Below, piece by piece: positions 1 through 64,000 of a stretch of 64,000 nt of DNA. Where the stretch lies: positions 10,545,409-10,609,408 of the forward strand of contig NC_049995.1 in NCBI RefSeq assembly GCF_000003815.2, given 5' to 3'. Within the stretch, counting starts at the first letter, position 1. The number at the start of each line of letters is the position of its first letter. A program made the translations under genes and the position numbers. The DNA is from Branchiostoma floridae (lineage: Eukaryota; Chordata; Leptocardii; Amphioxiformes; Branchiostomatidae). Under the pieces are notes generated by a model. It saw nothing but the letters and a program-made list of their open reading frames with translations, had not been told where the DNA came from and did no database searches.

Positions 1-2190
1 AATAAAACAAACTTTTGAAGATCTCACTCCTCCCTAAATTTTGAGATTCTCGTATGTCTTGATGTATTGTAGTTTATCAATAATGCAAATAAGGTTTTGG
101 TTGCGTCCGTTTATTACATCTTGTAACTCAACGGTCAACGTTGGTAATTCGGAACATAACCGCAAACAAACAGCCTCCATTAACCTAATTTATGTTTGTA
201 ATGTCCAATAAATTACCAGTTCTACCACCTCTGAATTCTACTTCCTGACACTCCCAGAAGTCCAACTTTTGCAGTGACACCATATTTCCACTTACTTCTA
301 GTCACCGTACGGTCGACATTGCTTTTAAAGACCTACCTATACACACATAGAAACGCACCCAGACCTACTATATCGTACGTAAAACACTAAGGCAATTATG
401 AAAAGGATTGTTTTTACGATTTGCTGGTCGATATTTTATATAACAATATGTGTTAATATTGCTTAAAAAACATGCCTACATAAAACTACATTTGTATCAT
501 CTGCAACCTTTCATGATCAGAGAAAATAAACACGAATCGTGGTGTTGCTAAGAATTTATGTTTTCTTACTGCAGCTATTTGGAATAATAATCTTTTGATA
601 TGATAAGACCCAGACGTTGCTTTATAAATGCTATTCTGTTGACAAGGCATTTTAAAAATAATATCTATTAATTTTTGCGCAAAAGGATACAATATGCAGA
701 AATATATAAAATGGCTGTAAAAGATTCCTACACGGGGACCATCCAGAAATCAGTACAGAAAATGTGATAGGCATTCATTTAACGGCAATAATGGCAGGAA
801 GCAAAATCAACTGGGCTCGACATGTTACGAACAAAACATCAATGGCTTTCTTTACAAAGCCATGACTTGGTGCCATGTGGGTTGACCCAGAAGAGACAGT
901 GAGACAACAAGGGTAGCAGAGAGCCAAATACATTCGGCTTATCCTAATACAAACTCTATCCAGGTCTAGCGGCACAGAAAAACTGTCGAAATTGAGGTCA
1001 TTTCGGTCAAGCCAAGATGCGTTCGGCGGGGATGAGGTTCTGTACGGTAGTGATTCCGTTGCAAATGGAACATGTCAAGGAATCATCTACCTTCTTGTGG
1101 CCGCCTTGTAGTCATTATTGATCCTATCGAACCTCCCTTTTCACGTTACGAGGTCATCTAAGGACCCCTTTTTGAACAAGACACACCCGTGCGTCTCGAA
1201 AGAGGGATTTTATCTTGTGTTTGGAGCTGTTGCCTGTGATTTCAAATGGCCGAGGAGGAACATTAAGACAAGCTTTACACAATCTTTTAGTGATAACATT
1301 GTAGACTGATTGGGGGCTCTACATGAAAACTTGTGGCCACACAAGTCTATCTCAGGAGAAACGTTCCTTTTCTAGAGCCACAAACAAAAGCTCAAGATTT
1401 CTTATGTAGAACAAAGGGTCTACCAGTTTCGTACCTCAAACAGAGTAGAGGGTGAAGTGCACTTCGCTGTTGATTGTACTATGTATGTTAATGATAGAAT
1501 ACTCTATTTAGCTAAGATACTAGTAGTAGATTACCTCACTTCAGATGTATACGTAGCGTTGACAACTTTGTATTCCTGATGTGTTTTTACTAACTGACTG
1601 TTGCTAAACCCATACAAACCTAGATTGTGATATAACCAAGAAGCGAACAGAAGCCGAACATCTAAGTTAGACTAGGTCCATGATACTATTATGTATGCTC
1701 TGTCTCTGTTGTGACCTATATACTTAGCTCGGTTGGGAAGTAAGGGTTTTCATTCATTCATTCATTCATTCCAATTGTAACTCATGTCTCAATGACAGCC
1801 AATCATCACAACTCCAGCATCATTGTATTAGACAGTTATCAGTCTTGCTCTATGTTAGTTATAGCATATTTGCATAGATTATTAGGATTAGAATGATCCC
1901 CATTCTTATGACTTGGAGCAGGTGGCCATTAAGCTTTTAGGGGCTTGACCAGCGTCATTTAGGCATGCTAGACGCTTTCAGAGCATAATTTACTCCTATG
2001 ACCTTCTAAGTCTCCTGCTTGACTTTGGCACTGCAACAAGTACGTTTTTTTCTTCTGAAGAACTTGTCTTCGTGAATCATTACAGCATCTCCAATCACAG
2101 GAGTACCAATCAGCAATGTTCGCCATTATGAATGGCAAGACACTGATTCTGTATCAAGATGGAATAGATGTTGTCAAGCTGGGTCCAATA
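1..2190. other. Intergenic, no gene recognised
   Basis: I see no coding region with a recognisable product here. Only short open frames occur and none resembles its neighbours. A short (ATTC)n run lies near 1751-1771. The stretch is AT-rich and otherwise unremarkable. Confidence 0.5.
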
Positions 2191-2260
2191 GGGGCTGCAC
2201 GAGCAAGCTCCATGGAGGAGCTCTGTGGAGCTCCTCCATGGAGGTTGCTCGTGCAGCCCC
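2191..2260. repeat. Near-perfect 33-nt inverted repeat (hairpin)
   Basis: The arms at 2191-2223 and 2228-2260 are reverse complements with a single mismatch, separated by a 4-nt loop (TGTG). The outer ends read GGGGCTGCACGAGC and GCTCGTGCAGCCCC. An RNA copy would fold into an almost uninterrupted stem. It could be a foldback element, a recent palindromic duplication or a small-RNA precursor. The sequence alone does not decide. It sits just left of the 185-bp tandem array. Confidence 0.85.
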
Positions 2261-2394
2261 TTCTCGCTGGGTCACACTAGTACGAAGTTTTGGGACGCCT
2301 TTTTACGTTTCACCTTCTTGATGAAGGTCACTGTGAAGGTCACTGTACATCACATAAGCTTGTGACCTTCCCCGGTGTACGTACTCGTTAGTTT

Positions 2395-4190
2395 TGATCC
2401 ACCAGACTTCAAACATACAAGTTCGTGTTTGAAGCAAGGAGGTCAGAGCAAGGACGAATCCCATAAGTGACTTTTCCCAAACTTCAATGAAAGAAATCTC
2501 TTCGTGGAATCTATGTTTTCGTTTCAAACGAGCTCTTTTCAATCAAATAGTATGTACGCATTCGTTTCCTACAGCCAGCTCAAATAAACACTTACACTTG
2601 AAGTAAAAAGGCAAAAGGTCAAAGCATACCATACGGGTTTTTCACAAACTTCAATAAAAGAAATCTCTACGCGGAAACTATATTTTCTTTCAAAAAAGCA
2701 CTCTTCAATCTGATTTAACCCTGTGTATGCGCGAATTGTAAGCATTTATTTTCTACATCCAACTTCAGACACACACTCACATTTCAAGTATAAAAGTCGA
2801 AGCAAGGACAGATACCATTTGGGTTTTTCACAAACGTCAATGAAAGAAAGCACTACACGGAAACTACGTTTTCTTTCAAAAAGGTCTTTTCAATCTGATT
2901 TGACCCTGTGTACGTACGAATTGTTACGTACGAAGCATTAATTTTCTACCTCCAACTTTAGACACACACATTTGAAGTTAGCAGGTCAAAACACAGATTA
3001 ATGCCATACGTGTTTTTCACAAACTCCAATGAAAGACCACACTACGCGAAAACTATGTTTTCTTTCAAAAAAGCTCTTTTCAATCTGATTGAACCGTGTG
3101 TATGTAAGAATTCTACGCATCAAAATTCTACCTCCAACTTCAGACACATGCACACGTATACTTTTGAAATGTCAAAATGTCAAAGCAAGGACGAATACCA
3201 TACGGGTTTTTCACAAACTTCAATGAAAGAAATCACTACGCGGAAACTATATTTTCTTTCAAAAAGGACTCTTCAATCTGATTTAACCCTGTGCCTGTGT
3301 TGTAAGAATTGTAAGCATTAATGTTCACACACACGCTCACATTTGAAGTGAAAAAGGTCAAAGCAAAGACGAAAACCGCACGGGTTTTTCACAAACTTCA
3401 ATGAAAGAAACATCTACGCGGAAACTATATTTTCTTTCAAAAAAGCACTCTTCAATCTTATTTAACCCTGTGTATGCATAAATTGTAAGCATTAATTTTC
3501 TACATCCTACTTCTGACACACACATTTGAAGTTAGAAGGTCAAAGGAAGGACGAATGCCATACGGGTTTTTCACAAACTCCAATGAAAGACCTCACTACG
3601 CGAAAACTATGTTTTCTTTCAAAAAAGCTCTTTTCAATCTGATTTAACCTTGTGTATGTAAGCACTGTACGCATTAAATTTCTACCTCCAACTTCAGACA
3701 CATGCACACGTATACTTTTGAAGTCAAAATGTCAAAGCAAGGACGAATACCCTACGGGTTTTTCACAAACTTCAATGAAAGAACTCACTACGCGGAAACT
3801 ATGTTTTCTTTTCAAACTAACTCTTTTCAGTTTTTCAGGAGCAAATTTTACACCGTGGATCTACACATTATTTCTTATACATCCAACTTCAGACATCCAC
3901 TTAAATTTGAAGTGAAAAGGTCAAAACAAGGACAAACACAAGGGCTTCTCACAAACTTCAATGAAAGAAATCACTTCGCGAAACTATGTTTTCTTTCCCA
4001 AAAGCTATTTCCTATCTAATTCTGCCCCGTGTATGCTCACATTATCTTCATACATCCAACTGCAAATATGCACTCACATTTGAACGGAGAAGGTTAAAGC
4101 AAGGGCGAATACCATACGGGTTTTCACGAGCTCAAATGAAAGTTCCCAGAAAATAAGATTTCCTTTCAAAAGCTCTTTGCGTAAAACTGT
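2395..4190. repeat. Tandem array, unit about 185 bp, about ten diverged copies
   Basis: A phrase close to GGGTTTTTCACAAAC recurs near 2636, 2821, 3010, 3203, 3384, 3567 and 3757, with weaker copies near 2460, 3945 and 4117, giving a spacing of 181-193 bp. Each unit also carries a TCAAAGCAAGGACGAA-like phrase, an ATTTTCTTTCAAAAA-like phrase and a CTACATCCAACTTCAGACAC-like phrase. Units differ by substitutions and small indels, so the array is not very young. Short open frames in it on both strands only reflect the repeat. Confidence 0.85.
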
Positions 4191-4547
4191 TACAGCGCAT
4201 GAATGCCTCATAGGGCATGTAACTATCGGGGTATCAGATTAAATAAGTATAGCATTTCCAGAATTCCCCATAGTTACAGATAATGGAATGTCTACTTGTA
4301 CGAAGGAGTGAGTGCTTGATGTGGAAGGCGATGTCTGTGCTGCATTTGTGCCGTTGACGCGTTCGATGTTATCGACCACTACTATTACAGAGTTGGCGCA
4401 AGCATCGGTAGTCGCAATAAGGTAGAGACAATATGTTGTTTGTTATCGCCAGACAGTGCGTCTCTGCCTGGGGCCGTTGACCCCAATCCGGAGTGATTCT
4501 GATCTTCTTTAGCCTATAGAATTTCTAACGCTAAGACACTCTCGAAG

Positions 4548-4870
4548 CCTTAAGCCTAGAGAAAGCCTAACGCTAAGACACACTTCGAAGCCTTAAGGCA
4601 TTGGCCAATCTTAAGGAGAAATATTTATTTAAGGTTTATGAATAGGGAACTATGTATTTTAATCTCTTTCCTTTCTCTTTCGCACTCTTCTAGTTGTCTC
4701 CTCTCTTGAAGTTTGTACAGGTGTTCTAATCTTCCTAAGCCTAGAGAAAGCCTAATACACCTCGAAGCTTTACGGTAGTGGCTAATCTTAAGAAGCAATA
4801 TTTCATAAAAGGAGACCGATATTTTCTCTCCCTCTCCTTTCTCTTTCTCACTCATCTATCTGTCTCTTCG
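4548..4870. repeat. Two-copy direct duplication, offset about 187 bp
   Basis: The phrase AAGCCTAGAGAAAGCCTAA recurs at about 4551 and 4738. Both copies are followed by a similar ATCTTAAG...ATATTT segment and then a pyrimidine-rich CTCTTTCTC block ending in TGTCTC. The offset is close to the period of the array at 2395-4190, but the sequences do not match it. Confidence 0.6.
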
Positions 4871-4929
4871 TTTCGAGTTTTATCGATGGGAGTATTAGAG
4901 AGCTAATTCGGTTAAGATGGGTGATTTGT

Positions 4930-5215
4930 ATAGAATTTATTTATTTATTTATTTATTGTACTTCCCATAAAAATGGTGGGGAAACAAAACAGGTGATACC
5001 AACTCTGCAAGTTGTCTCCCCTAAACAAAATACACATTCAGGTGAATAATAATAATCAACAAAGGTATATACAAACATAATCGGAAGCAAAAGATAACTT
5101 ATATACAAGTACATCTGCAAGTAAATAATAAGAATCACAAAATGGCATATACAGTGATAATCGGAAACAAAATATAACTTATATACAAGATGTACAATGA
5201 CTAAATACAAACTGA
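4930..5215. repeat. (ATTT)n run followed by a short tandem duplication
   Basis: An ATTT run near 4937-4957 is followed by two diverged copies of a segment that contains ATAATCGGAAGCAAAAGATA and ends in AACTTATATACAAG (about 5043-5109 and 5120-5190). No gene is seen. Confidence 0.5.
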
Positions 5216-6369
5216 AACGATTAACGTGCTCTCGTTGCGAAGCACGTCGAACGGGAGCAGAATGAGGTCCAGGTACATGGGGTGTCTGTATCGTAGAGGT
5301 GTGTGAATCGGTTGTGTAGGTGTTTTAACAGCTGTCGTTTGAAGGTGGATATAGAATGTTGATTTATAAAATGAAGTCAACCGTTAGGAGTAATGTCTTT
5401 AAAAGTATGAATGCAGCCTGTGGCTTTACGATTAATAGCTGGTCATGATCAAAGTATTGATTCTCTGTTTCAGTTTGTTACACTTTTTGTCTCTCCTCTT
5501 CTATCATTTCTCTAGGTGACACTTATTAGTAGAAGCAACTATGCTTTATTTTTCACCCGATCTCTCTTTCTCTCTGTCTCATTCTTTCACATTTACATTG
5601 CCTATTCTACATTCCTTTTTTTATTTTATTTCATCAGACAGTCATCAGTATTCGTCTGATGAGCTGGCAATAACATGCCGGGTTGTTTAAAGTCCATATC
5701 CATCAATGACACAAAGTCTGTGTATTCACTTCATTAATCCACACTCCAAATTGCACTCTGATTTCGAAAACAAATTGTCTCAATGTGCCGTCTTCATTTG
5801 GGCAGTAGACAATTGTTTAAGTCAGAAAGCATTTATATTTGTATGAAGATTATGCAAATTAGCAACTGTCACATTTTATAAAAAAAATTATGATTTCACA
5901 TGTTTAATTTTTGAATGCAATAGATATACAATGTGTTAAAATACGTTTTAGTAGCCAATATACAGTGTCATTTGTATATTGTCCCTTTTTAACATCACGA
6001 CTATGCAACTGAATAAAAGTATTACTTTTACGACAAATACGACAGTGAAGAAATCACAAAGAGTCCATGGATTCACATGTTTATTCTGCATTGACTATTG
6101 TAAATCAAGCAAGCACAATGTGTTGAAAGAATAATGTGCAAAATAGTTAAGGGGAATAAATGGAGAATTTTCACACTGCAGTGCCTGAAATACTGGTGAA
6201 AAATATGTCGAAAAATTTCTGTAACAATCATTCATAGGTTGGTGGTAAACAACATTTTTTCTTCTTTTTTTAGTTAAGTTTTAAAATAAATTTCATAAAT
6301 AAAGATAAAAATACGCAAATGATAGGGGAGGCAAGAGAGAATAGTATACTTTGCTTGATCTTTTTCCAG
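5216..6369. other. Intergenic upstream of the first membrane-protein gene
   Basis: No coding region is recognised. The 3' end is a pyrimidine-rich tract ending in CAG at 6369, directly before a segment conserved among the paralogues (see the phase-1 acceptor finding). An unidentified upstream exon of the gene at 6471 could lie here, but I could not find one. Confidence 0.4.
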
Positions 6370-6423
6370 GCCTTCTGGCAATTTTCGTCCTTCATCCGCC
6401 AACGTTGCACTGGACCCTTAGTA

Positions 6424-6437
6424 CCGGAAGTGACGTA
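6424..6437 (+). promoter_or_regulatory. ETS/CRE composite site upstream of membrane gene 1
   Basis: CCGGAAGTGACGTA fuses an ETS core (CCGGAAGT) to a CRE-like TGACGTA. It lies 34 bp before the ATG. The same string recurs before gene 2 and, altered, before gene 3. ETS/CRE composites are known from TATA-less metazoan promoters close to the transcription start. The ATG context CAACATGGCGAC also resembles a YY1 site. Confidence 0.55.
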
Positions 6438-6470
6438 TCTCATCACGAGATTCACAGAAGCATTCTCAAC

Positions 6471-7012
6471 ATGGCGACCGGAAATGACCGTCTGGAGTCT
6501 ATAAAACAAAGTCTATATGACGTTGTGGATGACATGCCAGAACAGTGAGTTTCATAATATACCATCTATAAACATTAATGCTAAAATTGCAATTTCAAAT
6601 TTTCTCAATATAATCATCTTAACTCATAAAAGTTTGTAAACTTCGTTTAAAATTGGAATTGAAAGAGCAAACTTTAGGCTAGCATTTTTATTAATGACAG
6701 ATGAATCTGATGTAACATGTTGTACTCTCCAGACCCTACTACCTTCCTCGTGGTGTTGCTGGCTTCGGGAAGCCAAATGGCGGCGGAGGTGTTGCCAATC
6801 CTATCGGATGGGAGGGCGACTGGTCTACCATGCTGTACATAGGCATTGGTCTCGGGGCGATCATTCTCATTCTGGCCATCTTTGTCTGCTGTGTGCTGCA
6901 CCAACGGAAGAAACAAGAGAGGGTGAGAAGGGCACAAATTGAGGCGGCGTCAGGAGTGATGATCCCCGTATCAGATCCAGGAGTGCCCGTGGTGTTAAAA
7001 CCTCCGGCCTGA
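6471..7012 (+). CDS. Small single-pass membrane protein, paralogue 1 of 4
   Basis: Two exons (6471-6544 and 6733-7012, phase-2 intron with GTGAGT donor and CTCCAG acceptor) encode 117 aa. The product has an N-terminal segment of about 57 residues with a Gly-rich stretch (41-44) and the signature GWEGDW at 50-55. One hydrophobic helix follows at about 58-80 (MLYIGIGLGAIILILAIFVC), ending in CC, then a strongly basic HQRKK...RRAQIEAA tail. By the positive-inside rule the tail is cytoplasmic. The CC pair at the inner membrane face could be palmitoylated (inference). The chosen ATG has strong Kozak context (CAACATGG), but the frame stays open and conserved upstream of it to a splice acceptor at 6369, so a further 5' exon with a signal peptide is possible. 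The family is not recognised. Small channel-modulating subunits such as KCNE share the topology but not visible sequence. Confidence 0.8.
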
Positions 7013-9190
7013 TTCTTAAACCTATACAAGGAGGAAGAGGAGAATGAAGAATAGCTTCTAAGATTGACTGTGTCTTGAGAGCTGGGCTGTCGTGCCCCTC
7101 ATCACGTCGCAGCTGGAGAGTTCCTCAAAGACTTGTGCACCAATGAAAATGGAGACAGTGTCAGTTCAAAAGCTTTCTTTAAATGGACAAAAATCTTCAT
7201 AGTATAACGGTACTGATTACATCACTTCATTTGTCTCTTTTAGCTGTGCTCTGGAGAAAATTTAGGCCTTTCTAGTGTTTCTTCTTCGTCTTTCTTCTTT
7301 TGTTGGAATTTTCCTGTAAAGGATTGGTATCGGTACATTTAGGGCGCTCACTTTTGGACTAATGAGCTTGAAATTGTTTCAATTCAAGGTTTCTTCATTA
7401 GAAATATCTTCATATATTAATTTTATCACTAGGTTACTTTTATGTCAATGTGTAAATCGTTTGTTACCTCTTTCTGTGAGGGGTTGGTAACTGTACAGTG
7501 TTTTTTCTCACCGTTATCAACACGTAATGTTTGGATAGCAATGGGTTCGTATTTCTGCAAGTTATTTTGACCAAAGGTTTTCAATTAGAAAATTGTCTCT
7601 ACAGTTTGTAGCACTGTTTAAAAACGAGACAATCACTGCAAGCGAAATTGATATTAAAAGTAGAAGAAAAAAGTTGCGATGGAGATAATCGACAATTATA
7701 ACCCTGCCTTTCTATTTATCTATCTATATGATCTTCGATACTCGAGAACTGCTTTTCACTAAAGCACTTATTGTTTGTTTTTACATTTTTTTGGGTTTTA
7801 TTTACCTATTTTCCCAACAAAAAAATTTTAAACAAAGTGTATTTCATTTGTTGCAAAAAGAGCACAGCGGATCATTTCCCCTCTACATAATTTATCTAGG
7901 TAGTCTTCATGATTTAGAAGAAAAAGGACCTATTGTTGTTACTCTAAATAGCGAATAAAGAATGAAATATACAGAAAGAGCGGTTACTCATTTTGTTATG
8001 AGATGTATTTTTCAGTCCTATAGTTCTTTTATCCTCTTTTGTAAGAAACACATATTTTTCACGGATAGAATTGTTTCACACAAAAAGAACGATAGATGAG
8101 ACCTTATAGTCGTGTCGATTGATATATACATCAATGATGTTTTCTATAAAGGAAGAAAAAGGAAATAAATGTCACATCAACAGATCCCCACACTATATCA
8201 AGTTAAGCCTGATCAAGATTTTTATAACTAAGTCTTGTTATCATAAGTGCAGTGATAAATGTGCAATAACGTAATGTCTTTATTAGTTTATTACTCAACA
8301 CTGTACCTCATTGCGATGTCATTGATTGATGATTAGACATTAACAGGGTACAGCTACTGTTTGTGTGTTTCACGTGCGAGCACAATTCATTTATATACAT
8401 AAAGTAACGTATTCAGCTATCAGTGGCAAAGTGTTAAAAGTCGTAACTGGTCTTAATATCATAACATATAATACAGGGTACATATCTGTTATTCTTTATC
8501 ATGCAAGAAGATGATTGAAAAGAACTCATCATTTTGATAGTCACAGTTGCTAAAATGTAGAACCACGGGATAGAGTTTTCATTACAAGAAAACGTTGCAT
8601 CTTTAGAGTTTATTTCACATACCGTACAAATGATATATTTAACAAGATTGTGAATTGTACTGCAATGTCTGTTTTATCGTAGTTTATATTTTACAAGAGA
8701 AGCAGCAGATGTATTCAGAGTCTCATGAAAGTAATATTGCATTTCTTTCCTCTAAGAAAATAGTCCGTCAGCTGTTTTGAACGTACTTTCGATGTTTGTA
8801 TACCTCATCTACATCAAAAATATATTTCTAAAATAACTAGCATTATGTACACTATATGGTATAGCTACAATAACCATGGGACTATGGGCCATATTGGCTC
8901 TCTACTCTTGAATGCAATTGTTGTTCACTGTTTGTACGATTTCAAAGGGTAAATATATTGATAACTATGAGATATAAGTACGTAACTTCAGGCTGATACA
9001 TAGTGTATACAACTGGAAGTCTATTTAACATCTTTTTTCGTATTTGTAATTGTGGTGACTATCTTGTGGTAAGTTTTCATCATGTTTATAAAGCTTTTTT
9101 GTAATGTTCAAAGACTATATAAACTTCAAACGTATATCACTTGTGTCTCAACAATATGTATCAAAATAAAGATGTATATTGAATGAATGA
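7013..9190 (+). other. Probable 3' UTR and downstream flank of membrane gene 1
   Basis: There is no credible coding sequence. It is AT-rich, with AATAAA hexamers at 7954-7959 and 9165-9170. The second is followed by a GT-rich stretch and is a good poly(A) signal candidate, giving a 3' UTR of about 2.1 kb. Confidence 0.4.
9165..9170 (+). terminator. Candidate poly(A) signal of membrane gene 1
   Basis: AATAAA, followed within 20-40 nt by a TGATTGTTTGTC stretch. An alternative signal is at 7954. Confidence 0.4.
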
Positions 9191-9587
9191 TTGTTTGTCA
9201 TTTGCGAAAACTTTGATTTAGTGTCTAATGTTAGATTAAAATTTTTAAGTCCCCGTTATCTGTTAACTTACTGTGAGTCCTGCAAAAATGAAAAATTGCA
9301 AAAAGAGTTTAAAGAAATAATAGCAACACACACACACCCCTTCCGAATAAAAAAGTGGTCTAACATAATTAAGAAGTTGCTTATCCCAAGATAACTTTAA
9401 GTTAAAAATAACTATATATAAGAAGCACCATCGTCAATGTGATAAGACTACTGATAGACATCGCTGTTTGACCTTAACAATAACACTTCACTGATAGAAC
9501 AAAGCTTGTTTCCTTAATTCTTTACAGACGTTGTGGCAATTTTCCTCCTGAAAACTTCCAAGCTGTACTGGACGCATGCGACCGGAT

Positions 9588-9601
9588 CCGGAAGTGACGT
9601 A
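9588..9601 (+). promoter_or_regulatory. ETS/CRE composite site upstream of membrane gene 2
   Basis: This is the same CCGGAAGTGACGTA as before gene 1, 31 bp before the ATG. The start context CAAGATGGCGAC is a close match to the YY1 consensus. Surrounding bases (TGGCAATTTTC, CTGGAC) are also shared with gene 1. Confidence 0.55.
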
Positions 9602-9631
9602 CCTCACAAGATCCATGGACGCACACTCAAG

Positions 9632-10190
9632 ATGGCGACCAGAAACGAAACGCAGTTGGATACGATCAAGCTGAACCTCTATGACATCGTCGACGCTACG
9701 CCAGAAGAGTTAGTTATCAAATATCTTCTTTACTAAAGCAATATCATACCTATTAACCTTCCAATAGCCGCTTATAATCACCTTTTTAGATTAAGAATTG
9801 CGATACGAAAATCAGTGTCTATCTCTAACCTTGTGCCGTGCAACTAACGTACTTTCCCTAAGTACTGAAGCATTGATATTGATGTCGACACTTTGCAGAC
9901 CGTATTACCTTGCCCGTGGAGTTATCTCTTTCGGCAAGCCGGCGGGAGGAGGTGGTGGTGGAGGGTTGGCCCCCTTAGGATGGGGAGGGGACTGGACTAT
10001 CATGCTCTACATTGGCATCGGTCTCATCTCAACCATCACCGTCCTCGCGCTGATTGTCTGCTGTCTGCTGTACAGACGGAAGAAGCTGCTCAAGAAATGG
10101 GAGGAGGCAGAAACCGACGCAGACTCCGCCGCAGTCATGGTGAACATTTCAGAACGGAATAACGCGCAACCCAAACAGCAAACACCTTGA
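9632..10190 (+). CDS. Small single-pass membrane protein, paralogue 2 of 4
   Basis: Exons 9632-9708 and 9899-10190 (phase-2 intron of 190 bp, donor GTTAGT, acceptor TTTGCAG) encode 122 aa. The layout matches paralogue 1: LYDIVDATPEE near the exon junction, YYLARGV, a Gly7 run, GWGGDWT, one hydrophobic helix (MLYIGIGLISTITVLALIVC) ending in CC, and a basic YRRKKLLKK stretch. The tail diverges from the other three. It is acidic then polar (EEAETDADSAA...), ends QTP, and lacks the RAQIEAA and VIV motifs, so cytoplasmic partners may differ. As in paralogue 1, the frame remains open upstream to an acceptor at 9527. Function is unknown. Confidence 0.8.
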
Positions 10191-11704
10191 CTCGTGCACC
10201 CCGGCCTCCTCTTGAATACTGCATATGAATCTGTTATGCTATGCTTCTCGTCCCTTAAGCTCATTGGTCACGCATCATAGAATGCAAAAAAATATTACAG
10301 TTTGTTGCTTTGAATATTACATGGTGCTTACTAAAATTCCCGGAATACCATAACATTAGATAAGGAAAGTATCCGTAGTTGGTTGCTTAAAATGTTACAT
10401 TCCGCTAGGTACAATTGTATGAATACAATAACGTTAATCAATGAACGTATCCGTAGTTCGTTGCTTTAAATATCAGAAGAACAATTCTAGGAACGTATCC
10501 GTAGAAAGCTTATGAATAACTGTATTTCAATATGCATATTTATTAGCTTATGAGTAACTGTATTGCTGTGCATGTTTATTATCAAGTAGAATAATGACAG
10601 TATGTTATAGATCATGGTCTAAATAGAATTCTAATTGATGTAAGTTGACGTTAAATGGAAATCGGGTGTTGTTTCGTTACGGGGTAATGTTAAGGTATGT
10701 TTGCATTTGACATGTTGGTATAATGTTTAAAAGGTTGTAACAATTTAAACAGTCTGTCAAGAATATTAGTAAGCTAAGCATAATGTGATTGCTCTTATAT
10801 GGTATTGCCCAAGATAACTGTAAATTTAACTTGCTTAATCTAACAACATTAGGAATCTAATTCACTTTCAATGAAACCTTATCTGTATGTTCATTAAGAT
10901 ACCGTGTTATCACTGAAAAACACATGATAGCATCGTTATTTTGAACAAACCAAGAACTTTTGTTGTTATACGTTTATGGCTGCATACTAGTTATGATCTT
11001 ATTAGATTATTGACGTGAAGCAAATATGTACAATGTATGGTATTTCACTGATTGGAAACAGGGGGTATATTCTTGACAAAGTATATTTGGAAAGAAAGGG
11101 AGAAAATTAATAAAACAGAAATAACTTTCAATTATGACTTGTCATTTTTTCGTAATTATTCTCCTAGTATACATAATTTACACCGATATCTTTTTTAACT
11201 TTAAACAGCGAGGATTCCTAAATATGTCAATCAATCGTTGGTAAATGTCTATACATATTTTACACCGATATCTTTTAATACTTAACAGGGAAGATTCCTA
11301 AATATTTGAATCAAACGTTGGTAAATGCCTATAGCTGTTAAGGCTCCCCTGCAAAGGTCTGCATTGAGATAAACCGTTCGTATGTGATCTGCCTACTTAA
11401 GTACTTACTCAAGCTACTTGCAGGGCGAACCATTTCATCAACGTCGCCTTCTTCTTGGATCTATAATTACTTGAAGATGCTCCCTTGCCGTGATGGAAAA
11501 AGGCCTCCGAGCCCTTAGGCGTTTCATTAGAAAATATAACCACTCACATAATAAGCTAAAGGTTATTTATCATAGAAAGGGGTGGTACGGGTTGCCACGT
11601 CTTCAGCGACATTACCAAAGCTAGTACGTAATATCGTGTCCTTGTTTCTTAGAATTGGTTTATTCTTGTAAACATATAAAAGGTAAACAGGCCAGTTTCT
11701 TCAA
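10191..11704. other. 3' flank of membrane gene 2 and intergenic
   Basis: No coding sequence is recognised. A short phrase (AACGTATCCGTAGTT-like) recurs near 10367, 10443 and 10493. An AATAAA at 11109 is the likely poly(A) signal of gene 2. Two similar segments containing TTTACACCGATATCTTTT lie at about 11179 and 11260. Confidence 0.45.
11109..11114 (+). terminator. Candidate poly(A) signal of membrane gene 2
   Basis: AATAAA with a T-rich downstream stretch (GTCATTTTTTCG). It would give a 3' UTR of about 0.9 kb. Confidence 0.45.
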
Positions 11705-11724
11705 CCGGATACGGTAGTGACGTA
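11705..11724 (+). promoter_or_regulatory. Diverged ETS/CRE block upstream of membrane gene 3
   Basis: CCGGATACGGTAGTGACGTA aligns with CCGGATCCGGAAGTGACGTA before gene 2. The CRE-like TGACGTAA is kept while the ETS core next to it is changed (CGGTAGT). It lies 54 bp before the ATG. In this copy the frame leading to the ATG is closed by TGA within the block, so here the block is not coding. Confidence 0.5.
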
Positions 11725-11777
11725 AGCGGAAAGGATTCCGACACACCTTACATAATCAACAGCTTACATCTTTCAAC

Positions 11778-12455
11778 ATGGCGGCCGAATACGAGGAACA
11801 GGTCGAGACGACCGAACAGAGTACAGTCAACCTCTGGAACCTCGCAGAAGACACGTAAGTACTAGTAGCCATTTTGTGAACTACGTGTTGGTAACGTTAT
11901 AACGCAGACTTAGTAATCCTTGTCAAAATCTGCAACATATTTCTGTATATTCTATCCCAATGTAGCAATCGCAACAGGCTGCGATAAATCAATAGACTAC
12001 TCCAATATACCTTCATCAGATGATACGTATGAATATTGCTGTTGTTTTGTTCCTGATGTGTGTTAATTAACACTTAGTTTTGTTTATCAATTTTTCAAAA
12101 ATTCAGACCGACGGCTCTTCCGAGAGGGGTCGGCAGTAAAGTTGGAAATGCGGGAGGAAATACGGGGATCGTTACAACATTAGGATGGGAGAGCGATTGG
12201 ACAACGATGATGTATCTAGGAGCAGGGCTCGGCGCTGTCATTCTCATCCTAGCCATCTTCGTCTGCTGTCTGCTCAGAGAGAGGGAAAAACAAGAGGTGA
12301 TCAGACGAGCTCAACTAGAGGCTGCTTACAGAGTCATGGTCCCCCTATGGGGCCCGCGTGAAACAGTTCTCCTCCAGGCACCATCGGTGAAAAATGGACA
12401 TGCCCATCCGTGGAGATACCCTGCCTGTCCACCGAGAGAACAGGTTATTGTATAG
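11778..12455 (+). CDS. Small single-pass membrane protein, paralogue 3 of 4
   Basis: Exons 11778-11854 (donor GTAAGT) and 12107-12455 (acceptor ATTCAG), with a phase-2 intron, encode 141 aa. The start ATGGCGGCC has strong Kozak and YY1-like context. Features in order are an acidic N-terminus (EYEEQVETTEQS), LPRGVGSKVG, a Gly/Asn/Thr linker, the signature GWESDW, a hydrophobic helix (MMYLGAGLGAVILILAIFVC) ending in CC, basic LRERE..IRRAQLEAA, and a proline-rich tail ending PPREQVIV. The last residues V-I-V fit a class II PDZ ligand and match paralogue 4. Function is unknown. Confidence 0.8.
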
Positions 12456-12595
12456 TTTATTTGGGAGGAGACCTGAGGGCCTTCTGTATCGAATTTTACC
12501 ACAGCCGTCTGCATGTACAGACACGTTTCAATGTTTAATTTGAAAGCGGCTAGCCTAGCTTTGTTAATTACTTCGAGGTGGTATAAATAACACCG

Positions 12596-12928
12596 CCATT
12601 CCACTTGGGAAGCGACCTCGTTGCAACCGCGTTGTGACCTGAAATTCAACAAATTGCTCAGCGAATTTTATACGTAAAACGATTTTTTAATGCTTTGTAC
12701 GTCCTATTATCTGTTCTGTCATTTTGTACATTTTCAATTTTAAGATTTGACAGAACGCTAAACGAATTCTATACATAGAAACACTTTTTTAAAGCTTTGT
12801 TCATTCTTGTTTATATACAAGCCATACATGCACATTTTGCGTGATATTCTAATTATGAAATCAAAGGTTTAATGAATAGAATTCAGGTCGCAACGATGTT
12901 GCAGTGCGTTCGCTATACTGGGAATGGA
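12596..12928. mobile_element. Foldback MITE in the 3' region of membrane gene 3
   Basis: Outer segments of about 50 bp are imperfect reverse complements. The left contains CCTCGTTGCAACCGCGTTG and GACCTGAAATTC, and the right contains GAATTCAGGTCGCAACG and GCAGTGCGTTCGC. No open frame of note lies inside. The age is not recent, given many mismatches between arms. Confidence 0.6.
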
Positions 12929-13543
12929 GCTTATGCTAAAAGATTTCTGCAAAGGAAAATGACTGTAGCTTTAAGTGATTAGCAATGTTTTCTATCATGA
13001 TTATTACTGTAAATTTGTTTTTGTATTGACAATGAGAGTATGCGCTGATATGTAATTATTTCATATTTTGATAGATGGAAGAAGAATGAATTCGTTCGGC
13101 ATAGGCATACTATGCATGGGTGAGCATGAATTTTTGTGAAATATTATTAGCATGGCGTTGGCTTTAGCATTATGTGTACTATATATGTATATCTGTAAAA
13201 AAAATGGAGGAATAATATTAGCATGGAACGTAAATCATATTAATGTGATTGAGTGATTTGATCTACTAAAAATCAACCTAAAGTGTCTACCTTCCATGTT
13301 TTTTGAAAGAAAAAAAATTACTCACATATCAACATATCATAAATGTTCTTGGATTCTAGGATAGGTAGGTACCCTTGCCAATAGCCCAAGATATTCAAGA
13401 ATCAGTTTCATGTCAATTTCGTTACTAGCATTTGTAAAAACATTTTATAACTAAAAAGCAAGATGTCAATTTTTTGTAATAGATGTGGATGTGAATGTAG
13501 ATATAAGAATGTAGATATAAGAAGACATCTTTCTCTTTCTTTG

Positions 13544-13549
13544 AATAAA
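13544..13549 (+). terminator. Candidate poly(A) signal of membrane gene 3
   Basis: AATAAA directly followed by GGTTTTTGTCATG, a GT-rich downstream element. It would give a 3' UTR of about 1.1 kb including the foldback MITE. Confidence 0.5.
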
Positions 13550-15155
13550 GGTTTTTGTCATGTATTTTAGAATAAGAATAGTAGAATAAGCATTAGAGTT
13601 AGGAACGATGACATGTAACTTGATAATTCAGATTTGTTGTTAGGGTAGCAAATAATAAGATGCTTTACTGACAATTTTATGTTTACTAAATGTTGACTTT
13701 TATCTGGTTATTATATATATGGTATATCATAAATGGAATGTGGTAATATTTAGAGCAATAAGTTATCATTACAGTTCTTAATAATGCCGATAACTTTGCC
13801 ATGTGGAACAAGGTTGTTTGTAAGTTTTATCATTAATTTATCATCCACAGGCAACAAGAGTTGACGGAAGGCGAAAGTAGACATCTTTCTCCAGTATGTT
13901 ATCATGATCAGAGGCTGTGTACTTAAACAATGTTCAGCTATAGGCACATGAAGCAGTTTATAAGTACTGAGCTGGCCCTGGACTTGTATTTATTATCATC
14001 CTTAAGTTATACATGTATTTATTTGCCTTTTTAGTGATAAATTGCCAAATTTTATGAGAATTTACTGGTATAGCAGTTTATGTCCAGGTGGAGACTTGGA
14101 ACTTTATCTATTATCATCTGTGGGCTATACACATAGCCATATATTTTAAATGATAAATCGCCAATTTTATGATGATTTAGCGTTACGTATAGAGTACATA
14201 TCCAGGTAGGTGCCTAGACCTGGATTATCTGTACTTAAGTTATTCATATAATCATCAAGTTAGTTTTCTTCTAAGTCGCAAAAATGTATTGAGGATTTTT
14301 TTTTTAATTCTCAAGTGCAACATTTACATCATCATTATCTCTGCAGTTTACTTATTTTTAGTCTAAAATGTTTTAGTTCATTTAGATATTATTCCATGTT
14401 TAAGGTACACAGCTCTAATCATGATATAAGAAAAAACCTAACAGATATTATTCCTCTTAACATGGACAGTATATAAGATTGGTAAAGGCACAAGATAACA
14501 AGTCTAATGCCTAAAGAAGCAATGCAAAAACGGAAGCAATATGTATCTCTTAAGAAAACGAACATTCTAAGACACCTTTCTTAGATCTTATTGATTTTAA
14601 CCCAAGAATGAAACTACACTGGGATATTATACTTTGTATGTATCTATATACATTGTGAACACGTTTTGCCTTATGAATACATGTTGAAAATGTTCGTACT
14701 CAGAAACAGTTGTCAAATGTTGCGTACACAATGTGCCTATAAAAGTTTACGACCTTTGTCACAACCTGATTTTTTAATAGATAATAAGTTAGTGTATTCC
14801 AAGGTTGAATTTTACTTAATGTAGCATTTAACTAAGTGTTGAACAATAACCATGTCACAAAGTGTTGCAGTATATATTGTGCATGAAACGTACAACCTCA
14901 CACGTTAGACTGTAACTATATAATGCTATCATGATAAGTTGTATATAGAACCTTTGACATCTCACATTGTAGATGTATATAATATGTGTTCTGTTCTAAT
15001 TGATATGACCTTGGACTTCATATCTGAATAGCAAAGGAAAGGTTGTTGAACTTGAGAATTGTGATATTAAACGGTCTAGTATGATCAATGATATATCTTT
15101 GCCATTTTTGTTTTCTTTTTTTTTATGAATAGCTATAAGTGTAAATGAGTAAAAT
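13550..15155. other. Intergenic, AT-rich, no gene recognised
   Basis: Only short open frames occur. Weak internal duplication is visible between about 14020 and 14270 (TGATAAATTGCCAA-like and TCCAGGT-like phrases recur three times, about 110-125 bp apart). Confidence 0.45.
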
Positions 15156-15360
15156 TGCGTAACGTAACTTCATGGGTATTTGATTGAAACCCAAGAGGTC
15201 ATGGGTTCGAGTCCCCTAATATGCTACAACGTTGTGCCCTTGGGAAAGACATTTGACAGAAGTTATTTGATTAATTCAGGCGAAAATAAGTACCTAGCCT
15301 CGGTAGAGACGTCCCTTGAATAGGATGGTATAATAAATAAAGGTTTGGAGAGAGACATAC
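15156..15360 (+). mobile_element. tRNA-derived SINE
   Basis: A pol III B-box match (GGGTTCGAGTCCCC) lies near 15204, followed by a body containing TTGTGCCCTTGGGAAAGACA. The 3' end has a TAATAAATAAAGG-like tail. The same head and body order recurs near 58405-58460. It is a plain SINE with no coding capacity. Confidence 0.6.
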
Positions 15361-15426
15361 CTTAAACATTCTTTTTCAAATTATCGAAAAGCATACAAAA
15401 CTTTATTCTATCATATGATATTATAA

Positions 15427-15526
15427 NNNNNNNNNNNNNNNNNNNNNNNNNNNNNNNNNNNNNNNNNNNNNNNNNNNNNNNNNNNNNNNNNNNNNNNNNN
15501 NNNNNNNNNNNNNNNNNNNNNNNNNN
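15427..15526. other. Assembly gap, 100 N
   Basis: A run of exactly 100 N, the usual length for a gap of unknown size. Any open frame that spans it is an artefact. Confidence 0.98.
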
Positions 15527-16029
15527 CAACACTGGTAAATAATGGACAAACTTTGAACTTGCTGCCATTGTACACCTATTTTGCATTTTGTAAAGCAAAT
15601 GTGTAGCACTCGGTGTTTGGACGAATTGTACTTTAGGTTGCAAGTAACAAAGATCAAATTTTACATATTAATGTTTTCTTCTATACACGTACGTGTGTAC
15701 ATATTTATATATATATATATATATAAACATTGGCAATGCATTTACAATGGTAAAAGGTATTGGTTTGTTAGACAGTGCTATAAATCTGATACTTCTACCG
15801 CCCTCCTTGAGACAATATGAAAATGTTAACGACAAAATCATGTAACAACAAAATTCAGTTATTGAACTACCAAGGAAGTTCTGCATGGGATGGTCCGAAA
15901 ATAGGCTCTATTAACAGAATATAGTCTATTTCCTTTGTCTCTTTGCTTGCAGGCTTCGTGGCCATTTTCCTCATGGATCCGGCAGAAGTGTACTGGAGTA
16001 TTACAAGTGGGAACTATAGCGAAGGATCG

Positions 16030-16036
16030 TACGTCA
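16030..16036 (+). promoter_or_regulatory. CRE-like half site upstream of membrane gene 4
   Basis: TACGTCA (reverse complement TGACGTA) lies 20 bp before the ATG, at the position where genes 1 and 2 carry the composite. The ETS core is not preserved. Confidence 0.3.
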
Positions 16037-16056
16037 TTCATAGAAGGGGTGTCAAT

Positions 16057-17687
16057 ATGACAACCGGAATGAATGAACGAGGGAACACAATCCAGCAAAG
16101 CCTGCAGGGGATTTTGGACACTGCATCGGACCGGTGGGTATCAATTGGTATTCTATGCTTTAATAGCTTGTTTGTTTTATAATAATTTTTTTATAAACAT
16201 TTGTATTTAAGATTTGTTTATGATATACATAATATGAAATGCAAATGGCTGCACTGCCCATTTAGATGTATCTATACATGGTAATCTATATGTATTTATC
16301 TATATTAATATCTATTCTATCTTGCTTTCTCCTAATATATACCAAATCCAGATAGATAGATAGTTGAATATAGATTTGCATATACAGACATAGATATATG
16401 TATAGATGAATAGATGGATAAATAGATATATAAATAGAAACATAAATAGAAATATATACTTCATAGTTATTTAGTATCCATCAATTTAATAACGTACCTC
16501 GAATATGATATCCTTTAATCACAACACAACGGTTGATTCTAATCCTTTGACGTAATTACGTTTCCAGTCCACAATGAATATTTGTTACTTGATTGATTGA
16601 TTATAGTTTGATTGATTTTATAATTTTTGTTCAATTCAGTTCCAAAAACTCACTAAGGTAATCTTTTTATTCTCTCCAGACCTCGCCATCTTCCCCGAGG
16701 TTCCTACGGCATAGGCAAGGCGGGCGGGAAGACTAGCGAGGTCAACACCATAGGCTGGGAGGGCGACTGGACCACTATGTTATACCTTGGTACGAGTCTG
16801 AATTTTCGTCAGTCATTATAATTTTCCAAAGGTCTATATATGTGTGTATGTAACATGAATAATGTAACATTTAATATATTTGTTCTAGTGGACTTTCATG
16901 ACTTTCCGGCACTCAATCTTGGCGTAACTCAAACTAATCTACTCTAACTTAGCGTGCACGCTCTAAAGCTAACTGCCACGCGTCTCAGTTCGTCAAAAAC
17001 ATAACATTACCGGAAAAGTACCGGACTTAAACATTCGGGGCCTCTTGATCATGACTTTTCGACCCCAATCTGATTAGTTTATACTGTTTTGATTGATTAT
17101 ACCAGACATTTATTAGTATATGTTGTGTTTTTAGTTACGGTCCTGATACTGTTATGAGCAGTACATTTACCTTTCATTAGCGTGATGTTCAGTGAAGTTT
17201 CCTTTCTGTAATGACCATTAAGGTTTCGCGCCGAAGTTCAAATCTACATGGAGTTCGTGATTATTATAGCTTAGCTGACATCTATCTTATTTTTTGTGGG
17301 TTGTATAGGCGCGGCAATGTACGGCGGGCCTGAGAAGCGCGATTAAATCAGGCTAGTATATAGCGTACAATAAACGCCGGATGGAGCAAACTACTTTCCG
17401 GATGGTACCCAAGCTACCAAATAACAGCGTGTTTGTTCATTTTCAATGTATAAGGTGCTGGTCTTGGAGCAATCATCCTCTTCCTGTCCATCTCTGTTTG
17501 CTGCGTGCAGCGGCAGTGGAAACTGGAGAGAATACAGAGGGCCCAGATCGAGGCTGCTTCCGGTGCGATGGTTCCCGTGTGGGATTATGGGGTTCCGGTT
17601 GTCCTGAAGGCTCCCGTCATGCCCTACAGAGCGATCCAGCCAATGAGATACTACAACGGGCACCGCAGGGAGCAAGTTATTGTATAG
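16057..17687 (+). CDS. Small single-pass membrane protein, paralogue 4 of 4 (three exons)
   Basis: Exons 16057-16133 (donor GTGGGT), 16680-16789 (donor GTACGA) and 17455-17687 (acceptor GTATAAG), phases 2 then 1, encode 139 aa. The first intron matches the single intron of the other three. The second is extra and splits the transmembrane segment after MLYLG. Features are LPRGSYGIGK, GWEGDWT, a helix (MLYLG then AGLGAIILFLSISVC) ending in CC, RAQIEAASGAMVPVWDYGVP, and a C-terminus HRREQVIV shared with paralogue 3. The start lies in weaker context (CAATATGAC). The frame is open upstream to an acceptor at 15952, aligned with those of genes 1 and 2. The AAG acceptor of exon 3 is weak but gives an exact family match. 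Function is unknown. Confidence 0.75.
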
Positions 17688-17942
17688 CTCTTCAAACATA
17701 AGCGTTTTTTCGCCAAAGTTATACAAACGAGCTCCAACGGGGCTATATCCATTGTAAGTACGTATTCCTGTAGCTACTCCAATGTCTTGACTAGAAAACG
17801 CAGTAGTAAGATTTTACAATCAAAGTTTTAGCATAATTTTGCAAGAAAATTTAGCCTATAGCTAGATATCCTTTATTTTAATGGCTCATACAAGACTCGA
17901 GTGCACTAGAAAATCTCAAGCACACTTCGACTACACTTTGGA

Positions 17943-18153
17943 TACAGTAAAAGCAGAAATGTTCGCGGTGGTTTTATGTTCGCGGTTTTCGTGGTGGCCA
18001 CTTCACCGCGAACTTAAAACCACCGCGAACATTTATCCATTATAGTACTGTACAGTATGTGACTACAGTCTATGAAAATTACAACCACCGTGAAAAGTCC
18101 ATCTACCCGCTACCGCGAAACTAAATCCTCGCGAACTTTATGCATCTACAGTA
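17943..18153. mobile_element. MITE of the TACTGTAAA family, copy 1
   Basis: Ends read TACAGTAAAAGCAG and CATCTACAGTA. The interior is a set of inverted GTTCGCGGTGG / CCACCGCGAAC phrases. It matches the element nested at 24490-24698. It lies in the 3' flank of membrane gene 4. Confidence 0.7.
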
Positions 18154-20495
18154 GTATGTAAACGCGGCAGATAGATATTAATGTTGGAGGTTGAACCCAT
18201 TGAGAAAAGAAGGGACCAAATTCACAGATATCTACAAGATCACCTATGAGTCAGGCCAGGAGACACTGGTTTCTAAATCAAATGTTACATACTCTTGAGT
18301 CTCAAGAAAAACATTACGTCGATGCCCCTAAACCTTTCGACCTTGTTTTATTTTCTTTTTATCATTTTTAAAAGCAAAAATGTTACACAAAATTCCCCTC
18401 TACAATTAGTATGATATTTGCTAAAGATTTATATTACAGACACCCAAAGGTCTTCATTGCCAATTTATGGTAGATATCAAAACTCGATCTTGTTTACAGT
18501 GCCCCAAATAACCTTTGACCTAAAATGGCGCCGTGTGGCTGAATAAACATAGAATACATTCCAGTTGCTCTTTATAAAAAATTAATTGATATCTTTCCTA
18601 AACCTTGATATATAAGAGATTTAAACATTACTGTTGTATAGTTGCCAAACAAACAGTAGAAATCTAAATGATTTTTATGAAGGAAAATGAATAGACATTG
18701 ACAAGTTTGTAAAACAAATTGTCTGCAAAAAGTATATTTCTCTAGTTGTTTAAGCTGTATAAAAGGTTTTGTGACGTATGTAAATTTTGTAAATTGTACA
18801 GTTTTCATGTAAATTTGATTTGTGAAAATTTAATGTCTTGATCGTACAAAGTAACAAATGTCTTGTGATGTACTAAAATGACACTACATAGAACCCTTTA
18901 TCCTAGCTAAAGTCCCTACAAGGGAGCTAGGACAAATTTATAAGAAAAACAATGTAAGAATACTCAATGGATTTGACAAATATCGTTGAGGAAGTTATAT
19001 GTAACGGACATAGAATTTGTTCCTAAGGAACATTGAATTTGATATTTAGCCAGTTTTACATACGACTGTGTATTTCACAGAAAGTAAACTGTTATTTCAG
19101 ACCTTCCGTTTCTGATTTTGTTTTTTTGCAAATGATTTGTCAACATCTGTTACAAAAAAATTGCTTTCAACTATTCGTGCCAAATTATGTACAATGGTTT
19201 AGATTTTGAAACTGATATTGATATTAATCAATGTTAACCTATTTTGTGCTAATCTATAACAATCATTTGATATACCATTGAATAAATAAATTGTTTCATA
19301 ATCATTTAAGGATGTATTAAGGATACATTTTTTCAGGAATATAGTGGATTTTCAAGTCCCTAGACTTTAGAACTATCGGTTTACTTATACCTTTTATTAT
19401 TTGATAATATATTTTTCTCTTATTATGATTATTATGACCATTTCAAGATGGCATTTTGAAGCAATAAAAATATACAGCTAGCGATATTTTGCAGCAATAC
19501 GCTCTTCTACAAGTCTAAAACAAACAGATAAATGTTGTTGTACATGTAAGTCTACCCAACTTGCACTATTTACAAACCATGTGGGTGGAATATACGGAGA
19601 TACTAGTAGAGTATACTGTGAATGAAAGGAATACGTATTTTGTTATACTGTTAGAATGTAGCGTTGCAATTGCAACTGAGAATACCTAAACATGAGACGT
19701 AAATGTATGAAATACATTTTTCTGTCATGTGAAATGTATGTATATTTTAGACATAATTGTAAGCTTTTTATGATTGTGTGTAATACGATGTTAAGAAATT
19801 TAAGACAAATCCTTTAAAAGCTGTGTTTTTGTGACAAAAGTGGAAACAGAAGAAACTGTAATATGCCATGCCTATGTTGCACTGAGGTTGTCAAAGTTCT
19901 ATTCTTCACAGCAATGTTCGTGAGGAACATACGGTGGGTTGTGCCCTTAGCTTTAGGCCTAAGGTCAAAAATTCTAAAAAGGCCGCGGGATCAAAATCTT
20001 TTCTGATTTAATAATGTATGAACTAGAACATGTTCGTTACGACTATAAGTCTTTGTCTGAGTTTTTGTCGATAAATACAAGACAGAAAGACAACCTGAAA
20101 GACAGGAAGACAATATTTAGGCTGAGTAAGAAAGGATCCTGGGACTCTAAGATTATCCACCACCATCCATTTTCCTTGGAAGTACAGTAACTTGTTGTTT
20201 TCGTAGGTGACGCAAGGGGGCGTAAGCGCGCATCTTTGTTGCAACTTAACTCCGTCGCTTTTTGTCTAAATCATCCAAAACCTAGATTTTCTATTCATTA
20301 TTTGCGAGTAGTTTGGTCAAAGTTGGCAATTTATCTTAGTTTTAGCAAATGATAATTATATCGACGTGGAGACGATCGGTCGAAACTGTGTAGCCAGCAA
20401 AATGTTTATCAAATGTGGTTTAAAGGCACAAATGCAGAATGTCTTACAATGTTACATATATTTTAGCGTTTGTGAGAATAAAAAGGGAAAGAACC
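18154..20495. other. 3' flank of membrane gene 4 and intergenic
   Basis: No gene is recognised. A candidate poly(A) signal AATAAATAAA lies at 19281. A fragment near 19929-19953 matches the end of the AAGCTAAGGGC MITE family. A short hairpin (TCCTAGCT...AGCTAGGA) is at 18901-18932. Confidence 0.45.
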
Positions 20496-20680
20496 ATTTG
20501 CACACACACAGAGATAAATAGTCACACAAACACAATTACACAAAGATTTACAAACACACATACGCACAAACACATGCACACACGCACACACACACATGCA
20601 CACAACGCACATACACACATGCACACACACACATACACACACACATGCACACACACACACACAAATACACACACGTGGGC
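20496..20680. repeat. (CA)n-rich microsatellite
   Basis: Interrupted CACACA/CACGCA runs. His/Thr-rich or Val/Cys-rich open frames on either strand here are repeat artefacts. Confidence 0.9.
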
Positions 20681-21084
20681 ACAATTATCAAGCGTTGCTT
20701 GTTTCAAAAACATTATATAAACATCTTTTTTTTAATCATAAACAGTAGAGATCAATAAACTCAAGGCTAGGCTACTCACCCTAAGGTCGACTGTAAGGAT
20801 TTGCCCTTGAAACGCCCTTGAAATGCCGACTTTCATCTCTGCCCACTGTAAACGCAATTACCTCTCTGTAAAGTTAGTATTAGGCCCTTTCAACGCCCAT
20901 TCAGACGACAGAAATTCCTCATTTCCTTCAGCAAAATAGTCCTCGACCTAACCTGACCTCATTTGCAGACTAGTACAAAATCTAATATGGCGTCAATTGT
21001 GAAACCTTGAATGGCGATATCTTGTTTAAAAAAACTGTCTAATACAGTAAAGGATATATTTCAGAGGTGAACGAACTTTTAGGG

Positions 21085-21415
21085 GCGTTCACCTTGTATT
21101 TGGGTATTCGGTAGGCTGTGGGTTTGATCCCCGGTCGAGTCATACCAAAGACTTTAAAAAATGGTACATGCTACGTTCTCTGCTTAGCACTCAGCATTCT
21201 GGAAAGACTATGGAAGTTTAAAACACACCACTTAACAGAAAGGACAAGAGTGTGGAAGTTTAACAAACATTACTACCCGTGGACTAGCCCCCTGCTGTAG
21301 TGATTGCACAAAGTTGTGTGACCCAGGGCTACCGAAACGGAGATGGGCGCCGCCTTATGCACCATCAGGCGCGGGAAGGTCTTCGACTGACTTTGTAGCA
21401 CTCACACTCACTCAC
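21085..21415 (+). mobile_element. tRNA-headed SINE, second family
   Basis: The head has a B-box-like GGGTTTGATCCCCGG at about 21119. The body includes GACTAGCCCCCTGCTGTAG, TGATTGCACAAAGTTGTG, and an AACGGAGATGGGCGCCGCC phrase. This body type is common in deuterostome SINEs as I recall them. It has no coding capacity. Confidence 0.55.
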
Positions 21416-21624
21416 TCATCCTCTCGCACATGGTGCGTAGAGCCGACTGTATGCACTAGAGTTCTCCACTTTGTAGCTGAAGGGCAAATTTTAGATTCTG
21501 TAATTTCGTCGGCCAAGCTCATGACTGACCACAGGATCACACGAAATAAAATACACAATTCATAAAGAATTTACCTCAAAACAGAACGATTTATCAATAT
21601 TAAGAAGACATAAAATAGAGCTAT

Positions 21625-21852
21625 TCCCAGATGGCTTAGTCATGTTGAGAAAATGGGAGAAGGAAGAATTCACACACACCCGCTCAGGACCCGGAAAATA
21701 ACGAACGACAACAGACATGAAATACTAACAGAGAACACACATTCCCAGATGGCTTACTCATGTTGAGAAAATGGAAGAATTCACACACCCGCTCATCAGG
21801 CCCCGGAAAATAACGAACGACAACAGACATGAAATACTAACAGAGAACACAT
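21625..21852 (+). repeat. 117-bp tandem duplication, possible LINE relic
   Basis: Two adjacent copies (about 21625-21740 and 21741-21852) begin ATTCCCAGATGGCTTA and end in an AACAGAGAACACA phrase. They differ by a few substitutions and small deletions. One frame reads PRWLSHVEKMGEGRI, reminiscent of the end of non-LTR reverse transcriptases, but it is too short to be sure. Confidence 0.45.
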
Positions 21853-22306
21853 ATTGTAAAACTCTAAATACCTCTTGGGGTATAAAAGCTCTCTGAACTC
21901 TTTCGAGTTATGTTTTTCTATGGACATGATAAGGCTTAGGCGATTACAGTTTCATTCCTATGGACTACAGCTGTTAAGATCATTTTCTAAATTTGGAGAA
22001 AAAAACTATGATATATAAACGTATAATCCAAGTCCGCTAGTGACAAGTTGGGTCTTCTGGTTTTGGTTGTTGACTTGAAATCAAAATATTCTGGGTTAAA
22101 ATCCCTAGTACCATGGCCTTGTGAAAATTAGGTTACAGTTAACACCTATTTTCTACTCTACTCGGGTAAAATGAGTACCAAACTGATGTGTTGCACTTAA
22201 AATTAATTTCCTAGTTAAGCAAAACAAGGGAAAACAAAGTCTCTTGTGGTATGTAAGTGTCATTTTATAATCTTTACTCGACAATGATGAGGCCGCGATA
22301 CAGCAG

Positions 22307-22345
22307 TCTTTTTGTTTGTTTGTTTGTTTGTTTGTTTGTTTGTAT
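22307..22345. repeat. (GTTT)n microsatellite
   Basis: About eight tandem GTTT units. Confidence 0.9.
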
Positions 22346-23316
22346 TCCATGAGAGATAAACGCATCACGGCCTAACACACCAGGTCTGCACTAAACAGTA
22401 CAAGCTGTATATCAGGTCAGATATTTTTATACACTCACACCGGGACGAACCCTAGAGTTAGTGTGGTGTGTTCTTTAACGTGTCAAACACATCCTGTGTA
22501 TTTTCGTCCTGTCATAGGGACTTTCCTAACCGAAGCTAGGCACTTGTATACACTTAAGTTGAGTGAAGGAATTGGTGTAAAGTGTCTCAAGGACAAATTA
22601 TCGGGACTATTCAGGAATTCTAGCTCAGTGCTTTGAGGATTTGAGTTACGAATGCACAAGGACACACAGGGACATTGTTGTTTTATGTTGGTACAAAAAC
22701 AAACGAGAGTCACGATAATCATATTTTCTGTCCCAGAATATGTTTTCATTTGCCACAAGTACGTAAAGATACAACACACGAACTTTGATAAAATGGTTTG
22801 TTATTCATATGTAGATTTCATACAGAATTGAACGATACATCATTCTTTAATGCTATGATGTTTTTCCAGAGTCTCTGTATGTCAAATCATTTCATAATTA
22901 AACATTTCACAAGTTCACAACGAGAAAAAAGACGAAGGTACAATTTGACAAGCCTTGCCCCCCTCCCCCATCCCGTATTCCTTCATCATCGAGGTTGCAT
23001 AACACTGCCCGCAAGAACGTTGAACTCGGGCCAGAATATTCTACGGACACTCCTCGACAAACCTGCTTCTGTACTTCAAGGCCTTGGCGCGTAATTAACC
23101 AACAAAAACAAGTTCCCACCCCCAATTGCTACCCCAAAGAGCCCAAATGACTGCAAATCTCACTATTCAATGCAAAGAAACGCTAACCTCGAAAAGATCA
23201 AGAATTGCGTGCGTGTTTTGTCCCAGTCGGTGATTGAAGAAAAACGACAAGTAATCAGCATGTTTAATTGAATTTAAATAGCCTGATTACGGAGACTCCC
23301 GTGTAGTATGAGGAGG

Positions 23317-23323
23317 TATAAAT
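23317..23323 (+). promoter_or_regulatory. TATA box of lectin gene A
   Basis: TATAAAT lies 102 bp before the chosen ATG, which would place the transcription start near 23347 and give a 5' UTR of about 70 nt. This contrasts with the TATA-less membrane-gene promoters. Confidence 0.5.
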
Positions 23324-23418
23324 GAGATGTGTACGCAGGTGTTGCCGAGTTGTTGAAGAAGACGAGTGACACAGACAGTCGTCTGCTGAAGCCCTCTGCC
23401 GCAAGGGCTTGTCCAAAG

Positions 23419-26400
23419 ATGGGTTTCTTCACAGTTTTCTTAGCAATGGCGCTGGCAGTGTCTCTGAGTTGGTCAGAGGTACAGGGTGCCGATCCTATCA
23501 AAGATCTTACCAGAGATATTGAGGACCTGCAAGGTAAGTCTCTATCACTGTAGCCCAACTGGTTCACAGTTGAAGTCCTGATTTCGATTGCATGTACTTG
23601 GTTAGGCCTACGTCACATTTCCAAAACCGGAGCCCGTTAGGATAGCTTTCGGGAACGAAAAGTATGATACGAAAAGCACCAAAATACACAACACAAGAGA
23701 CGTAAAGAAAATAGTCTTGGGCATTATTTGTATATAATTTTACGTATACATTTCTATTTTTCAATTTTTGGAAATGTGACGTTAGCTTTACAGCAAGTTC
23801 CCGGTTTAAATCCCGGGAAGGCATTTCGGTTGGGGCTGCACCCGTATTTCGGAAGGGACATAGACGGGAGTCCCGTGTTCGAGGAGGAGCCTCAAGCACG
23901 TTAAAAGGAAAGAGCTAGCACCCCCTTTTTTATTAAAAAAAACATATACCGCTACAGAAACAGCAAAGAACTTGCTGCCCTACTAGTCAGTACAATGTGA
24001 ACCTTGCTAATGATGCTTAAAGGTATGGTTTTACTCAACGTATTATTAATGCTTTGGTTAGAAAATTTTAAAGTTTAAACTGACTTATGTGCTGGAATTA
24101 TGCCATTTTTTCTTGATATGAAGAAATTGATTGCAATTCTCATAGAAATGGGTAAAAAAAACTGGGGACAATCTTGACATTTTCCAGATACATGTACTAA
24201 ATAATATAGCCTATTGAATGCCCGTGCGGTGTTTTGTCATGCTGTGTAGTAGTATGTACACTGTTTATACACAGTCACGTGTGGTTAGTTCATATGATAG
24301 GAGTTTACCTTATCAACAATATGTTGAAGGTAGATTAAAAGGGTTTGCCGCCTCATTATGCTTTAACAAAGCATAATAAGTTGGTATCTCACCGCACTTG
24401 GGACACCGGTGCGGCACTGCGGGGTTCGTTCACTGCGCCACTGTTTTTTCATCTTTGATAAATTAGATATGCCTAAGAAGACATCAAAATACTGTAAATG
24501 CAGAAACTTTCGCGGTGGATTAATGTTCGCGGTTTTCGCGGCGGCCACTTCAGAATTTAAAACCACCGCAAACATTTTTCCATAACAGTAAGAGACTACA
24601 GTGCATGGTGCTACCGCGAAAATAAAACTACCGCGAAAAGTCCATTTTTCCCGATAACGCGAAATAAAATCTCCGCGAACTTAAATGCCTTTACAGTACA
24701 AGAAACGGAAGAAAATTCGCTTTTTATCTCTGAAATTCGTTGTGCAATCTACGATCCCCGCAGTGCCACACCGGTGCTCCAAATGCAGTGAAATACCACC
24801 TTTACGTACCCTGGGTAAAGGATCCTCTGACAAGTACCTGTAAAACTAACTACCCCTGATTTATGTCCACAGCAAAATTTACCGACCTATCCATGGAAGT
24901 ATCCAGGCTGTCAAGCGCATTGAAGGGCAACCAGGTGGCACTGACAAAACTAAAGGTAAGAAACTACGTTTGCTCGTACTTAAATCCTGTGCAAATTTTT
25001 GCATGTAAGAACAGAAATTACTACCTTGCAGAAATAAAGCCTCTATTTGTTTTTGTTTTTTCTTTGTTTGTTTATGTAAATCTTCATTAGACTTTACGAA
25101 GTGCACGTAAAATCTAATTTTCTGTTGGTTGAGATTGCGATCAGAAATATGCTAGAAATATGTTAGGATGGATTTAACTTTCTATGTCCTGAAAAAAAAA
25201 ATTCTAAAACCTTTATTCTAAAAAAACGTCCAGGAAGTCCATAGAAACTAAGAGACTAAGACAATTATTACTACAATATGCGACTATCCACATTAAGTGA
25301 TAATCTCCGCCAACCTATTACATGGAACATAGTACAGTCTACCCTTAGCATTGGTAACAGTGTGTAAAGGTGCGCTCCAACGAGATAAAGAAAGAAATTT
25401 CTTTCTTTTTGTGTATTTCGTCGTCTTCTTAGTCATACTTTTACGTATCAGACAATATATAAATTATGAAAAAAAATCGGAGAAAATAACAAAACAGGTG
25501 GGAGCGCACCTTAACAGTCTTCTTCTCACGTAGTGGTCTCTCTCGTTGATATATCCTGAGTTCCAGGTCAATCCATTCATCTAAATTGACAAGAATCAAG
25601 CTTAAGTTTAAGAAGCTTCGGCTGCCTTTAAGCATATACATTTTTTTTGTATCTACAAAAACAGAAAATTATTTACAAGCACAGATGCAGGTCTAGATCT
25701 CTGCCGGTAGAATCGCAATTCCGTCGATCGTTGTAGCCAAGCGCCTTGACAGAGCGCTCAAAAAATTTCTTTGATGAAAATAATCCTTTGAAGCAATAAG
25801 TTTCACAGTGAAAAGACTTAAACCAAAAATTACCACATTTATTAGCCATGGTAGACCAAACTTGTTGAACCAAACATGTTGAAAAGATACAGTAAAAAGA
25901 TACAAATGATACTATTGCTGGCAGCTGGATAAATGCAACTTCTCGTGGCTTTTCTGTTATATCGGGGATAAAAGAGCAGATATGCTTTATGACCGATGGC
26001 TTGTCTAGTTGCAGTAAGAATATTTTTTTACAGAACTTAGGTGTATGAAGTAAGGAAATTAGTTTTGTATAACCTAATACAGTTAATTTCTCTCTACGGT
26101 TTACAATCTACACCCTACTACAAAATGACATTCGTCCTCTATTCTATCTAAATTACAATGTTTCCATGAGGTGAAATGCAGGTTACAAATATGTACCGCT
26201 TTCCTTTCTCGTAGGCAACTGAGTTGAGCATTACCGAGTTGACAAACGATGTGACAGAACTGAATGGCGAGCTCGGAGAGGTTCAAACCGGGTTCTTAGC
26301 CCTTCAACAGGAGTACGAGACACTGAATGGCGAGCTGGACCAGTACAAGATCCAACTGTCTTCACTGGATGCCAGTTCTCAGGCCAACATCGACGAACTG

Positions 26401-28956
26401 AAGGAGCGCCTGCAAAGTCTTCAGAATCTCCTTCGCGAGGCCAACGATGAATTCGACTACGAGCTGTACGAGCAGCAGCAACATTTCACCGATACGCTGG
26501 AGAGCCAACGGCTGGAGCAGACCGATGCGCAAAACGTCCTTCAGCAAGAGTTTGAGATGCTGAAGAGAGTCAGCGAAACGCGCGAGGCGAACGCAGTGGA
26601 TGAGCTGCAGCAAGTTCTCGAAGACGCGAATGCTGCGCTCGCTGATTCTGCCAACGACGACCGCCTGACGGGTCTGGAAACGCTCGTCGACACACTACAG
26701 GAGCAGGTCGAGCTTCTTAGCCAACAGATGACCGAACATGAGACAGAGATGCAGTCCATCGAGCAGTCTGTTCAAACCACAACAGAAGATATTGGCGACC
26801 TGGACAACAGGCTGGAGGCACAGCAGTCCGAGCAAGTCTCCTTCCAAGGTGACCTGACGGGGGTGCGATTTAACGTTACGTCCCTCAGATCTGATACAGA
26901 GGACTTGGAAGAGCAAAGCCTGGCGGCAATTGCACAGCTTGAGGATCAAGGAACCCGTCTGGATCATCAGGAGGAAGAACAGGAAGGAATACAGGCGCAA
27001 GCAGATCAGTTAGAGACCACCTTCAATGAGCAGAACGAAATCGTGGAACAACGCCTGACAGACGCTGAAACGAGGATTGCCACTCTAGAGACAGAGGGAG
27101 CTAGCGCTCAGGACAGAATCACGGCGATCGAGTCCACTGTCCAAACTCTGGGCGGCACCGTCAGCGAAGTAGATCAGCGAGTCGACGAACAGCAGACGAC
27201 GCTGGGGACACTACAAGAAACCGTCGACAACCAAGCGTCAGAAATCCAGTCCATCAACAGCTCTCTCCAACAGGCGGTTCAACAGCAGGTGGGACTCCAA
27301 CAGTCCTACGAAGACCTGCAGCAGGAGGTTCAAGAGCAAGAGGTCCTGACAGAGCAGCGTTTGCAGACCATAGAATCTGGTATAGACGCCGGTGGATCTG
27401 GTGGAGATTTTACGGCAAGTGTGGCGGCTTTGCAGGAGGTAATGGACGGACTGCAAACGAGCCTGACGGAGGTGAACGCGTTGGGAACCTCGTACAACAC
27501 AGAGGTCCAAACCACGCAGCAAACTCTCAGCAGCTACGCCACGCGCATCCAAGTCGTGGAGGAGGCACTCGGTGGTGCAGACCCAGGCGCTCTACAGCTA
27601 CAGATATCAAACTACGAGGCTACGTCAGCGCAACGTTTTGGAACGTTGGAAGCGAACATTGCTGCCATCAGCACCTCTATAGACGCAGTTGAAGCCCAGA
27701 TAGCCCAGATGGAAGGAACTGCTGGCTCTGTGAGTGGTCTATCTGGCCAGGTCGCCCAGCTCAACACGCAGGCTCAAACTAACAGCCAAACCCTCAGCGC
27801 CGCATTGGCAAGCATTCAGGAGCTTCGTACCGACTATCAGGACCTCTTTGACCAGACAGAATCGTTTGAGGGGATCGTCAACGAACTGGAGACAAACTAC
27901 CAAGAGGTGCTGACACAGCTGGCCGACGTTGCCACTTCGCAGGACATAACCGACGTACGGTCTCGACTTGTGGAACTCGGGGAATCAGTAGACACCCTGG
28001 AGAGCGAAGTTGACAGCATGCACGCAGGATCAACAACCTTCCAAACAGAGCTGCGAAGCGATGTTGACGAGATCACCACCACGGTGCAAAACAACGAAGT
28101 GAAGCTGACCGAACTGGAAAACAATGCCCCACCGGCGTCCCTGTCCACAACTGTTGCCGGTCTGCAAGAAACGGTTTCCGGGCTTTCTGTCACCACAAGC
28201 CAGCTAAACACAAGGGTCAGCAGTGCAGAGACCAGTGTTGCAAACAAGAGGAGCATCGCCTGTGAGTTCTTACAGTTATTATTTTGCGCATTAAATCCCA
28301 CGTCATGTCACGGCCAAACCGTGGCCCAGCCGGAAAGGTTTCAGAAACAAAGTATGATATAAAAGACACCAAATAAACATTACAAAATAGAAAGCTCCGC
28401 AAACATTATTTATGTAGATAACCCCGATTTTGCATGAGTAGCATTTAGTTATGTAAGGCATCTTTGAAGCTATCTACATTCCAAATAACATGAAGATCCA
28501 TCAACCCATTTCCGACTTGTTCCCCTCTAAAGGGATGATGCAACTCAAAATTCCCTACATACATGAGGTACTTGATAACTTTGATAAGGCACAAGCGTTT
28601 TGTTAATGATACAGTATTCTGAATGATATGTTATATGTTGTGTATGTTATGTTTCCAAGCGTTATGCGTAATTATTACTCTTGGAAAAGTAGATGTTGCA
28701 GACTGTGATAAGCTGTCAACAAGCTGTCAATAACAGTCAATAAACAATAAACAGTAATGATCCTTTAATGTATTTTCAGGCGAAAGCGGTGAGATCTACA
28801 ACAGCAATGTAGGCACGGGAACAACAAAGAGCAATTACTTCTACTTCTCTTCTGGTTTCACATCCACCCCAGTCATCGTACCCTCCATCACATTGGTCGA
28901 CACCGCTCACTACAGAAACAACAGGTACCTCTTCGTTATTAATATTATTATTATTA

Positions 28957-29007
<51 letters not shown>

Positions 29008-30009
29008 GAGTCCATTCCAAGACACCATGCGGATGTTTGTGGCCATTGTTTAGAATTGATTTTAAAGTTTTGTAATTATATGTCTAGGACATTTGATACT
29101 TCAGAAATATTTGTAACACTGTTTCAACTTTATAAATATTTCCCTGGTCCTGTAAAACTTTGGAAATATTCATCGTGTGGAATTGGATACTTCTAATGGT
29201 TTCTAAATAATGATAACAGCATTCTACCATTATCTACCATTTTCTACCATTTTTTGTAAATGGTTCAGTGGGCTGGGAAGATAGCAATTCACACATCCTT
29301 GCAAAGTATGGTTGGGTGCCATGAAACAATGGCCCACCACAAAGGATCCACTAGTGCCCAGCTGTGAAATCTAAAAATATACAGATGCAACAATAGGGCT
29401 TACTTTTATGGGGGCAATAAACTAATTTAACCATTTGGCGAGGTTAACCATTTTTTGTAAATATTTGTAAATGTGAAATAATCACACAGAGGTTTCACAA
29501 TTATTGTAAATAAAGATATTTTTGTACAGTTACTTTCAAAATGTTTCTCAAATATTCAAAGGAATTCAAATATATGAGTACTTTCTCAGTCAATTTTTAA
29601 AAAATAATCTAATTATTGTGGCTCAGATATTCTTTTATTCAAAATAATTCAGACTAATTATAAATATCGCCTAAAAACCCTCATGGTGTCTTGGAATGGA
29701 CTCTATTATTATTATTATTATTATCATCATTATTATTATTATTATCATCATCATCATCATTATTATTATTATTATTATTATTATCATCATCATTATTATT
29801 ATTATTAACATTATTATTATTATTATTATTACTATTGTTGTTATTAGTATTATTATCACCATTTTAATTTTTACTATGGCTTGTCCATTAGGGTGGAAAT
29901 CTACACCAGCAGTGAATCGACGAATGGGTTCTGGCTGACTGCTCGCACTTGGGGTGACACTTACTCGTGGGGCGTCAAGGGAAAATTCATCGCCTGTGGC
30001 TACGTCTAA
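23419..30009 (+). CDS. Secreted coiled-coil H-type lectin, gene A
   Basis: Five exons (23419-23533, 24873-24955, 26215-28261, 28780-28924, 29892-30009; phases 1,0,1,2) encode 835 aa. Residues 1 to about 24 form a signal peptide (MGFFTVFLAMALAVSLSW, then SEVQGA). Residues about 25-748 are Gln/Glu/Leu-rich heptad repeat, a long coiled coil with no cysteine I can see. Residues about 749-835 match the H-type lectin fold of Helix pomatia agglutinin: ESG start, F..GF...PVIVPSITLVD, NRVEIYTSS, NGFWLTARTWGDT, KFIACGYV. The ARTW tryptophan aligns with the sugar-contacting aromatic position of that family, while the usual WIA.G end is FIACG here. NVT and NSS sequons are present in the stalk. By inference it forms multimeric stalk-and-head lectins outside the cell, perhaps in immunity or mucus. 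The start gives a clean signal peptide and is preceded by a TATA box. Ligand is unknown. Confidence 0.85.
23607..23785. mobile_element. MITE (ACGTCACATTTCC ends) in intron 1 of gene A
   Basis: The ends ACGTCACATTTCCAAAA and TTTTGGAAATGTGACGT are perfect reverse complements over 17 bp. The interior phrase (GGGAACGAAAAGTATGATA) is shared with repeats at 28300-28415, 32020-32160 and 46095-46262. Confidence 0.7.
23786..23925 (+). repeat. tRNA-like SINE fragment in intron 1 of gene A
   Basis: It contains a B-box-like CCCGGTTTAAATCCCGGG and ends in a T-rich run followed by A-rich sequence. Its family is not identified. Confidence 0.3.
24383..24800. mobile_element. MITE family 1 copy, interrupted by another MITE
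   Basis: Left end GGTATCTCACCGCACTTG and CGGTGCGGCACTGCGGGG; right end CCCCGCAGTGCCACACCGG and GCAGTGAAATACCACC. The interior (AGAAGACATCAAAATAC) is cut at 24490 by a TACTGTAAA-family element and resumes at 24699. It lies in intron 1 of gene A. Confidence 0.8.
24490..24698. mobile_element. TACTGTAAA-family MITE nested in family 1
   Basis: Ends TACTGTAAATGCAG and TGCCTTTACAGTA are terminal inverted repeats. The interior phrases GTTCGCGGTTTTCGCGG and CTACCGCGAAAAGTCCA match the copy at 17943-18153. It is younger than its host element because it interrupts it. Confidence 0.8.
25367..25512. mobile_element. MITE with family-1 interior but different ends
   Basis: Ends AAGGTGCGCTCC and GGAGCGCACCTT are perfect inverted repeats unlike those of family 1. 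The interior (TTTGTGTATTTCGTCGTC, TACTTTTACGTAT, AAATAACAAAACAG) matches family-1 copies read in reverse. It lies in intron 2 of gene A. Confidence 0.65.
28300..28415. mobile_element. Partial MITE with GGCCC..AGTATGATATAAAAG interior
   Basis: It shares AGTATGATATAAAAGACACC with 32050-32075 and relatives at 23607 and 46095. It starts just after exon 3 of gene A. The ends are not clear. Confidence 0.45.
28937..29007. repeat. (ATT)n microsatellite, left half
   Basis: Long ATT run in intron 4 of gene A, continued at 29704 on the far side of an inserted element. Confidence 0.9.
29008..29703. mobile_element. 696-bp TA-flanked MITE inserted in an ATT microsatellite
   Basis: Terminal inverted repeats of 22 bp (29008-29029 and 29682-29703) are perfect reverse complements, starting GAGTCCATTCCAAGACACC. 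TA flanks both sides, as expected for a TA target duplication of Tc1/mariner type. No transposase frame is inside, so it is non-autonomous. The perfect ends suggest a fairly recent insertion. It lies in intron 4 of gene A. Confidence 0.8.
29704..29860. repeat. (ATT/ATC)n microsatellite, right half
   Basis: Continuation of the microsatellite at 28937-29007 with ATC variants. Poly-Ile or poly-Asn open frames here are artefacts. Confidence 0.9.
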
Positions 30010-30207
30010 ACAGAACAACAAACAAACAAACAAAGAAGAAACAGAAGCCTGTTGAGAAAAAGGAATCGCCTTGGTACTTCAATATTCTTCAATAAGTGAC
30101 TTTTTTAAAAGACATAGAGACATACCTTCAAATTGTCGATGTCTTGCAGCAGATCTTGTTCACAGAGTGACTTAGTCTCGCGAGAGAGAACGAGACAAGG
30201 TCCAAAC
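30010..30207 (+). other. Start of the 3' UTR of lectin gene A
   Basis: Directly after the TAA stop. No AATAAA is seen before the MITE at 30218. Confidence 0.3.
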
Positions 30208-30217
30208 TTGCGTAGAT

Positions 30218-30472
30218 AGCACGTCACCGGAACGTACTGCGCCTGCGCGAAAAGTATAGACATGCTAAACCTTGCTAAACCCCCGGTTTACTAAAGGGCC
30301 GCATTTAAGAAAGTACGTGCGTATATAAGGGTAAAATCCCGTGTACGTTTTACATGAAACCATGTCTCTAACATATATAGTGTGCAACAAGCGGGATTTC
30401 AATGCAACGTTGACCAAACCAAGCCCCAAAACACCAGGGTTCGCGCAGGCGCAGTACGTTCCGGTGACGTGC
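30218..30472. mobile_element. 255-bp MITE with 33-bp inverted repeats and a 10-bp target duplication
   Basis: Segments 30219-30251 and 30440-30472 are perfect reverse complements over 33 bp (inner phrase CGGAACGTACTGCGCCTGCG). TTGCGTAGAT occurs directly before the left end (30208-30217) and directly after the right end (30473-30482), a 10-bp target duplication. That length points to a Mutator-like family (inference). Identical arms and duplication suggest recent insertion. Confidence 0.8.
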
Positions 30473-30482
30473 TTGCGTAGAT

Positions 30483-32830
30483 CATATTCGAGGTTTTGTC
30501 TTGAAAATGTCATTGTTTGAATGATATTGAAGTAACTGTATTCATACGTGACTAATGAACCTCTTCAACGTTAAGCACCTTGATACATTAGACCACAATA
30601 ACTTATTTTATGGATGGTATTCTATTGCAACCAGAAAAATAGGGCGAAAAAAAAGAGAATGCTGCTAACAAAACACATCCAGTCGATTCTTTCCCGGGCT
30701 TGGTTTACCTCTAGTCTGTAATCGTCAACATCTCAATGATGTTTTGTTTTATTATTGTCATTATTATTAAGAGGAGAAAAATGGCGCTATGGCACCATGT
30801 CCTGACCATATGCCAATCTACCATGGAGAGCAGGCCATTTAGCAACTTTAAAATTGAACAGGAACGCTGTTGGTCAGATGTGGCCAGTTTCTTTTATAAA
30901 ACAGGTGAAAATCAATGCGCGCGCTCGTGCCATCCATAAAATGAAGTTAGTAACGTAACGTGACCATCTGTAACGTAAACATCCAGGAAGCAGGTTAACA
31001 ACATTTTATCAGGATTGCTAGTGATTGCTGTGTTTTTATGTTTGAAATTTTGTACGTTTTTTTTTTGTTCTTTGAAACTATAAATTCTTACTTGGTAAAG
31101 GGCGTCAGTTAACCTGTTTGTATGTCTTGAAAACGTTGACTCTGATGTGAAAAAAACTATGCATGTTGTGTTCTGGTATTTGATTTGTTTACAACGTAAT
31201 CAGGAATTTTGTGCACTGAAATATTAACATTGCATTATACAGAGTTGCAGTGTGAAGTTCGTTTCTCTTTTTCTGTTATGATATTTAAAAAAAAGGACTA
31301 CGGCACTTTATAACGTTGTCTTCATTGCTGTTCTTTATAAAAAAATGAACTTTAAAAAGGAACGTGATAATTTTCTAATAATCATTTGCAACTTCTCAAC
31401 CATTGACTTTAAGTGTGCTTGAGAGTGTGACAATATATATTATATTGACATTGGTTAGGATTTTATTAAGGTCTATTTGGTGACTTAATTGTGTCTTATG
31501 CAGCGTTAAACACACACAAAACACACTTCGACATAATGCATATACTTTAACAAATGTTCATCACTTGACTACTGGAACATATTGTTCTTAACATGTTTTG
31601 AAAATGGCTTTCTAGATTCCAAGTGACCTACTTGACGTGGATACAAAGTATGTTGTGTATCTTTGTGTTTGATGACAATGTTGGCCTACTATACTGTGGG
31701 AATTGCCGACAAGCTGATGTGTTCTTCTATACAATACATTACAATTGTTTGCAAAACTTACGAACAGTTTCTGTTCTTTTATTCATCTAATCGCTACCTT
31801 TACTATACAGTCAATGTAGGTTTGTAGTCCAGTTAGTCCTTATTTATCATTATCTATCTTGGATACAATAATATGGGCCACTTAGCCAAGTATACATACA
31901 TACAAGTACATACGTAATGACACTATACCTCAGTAAAATATGATGAATTGCACAATCAAATTGCATGAAGTAAGTGAACGACTACTAAAGTACTAAAGCA
32001 AATCATAAATGTTCAATCCGTGGCCCGGCCGGGCAGTTTTTGGGAACAAAAAGTATGATATAAAAGACACCAAACTACATAAGACATAAAGAGAATAGCC
32101 CTGGGCATTATATGTGTATAATTTTATGATTACATTTCTATTTTTCGTTTCATAAACAAGCCGGCAAGACAAGGCCAGGCGATGTTATACTTAAGCCCCT
32201 TTTAGACGAGAGCAAGAATCAATAGGGATGGCGTCGGACTTAATTTTTTTTTCTATTCCTGGCAATTCGTAGTGTTTTCCAGAAAATGTCACTGCATTCC
32301 AGCTATTTGTGCCCGTTCTTTTGACTAGTCTAAAAGTTTTTGACATGTAAAATCTGTCGAGGTGCAGTCGAAGTGGAGAAATATCGAATGACATTCAAAG
32401 TGGATTCTTCGTGTATTCTAACCATTCAACATGTAGTATGACTGCATTTTGCGGCATTCCGACATTATTCAAAACATTCTTATCTCATTCGATGTAGAAC
32501 CGAAAAGGCAGGCCACTTCGAATCCTGCCCGAACGTGGCCAAAAGAATATCTGGAATGCAGTGAGAATTTCAAGAATGCACTACGAATTCACAGGAATAG
32601 AAAAGATGTTTCATTCTGATGGAATTTTGGCTCATTCCTTCTCGTGTGAAGGGGATATAAGGTCCATTTGGAATTCCCACTCGGAATGGCCCTGAATGTG
32701 ACACGAATTTTGCAAATATTTCATTTCGAGTTCTGCTTGATTCCTGCTTAGTCGGTTTTAGTGTGAAGGCCCTGTAAAGCCGGCACCGTGAAAAGGTCAA
32801 AAAAAAAAAATTGCCGACTCTGAAAACGCG
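30483..32830. other. Downstream of gene A, intergenic with repeat fragments
   Basis: No gene is recognised. A segment near 31670-31800 resembles 47265-47385 downstream of gene B (ATACAATACA, GTTTGCAAAACTTA, TTCATCTAAT phrases). A GGCCC..AGTATGATATAAAAG MITE fragment lies at 32020-32160. A possible foldback of CCCCTTTTAGACGAGAG with TTCTCGTGTGAAGGGG spans about 32198-32656, with weak ends. Confidence 0.4.
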
Positions 32831-33073
32831 TGTGTTAAAGGGGGATTCCACTCATGAAACGAGTATTTTTCCCATATATATTACACTCTTCGGAATACAA
32901 ATGCACCCGACTTTTGACTAAATCACCACGACTGACTTTTCGACCAAACACTGTTCTAAACCTATGAACCCCCATACGGGACCGTTTCCAATTCTCGGCT
33001 TTCACCTGACGTCACGGGTTTTCCAAATATGGGCATCCGCACAGATCAAACACGAAGCAGACGACGAAGTGTC

Positions 33074-33350
33074 ATGGCGGACTCAGGCGGCCGTGGCTCA
33101 GACTAGTTCGACCCAGACGACATTTTGCCATACGCATATGAGCCTGAACGTGATTCTGGAGAGTCGGAGAGTAGCGATGAGAACAATCAGCCTGCAGAAG
33201 CCTTTGCTGGGACCAGGGGCGGCATGGGACGGCCGGGATTACGAGACGGAGGGTTGCATGATCTTGCATGCATGCTAGCGCCAAGAAGCATATGGTGCAG
33301 GTGCAATGACTACAACTGCAGCCTACAGTGTGTGAGTGTATGTGTTGCCA
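33074..33350 (+). pseudogene. Degenerate exon resembling invertebrate P2X7-like zinc-binding proteins
   Basis: From ATG the frame reads MADSGGRGSD, then a stop (TAG, codon 11), then FDPDDILPYAYEPERDSGES followed by an acidic ESSDENNQPAE stretch, and later SIWCRCNDYNC. An acidic stretch after PY.(F/Y)EPE, followed by a WC.C....C knuckle, is what I recall from the many invertebrate P2X7-like intracellular-domain proteins. The stop and lack of the rest of the domain argue for a dead or partial copy. It lies inside the possible TTAA element. The assignment is tentative. Confidence 0.3.
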
Positions 33351-36235
33351 CGACCTTCGTTAGCTGACAGATCCCGTAGACCACAGCAACCCCGATCGCA
33401 GCGGTATGGGCGTCGGGAGCGGCCGTAGCCAGCTGAAATGCGTCAAGCTACACGAGGAATTCCATCCCGTCTCATGAGGTCTGCACTGAAAACTGCACTT
33501 TAAATATATATCTACAGTGACAAAATGACTTGGACTGAAAGATATCAGGGAGCCATTGAGAAATAGGTAAATGTAGATTTTGTGTTTCTGTTCCATTCAT
33601 TTTGCACGATCTGTGTGTGGGGTCGCACGATGGTGAGCTTACGGAAACATAGCCACATGTGGTCGAATTTGTGACCTGTATATAAATGTAGTAGCAGGAC
33701 TCGAAATACTGTTTTGTTGTATACCTGCACTGGTGCAGGTAACATTGAAAATTACCTGCACCAGACAAATTTTACCTGCACCACTCTGAACTTAGTAAGT
33801 ATGAATCATACTAAAATTTTTCAGGAACCTTCTTTTTCACTACAGTATATTACCTGATATATTGTGCACCTAAAAGTTTTTAAACCGCCTTTCCGTTACT
33901 TTTTGTGTGAAGGAATGGACAGTTTTGTGATAACTTGTACCATCAATTTAGTGTGAAAAGTTGGAAATGTTTGGAGGGGGCTGTTAGGGCAATACCAAGA
34001 TCTGAAAATAACCAGATTGAAACAAAATGACATGCAGTGTACTTAGTGCAATCTTTTAATACAAAAATTTACATTACAATTTACATGCATTTTTGTTTCT
34101 CCCAGAATCTTAGAACTGTCAGCATACAGACAGTTTACGTGCTGGATCCACAAGAATCGTCTTGGGAGATCAGTGTGGCGCGTGGTTCCAGCCTGTGCAG
34201 TCACCAAAATATAATAAGACAGACTTATCCCTCTAAAGATTAGACTAATTACATAGGGCATTTTCCTGTTATGACATTTCACCACCACATGTTCAATTGC
34301 TAAGTTGATCTGACGTTAAACCAGAGAGTGATGTATAAATCTGTAGTCTACTAACTTCTTACTGTTAGGATTATCCGTTCTTGTTAAGCTTGGCGTTAGA
34401 ATTAGAATTAGGGTGAGGCTTTTCTGCTAAAATAAAACAATCTTGATAACACAGTGTTACATAGTTTCCACATTATTTGCACTATAACAGGTGCATTCAA
34501 CCAAATGCGGAAATATATCTACCTCACCTGTATAAATCTATCTACCTATTCATACTTTATACAACAGGCCAAATAGAAACCTTGATCCTTACTAACATCC
34601 TAGTACTAGTATCCTTGAACATAATAAGTATCCTATCAATATACAATTACATTTCTGTGTAATTTTGAAAAAAACAGGCAGAGATAACTTTGGTGGACAC
34701 ACATATATTGTTGTAAAACAGCATTTGTTACTGACATGTAGGCAGGATATTTATGAATAAAATGATCCACTGGATATACAACTTGTCCTTTTTAACATAA
34801 TAAATATAGCCTGCCATATGACATCAGTATATCAGGATCTACCTGGATTTGACCTGAAGTATATGGGCTACTGCCAACATGTTAAGTTGCATGTTCATGA
34901 ATTAATATTTATATTTTCACATTTCTTGTGTCTAAGAGAAATAGCAGCTGCAGTTTTGAAACGTTCAAAACAGTAACTACATGTAGTTTTGTCATATAAA
35001 GCATGTATGCTACAAAAAACATAACAAAAATGAGAAAACATGACCATGAAACCAGTAGAGTTCCAAACGAGACTTGTTTACTAGCCTGTAAACCTTGAAC
35101 GGTACTGTGCAATTGCAGTGTTATTGTCTGGCCTGGAAAGTCAGGCTTTTGGAGCACCTAGTCACCACAAAACTCCCGACGCCTGTGTATGACAGCCTTC
35201 AACACCTTTCTTTTTGAAAGTGTAGTCCTGATTCTTCTCATAGATGTTTTTGACCAGTCGTCTTACTGTAGTCCAACCGCTGCCTTAGGTCAACTGCAAA
35301 GAATATATTCTGAAGTCAACAATGTTCTTGTGATTAAGATATTCATTGATGACAAAATAATACTAGGCCACATTTGCATCTATGTTAAAAATGACAATCA
35401 TGAATAACAAGAGAGGCTGAAATTTACAAACTCCATCTCCCTTTCCATGCAAAAACTGACTCTTCCATGTCAACCTTTTGCTGAAATCGACCACACATGA
35501 ACTATTAGTATGATCTTAGTATTACAACATCACCCAACTCCAAGATGGCTTTTCTGAATATAACATCCATCAAGCATGTAAGCAAGCAAGAATGGCTTCT
35601 GGGCTGCCTACAAAAGAATATATCACACATTGTGCACATTTCTGCACCCAATATATATTAGTACTGTACTGACTATGATTCTTAAATCGGATATTTGAAA
35701 GGTTTTAAATATAGATTTGCACTACACAGTATAGTAGCCACATATTCTTTTACATGCCAAAACAGAGAACATTTCTTATATTAATTTCAGAGTCACTCCC
35801 AAGAAAGAAGCAATTATAAGCTTGTCATGATAATGATTAGATTTTGCATGCACTACAAAATTTGTTAGTGCAATAAATATTTTGGTTTGACTTTGAGGTA
35901 TACCAGTGCCTAGTCCATTAGCCCAAATCATACACTTCTGTCAATCTTTTTTACCAGAAGAAGTAATCTTACCAAACATATCATGTCCCTTGACAAATCC
36001 ATTGTTGTCATTTTAAGAAATAAATATACATACATGGATGTAGGCACATGAGGACACTTTAGCTAAAGACACACACTAACTTAATGAAATTAGAAATTAA
36101 TTACCTTTTGACTTGGGCTTTTCCTCGACCACGTCCTTCTCTTTTCTATCAAACATAAACAGAAGTGGCAGTTATGCACCAGTTCATGCATAATTCTAAA
36201 GACATGGAACTGTATGACATTTTTCCATGCTAAGG
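33351..36235. other. Intergenic or transposon interior, no gene recognised
   Basis: CCTGCAC(C/T) phrases recur at 33725-33785. The remainder is AT-rich with short frames only. Confidence 0.4.
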
Positions 36236-36239
36236 ATTT

Positions 36240-37280
36240 CTGCAAATTCTGCACTTCCGGTGGTGTCTGCTATCTTAGCCAACCTTGGGAACAATTTCTT
36301 GTAAATTGTACAACTACAGGCAGTCGAGTGACTACCAGACATTTAGGAATGTACACAAAAAGTTTGAAGACCGTAGTTTTAGAGGGATACAGAGATGTTA
36401 GCACTTGAATACAATGTAAAAGTTTGGTTATCGTATGTCAACAAAAATGGCGTGGCCGCGAACACTTCTGAATGCAAGGCCAATTTCAGGCCCGATTTCT
36501 CGTAAACGGTATAACTACAAATTTAACGAAAGCAGTCGAGTTACTATCAAACAGTTAGGAATGTACACAAAAAGTTTGAAGACCTAAGCTTTTCAGGATG
36601 CAGAGATATTATCACTGTAGTAAATACTAGGTCATCACATGTCAACAAAAAATGGCGTCGCTAGCCGAAAACACTCTGAATGCAAGGTCAATTTCAGGCC
36701 AGATTTCTCGTAAACGGTATAACTACAAATTTGACGAAAGCAGTCGAGTTACTACCAAACAGTTAGGAATATACACAAAACGTTTGAAGACCTTAGCTTT
36801 CCGGGATGCAGAGATTTTAGCGCTGTAGTGAGAGCTGAAAGTAGTCATACACGTGCATGTGACGTATGCCAAAACACAAAATGGCTAGCCTCAGTACCAG
36901 ACTGACTACGCTGGAAGGCTGGTTCTATAGGGAAATTAATTTGCCAAAGGCAGGGGTTTGCTACCAGAGAGGTTGGTCGGCCGCGGAAAGGAAATATGAA
37001 TCTAATCGTGGACTGACTCCCTTGGCCAATTTCCCGATTTTTTTTCCGAATTGTACGATCCCCGTACCCCCGTAGCAAGGACTGGAGGAGGCTAAAAATG
37101 GCGTCGCTAACAGTAAATACGCTACTTTCATGGTCAGTTTCGGGCCCAATATCTCGGTACGCTGAGTGAGTGAGAGCAAACCGAAAACGGTAAAATTACT
37201 ATCGGACGTTTAGGAAGGTACACAAAAAGTGTGATGCTCAGCGAACCTCGGAATACAGAAATTTGGCAACTTTTTACGGA
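36240..37280 (+). repeat. Diverged tandem repeats, about 200 bp, four units
   Basis: Units near 36260-36410, 36440-36640, 36650-36840 and 37090-37280 share AAATGGCGTCGCTA, TTTCTCGTAAACGGTATAAC, GCAGTCGAGTTACTA and GGAATGTACACAAAAAGTTTG phrases. The last unit is the most diverged. They lie near the right end of the possible TTAA element and may be its subterminal repeats. Confidence 0.65.
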
Positions 37281-37702
37281 CCATTCTGCTATCTAAAAAT
37301 GACTATCTACATATTGGCAGATCGCTACAGAACGGCCCGCAAATAATGATTGGAACGCGTTTGCCTACCAGTTCTGATAGAGGTTGTGCACACATATTTA
37401 GTCTAGCCAAAAAAGCAATCCTGAGCATCTAACATCGAAATTTATGCCAGTACCAACCTTTTCAACTGGAAGAGTCCTTGGCGGCTTCGTCGATCCAGCC
37501 CGTCCGTAACACACCATGCGCATTGAATTCTGGGATTGTTGGTAAGGGACCCGCGGGGAATTCAAGAAGTCGATCGCTATAATGCACGCCCTGCGTTCAG
37601 GCTTCAACTCATGGTACATTTGACAAAACAAACTTGATTCAAGCATAACAATTTATTCTCTGATGAATTATGATATCCGCTTTTGGAGTGGAATGCCCCT
37701 TT

Positions 37703-38016
37703 AAGCTAAGGGCACAACCCGCCGTGCATGCAATTTGTCCCTACGTTTTTTTGGGAGGCCACGTCCGCCACGTATTTCTGAACACGTTCAGGCTTTACAG
37801 GGCATACTGGCACGTACGGGGGGCGAATCCGCAGCCAGATGGCACACAAATTTTGCATGCACTTTTACGGCGTGTTTGCGTGCTCCAAAATCCGTCGGAT
37901 TCCCTACGAGTTCCTACGGAGGCGGTACTTACCACTTACGGTTCTGAAAAGATTGCTCACGTTTTGGTACGTAGACAGCACGTATTTGCACGTACGGCGG
38001 GTTGTGCCCTTAGCTT
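37703..38016. mobile_element. AAGCTAAGGGC-family MITE, copy 1
   Basis: Ends AAGCTAAGGGCACAACCCGC and GCGGGTTGTGCCCTTAGCTT are inverted repeats. The interior has TACGTTTTTTTGGGAGGCCA and CACGTACGG phrases shared with 48712-48976 and, inverted, 60802-60988. It begins at the TTAA right flank of the preceding element. Confidence 0.75.
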
Positions 38017-38049
38017 GAACTACCTATAGCCTTCGTTGCGTTGTTAGAG

Positions 38050-38215
38050 ATTTTCGGCGTCCGCTAGGTTCTCTTCTGCCGGTAAAGGGAGTTTGCCGCG
38101 GAAGAGAGTTTACCGTGGTAGGAAGTTTCACCCCGTCTCGATTCCACGGCAAACTCCCTTTTCCGGCATAAGAGAACCTAGCTAGTCAACGTTAAAAATC
38201 GTGATCCACGGCCCC
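38050..38215. mobile_element. Foldback MITE (CTAGGTTCTCTTCTGCCGG ends)
   Basis: CTAGGTTCTCTTCTGCCGG near 38067 and CCGGCATAAGAGAACCTAG near 38162 are near-perfect inverted repeats, with AAGGGAGTTTGCCG and CGGCAAACTCCCTT next to them. A related copy is at 47868-48030. Confidence 0.65.
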
Positions 38216-38404
38216 TATCCCAGATAAAAATCACGTGTGGGTCTCCTCAAACACTGGACCCAAGCTTTTTGTCCCTAGGGTCTTCTGTAGACAAACGAAG
38301 GTTAAAATTTGTCCATATGAATAGATTTAGCATTTTTGTGCCTCTCCCAGTGGCAGAACACTAGGGCGTGCTAAACAAGGAACGACTCGAAGCTAGAACC
38401 GTTA

Positions 38405-38596
38405 AATTCTAAAATATTGTGTCATTTATTGCCGATTTGTAAAATAATTCGTTTTTTTTTCGTAATACGTAAAAGCATGACTTAGAAGACATCAAAATAC
38501 ACAAAACGTAAGAAAAATCGTTCTTCGTCCCTGTAATCTTTCGAACCCCGCAGTGCCTCACCGTTGCCCCAAGTGAAGTGAGATACCGCCTTGACT
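38405..38596. mobile_element. MITE family 1, left-truncated copy
   Basis: The interior (AGAAGACATCAAAATACACA) and right end (AACCCCGCAGTGCCTCACCG to GTGAGATACCGCC) are present. The left inverted repeat is missing. Confidence 0.6.
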
Positions 38597-38967
38597 ACCA
38601 GACCGACTTCCTTATCCTTTGTTTATGGTATCCCTTCACGACCACAACACAGATAGCACAGATCTCGTCATAGTTGACTACACTGTTCATTAAAACGCAA
38701 CGCATGTTTTGTTCAACTTCAATACAACTAAAACTCATCTTCTAGAAACATCAGACAGCCAAGCAATCAGAAGCTTGCCAAATTCGTTTACCACTGTTGA
38801 TAAAAGCTGCTTTGATTTTTTAAATCTGTCCAGGGGAGAGCTTTAGATTCAATTTGTCCTAGTTGGGGACATTCTCTTTATTTGAAGAAACAATGAGTGA
38901 CATCTCGTGGTTGAACACGAACGTAAATGAGTTAAAGGACCATCTTGATTAAGTATGACCTCGCCAT

Positions 38968-39275
38968 GGCCTTGAAACTCTCAGATCAATGAAGAAAATT
39001 GGAACGCCAAATTACATTAGATCATGTGTTGATTAGCGACATCACAGGGTGTGGACATCAAAAAGGCCTTGAAACTTTCAGATCAATGAAGAAATTTAGC
39101 AGGTAGCAGAACTCGAAATTTCATTAGTTCAAGTGATGATTAGCGTCATCACGTGGAGTGGAAATAAAAAAGGCCTTGAAACTCTTAGATCAATGAAGAA
39201 ATTTAGCAGGTGGCAGAAGTCCAAATTACATTAGATCAAGTGTTAATTAGCGGCATCCTGTGGTGTGTGGAATGC
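38968..39275 (+). repeat. Three ~100-bp tandem repeats just upstream of lectin gene B
   Basis: GGCCTTGAAACTCT-like starts at 38968, 39065 and 39172. Each unit contains AGATCAATGAAGAAA, CATTAGATCAAGTG-like and GATTAGCG.CATCAC-like phrases. The middle unit has CATCACGTGG with an E-box. ACATTAGATCA also occurs before gene C (48434). The array ends about 85 bp before the start codon of gene B, so it may act as a promoter-proximal control region (inference). Confidence 0.6.
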
Positions 39276-39295
39276 GCTTGATTAAAAACGAAGGT

Positions 39296-39303
39296 TATTA
39301 AAG
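39296..39303 (+). promoter_or_regulatory. TATA-like element of lectin gene B
   Basis: TATTAAAG lies 65 bp before the ATG and about 25 bp before GAGAGGCAGACGG, a phrase also found just before the start of gene C. It is a weak match to TATA. Confidence 0.3.
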
Positions 39304-39360
39304 CGGGCGTTTTTGTGGGAGAGGCAGACGGGCGACAACACCTCCGCCAGATCACACATC

Positions 39361-42300
39361 ATGTTGCTGTCTGCTGGCATCTTCGTGCTTCTGGCCATCT
39401 GGGCCGGGCCGCAGGTTGAGGGCAAGGATCAGATTGTCGGCTACAAAGAAATGAATCAGCTCTATGGTTTGCATGTTTTTGTTTTAATTTGTTTTTAGCT
39501 TTAAGACTTTGTCATTTATACTGATACTTGTGTGTGTGCTTGTGTGTATTTGTGTATTTGTGTATGTGCGTGCGTTTGTGTTTGTGTTTGTATGCATGTA
39601 TGTATGCCAGCTGTGTGTGTGTGCCTATGTGTTTCTAGGTACCTGTGTTGGTGCGCCTGTGTTGTGTATGCGTGTGTGTGTACCTGAGTGTGTGCCTGTG
39701 TGTGTGTGCCTATATGTGTTTCTAGGTACCTGTGTTGGTGCGCCTGTGTTGTGTATGTACGTGTGTGCGTACCTGAGTGTGTGCATGTATGTATGCCAGC
39801 TGTGTGTGTGTGTGTGCCTATGTGTTTCTAGGTACCTGTGTTGGTGCGCCTGTGTTGTGTGTGCGTGTGTGTGTACCTGAGTGTGTGCCTGTGTGTGTGT
39901 TTGTGCCTGTGTATGTGTGCCTGTGGGGTTTTGTGGGCCTGTGTCTGTGTGTGTGCGTGTGTGTGTGCGCTTTTGTGTGTTACTTTGTGAGTACGTGTAC
40001 CCGTGTATGTGTGTGTGCGTTTGCGCGCGCGTGTATGTGTGTCTGTGTGCGTATGTTTGTGTTTGCTTGTCTGTGTGCCCCTGTGTATGTGTGCGTGTAT
40101 GTGTGTTTGTGGGTGACGAGTAATTCAATAGTTAACATTTTCCTTAGATTAAACGCACTTGTTTTCTAATAATAAAATATTTAGTGAAATTTTGGCAACG
40201 TTTAGGCAGAATGCTGAACATAATTTTTGAAATCCGGTTTTAAAATTCTTTTCCCAACATATTTTTTCAGCGAGTTTTAAACAGGTGGACATGACGTATG
40301 GAATGGTTGCTACAGAAATTGAACGTTCAAAGAAGACATATAAGCGGTGGGATGATGCAATGGCAAGAGAAAAGGTATGTAGAAAATGGAAGCCTTGCTT
40401 ACTATAATGTTTTAGATAATTGCTGAAATGGCCAACGAACGTTACATACTAAAAATGCTTTTCTCGTTGTGAGTACACAATAATATAAATATTTATACTG
40501 AGCTTTGGCTTCTATTGTAGCAAGCCTACCCAATGTTCAATACCTTTCTATTCTCAAAATTACTACAAAGAAAATAACCGCTCAACACCCTCTTCGAATC
40601 CAGAATGCCTTATGGCCAGTCGTTCTAGTTTATCGTTTTTTTTCCAGTTCTCTGATGGTCTTGGAAGAACCCTATTATCTTCAAGTCTTTCTAGTGTGAC
40701 CAGTCTACACTTTGTCAGTATCTGGTATACTCTTTTTAGAAGGTATTATAGCCCTGTCATATTATCCACGATCTTCGGGCGTGTCGGTGGAAGATTGGCC
40801 ATATTTACAGAGGGTTGCGCGTATTTTTCACCTGAAAACCGTCCCTGTCACATATAAGGTATACTTTGTACCTTATACAATTGTTGTGCAATAAAGTTAT
40901 TATTATAAGCGAGGCTCGGGCGATCGTAGCAGAATCGACGTATCGACGTCAGATCGATTTTCGCCAAATGTGACAGAGGTATAAGGGGATCCATTGATTA
41001 TATTCAAACGTCTTTCGTACGATTTTCCAACTATCTAAAAGCTCTCATTTTTTTTTATGTCTGGACATAGTCCAACTACTTTTTTATTCATCTGACTTTT
41101 TTGTGTCCGGTTACAGACCTTTTCCAGAATGATCTCAACACAAGATGAAACACTGAAGAGCGCGCGCAGAGAAATCGGACGCCTCGATCCTCAGATGATT
41201 GTAATGACGGAGGATTTTGACAACTTAAACAGCAACGTGACTCAAGAATTCGGGAACCTGCACTCCGTGAGTGAGCATATCGACGAAGAGCTCGGTACAA
41301 TTGAAGCGGATACCCAAACGTATGCTGTCACCTTTGAGCAAAGTATGGCAGACATTAACCAAGCCATTGAAGATCAGAAGCGAAGCATTCCAGTGTTGAT
41401 GCTTCAAGAAGCAGATCGCCAGGCTCAAGTAAGAGATGACTTCCGACGGGAAATTGCTGAGTACGAGAGTGCAAGGGAACAAGAGACGACTTCAAGAGAA
41501 GAACTTATGCAAACGGTCGACTCTACAATCGCTGCTCTAAGGGCGAGGGACCAGGCATCACACGACCGCGCCGCATCTCTGCAAATCAGAGTCCAACAAC
41601 TGATTCAAGAAGTTGAAGGAATCTTCATCCGATCTAGAGAGCAAGGTTCGCGGCTGGACACCGCAAATGCCTCGTTTAGCGGAGACAGGCAACACGTCAC
41701 GAACTTCCGTACCTCGTTTAATACTCATCTGCAGCAGTTTAATCATATTCAACAAATGTTAGCTACTATACAGGCATCAGTCGCGGAGCTACAGACCAGA
41801 AAGGGGCAGGTACAAGGATATACATCTCACCTCAATGAGCATATCCAAGATCGTCAATCTCGCCTTGACGACGATGACCAACAACGAGCAACTCTTCTGC
41901 AACAAATCAGAGATCTCCGTAACGACCATGGGCAGGACAACAATGCCAAAGACCTGCGTTTGAATGATGTCGAAGCTACGCTTGACAATTTGGCTGCAGA
42001 TACAGCGGTAACTGACACAGCAACGCAAGTGGAGACCACCCTTCGAAACCTACAGACCAACATAATCCCTGAACTGAGCTCTAAGGTTGACCAAAATCAA
42101 AACATGCAGGATTCAATCCAACAACAACAAAGCAGCCAACAGCAGTCCATCCAGTCGGAGAATGCCGACGTCCAAGCATTCAGCCAGGGTCTACAGGCAT
42201 TTAACCATCAAATAGAATCATTGGAGAACACACACCAAATGCAAATCTCGAACACAGAAGCTCGTCTGCTGGCAATGGAAACGCAGGCGAACACTGCCGA

Positions 42301-45300
42301 CTCTGATAGTTCAGACACTCTCACCGCTCTACAAAATATGATCAACGTCCTGTCGGAACACGTGGACATCGCCGAAGAACAGTTTGACCAGTACCCGAAC
42401 CCCTCGGCCATTTCGGACAGTGCTACCAGTGTGGGGCAAGCGATCCAAGGTGTAGAAGACACCCAAGCAACACTTACTGCCGTAGAGCAGCAGCTCACCG
42501 ACTCGATGTCGGAAACAGACGGAAGATTTAACGAGTTAGAGACAAGCGTTGCTGAACAACAGGACTCCCTACAGCAAGCACAGGCGAACCTGCAGCTGAC
42601 AGCCCAGAGCTTGAACGCAGCATCTGTCGTATCTTCTTCCATTGCAAATCTGGAGACACAAATTGATGAAACCACTGAAGGGAGTGTCACCCTCGTCCAG
42701 TATCAACAAGGGGTCAACACAGACCACCAGCGTGTTCAGACAATACAGGCTGCTATCCAGCAACAGATAGCCGCGATCCCAGACGACGAAGTGCAGCAGA
42801 CATTGGCAGTCGCCATCGGAGAAGGCACGGAGGAGATGACCAACCAACTCAACGACATGGGAACGTCAGTGGACGCATTGAAGGCCATGGCTTTGGCGAT
42901 CTCAACTTCTTCAGAGATCACGCTTGAAACTCTCCAAGACGCCTTGAATGCCATCAATACTGAAATCTACAGTCATGAGATAGAGATAGACGAACTGGAA
43001 AGTAGTCTGGAAGGAACGGAAGGACTGGAGGAGGCAGTACTGAACATGGATGAGAACGTCGCGGGGATAACAAGTGACACCACCATTATGTCCAACGACA
43101 TCTCCAGCATCGAGCAAGCACTGCAGTCAACTTCCTTCGATTACTGTAAGAATCTAAACTTATTATTATATATTAATGACTTCATCGGTGTAAATACGTT
43201 AGGGCGCGGTCTCATAGGTAGTGCCATCGTCGTGCGATTTTGATGCCATATAATTTTTAAGCAGGCTGGGGCAGACTAAATTTGTGTTGCAAGACAGCTG
43301 AAAAACATGCATGGCTGTCCCCGCAAAACGCCCAACATTAGCGATCGCACGACGACCGCACGACCTTTGTGACCATGCCCTTACGGCCTGGCCACACTCG
43401 TCGTACGATCACCGTGAGATCGTCGCACGATCGCCGTACGATTGCCGTACGATCGTCGTACGATTTCAAACTGGGGGCACTCTTGTGATAAACAGAAAGC
43501 ACAAATCTGAGCTTGAAAATTCAGCTGTATTTTAACGTTATAGACTGTCTAAGATGACTTTCGCTATTTGGTTCTGTACCAGCCTAATTGTAAATTCTAC
43601 ATCAAAATGTTTCGACAGCATTCAACAAATGTGACCAAGCTGTTAGCTGATTTTCTGTTCTTTATTATAATGAAAGATCTGTTTAATTTATTTTCACTTT
43701 CTTTTGATTTGTGTTTCAATTAGCAACTCTAATCTGTAAAGCAAGGGTTATTTCTGAATACTAATTATTTATTTTCAAAGTGGAATTGATTTTCTAGTCT
43801 AGGAAATTTGATCACTGTCTCATGAACATTCATACACATATGTCAACAGTTTTATAACAATTTTCAATACATTAGAACAAAGAGAAATCGTAAAGAAGAA
43901 TTTACAGAAAGAAAAGGGAAACGCATATCATGAATTCAAAAAGGTATAAAGAGATTTGTGCAAGAAAAAGAAAACATAATACAAATAATTTAGATGATAC
44001 AAATAATTTAGATATGTTAAAATGTGATATTCAATTCTATTCCTTGACAAAGACTGGAACTGTTCAGTCGAAAATTTGGGTCAGTACAATTTTTGTGTTA
44101 GATATTAGATGGTATCTCATTGCACTTGGGGCACAGGTGCGGCACTGCGGCGTTCGTTCACTGCGGCACTGTTTTCTCCGATTTTTTTTTTTAGATGTAG
44201 ATATTGGGTAATTTGTAATTCAAGTTTGAACAAATTACAAAAAAAAGTTATAGAATTCGTTTTTTTTATCGAAATTCGTTCAGTGAACCTCGAACCCCGC
44301 AGTGCCGCATCGGTGCCCCAAGTTTAGTGAGATACCACCTTTACAGTTCATCTCGTGCAAGTTTGATTCTATTGTTGGTTTGTTGCAGTTGAATCGGGCA
44401 GCTATTACCTAGCGTGGCGTTACCAAACCGACTGGTGGGGAATAAGAAGTGACCACCCATATTCAAATATGCAGACGAGGGACATTCGGTTCAACAATGG
44501 CTTCCGGAGAAATCCTATCATTTATACCACTATTACCAAGTTGGACATGAACAAAGGCAAGACCAACAGGTAAGTAGCAAAATGTGGAATCTCACTAATC
44601 TCCAAGCAGATCCTACGGTATAGCATAAAGAACAAGAAACAGCCATGACTTCAAGTACCAGAGTTACCAAGCTAGGATTGATGTGTTCAAAAATTCGTAT
44701 TTTCCCAGAACTATCGTAGAGTGGAACTTGTTATCACCAAGCACAGTAGGGGCATCTTTTCTGGATAGTTTTAAAGAACGCTTGCAGATAGATGTGCAGA
44801 AGTTATGTGTGACGGATCGCTCAGTGTAATATAACCAGCTGCTGCCGCACCGCGTGCCTGCGAAGCTGGTGTGTTACGCCGAAGAGCGGTCATACCGGCT
44901 ATATAGATACAGATACAGATAAAGATACAGATACAGCATAAGATAGTATCAAAAGCTTGCAGAGGAGTGAAGCCGGCTTAGGAGTGTGTTTTGCCACAAG
45001 GCCAGTTTGGCACTATCTTATGCCATTGTAAGATCTGCTTTGAGATTAGTATCTCACTGCACTAAGGGCACCGATGCGGCACTGCGGAGTTTGTTCACTA
45101 CGGCACTGTTGTGTTGTTTTCGCCATTTGGATATTGCGGAAACGTAGAAGTACTTATAAGACTACGAAATACACAAAACGTAAGAACATTTGTTCCTTAT
45201 TTCTGAAATTCGTTTAGTATCTTTGGAACCCTGCAGTGTCGCAATGGTGCCCCAAGTGAAGTGAGATGCCACAATTATACAATACATAAACGTATGACTA

Positions 45301-45800
45301 GAATACACAACAAAACACACAAAGCGGAAGATTTTTTTTTTGTTCTTTTATCTCTGAAATTCGTTGAGTAATCTTTCGAACGCCGCAGTGCCGCACCGGT
45401 GCCCCAAGTGCAGTGATAGACCTTTGGACTGTACTTTGAATTAACTTCTTATTGATGATTATCGTACATTCATGCCATATCGGGTATACAACAGGCATAC
45501 AGATATGAATTTGTAATAATATACACAGGGTGATATTTTGAGGCCTTCTTATACTTTTTTATTATTGCAGTTGTTTCTGGCAACATGGTCCGTTACTGCA
45601 GATTTCCTCTAAAAGCATTATTTGACCAAAAAAATTGTGATAAATTGAGAGTATTGTTGTTGTTCATCCCATGCAGGTTGAAGGTCTACGTAGAGGACGT
45701 AACTCCAAACGGCTTCCGGCTGAACTTCGGTCCATGGTCTGATACGATTTTGTACGAGGGGAATGTAGACTGGATTGCCATTGGAACCAAGGCAACCTGA
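39361..45800 (+). CDS. Secreted coiled-coil H-type lectin, gene B
   Basis: Five exons (39361-39466, 40271-40374, 41117-43145, 44389-44569, 45677-45800; phases 1,0,1,2) encode 847 aa. A signal peptide (MLLSAGIFVLLAIWAGPQVE) is followed by about 720 residues of coiled coil rich in Q, E, D and L, with no cysteine I can see in exon 3. The C-terminal lectin domain (about 747-847) is the best family match of the three: FESGSYYLAW, RDIRFNNGFRRNPIIYTTI, TKLDM, NRLKVYVEDVTPNGFRLNF, GPWSDTILYEGNVDWIAIG. The PW tryptophan and the WIAIG end match Helix pomatia agglutinin-type lectins. The donor of exon 1 (GTTTGC) is weak. Residues about 201-347 are nearly identical to gene C. It is probably an extracellular oligomeric sugar-binding protein. 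Ligand is unknown. Confidence 0.87.
39520..40115. repeat. (TG)n-rich minisatellite in intron 1 of gene B
   Basis: TGTG-rich sequence with an embedded higher-order unit carrying TAGGTACCTGTGTTGGTGCG three times (about 39638, 39724 and 39829). Long Cys/Val-rich or His/Thr-rich frames here are artefacts. Confidence 0.9.
40733..40985. mobile_element. Repeat element with CTGTCACAT phrases in intron 2 of gene B
   Basis: It shares AAAACCGTCCCTGTCACATA, TTGTTGTGCAATAAAGTT and GATTTTCGCCAAATGTGACA with the copy at 57840-58080. The right end resembles that of the foldback at 56769-56964. Confidence 0.6.
41507..41947 (+). other. Conversion-like block in exon 3 of gene B
   Basis: This 441-bp segment matches 51920-52360 in gene C with five substitutions and no gaps, while sequence on both sides is clearly diverged. 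It starts at codon 131 of exon 3 in both genes. It encodes coiled coil with a TLLQQIRDLRNDHGQ phrase near its end. Confidence 0.85.
43199..43383. mobile_element. 185-bp foldback MITE in intron 3 of gene B
   Basis: Ends TTAGGGCGCGGTCTCATAGG and CTTTGTGACCATGCCCTTA, with inner CATCGTCGTGCGAT and ATCGCACGACGACCG, form an imperfect inverted repeat. CGTACGATCGTCGTACGATT-like repeats follow to about 43465. Confidence 0.6.
44111..44340. mobile_element. MITE family 1 copy in intron 3 of gene B
   Basis: Ends GGTATCTCATTGCACTTGGG and GCCCCAAGTTTAGTGAGATA with CGGTGCGGCACTGCGG-like inner repeats. It lies about 50 bp before exon 4. Confidence 0.75.
44597..45047. mobile_element. Foldback element split by a LINE fragment, intron 4 of gene B
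   Basis: The left end CTAATCTCCAAGCAGATCCT stands at 44597 and its continuation AGCATAAGATAGTATCAAAA resumes at about 44936. The right end reads GTAAGATCTGCTTTGAGATTAG. Tandem copies of the same element occur at 58434-59310. Confidence 0.6.
44629..44935 (+). mobile_element. LINE 3' end fragment (reverse transcriptase C-terminus)
   Basis: The frame from 44629 to the TAA at 44827-44829 reads RTRNSHDFKYQ, then VFKNSYFPRTIVEWNLL and SFLDSFKERL, typical of the extreme C-terminus of non-LTR retrotransposon polyproteins (F.F.RT...WN.L...F...L). It is followed by a short 3' UTR and an ATACAG/GATACA repeat tail. It is 5'-truncated, as LINEs usually are, and lies in gene sense inside an older foldback element. 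Confidence 0.7.
45048..45272. mobile_element. MITE family 1 copy in intron 4 of gene B
   Basis: Starts AGTATCTCACTGCAC and ends GTGAGATGCCAC. Bases 45130-45272 are identical to 53943-54085 in intron 3 of gene C. Confidence 0.75.
45283..45420. mobile_element. MITE family 1, right half only, intron 4 of gene B
   Basis: The interior and right end (CGCAGTGCCGCACCGGTGCC to GTGCAGTGA) are present. The left end is missing. Confidence 0.6.
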
Positions 45801-45839
45801 TCTGGCAAGTGTGCTCTTCATTCGACTAAAGGTTGACTC

Positions 45840-46083
45840 TCACTGCAATTGTGGCACCGATGCGGCACTGCGGGGTTCGCGAGATGCTCGAATTTTAGAG
45901 ATAAAGAACGAATAAATTTTCCTACTTTTTGTGTATTTTGTCTTCTTCTAATTCAAACTTTTACGTACTTAACGCAATATCTTATTTCTAAAAAAAAAGG
46001 CGGAGGAAATAACAAAACAGTGACGCAGTGAAAGAACCCCGCAGTGACGCAAACTTGACGCAAGTGCAGTGAGATACCACCTT
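45840..46083. mobile_element. MITE family 1 copy, inverted interior, after gene B
   Basis: It starts about 40 bp after the stop of gene B. Ends CACTGCAATTGTGGCACCG and GTGCAGTGAGATACCACC. The interior is reversed relative to the copies at 44111 and 45048. Confidence 0.65.
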
Positions 46084-46094
46084 AAGGCTTAGGT

Positions 46095-46262
46095 CCCAAT
46101 TCCCTACCCGGAGCCCGGCCAGGTATCTTTCGGAAACGAAAAATATGACATAAAATGCAACAAAACACACAGAACGTAAAACAATTAGTCATTGTATACT
46201 CCTTGGTGAACACGTTTTTTGTTTCCGCAAACATCTTGGCCGGGCCCCGGTTCTGAACTTGG
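46095..46262. mobile_element. MITE with GGAGCCCGGCC / GGCCGGGCCCCGG ends
   Basis: GAGCCCGGCCAGGTATCTTT near 46110 pairs loosely with TCTTGGCCGGGCCCCGG near 46230. The interior AAAAATATGACATAAAATGC matches the family at 23607, 28300 and 32020. Confidence 0.55.
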
Positions 46263-47867
46263 ACCTTAGCCTAAATTAGCAAGGGATCCTAAAAGCGACA
46301 TGATGATATCGACAGTTTGAAAAAAAAGGGATGATATCAAAACACACAATGTTGTTTTTGTTCCTTTCTGGTATGTGTGATGTTTTGTGGTTTGATGTTT
46401 ATGTACCTTTGTGAAGATTTGTCATCCAGAAAATGGAGCTTTGTTGTGTTTTGTTGTGCTGTGTTGGATGCAGTTAAAGTGAGAAACCGACCATTCATTG
46501 AAAAGGTTCAGATAATGAGTTGTATGTCAGACAGTAAAGATAATCAAGATACATATACTCGAATGTAAGATCATCTGTAACAGTATTTAACATAATGATA
46601 CAATTTTAAGATTTCTAACCGTACACAAAAAAAAACGCTTTGGGTCATTACAGCTTGAAAAGGATCATAGGACTGATCGAAAGCTTGTTGGTAAGCGTTG
46701 TTTTTTTTGTGTGTGTGTACGGTTATAAAGTTTGAAATTACATCATGAAATACATGTATTTGTTGTGGTCTTTGTGTTTTGGACATTTACGTTTGCCAAA
46801 ACCCTATATGAAACTCTATGGGCTACTCCCTAACAGTGATGAGTTACAGGAAGCCCTGAAACTTACACAATTTGTGATTTTTATTGACAGCACTTTTACC
46901 ACATTATGTACATATCTTGAGCTAATTGTGAAGAACGAATCATGTGCGTCACTGTCTTTTGTATGAAAATCTTACAATAGATTTAAGTAACAGTTTCTGT
47001 ATTACGAAATTGGTTATAGTAATTCTTTTGTAATTTAGCCATAGTGTTACAAGGATATGGTTCTATTTGTGCTTTCAAATAATATCTTATCTCCTACAAT
47101 CAAACGTATATTAGTATAACTACTATTGACATCGTTATGAAAACAAATTAGACACAAAAATATCAAGAAAATCTGTACTTTTAATAGACGTAATACTTTA
47201 CAGCATTTACATATAAACTACGTTTGCTTTGATTGCAAAATATACTGTTTGTTTTTGTTTGTGACGACAATGTGCGCCTACTCTCTGTAGCAGGAACTGC
47301 CTAAAACGTGTTTTTGTCATACAATACAGCTGTTTGTGAACTTACATACCGTTTGTGTTGACTTATTTCATCTAATTTCATTGTTTTGTTTTTTTAGTAA
47401 TTTTGTGCGTTTGTAGCTCGACAATACCTACTTTATGAATTTGTCGAATTATAAATTTTCCCAAACTTTGATGTCCAGATCAGATAACAATATCGTAATA
47501 TATCGGGGAAAATTTTTGAAATAATATTTACTTTAGCTGTTACCATCACGTTAGCATATTGTGACATGGTCTGAAATTGACGTAATTGGTTTTCGAACCA
47601 AGGTTGCAAGGAAAAAGGTACATAAGTCAATTTGGTATGTTTGAAGGTAAATTATTTTGTATTCCATCAGTTAGTTATAGATGTTTTTGAAATCGGCCAA
47701 TCGTAAATGACTTAACGACAACATAATTAGACCATTTAGTCACCAAACATTGCAATAGACGTCAAAATTCCTCGGTATGTTAAACTATTTATCTAAAGGT
47801 GCCTTAGGGAAAAACATAGCCTCCATTGCAGTCTTCGAACAGGGCTGTTTTTTATTGGGGAGGGGGG
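46263..47867. other. Downstream of gene B, intergenic
   Basis: No gene is recognised. A repeat near 46590-46720 (GGTCATTACAGCTTGAAAAG, GACTGATCGAAAGC) has relatives near 61600-61650. The segment at 47265-47385 resembles the flank of gene A at 31670-31800. Confidence 0.4.
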
Positions 47868-48030
47868 CGTCGGTTCGCGATTTTTAACGTTGGCTAGGTT
47901 CGTCTTCGAGACGGGCCGAAGCTACCTTTCACGGCAAACTACCTTCCTTAGCAAAACTCTCTTTCCCAGCAAACTCCCTTTCCAGGCATAAGAGAACGTG
48001 GCTACCGTTGAAAATCGCGAACCAACGCCA
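47868..48030. mobile_element. Foldback MITE (GTCGGTTCGCGATTTTTAAC end)
   Basis: GGTTCGCGATTTTTAACGTT near 47871 pairs with ACCGTTGAAAATCGCGAACC near 48003. Inner CGGCAAACTACC and AGCAAACTCCC phrases match the element at 38050. Confidence 0.65.
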
Positions 48031-48555
48031 CCGTACCCAAAACCACCACCCCCCCCCCCCCCCCCCAAAAAAGCCTCATTCGAAGACTTCAACGAGGCTA
48101 GAAAACACACATTCACTTTCTGCGTACTGGTGGCACAAGTCAATTGACAAATGCTTTAGAGACATGTTTTTACACTGTACATATGGGGTTTTCAAAATTA
48201 TACCCAGCAAACGTTGATACTGTTTTGGCTCTTAAATTGTGCCCAGGGTAAACCTTCAAATTGAGTTACCTCGGTTGGGGGCGTCCTGTGTTGTCACTAC
48301 AATGCCTATAACAAGCGTGGCATCAGGTAGTTAATTAAATCTTAAAGAGTTATAAGAACATCTTATTAACCGCTCTGTTGCCTTGACACTTAAAGGTCAA
48401 GGAAGAAAAGGCTCTGACGAAGACTCTTAATAACATTAGATCAGATAAGTGGCACTTTAGTGTGTAAGGAGTGTTTTTGAGGTTTTCTGCTAAGGGTTTG
48501 CAGAGCGAGTAAGTTTTTATGAGAGGCAGACGGCAAATCAACAAGATCGCACGCC

Positions 48556-51500
48556 ATGCTGTCGTCTGCTTGCTTCCTTGTGTTTCTGTTCGTCTGGACC
48601 GGGCCGAGGGTTGCACGGGGGGTTGACCACAAAACTTGGATAGAAAATCTCCAGGGTAAGCCTTTTTTAGTACCTTAATGAATTCAGCATTACCATACAG
48701 AAAGCTAAGGGTACAACCCACCGTACGTGCAATTTGTCCGTATGTTTTTTTGGGACGCCACGTCCGCCACGTATTTTTGGAAACGTTTAGGCTGTACAGG
48801 GCAGGTGTGTCGCCCGTACTGGCACGCACGGGGAGCAAATCCGCAGCACGATAGTACACAAAGTTCGTACGGAGGTGGTACGTACCACTTACGGATCCCA
48901 AAAGATTGCCCACGTTTTGCCACGTAGACAGCACGTATTTATTATTTGCACGTACGGCGGGTGTGCCCTTAGCTTAAACGTATATATCGTAGAGGATGGG
49001 GGGGGGGGTGTATAGCCCATTGTTGTACAGGGGCTTGACCTGATCCTCTAGACCTTACCCTCTGGACCTGGACCGTGCCTGGACCTGAATTTTCTGGCCG
49101 GTACACAACCCTAGTATCGCATAATCTAGCTGTCAAAAGGGCTTTCCACAAAAGGAGTCTAAGCATACGTTTCGCTACCTCAAAAGGGAAAGACTTCTAT
49201 ATGACCAATACAATAGTCACTTTCCTTTTATTTGTTTTTATTTATCTACGTTTTTATTCACAAGTCATCCATAAAATACAGAACACTGTAAGCTATTTAC
49301 ACTGTTACTAACCTATCCACATATATCACTACATTACCAAACATATACGGCTAAAAACAAACATTGTAGAATATTGCAGTACCACTTTCTTGCCATTTAA
49401 AACACTAGTTTACCTTAGCTCAATCACCTAGGCACATGTATTACTACATGTATGCTATAACACATTTACATATTGTTGCAGGCACCATTCCCACTGGATT
49501 TTTTGGCTAGGGTTTGCTCCTCATGATTCTTTACTGGGGTGCTTTACCCCCCACCCCTGGATTTGCAATGCTAGGGTTTCTTTCCTGTACATAGGACTTC
49601 TGTCTAGGGGTGTCGCTTTCATTCTAACTAATAATCGTTCTTCTTACCTCTAGTATAAGTTTTTTGGTGGTCTGATTACAGAAAATCATATCTCATAACA
49701 AATTTTTCATGGTATTATTTCAGGGTCTTATTTCAAGCTGTATGGCGTCTTTCAAGGACTTGAGAAACAGAACAAGGATATGATGGCATTATTTGGCAAA
49801 GTAAAGGTAAGTAAGAAACAGAAGACTACGAGAGGTGATCAATAAGTCCTCGGCCTCACCCAGAAATAATAAGCACAACTCAGGTTTGGAAGTATATATG
49901 TCAAGTATAAAGTCTTATATGAATGTGTGCCAAAATTCAAATTATTGTGATAATTACTTTGCAAGCGACACCTAGTAACGTTAGGTAAAGGTGGGGTCAC
50001 ACCTGCGTATATATTTAAGTCCGTATGAGGCACACATGGGAGTATTTGCCTCCTCCAGGCTCCACAGGTCGTTGTAAAAATAATAGAAATTGGACAAACG
50101 TAAACAGGTAACATTTCAGACGAGTTAGCTGGGTCGCTAACCATACTTCTCCATCAGCTAACTCATCTGGCATGTTATGTATTTGTTAAATTTGTACTAT
50201 TTTTCCCACGACCTGTGGAGCCTGGTAGAGACTAAGAGCTTCATTACGCACCTCAAACGGACTTAAATATATACGCGGGTGTGACCCCACCTTAAGGGAG
50301 AAAAAATGTGGACAATTTAGCTGCGACCTGATGTGTGCGGGTCAACTTGCGCTGCTGGAAGTCAGATACCCACTTTTTTATGTTTGAAATCGGAAGACAA
50401 TGTTGACAATGTCTTTTGTTAATAACAAAGAATTTCCGGCATGGGGAACTCGACACACACATGTCTGATCACAATTCACCCTTGTTTTTCTCGCCACTTA
50501 CCTCCTGATTTGCAGAAAAAAAACGAATGCCTGGAAAGTAAAGACTGCAATGATTTGACATTTGGAAGATATTCATAAAAGGCTTCATACTATGAAGTTG
50601 TGCCTCAAAATTTGAGTTGTGCTTATCAATTCTGGGTAGCCGAGGACTTAATATTTAATAATCATCCCTCGTAGCTTCCACATGCAGAGTAGTAACTTAA
50701 GTAGGACGATTCGTATAGCCATCGATTGTATAATACTAGAAACACCACTAGGTGATCGGTTCCTATACAGATTGATTAAGGCACCCTTTCCACTTGACGG
50801 CGCTCTCACCGCGCTCTCGCTGCGATGGAAAATTGTCCAGAGCGCGGTGAAAGCGCCACGACGCAAGAAAATCTGCAATATTCTACAAATTCTACAAAAT
50901 TCGTCAAACATGGTGGAAGACGAAACACATTTTATTTCAAATTGTTACTTCTAAGATCACGAATGAAAAGATTTTTTTTAACTGGCCGCCAAATTCCCCC
51001 AAAATTCCCAGACAAAAGGACAACTACATTCCTCCTAATATCATAGAGCCCACACATTATAAAAAAAAAGTTGGGACCCTTCGTCTTCCAGTGCATCAGA
51101 AAAAAGAAGTTGAACACAAAACGTTACAGTTTAGAGATAGCCTTAAGACTAGAGTAGACACATTTGGTACTGCTCTACACTATTGGTGTGTTTGTCTTCC
51201 TTTATGCTATCTGCAATTAGCCCTCGGGCATGAATTTGCCATAAATTATTATATTCTACTTTCATAACCTTATGAAATGCTAATCTAATCCTTAGGTCAC
51301 ATTGCTAATGGAATGCGTAGGTGCAGCTAGGCTGTTTGCCGAAATGAAGAATGATTTTTTCTAAAATTCAGAAACAGACACAAAGTGCCTGACTAATCAT
51401 TATAATCAAGTTTAACGCGTTTCGTTTTCCTTTGTATCCTTCTTTTCGTTCCCACACACTGTATGTCCTGCTGGGCCCCAGTTTGTAAATGTGACCTAAT

Positions 51501-54500
51501 CAGTCTTTGTGACCATTTTTCGCTCCCAGATCGTTGATGAAAGACTCACACAAGAACACCACACTGCAAAAGAAATTCGGGGAAGTTTCCAAACGTTGCG
51601 GCCTCAGCTTAACACACTGGGAAATGCCTTCGACAACTTGAACCGCAGCATCAGTCGTGAAAAGGAAAAGATAAACCAAGTGGACGTCAACTCAAATGGT
51701 GGATTTAAAGAACACGAGGACGAAATAGAATCGTTTTCTGGTATCTTGGAGGGATATATAGCAGATGTTGACCAACGTATTAAAGTTCAGAAGCAAACGT
51801 GTTCAGAAGAGTTGCGACAAGAAGCAGAGCGCCAGGCCGAAGCGACGCATGCCTTCCGTCAACAACTCTGGGATTACGAAGACGCGAGGGAACAGAAGAC
51901 GAAAATGATCAAAGAACTCATGCAAACGGTCAACTCTACAATCGCTGCTCTAAGGGCGAGGGACCAGGCATCACACGACCGCGCCGCATCTCTGCAAATC
52001 AGAGTCCAACAACTGATTCAAGAAGTTGAAGGAATCTTCATCCGATCTAGAGAGCAAGGTTCGCGGCTGGACACCGCAAATGCCTCGTCTAGCGGAGACA
52101 GGCAACACGTCACGAACTTCCGTACCTCGTTTAATACTCATCTGCAGCAGTTTAATCATATTCAACAACTGTTAGCTACTATACAGGCATCAGTCGCGGA
52201 GCTACAGACCAGAAAGGGGCAGGTACAAGGATATACATCTCACCTCAATGAACATATCCAAAATCGTCAATCTCGCCTTGACGACGATGACCAACAACGA
52301 GCAACTCTTCTGCAACAAATCAGAGATCTCCGTAACGACCATGGGCAGGACAACAATGCCATTGGTCTGGATTTGAATGACATCGAGGCTACGCTTGACA
52401 CTTTGGAGGCAGATACAGAAGCTGATGACTCCCTGACTCAAGTGGAGTCTACCATACGAAACATACAGGCCAACATTACTGCATTGAACTCTAAGATTGA
52501 CCAAAATCAAAACCATCAGGAAATGATCCAACAGCAACAAAGCAACCAACAGCAGTCGATTGAGACGGAGGGTGGTGCAATCCAAGAGCACACACAGGCA
52601 CAGGAAACCTTTGACGAACAGTTAGAGTCATACAACACAACCTACCAGGAACGAGTGTCGACTGAAGAAGAGCGTCTGCAGACCATGGAAACACAAGTCG
52701 GAGATTCAACGGAGATTCTCACAACTCTACAAGGGATCGTCGATGTCCTCTCAACAAATGTCGAAGGTGCTGAGCAACAGTTTGCACAGTATTCGAGCCC
52801 CGCGGCCATTTCGGAAGGCTTTGCCAGTCTGGAGCAATCTATCCAAGATGTTGAAGACACCCAAGCAACATTTACTTCCGTAGAACAACAGCTTACCGAA
52901 TCGATGTCGGAAACGGACGGAAGATTTGAAGGGTTAGAATCAGACATTTTAGATCAAGAGACTTCCATGGAGCAAGCACAGGCGAACCTGCAGCTGGCAG
53001 CCCAGGCGCAAGACGGAGATTTTGACGTATCAAGTACCATTGCTAGCCTGAGCACACTGGTTACCACCAACACTCAACAAAGTGACGAACTCAGCTTGTC
53101 AACTCAGGAAGTCCTCAGAGACCGCCAGTTGGTTCAGGCACAGCAACAGACTCTCGAAGAACAGATAGATGCAATTCCAGTTGATCAAGCGCAGCAGAAT
53201 GTGGCTGCTGTCTTTGAAGACGACATCCGAGAACTTGACCTCAAGCTCGACAACATGGAAGCATCAGTGGACCAGCTAGAGGTGACAGCGAATGCGCTTG
53301 CCTCGTCCTCTGAGAGCACGTTTGAAATGCTTGAAGGCAACCTGGACACCATCACCACCCAGCTTTCCAATCAGCAGGGCGCGATAAATGCACTGTTGCT
53401 TAGACAGGAAGACGGACTGGAGAACACAGTGACTACCTTGCAACAGAACGTCGATGACATAACAAGCTCTACCAACGGTCTATTCACAAGCGTTGCTGAC
53501 CTCGAACAAGCCCTCCAAGGATCATCTGTCGATCACTGTAAGTACCATTATCCCACATTTTGATCTAGTTTCGAAACTTGATATTAGCTTATCCTGACTC
53601 TGTGTTATTGTTTTGTTTTATTTTTCATTAGATACCAAGACATCATTTTCTGTATATGCTAACTCTGTATTATTATTCTTAAGATTGACTTAGAGTGCAA
53701 CTCTTTTTTATTCATGTTAAATAAGCTAAATTTTATGGTGAAACAAGTATATTTTGTCAATCAGAGAATGTTCTTGGGCTACGAAATTTTGCGATCACAA
53801 AAGCGGGAAAGCTAGTAAACCGATGGTGGTATGTGTTAAACTACCGTACTCTTCCCTCTAAATGTGGTATCTCACTGCCTTTTGGGCAAACGGTGTGGCA
53901 CTGCGGGGTTCGTCTACTGCGACATTCTTGTGTTATTTTCGCGATATTGCGGAAACGTAGAAGTACTTATAAGACTACGAAATACACAAAACGTAAGAAC
54001 ATTTGTTCCTTATTTCTGAAATTCGTTTAGTATCTTTGGAACCCTGCAGTGTCGCAATGGTGCCCCAAGTGAAGTGAGATGCCACCTTCAGATTTGCTTC
54101 TGTGATTGGGTTATTTGAACCCAGGGTCTATTACAAAGATGGTGTCTGATGCAAATCTTGGATAATCCTTGTGGTCGACTGCATTATAGCAGCCTGTTGC
54201 ATCTACTTTTCGGCGGCTCCAGGAATCGTCCAAAAACCTTACGAAAACTAGATATCCAGGATTCGTACTTCCGGTGCCGTCAATCATGGTGATTGACAGT
54301 ACAGAAAACATTATTATGCACGCCCATGTTTCCATATATGGGTCGACCTCGTGAGATCTCGACAGACTCAAGTTGCGAGAGATTAAAACCCGGAAGTGAC
54401 CGCTGCCCTCCCCATGATAGGACGTCATCTGAATGCTACTAACACGTAAATAGAATGTGACGCTACACGAAAAACAACTTCAAACACACAACACATAATA

Positions 54501-56761
54501 TAGCCGTGCGACTGTTATTGTCTATCGTTGTGGACAACGGTTGTCTTTAGACATATATGCGTTCAGAGTATTGCGGGACACCCGCGGTGCAGGATACCAT
54601 TGCGGTGCGTGCGTGACCCACAGTGACCGCTTGCTCGCAAATCAAAAATGGCGGGAGAATTCCTTATTTTCGTCAGGCGTTCAGGCCGTTTTCTGGATAT
54701 CCAGGAATCGTCCTCCTGTTCAGGCCGTTTTCTGGATATCCAGGATTCGTCCTGAGTCTGTTCAAGCCGTTTTCTGAATATCCAGGATTCGTCCTGAGCC
54801 TGTTCAAGCCGTTTTCTGGATATCCAGGATGTGGACCAGGCCTTGTGTGACAAAGGGACGCCATCTGGATGCTATTAACACGTTACCGTGAATGTGTCGC
54901 TATACGGAAAACAACTGTTACAGTAACTTTATCCCATCTTGACTGCCATTTGTTAATTCATTACGCAAAAAGCATTTTGGGCCTAATATGTAAGTAACAT
55001 GTAAACATCAAAGTATCATTATCAACATTCGTTTAAGTTCTGTAACACCAGGATCAACAGAATAAACTACACGATCTTCTTGCGGGGAGATACAAAGATG
55101 GCGGCTTTCTGACGAAAACAACATGCCCCCGCCCTCCGCATAGTTTCCTCCCTCGAAAACAGGAAGCTCCACCCCCACGTCCACGTTCTGGATAAACACC
55201 GTCGTCTATCCAGGAAACGTCCTGTTTGCGACGATTTCTGGATATCCAGGAATCGTCTTTCTGCTCAGGACGATTCCTGGATATCCAGGATTCGGCATAT
55301 TACGAAAGTTAGATAATGACGAAAGTTGGATACAACACAGCCTGTTGATGATGATGATGTTGATTATGGTTACGTATTACAAAGTCAATTAGCATCTGGG
55401 AAAGAGTATGGCAGTAGAACACACTACTGCAAGTTGAATGCCCTTCTATTGTAGCGAATGCGCAAATGTGTGGCCCGAAGGCTTTTGAAATGGAAATGAG
55501 CGCCACCCTATGTACTATCTCATATGTGTAGGACTTTAACTTTTAGGGGGGGGCACTTTTGAAAACCATACAACAAACCTTGACAAAGTTAACTCTGCCA
55601 ATGCAAATTACATATAGCGAAAAGTAGGCATTTTTTCCTTTTTTTTCTCACCATTTGATTTGATTGTCGTAATTAATTTACAGTCGAATCAGGCACTTGG
55701 GAACTTCCGGAGCAGAGGAATTTTTGGGGCCAATCGCAAACATATGATTCAAAACAAACCAACACCATAAACTTCAGCAGTCATTTTCGAAGAAGTCCTG
55801 TCGTTTATGTCAGCATTTCCAAATGGGACATGGGATCGGGCTACACTAACAGGTTTGTGGAATACCTTATTCTAATAATAAATAATGAAAATGAAAATAA
55901 TTAAAACTACGGGGACGGGTTTACTGGGCTTGAAACAAAAATTGTGGGTGAAAAAATATTCCGCATGAAAAAATAAAGTTCTCGAAACATCCCAGAAAAT
56001 GTGCAGTGAGAACTTTAAGGGCGGAAAAATGTGACCAAATTTTTACCGCTATCAGGAAAATTCATGATTGTCGAGTCCCTTTGGAAGAAGCCAATTTCCA
56101 GAATACTTCAACTTACTCAAGTTCCAATTTTTCCATTTTTCCATAAAAAAAACTTGGTGTTCTGAGATAATTTTCGCATTGTCACGCACAAAGTTTTCGA
56201 GCACACGAAACCCATCCCGCAATTCTCGTATCTGTATGTCTTTTTCATCTGAGCTACTTAATTAATATACTGATGTTGTGTACCTTTGTTTATTTTGATT
56301 GCAATTAGCGATCGGACATGCTTTAAAAAAATGCTATTTACTTAATTTTAGAAAAGAAAGAGAGAAAGAATGAAATGATAAACGCAAGAAAGAAAGAAAA
56401 AGAAAGAATGCAAGAAATAATGAACGAAAGAAGGAAAGAAAAAGAAAGAAGAAAGAAGGGAAAAGAGAGAACGAATAAATGAAAAAAAGAAAGAAAAGAA
56501 AAGAAAAGAAAGAATAAAGAAACGAAAGAAAGAAAAGAGAACTAAAAAGGGTTCTACAAAAAAAAGGTTTCTAGCCTGGTATTATTGTTGGAGGATGAAG
56601 GCTCAACTTGAATTTTAATGTTATTGTTGTTTTCATACAGCTTTTCGGTCCGTGTATACAACGTAGAGCCAAGCGGGTTTTCGATGACGTACGGGCGTGA
56701 CTCTGACGGGCAATTTTATGCCGGGACGGTAGAGTGGATAGCTGTGGGCAACCGGTATTAA
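48556..56761 (+). CDS. Secreted coiled-coil H-type lectin, gene C
   Basis: Five exons (48556-48655, 49724-49806, 51530-53537, 55684-55852, 56641-56761; phases 1,0,1,2) encode 826 aa. The signal peptide is MLSSACFLVFLFVWTGPRVA. About 700 residues of coiled coil follow, with one cysteine (KQTCSEE) near its start. The C-terminal lectin-like domain (about 731-826) shows FESGTWELP, NTINFSSHFRRSPVVYVSI, SKWDM, SVRVYNVEPSGFSMTYG and GTVEWIAVGNRY. Where gene B has GPWSDT this copy has GRDSDG, so the conserved tryptophan is absent and sugar binding may be changed or lost. Residues about 192-338 are nearly identical to gene B. GAGAGGCAGACGG before the start is shared with gene B. Intron 3 carries MITEs and a minisatellite, and intron 1 another MITE. 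Confidence 0.86.
48712..48976. mobile_element. AAGCTAAGGGC-family MITE, copy 2, intron 1 of gene C
   Basis: Ends AAGCTAAGGGTACAACCCAC and GCGGGTGTGCCCTTAGCTT. The interior matches 37703-38016 and is shorter by about 50 bp. A 194-codon frame on the opposite strand crosses this element and exon 1 and is not a gene. Confidence 0.75.
49988..50293. mobile_element. MITE with AAGGTGGGGTCACACC ends, intron 2 of gene C
   Basis: AAGGTGGGGTCACACCTGCG and CGCGGGTGTGACCCCACCTT are inverted repeats, extended inward by ATATATTTAAGTCCGT and ACGGACTTAAATATAT. A second inverted pair (CTCCACAGGTCGT, ACGACCTGTGGAG) sits inside. A partial relative lies at 62450-62525. Confidence 0.8.
51920..52360 (+). other. Conversion-like block in exon 3 of gene C
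   Basis: Partner of 41507-41947, with five substitutions in 441 bp. Four of the five change the amino acid (D/N, F/S, M/L, D/N) and one is silent. Confidence 0.85.
53867..54086. mobile_element. MITE family 1 copy in intron 3 of gene C
   Basis: Starts GGTATCTCACTGCC and ends GTGAGATGCCACC. Bases 53943-54085 are identical to 45130-45272. Confidence 0.75.
54170..55290. repeat. Minisatellite built on CTGGATATCCAGGA(T/A)TCGTCC
   Basis: Four or more units of about 45-55 bp lie at 54681-54832, with further copies at 55205-55290 and single ones near 54250. The core GGATATCC is itself palindromic. A larger duplication (GGATGCTATTAACACG-like, TGTGACGCTA-like) links about 54430-54480 with 54860-54912. 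It lies in intron 3 of gene C. Confidence 0.7.
56345..56545. repeat. (GAAA)n purine-rich microsatellite in intron 4 of gene C
   Basis: A strand-asymmetric GAAAGAAAG-type run of about 200 bp ending roughly 95 bp before exon 5. Confidence 0.9.
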
Positions 56762-56768
56762 AGGCATC

Positions 56769-56964
56769 GTAATACCCCCCTCACATTAGGCGAAAATCGA
56801 TCGGACGACGAGTCTGCGAGCTCTAAATTACGAGGAGGCATGACCCTGCTGCCGACGAAGAAATGCAGAGTGCCCCCTTCCCGTTAGGGTCATGCCTCCT
56901 CGTAATTTAGAGCTCGCACACTCATCGTCCGATCGATTTTCGCCTAGTGTGAGGGCGTTATTAC
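56769..56964. mobile_element. Foldback MITE with 79-bp arms directly after gene C
   Basis: Arms 56769-56847 and 56886-56964 are reverse complements with only about five mismatches, around a 38-bp loop. Phrases include GGCGAAAATCGATCGGACGA and GAGCTCTAAATTACGAGGAG. It starts 7 bp after the stop codon, so a transcript of gene C should carry this hairpin in its 3' UTR. Confidence 0.8.
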
Positions 56965-57072
56965 AATATTACAGCGTTAAAAGTGAACTTTTCTGGATAA
57001 GGCAATCTGTATAATATTGACATCTACTGCACTGTATTCTTACATTTACTTCATCATCACTTCATACTTTGA

Positions 57073-57194
57073 ACGGTTGATAACGGCCCAGAGACAAGTT
57101 GCACGAGAATATTCCTTATTATTGGAACCTCCCAAAATAAGGATTTGATCAGGAGTCCTCGTGCGACTTGTTTCTGTGCCGTTTTTAACGGCTC
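57073..57194. repeat. Inverted repeat, about 30-bp arms
   Basis: AACGGCCCAGAGACAAGTTG near 57082 pairs with CGACTTGTTTCTGTGCCGTT near 57163, with AACGG beyond. Its class is not identified. Confidence 0.5.
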
Positions 57195-57677
57195 AATTTA
57201 TGAAATAATGGTTTAAATGTACTAAAAGGGTGCATTACATGTCAATACTATACATGTACAGAATGCCTTATTCAGAATGTAAAAAAAACATATGTCAGAG
57301 AAAGATGATTATTATGGCTGATGTTACTAGCCATTTTGTATATATCAAAGATTCAGTGATTTCAATGTTTTGTGTGGATGCGGTGTTGCAGACAATTTTA
57401 GTAATTCGTTTTTTTTTCACACGGAAATAACGTTGTAACATTTACATCAATATCATGCACTATTGCTTACGTCACGATTTTTGTTGCTAGTCTTTTTTAA
57501 GAATCAGTAAAAGTTTTGCTTTGAAACTTTATCACCGTGTGTTTTGTTTTCAGTGTATCGACGATGTTTCCCATTTTAAGGGCAAATGTATACGACGTTT
57601 TAAAATTTACTTCCCTGTCTTTGCGAAAGTATTGTTGTCATCTAACAATTATGAGAATAATAAGAAAAAGTGTAAAG

Positions 57678-57777
57678 NNNNNNNNNNNNNNNNNNNNNNN
57701 NNNNNNNNNNNNNNNNNNNNNNNNNNNNNNNNNNNNNNNNNNNNNNNNNNNNNNNNNNNNNNNNNNNNNNNNNNNNN
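57678..57777. other. Assembly gap, 100 N
   Basis: Run of exactly 100 N. Confidence 0.98.
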
Positions 57778-57839
57778 TAGCATAAGGACCGGTCTAGGAG
57801 TTTGAACTCCAATGCCTTTAGGTTTTTTAGTCCAAAAAC

Positions 57840-58080
57840 CTTAATAACCTTGGTCCCTTTATTTACGATCTTCGGGTTTATCGATAGAAGATCGGCCATA
57901 TTTAAGATCGACAGAAAGTTGCGTGTATTTTTTTTACCTGAAAACCGTCCCTGTCACATACTTTGTACCTTGTATAATTGTTGTGCAATAAAGTTGTTAT
58001 TATAAGCTCGAGGCTCGAGCGATTGCCGCATAATCGTCGTCCGACCGATTTTCGCCAAATGTGACAGTGGTATAACCGCA
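57840..58080. mobile_element. Repeat element, second copy of the CTGTCACAT family
   Basis: It matches 40733-40985 across AAAACCGTCCCTGTCACATA, GTTGTGCAATAAAGTT and GATTTTCGCCAAATGTGACA. Confidence 0.6.
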
Positions 58081-58364
58081 ACGCCACGGTGACACCAATC
58101 TTCTGGTGGCCACAATTAGATTACATGTCGTGGGAAGTTAATCACACTCTCTCGGTCTTGTGACGTTATTCCCGCCTGATCTAATTTTCTCAGTGTGCGT
58201 AGTTTGCTCCTTGTTGTGCGTAACCAATGTCAACGATATTATAAGGGTTGATTGTGAACCGTAACGCAATAGTTCTGGGGAGAGCTGTTGTCACGGTAAA
58301 CTTAAAAGGACTGGTCGACAACAAGGCACCAAAAAATGAACTCAATTTTACCTGAAGAAAACGG

Positions 58365-58465
58365 TAGGGTCGTATGACGTAACTGTAGGGCATTTGTCTC
58401 AGAATCCAGAGGTCGTGGGTTCGAATGCTACCAACCTTGTGTCCTTGAAAAGGCACTGTACTAAT
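58365..58465 (+). mobile_element. SINE head of the family seen at 15156
   Basis: The B box is GGGTTCGAATGC near 58418, followed by CTTGTGTCCTTGAAAAGGCA, the same order as at 15204-15260. It runs straight into the tandem foldback repeats. Confidence 0.5.
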
Positions 58466-59310
58466 CTCCAAGCAGATCATACGGTAGCTAAGATATAGTA
58501 TCAGAAGCTCAGGTAGAGGAGTGAATCCGGCGTAGGTGTGTGTATGGCTACCGGTGTCCGCCTAGCTATACGCCTTGGCCAGCTTTGATACCCTGTTATG
58601 GCACCCTGACGGTTTTTGTAAAAAGTGCAGGCCCCCATATGTCCCCATATCAGATTAAATATTTGTGAATATAAGTACCACAAGTGGTCTAATATAAAAT
58701 AAAAAACTAAACTGATACAGTAGTTTCAACTAAACTAATGGTAAATAGTGTTATGCAACCGATCTTGTGTCCTTGAAAAGGCACTACACTAATCTCCAAG
58801 CAGATCCTACGGTAGCTAAGAAATAGTATCAAAAGCTGGAAGAGAGGTGAAGCCGGCCTAGGAGTGTGTTTGACTACCGTTGCACGTCTGACTCCCTTTG
58901 GACGGCTATACTCCTTGGCCAGCTTTGATACTATGTTATGGCACCCTGACGGTTTTTGTAAAAAGTGCAGGTCCCCATATCAGATTATATATTTGTGAAT
59001 ATAAGTGCCACAAGTGGTCTAATGGATGAAAATGAAAAAAAAAACTAAACTGATACAGTAGTTTCATCAACTAAACTTATGGCAAACATGTTATGAAACC
59101 GATCTTGTGTCCTTGAAAAGCCACTACACTAATCTCCAAGCAGATCCTACGGTAGCATAAGATAGTATCAGAGGCTGGCAGAGGAGTTAAGCCGGCCTAG
59201 GAGTGTGCTTGGCTACCGTTGCACGTCCGACTCCCTTTGGCCGGCTACCCTCCTTGGCCAGCTTTGATACTATGTTATGACACCGTAGGATCTGCTTGGA
59301 GAGTAGCGCA
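58434..59310. repeat. Three tandem units of a foldback element, 328-340 bp each
   Basis: TTGTGTCCTTGAAAAG starts at about 58436, 58764 and 59104. Each unit continues CTAATCTCCAAGCAGATC, then an arm GGTAGC(A)TAAGA.ATAGTATC and its partner TTTGATACTATGTTATG. The third unit ends CGTAGGATCTGCTTGGAGA, the inverted form of its start. The same element, split by a LINE, is at 44597-45047. Confidence 0.7.
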
Positions 59311-60325
59311 ACACGTTTTTTCCACTCCAACCAGTTGTAAAAATAGATACCTGACTTCGGTTGGGAAAGTAAAAGCCGGTGGTAGGAGAGGGTCAGTTTA
59401 TCGTACCCTAGATACAATGAATAATCACACTGTCCATATCGCCTGAAAATGACCATTTATTCGTTTGACCTGCATTACCGACAGTCAAGATCGCCCAACT
59501 AGCCGTGACTATATAAAGATATCTCAGTATGTTTCACAAAGAGATTAAAAAACATTATATAAACGATAGTATTATGATGTTTCCTATAGAAATACAAGAT
59601 ATTTTTTAGATCATTTCCAATAGTTTAGTTGAAACTGCTGTATCAGTTTAGTTGTTGTTGTTTTTTATCTTTTCTTTTTCATCCATTAGACTACTTGTGG
59701 TCACTTGTGCATTTAGCCTACAGGCATGAACATGCAATATCATTGCGAAAAAGAGCTGGGGGGAGGGGGGAGGGGGGTACAAGTACAATATGTATGGTTT
59801 CCATAATAACCTTTATTCTTTTGGTCACTTTGTATTTCACCTATCATAAAATTTTCACATTACGATTATGATAAACAAAATTCCTATCAACATCACGAAG
59901 CATGGAGTGTCAACGGAGAAGTATGGCATGTAGTAATAAAACATTCCGATATGAATATAAAAGGGCTAAGAAAATGCGAACCCCTGCTAAGTTTTCCCGA
60001 CTGGATTCACAATATGAAATCTGATATAGGAACCTGCACTTTTTATAAAAACCGCTAGGGGTCCCCACATCCGGGTACTTACTACTAGACAAATGTCTGC
60101 TATAAACAAAATGTAATGAATTGACGAGTACATAAACAAATAGCTGCAATTGAGAATAAAAGGATAGCGAAATTCATTCCTACTGTGACGTTTGGTATAA
60201 GCTGAAGTTGTCGATGCTATGGTATCAAATTCTCATTTAAACTTTGATATAGTGCTATACACACACCACTGGAACTCTAGTTGTATACATAGTCGCAGGA
60301 AATCCTTGTCGTACCCGGTAAAGGT
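59311..60325. other. Intergenic, no gene recognised
   Basis: Parts of the preceding repeat recur (AACTGCTGTATCAGTTTAGT near 59632, inverted). A G-rich run lies at 59757-59778. Confidence 0.4.
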
Positions 60326-60568
60326 GGTATCTCACTGAGCATGAGGCACCGGTGCGGCACTGCGGGGTTTGTTCACTGCGGCACTGTTGTGTTATTTTCG
60401 CCGATCTTTTTTTTATAATTCAGGTACTGTGTAATGCGTACACGTATGGCTTAGAAGACAACAAAATACACAAAACGTAAGAAATTCGTTCTTTATCCCT
60501 GAAATTCATTGAATATATCTTTCGAATCCTGGAGTGCCGCACTAGTGCCCTAATTGCAGTGAGATTAA
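60326..60568. mobile_element. MITE family 1 copy, intergenic
   Basis: Ends GGTATCTCACTGAGCATGAG and CCCTAATTGCAGTGAGAT, with GCACCGGTGCGGCACTGCGG inside the left end. Confidence 0.75.
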
Positions 60569-60801
60569 CTCTTGACATACCCAGTCACTTTTCAGTTTCC
60601 AAACCATTGTAAGTAGCGGGCGTTGTTACTGCACAGTAGAAAAACTGGGGGAACTCATTTCTTCTTCTTCCTCGTACCATACAATACAGGGTTTTCACTG
60701 ACGCCATACTTATTCATCATGAGAATTTGAATCCTCCTTCGACTATTTTGGCGGGTAATTGAATTAAGCAGTCGTATCTTTGGGAAGCCGATCGAATGAT
60801 T

Positions 60802-60988
60802 TTGGAGCACGCAGACACGCCGTAGAACTTTGCGTGCAGGCAAAACTTTGTGTGCCATCGGGCTGTGGATTCGCCCCCCGTACGCGACAGTACGGGCGAC
60901 GCGCCTGCCCTGTACAGCCTGAACGTTTTCAGAAATACATGGCGGCCGTGACCTCCCCAAAAAGGACGGACAAATTGCACGCTGTAAT
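60802..60988. mobile_element. AAGCTAAGGGC-family MITE, partial inverted copy
   Basis: ATTCGCCCCCCGTACGCGAC, GTACAGCCTGAACGTTTTC and GACGGACAAATTGCACG are reverse-complement matches to the interior of 37703-38016. Terminal repeats are missing. Confidence 0.6.
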
Positions 60989-61950
60989 CCAACATGGCGC
61001 AGATGACGTTAAATGTAAAGCCTGTATAAGTACAATAAGAATACGTCTCTATTTGAACTTTAATCTTCTACTCTTATCCCCTTGTAATTATGTACACATA
61101 TTTGATTAGCCACCAATTTACGACAATCAATGACTTTGATACAAGACTTAGACCCGGGTAAGCCCTTATCCTTTTCCCATGGTCGGTATAGCTGTTTGGT
61201 TTATACTTCAACAATGCCCTTTCTGTATAGCGAAGGAATAACATTCTCACAAAGCATTTCTATGTTAGGCTAATCTGATTTCATTACATGGATGACGTCC
61301 ATTCGGCAACCAAAAATTGATGCGAGCATATATGAAACAAAGTTGGAAAAATACACACTTTCCTTCTATATGAAATGTAAGTAGTCATGGAGATTAGAAT
61401 GACTGAAGATACAAACTGAAAATACAGAACATAGTACAACACAATATATGCTTTATTTTTTGTATTTTTGCATCTTCTTCGTTGGCTTTCCAACGCATAT
61501 ACATCAATATTCGAGTGTAAGTTCATCTGTGACGGTAGTCAACATTATGTTACAAATTTAAGCTTTATTCCCGAACACAGAATAAAGCACTCACCATCAG
61601 GCTTTCGATCAGTCCTCTGATCCTTATCAAGTTGAAATGACCCAAAAGCCTAAGTTACACATCCAGACCGGAAGTGTGACGTCAGCAATGGGTCATAGAT
61701 ATACGTTGATTTTGCAGCTTCTTTATATGATTGACTGTAGTTTCACAAAGTTATGACGGAAAACGGACAAAAAACTATTTGCGTGTGGATGCCATCCACA
61801 AAATCAAGTTAGTGTGGACTTCGCGAAAATTAAACATTTGGTGATTTACATAATACAATTCAGCAGAGCAATTTCTCAGAGTTAAGATCACGGTAAATAC
61901 GAAAATCTTTTATAAAGCCTTGTGAGAACTCATTTGGTTGAGTGCAGTGG
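60989..61950. other. Intergenic upstream of lectin gene D
   Basis: No coding sequence is recognised. ACCGGAAGTGTGACGTCAGC at 61667-61686 joins an ETS core and a full CRE about 370 bp before the start of gene D. TGCCATCCACAAAATCAAGTTA near 61789 resembles a phrase downstream of gene A at 30931. Confidence 0.4.
61668..61684 (+). promoter_or_regulatory. ETS plus CRE sites upstream of lectin gene D
   Basis: CCGGAAGTG directly followed by TGACGTCA. It resembles the membrane-gene block but has two extra bases between cores. A link to gene D is only positional. Confidence 0.3.
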
Positions 61951-61952
61951 TG

Positions 61953-61960
61953 TATAAAAG
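61953..61960 (+). promoter_or_regulatory. TATA box of lectin gene D
   Basis: TATAAAAG, a strong TATA match, 101 bp before the ATG. That spacing equals the 102 bp in gene A. Confidence 0.55.
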
Positions 61961-62053
61961 TCGTTGAGGTTTTAGAAGCAGTAGAATTTTGCCGGACTTG
62001 GTGCAAGACGGTTGCAATTTTATACTACGGTGTTCGGCCATCTTTGTTCAGAG

Positions 62054-63490
62054 ATGACTCGTTCCCAGGCAGCCACTCTCGTTCTCTTTGTCTTCTGCTT
62101 CGGGATCAATGAGGGGAGTATCGACTTTTGGAAAAACTTACACGGTAAGTGCATTTTCTACTTGTTATATGAGTTATCATATAGAATAGGGATATCCGTG
62201 TATACTTAGCTCAACTGGTAGCAGTGTCCAAGTTGAACTCCCTGTTCCAATCTATTTCTTGGCGCTCTTTTCTGGAAAATGTTCTTTTGCACAACATGCA
62301 CACATGTTACGAAGAAGAGTTTTTCCATACGCAGTCATATGCACAATACGCACCTCATACGCGTAGGTGATGGCGTGCGTATGTATGCATGTGTACCTAA
62401 AACTGACACACAAAAAAGATTGAGATGCCTATGAGGTGTGTTTTGTGCGTACGACTTCGTATGAAAAAATGCCAATACGGACCTCAAACGGAATCAATAT
62501 ACACGTTTGTGTGGCTGCACCTTTAACAATGTGATCTTTGAAATATTATAAGTACATAAAATACCTTATGAAAATTTATTTTGTATCGTAAGTCCCGTCT
62601 GGCCGTCACATAACAACATAAATATTCATCACTCTCCTTTTCCGTTTCAGATGCCGCTGAGAAAGGAAAGGCGGACTTGATGAAGAATATTGAAGACCAC
62701 GTGAAGAACATACAGGTTTTCCATTATTTCCATTATCCGTTTTTTTCCGTTAGTTTAAATTTTTGAATCCTTCGCACTCTCAATCTCTTACTTTGTTCTG
62801 ATATTGTTGCCCTATTTTACATCCATGTAAAAACTCTACCGTAACGCAAGGTTTTCTTGTTAGCGATCTTGCGGTTGGAACAAGAGTCTGGGGTTCAGAT
62901 CCCCGTCCAGTTAATAGCTGCGTCTAAATCAAGGTTTCCAGACCACCGATACAACGGCGCTTTGTTAAATGTGGTATCTCACTGCATTTGGGGCGCCGGT
63001 GCGGCACTGCGGGGTCCCTTCACTGCGGCCGGGAAAGTTGTGTATGCATTCTTCAACATGCTGTAAGCTAGGGGTATCTCACTGCATATGGAGAACCGGT
63101 GCGGCACTGCGGGGTTCGAAAGATACTCAACGAATTTCAGAGATAAAGAACGAATTTTCTAAAGTTTTGTGTATTTTTGATTCCTTCTAAGTCATACTTT
63201 TACGTATTACGCAATATCTAAATTTAAAAAAAATCGGCGAAAGTAACACAATGATATTGCCGCAGTAAACGAACCCCGCAGTGCCGCACCGGTGCCCGAA
63301 ATCCAGTCATGAGACCTTCACAGATTTCTCCACAGACCACGGCAGAAAACGCCCATGCTAAGTGGAACCTCATCACCGTGAACAACCAACGCATCAAGAA
63401 ACTGGAAACAGATCTGGCCGCCGTTTCATCCACCGTGCGCCGTCTGGACCAGACCATGCGCCAGCTCGCGTCCCAGCAAAATAAACTGAG
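62054..63490 (+). CDS. Coiled-coil lectin family member, gene D, 5' part only
   Basis: Exon 1 (62054-62144) encodes a signal peptide and a short stretch (MTRSQAATLVLFVFCFGINE, then FWKNLHG) and ends in phase 1. Exon 2 (62651-62715) encodes charged helix ending in phase 0 (weak donor GTTTTC). A third exon at 63324-63490 (or from 63336, both acceptors in frame) reads TTAENAHAKW, RIKKLETDLAAVSSTVRRLD and QTMRQLASQQNKLR and ends in phase 2. Signal peptide, exon 1-2 phases and helical start match genes A-C, but the third exon is about 160 bp instead of 2 kb and leaves in another phase, so the stalk is shorter or cut into more exons. The lectin domain, if present, lies beyond the window. Its membership in the family is inferred from layout and position. 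Confidence 0.6.
62335..62525. mobile_element. Partial MITE related to 49988-50293, intron 1 of gene D
   Basis: GGACCTCAAACGGAATCAAT and the CACCTTTAA end resemble the right end at 50250-50293. The left side has ACGCACCTCATACGC-like phrases only. Confidence 0.4.
62973..63030. mobile_element. MITE family 1, left end only, intron 2 of gene D
   Basis: GGTATCTCACTGCATTTGGG, then GCCGGTGCGGCACTGCGG. The rest is missing. Confidence 0.6.
63074..63316. mobile_element. MITE family 1 copy abutting exon 3 of gene D
   Basis: Starts GGTATCTCACTGCATATGG and ends GTGCCCGAAATCCAGTCATG then AGACC. The interior is reversed relative to 60326. Its right end lies 7 bp before the proposed exon 3 boundary at 63324, so it makes up the 3' end of the intron. 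Confidence 0.7.
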
Positions 63491-64000
63491 GTACTTATGT
63501 CTAGGGCTGAAAATCCAGGTACATGTACGGTACAGGTCCAGAGGATTCGGTTCTCCTGGATCTAAGTGTTGGTGAAAACGTATGAATGGGCAATACTCAA
63601 AACAATGGTCCATTTCCCTACAAAGGGTTTGATGATCCGACGTCTGAAACTCTATATCCATGTACTCAACACGAACCGCATCTGCTTTAGACCAAGTTTG
63701 ACTGTAGAAACTTGGTAAAAATGACTATCAACTCTCCTTTACTCGTACCAGACTTTAAGGTTTTTCACTAGACATTCTACTTTATTCTGTTTTTGTTACT
63801 TTGTTGGACCTGTAACTCACAAAACACACGATCGCGCGAACGCCTGCCGTTTTCATCTGTCTTTTATTTTCGAATCGGTCCAAAATCCGGTGAACTCATT
63901 ATTTTCAGGTCCGGTTTTTCTGTACAGGTCCAACAAGAAAAACGGTTTTGTATCGATACATCGTACCGGTACCCACTCCTAAATGTTGTGTGTGTTTCTT
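63491..64000 (+). other. Intron 3 of gene D or flank, runs off the window
   Basis: No further exon is recognised. AGGTACATGTACGGTACAGG near 63518 and CAGGTCC phrases near 63909-63933 recur. A GCGCGAACGCC stretch is at 63834. Confidence 0.35.

Follow-up and report, generated by a model that had tools for sequence, protein, structure and literature searches.

A tandem cluster of candidate secreted H-type lectins on long coiled-coil stalks in Branchiostoma floridae

What kind of protein is encoded where an H-type lectin domain follows about 700 residues of heptad repeat, and is such a design peculiar to one cluster or shared across the genome? This question is raised by a window of 64,000 nucleotides from Branchiostoma floridae, in which several such genes lie in a row.

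Layout of the cluster and its gene models

Three tandem H-type lectin genes occupy positions 23419-30009, 39361-45800 and 48556-56761 of the window, all on the + strand. Models rebuilt by script gave five exons for each and proteins of 835, 847 and 826 aa for genes 1, 2 and 3, with GT-AG borders at all 12 introns and uninterrupted reading frames. Each has the intron phases 1,0,1,2; the single strand and the identical phases described in the sequence-only reading were reproduced. The protein plan is a signal peptide (recognised by eye), a heptad stalk of about 700 residues and a C-terminal H_lectin domain. Gene 4 was completed with DNA downstream of the window. Its six exons encode 411 aa, of which about 300 form the stalk; this is about half the length of genes 1-3, with one extra intron. 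The proposal of a family of four giants thus stands for genes 1-3 and does not extend to gene 4. The features are as follows.

Gene 1 exon 1: 23419..23533, + strand, signal peptide (by eye); donor GTAAGT, phase 1
Gene 1 exon 2: 24873..24955, + strand, coiled coil begins (gene model)
Gene 1 exon 3: 26215..28261, + strand, coiled-coil stalk (gene model, periodicity, heptad register)
Gene 1 exon 4: 28780..28924, + strand, junction C-E-S-G and first half of H_lectin (gene model, Pfam)
Gene 1 exon 5: 29892..30009, + strand, second half of H_lectin and stop (gene model, Pfam)
Gene 2 exon 1: 39361..39466, + strand, signal peptide (by eye; gene model)
Gene 2 exon 2: 40271..40374, + strand (gene model)
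Gene 2 exon 3: 41117..43145, + strand, coiled-coil stalk (gene model, periodicity, heptad register)
Gene 2 exon 4: 44389..44569, + strand, first half of H_lectin (gene model, Pfam)
Gene 2 exon 5: 45677..45800, + strand, second half of H_lectin and stop (gene model, Pfam)
Gene 3 exon 1: 48556..48655, + strand, signal peptide (by eye; gene model)
Gene 3 exon 2: 49724..49806, + strand (gene model)
Gene 3 exon 3: 51530..53537, + strand, coiled-coil stalk (gene model, periodicity, heptad register, AlphaFold)
Gene 3 exon 4: 55684..55852, + strand, first half of H_lectin (gene model, Pfam)
Gene 3 exon 5: 56641..56761, + strand, second half of H_lectin and stop (gene model, Pfam)
Gene 4 exon 1: 62054..62144, + strand, signal peptide (by eye; gene model)
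Gene 4 exon 2: 62651..62715, + strand (gene model)
Gene 4 exon 3: 63336..63490, + strand, first stalk exon (gene model)
Gene 4 exons 4-6: 64320-64978 (a further stalk exon after the one ending at 63490), 65390-65543 and 66250-66361, + strand, extended window coordinates beyond the window (gene model)

It could be argued that two separate genes, one with the coiled-coil exons and one with the lectin exons, were joined by a faulty model. For lancelets, a case for errors of gene prediction has been made (excerpt of PMC4967905). Unspliced read-through of exon 3 in genes 1-3 meets a stop about 100 bases or less beyond the donor, and the sequence is therefore compatible with a transcript of its own that stops at that point. 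However, exon order, strand and phases are identical in genes 1-3, and exon 3 is free of stops up to its donor in each of them. Its frames run for 682, 676 and 669 codons, compared with a longest stop-free run of at most 299 in 200 mononucleotide shuffles each. A heptad-repeat exon, a phase-1 intron and an H_lectin domain opening with C/F-E-S/V-G are found in genes 1-4 and in short-neck lectin loci elsewhere in the genome, and the phase-1 junction with its motif recurs in the seven short-neck loci in which both sides are visible. This shared junction supports splicing of exon 3 to exon 4, and we regard an artefact of this kind as very improbable.

The stalk and the lectin head

In all three long stalks the hydrophobic power was maximal at a period of 3.5, with z values of 16.5, 15.1 and 17.5 against shuffles for genes 1-3, and the heptad-register scores were likewise far above shuffles (z 17.2, 12.6 and 13.3). 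The coiled coil claimed for exon 3 is thereby borne out as a statistical pattern in genes 1-3. Prolines are few (3, 6 and 3 in 710, 712 and 698 residues), and the three stalks contain one cysteine in all, in gene 3, which leaves little to cross-link them. The whole gene 1 protein also matches coiled-coil families of Pfam, with DUF7310 and FlaC_arch just above the cut-off, and AlphaFold, run on the single sequence of the gene 3 stalk, predicts helix throughout at low confidence (mean pLDDT 58.4).

The motif RhxxhE is a trimer motif of coiled coils. It occurs eight times in genes 1-3, compared with 0.74 expected when hydrophobic positions are fixed. The distribution is uneven, with five of the eight in gene 1 and one in gene 3, a number reached by a fraction of 0.198 of the controls; the comparison pattern ShxxhE occurs seven times in the same genes. 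Three chains would most likely make up each rod in genes 1-3, and stalks of about 700 residues would give a predicted rod length of about 105 nm.

The heads were searched as domain only against Pfam PF09458 (H_lectin), for which the curated cut-off is 24 bits. Genes 1, 2 and 3 scored 41.7, 66.1 and 51.9 bits, with E values from 1.3e-10 to 3e-18, and gene 4 scored 57.1 bits (E 2e-15). All heads are therefore significant H_lectin matches, and together with the rebuilt models and the heptad statistics this upholds the order of signal peptide (by eye), coiled coil of about 700 residues and H-type lectin proposed for genes 1-3. Among solved structures, the heads of genes 2 and 3 were closest to agglutinins of Helix pomatia and Helix aspersa, at best with 3.8e-8 for gene 2 and 3.2e-6 for gene 3.

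Arg63 and Trp83 are sugar-loop residues of the Helix pomatia agglutinin (HPA). In the alignment, the equivalent of position 63 is R, R, S and G in genes 1-4 and that of position 83 is W, W, D and W. Loop limits were taken from an excerpt of PMC6363177, and the alignment took in HPA residues 32-100, so that loop L1 lies outside it. Both residues were present in all nine short-neck lectins aligned. Because gene 3 is without both and gene 4 is without Arg63, sugar binding may be altered or lost in these two.

Short-neck relatives and evolution of the cluster

The 513-Mb genome contained 34 H_lectin matches. Outside the cluster, 12 H_lectin loci were read; 11 of these bear a short coiled-coil-like neck exon, with open frames of 65-134 codons in the short-neck loci, and a long stalk was seen in none of the 12. 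As far as seen, a neck joined to an H-type lectin is a common design in this genome and the very long stalk is special to the cluster. Given these neck exons, the earlier picture, in which H-type lectins are short oligomeric binders or parts of discoidins, is too narrow for this genome. A 737-aa open frame at C3:4755823 was considered as a further giant and rejected, because an assembly gap had been read as N.

The short-neck lectins (C3, C12, C19 and C217) resemble the cluster genes in the coiled-coil-like neck exon, the phase-1 intron, the C-E-S-G junction and the H_lectin domain. They differ in that their domain lies in one exon, whereas a phase-2 intron splits it in all four cluster genes, and the stalks of genes 1-3 are far longer than their necks. 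Some of the C3 short-neck copies lie near a transmembrane-like exon, as judged by eye.

A tree of 14 H_lectin rows left the four cluster genes ungrouped, with nine of its 11 inner branches open; the four-gene group appeared in 1% of 200 bootstrap trees, and the long branches were gene 1, gene 4 and the snail row. The phase-2 intron inside the domain appears to be a better sign of common origin than the head tree, without being decisive. The stalked family may have arisen from, or alongside, the larger short-neck set by lengthening of the neck, and the sugar-binding loops would have diverged afterwards.

Within the stalks, 41499..41951 (+) of gene 2 and 51912..52364 (+) of gene 3 differ at 8 mismatches in 453 bp, and this near-identical tract is probably a result of gene conversion. 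Of 41 windows compared between these two genes, 35 had dS above dN, the pattern of coding sequence under constraint, and dN was equal to or larger than dS in the other six, two of which are near the N-terminus. At such resolution there is no sign of positive selection. This bears on the idea that the proteins serve in gamete or egg-coat recognition, as a comparison with the egg agglutinins of snails would suggest. Protection of fertilised eggs is a described role of snail H-type lectins (excerpts of PMC8878817 and PMC5549309), and tandem copies with divergent heads would suit such a role, but the predominance of dS over dN does not, and we consider the idea rather unlikely.

Proposed function and comparison with known systems

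We think it fairly probable, judging from sequence, that these tandem genes form a local family whose products are secreted rods about 105 nm long, probably trimeric, with a tip that binds glycans. Each chain would be exported through its signal peptide. The sequence-only reading had spoken of a receptor, which finds no support here, for no transmembrane segment was visible by eye after the signal peptide in the translations of the cluster genes. About 700 residues would then form the long coiled coil seen as a statistical pattern, most likely with three chains winding together into the rod, and the H_lectin domains at the C-terminal end would form a trimeric head, as in solved relatives. Trimeric relatives that share this fold have been described in the fibres of R-pyocin and phage AP22 (excerpts of PMC6363177 and PMC6116203). 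Such a head may bind sugars through its distal loops. With several weak sites acting together and a long reach, the rod could attach to surfaces covered in glycans or link them to one another; microbes, mucus, cells and egg coats are examples. A role as an agglutinin or opsonin in solution, or as a component of mucus or matrix, would be likeliest; an immune use is one possibility among several.

A structurally overlapping alternative, different in use, is that of extracellular-matrix or mucus fibres built like EMILIN and multimerin. The stalk itself would be functional as scaffold, spacer or gel, without recognition of foreign cells, and the head would be a trimerising cap or an anchor to matrix glycans. 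EMILIN and multimerin are likewise secreted, with a long coiled coil and a C-terminal globular head; multimerin-1 shares this plan and carries RGD in its N-terminal part (excerpt of PMC8881648), and EMILIN-1 is called homotrimeric (excerpt of PMC12249408). An RGD is found at the exon 3/4 junction of gene 4, and with both loop residues lost in gene 3, sugar binding may be dispensable there. However, the EMILIN/multimerin head is gC1q and the N-terminal domain EMI; Pfam found neither of these, nor EGF or collagen, in the whole gene 1 protein, and genes 2-4, scanned for the head only, have H_lectin. The retention of Arg63 and Trp83 in genes 1 and 2 and in the short-neck lectins also argues against this alternative, which we hold to be possible, for the use of the stalk and the role of the head alike, and less likely than glycan-binding rods.

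Collectins and ficolins are multivalent soluble lectins carried on a rod, but that rod is collagen and their lectin fold is another one. By analogy, collectin-like multivalency is plausible for the rods proposed here. The cluster heads are H_lectin, and a Gly-X-Y run was not seen by eye in the translations of genes 1-4. In build, EMILIN/multimerin and the tail fibres of phages seem nearer than collectins.

The Helix agglutinins (PDB 2CCV and 4Q56) belong to the same Pfam family as the cluster heads and are the best solved-structure matches of genes 2 and 3; their loop residues Arg63 and Trp83 are retained in genes 1 and 2. Their chains have 101 residues and no stalk, whereas genes 1-3 place about 700 residues before the domain. 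The gastropod HREPs are animal proteins that likewise join an H-type lectin domain to another module, with immunoglobulin-like domains where the cluster genes have the stalk (excerpt of PMC8878817).

The tail fibres of R-pyocin and phage AP22 are elongated trimers with a discoidin- or agglutinin-like tip thought to bind surface polysaccharide (excerpts of PMC6363177 and PMC6116203). They are viral or bacterial and their shaft is other than a plain 700-residue coiled coil. The likeness is one of build. Gp53-like_C of Pfam matched weakly in gene 3 alone, below the cut-off, and a search of genes 1-3 against PHROGs gave two weak matches (E 0.00062 and 0.0043), again in gene 3 alone. More tentatively, the cluster might correspond, in a chordate, to the phage tail fibre. 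Its few tandem genes would encode secreted homotrimeric rods about 105 nm long, tipped by H-type lectins whose sugar loops differ between paralogues. Gene conversion would homogenise a portion of the stalk, the tips would diverge, and the rods would act in long-reach soluble recognition in lancelet innate immunity or mucus. We rate this full picture as speculative.

A long-stalk H-type lectin was not found in the mostly open-access literature surveyed by titles and abstract openings, or in excerpts of PMC8878817, PMC5549309 and PMC4284660. C1q, fibrinogen and C-type domains are known as recognition heads of coiled-coil rods (excerpt of PMC8878817); an H-type lectin borne on about 105 nm of rod would be a further head type, in a close relative of vertebrates. 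As far as seen, the cluster is an extreme version of the shorter neck-plus-lectin design elsewhere in the genome. This one genome offers a ready test series on related heads, from short necks through a stalk of 300 residues to three of 700, in which the effects of stalk length and head valency can be asked, and the rods would be a eukaryotic parallel to phage fibres bearing the same type of tip.

Gene models and lectin heads of the cluster

The cluster comprises three complete genes and a fourth that runs past the window:

23419-30009, plus strand: gene 1, with signal peptide (by eye), long coiled-coil stalk and C-terminal H_lectin head
39361-45800, plus strand: gene 2, same plan
48556-56761, plus strand: gene 3, same plan
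from 62054: gene 4, same plan with a shorter stalk

In the rebuilt models, genes 1-3 each have five exons whose reading frames lie on the plus strand, with GT-AG at the junctions and common intron phases of 1,0,1,2; splicing at these sites would yield presumably secreted proteins of 835, 847 and 826 aa. Completed with the downstream flank, gene 4 is a half-length relative of 411 aa and six exons (phases 1,0,2,1,2), its stalk having one extra intron. Its exon 3/4 junction (63490/64320, extended window coordinates) forms an Arg-Gly-Asp by splicing, which is a possible integrin-binding motif. No additional cluster member was found by tblastn in the flanks examined (20 kb upstream and 38 kb downstream), a search that may overlook diverged split domains; gene 4's downstream exons were not reported by tblastn itself and were detected via open frames and the whole-genome H_lectin search. 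Two genes were recognised in the 3' flank, one of the T-box type (T-box, 2.1e-6) and the other for a voltage-gated cation channel (Ion_trans, 2.8e-35).

The sequence-only reading had assigned the C-terminal domains to the H-type lectins, and Pfam H_lectin (PF09458) matched the heads of genes 1-4 with E values of 1.3e-10, 3e-18, 8.6e-14 and 2e-15. Among solved structures, those of the snail Helix agglutinins came closest to the heads of gene 2 (best 3.8e-8) and gene 3 (best 3.2e-6); in these agglutinins Arg63 and Trp83 have individual roles in GalNAc binding. In the alignment, which spans agglutinin residues 32-100 and leaves loop L1 outside the comparison, position 63 is R, R, S and G in genes 1-4 and position 83 is W, W, D and W. 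Both residues are retained in all nine aligned rows from short-neck loci, H-type lectin genes outside the cluster with a short coiled-coil-like neck exon (12 loci were supplied, L005 not being one of them, and L002, L006 and L018 yielded no row). Position 63 falls in loop L3 and position 83 in L5; L3 (53-64) and L5 (82-90) are placed within the sugar-binding loop network in the accessible text of PMC6363177. In genes 1 and 4 the domain begins with a cysteine (C-E-S-G and C-E-V-G) and has another near its end; both are absent from genes 2 and 3, as if a single disulphide had been lost there as a unit. The end cysteine is also present in the short-neck rows, and in seven loci the predicted splice would supply the first.

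Stalks and sequence evolution

The spectral peak lay at 3.5 residues in all three stalks of genes 1-3, with mean power near this period of 5.81, 5.10 and 5.81 against 1.47 after shuffling, and the heptad register search gave z values of 17.2, 12.6, 13.3 and 7.0 for genes 1-4. Coiled coils rise 0.1485 nm per residue, so that the stalks would be rods of about 108, 108, 105 and 45 nm, estimates that disregard 13, 10, 12 and 4 register breaks. The full-length gene 1 protein matched 18 Pfam families at E <=0.1, almost all of coiled-coil types; DUF7310, FlaC_arch and H_lectin passed their own cut-offs. An AlphaFold model of the gene 3 stalk had seven helices and no strands (mean pLDDT 58.4). The trimer motif RhxxhE occurs 5, 2 and 1 times in genes 1-3, a total of 8 against 0.74 expected (none of 3000 controls reached 8), and once in gene 4 (0.06 expected from plain shuffles). 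However, ShxxhE occurs 2, 1 and 4 times in genes 1-3, and therefore the excess is not peculiar to the trimer motif; the trimer is putative.

Genes 2 and 3 share a near-identical stalk tract of 453 bp with 8 mismatches, within an otherwise strongly diverged exon:

41499-41951, plus strand: tract in gene 2
51912-52364, plus strand: tract in gene 3

This tract probably resulted from recent gene conversion. Outside it and its edges, nucleotide identity in 40-codon windows was 41-83%, and many windows had dS >0.7. Overall dN was 0.375 and dS 0.647, with dN below dS in 35 of 41 windows; of the six exceptions, three fell in the tract (dS 0 each), two close to the N-terminus and the last at residue 540 of gene 2. 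Stalk exons 2-3 form a 1-1 phase module, and high exon shuffling via phase 1-1 exons is described for lancelets in the accessible part of PMC4284660; the module fits such shuffling but proves nothing.

Two other features were observed in the window:

6716-7012, 9795-10190, 12078-12455, 17454-17687: tandem repeated exon
24408 to 63290, both strands: interspersed repeat with core GGTGCGGCACTGCGGGGTTCG (<=3 mismatches), 13 places

The repeated exon seems to belong to a family of small membrane proteins with a single pass, and none of its four copies matched a Pfam family above cut-off. Copies of the interspersed repeat face each other in four pairs, at distances of about 155-344 bases, of which 100 shuffles gave none; the repeat is perhaps a small inverted-repeat transposon.

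H-type lectins across the genome

In the genome (513 Mb, 431 contigs) we found at least 34 H_lectin matches, 23 on contig C3 and 2 on C17, which carries the cluster and whose positions 10545409-10609408 make up the window; 14 control genomes gave none. The count is a lower bound because the search missed both domain halves of genes 1 and 3. We read 12 of the 32 matches outside C17, namely the eight top-scoring (L001-L008) and L019-L022 on C12, C19 and C217; L018 was left aside because it is mostly N. A Q/E-rich neck exon (open frames of 65-134 codons) lay upstream of the lectin in 11 of the 12, and none was found within the 1.5 kb examined at L006. The terminus was (E/K)RC in nine of the 12. 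Neck heptad power, taken without a shuffle control, was 4.2-6.3 except at L021 (0.7, no heptad signal). In the seven short-neck loci with sequence on both splice sides, the inferred intron interrupts the cysteine codon after its first base and the junction gives C-E-S-G, the same position and phase as in the cluster genes. Four short-neck loci on C3 (L003, L004, L005 and L007) lie close to transmembrane-like exons seen by eye, and are perhaps candidate type II membrane lectins. As a genome query, the gene 3 stalk found three places only, genes 3, 2 and 1. Other long stalks may exist among the matches, because 12 of 32 were read and necks were sought by fixed motifs, which those of other sequence could escape.

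Putative use and known systems

Because the loop residues are retained in genes 1 and 2, whose heads would bind sugar, soluble recognition or agglutination is our first choice for the role of these proteins, with a use in matrix or mucus close behind. We found no published description of a long-stalk H-type lectin among titles and abstract openings. In the accessible text of PMC8878817, mollusc coiled-coil proteins carry C1q or fibrinogen heads, mollusc H-type lectins are reported without expanded families, and gastropods have proteins combining immunoglobulin and H-type domains. According to the accessible part of PMC8881648, EMILIN/multimerin has a plan in common with the cluster proteins but a different head. 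R-pyocin and phage fibres, as far as the accessible parts of PMC6363177 and PMC6116203 describe them, share the fold of the cluster heads at their tip, borne on a trimeric shaft.
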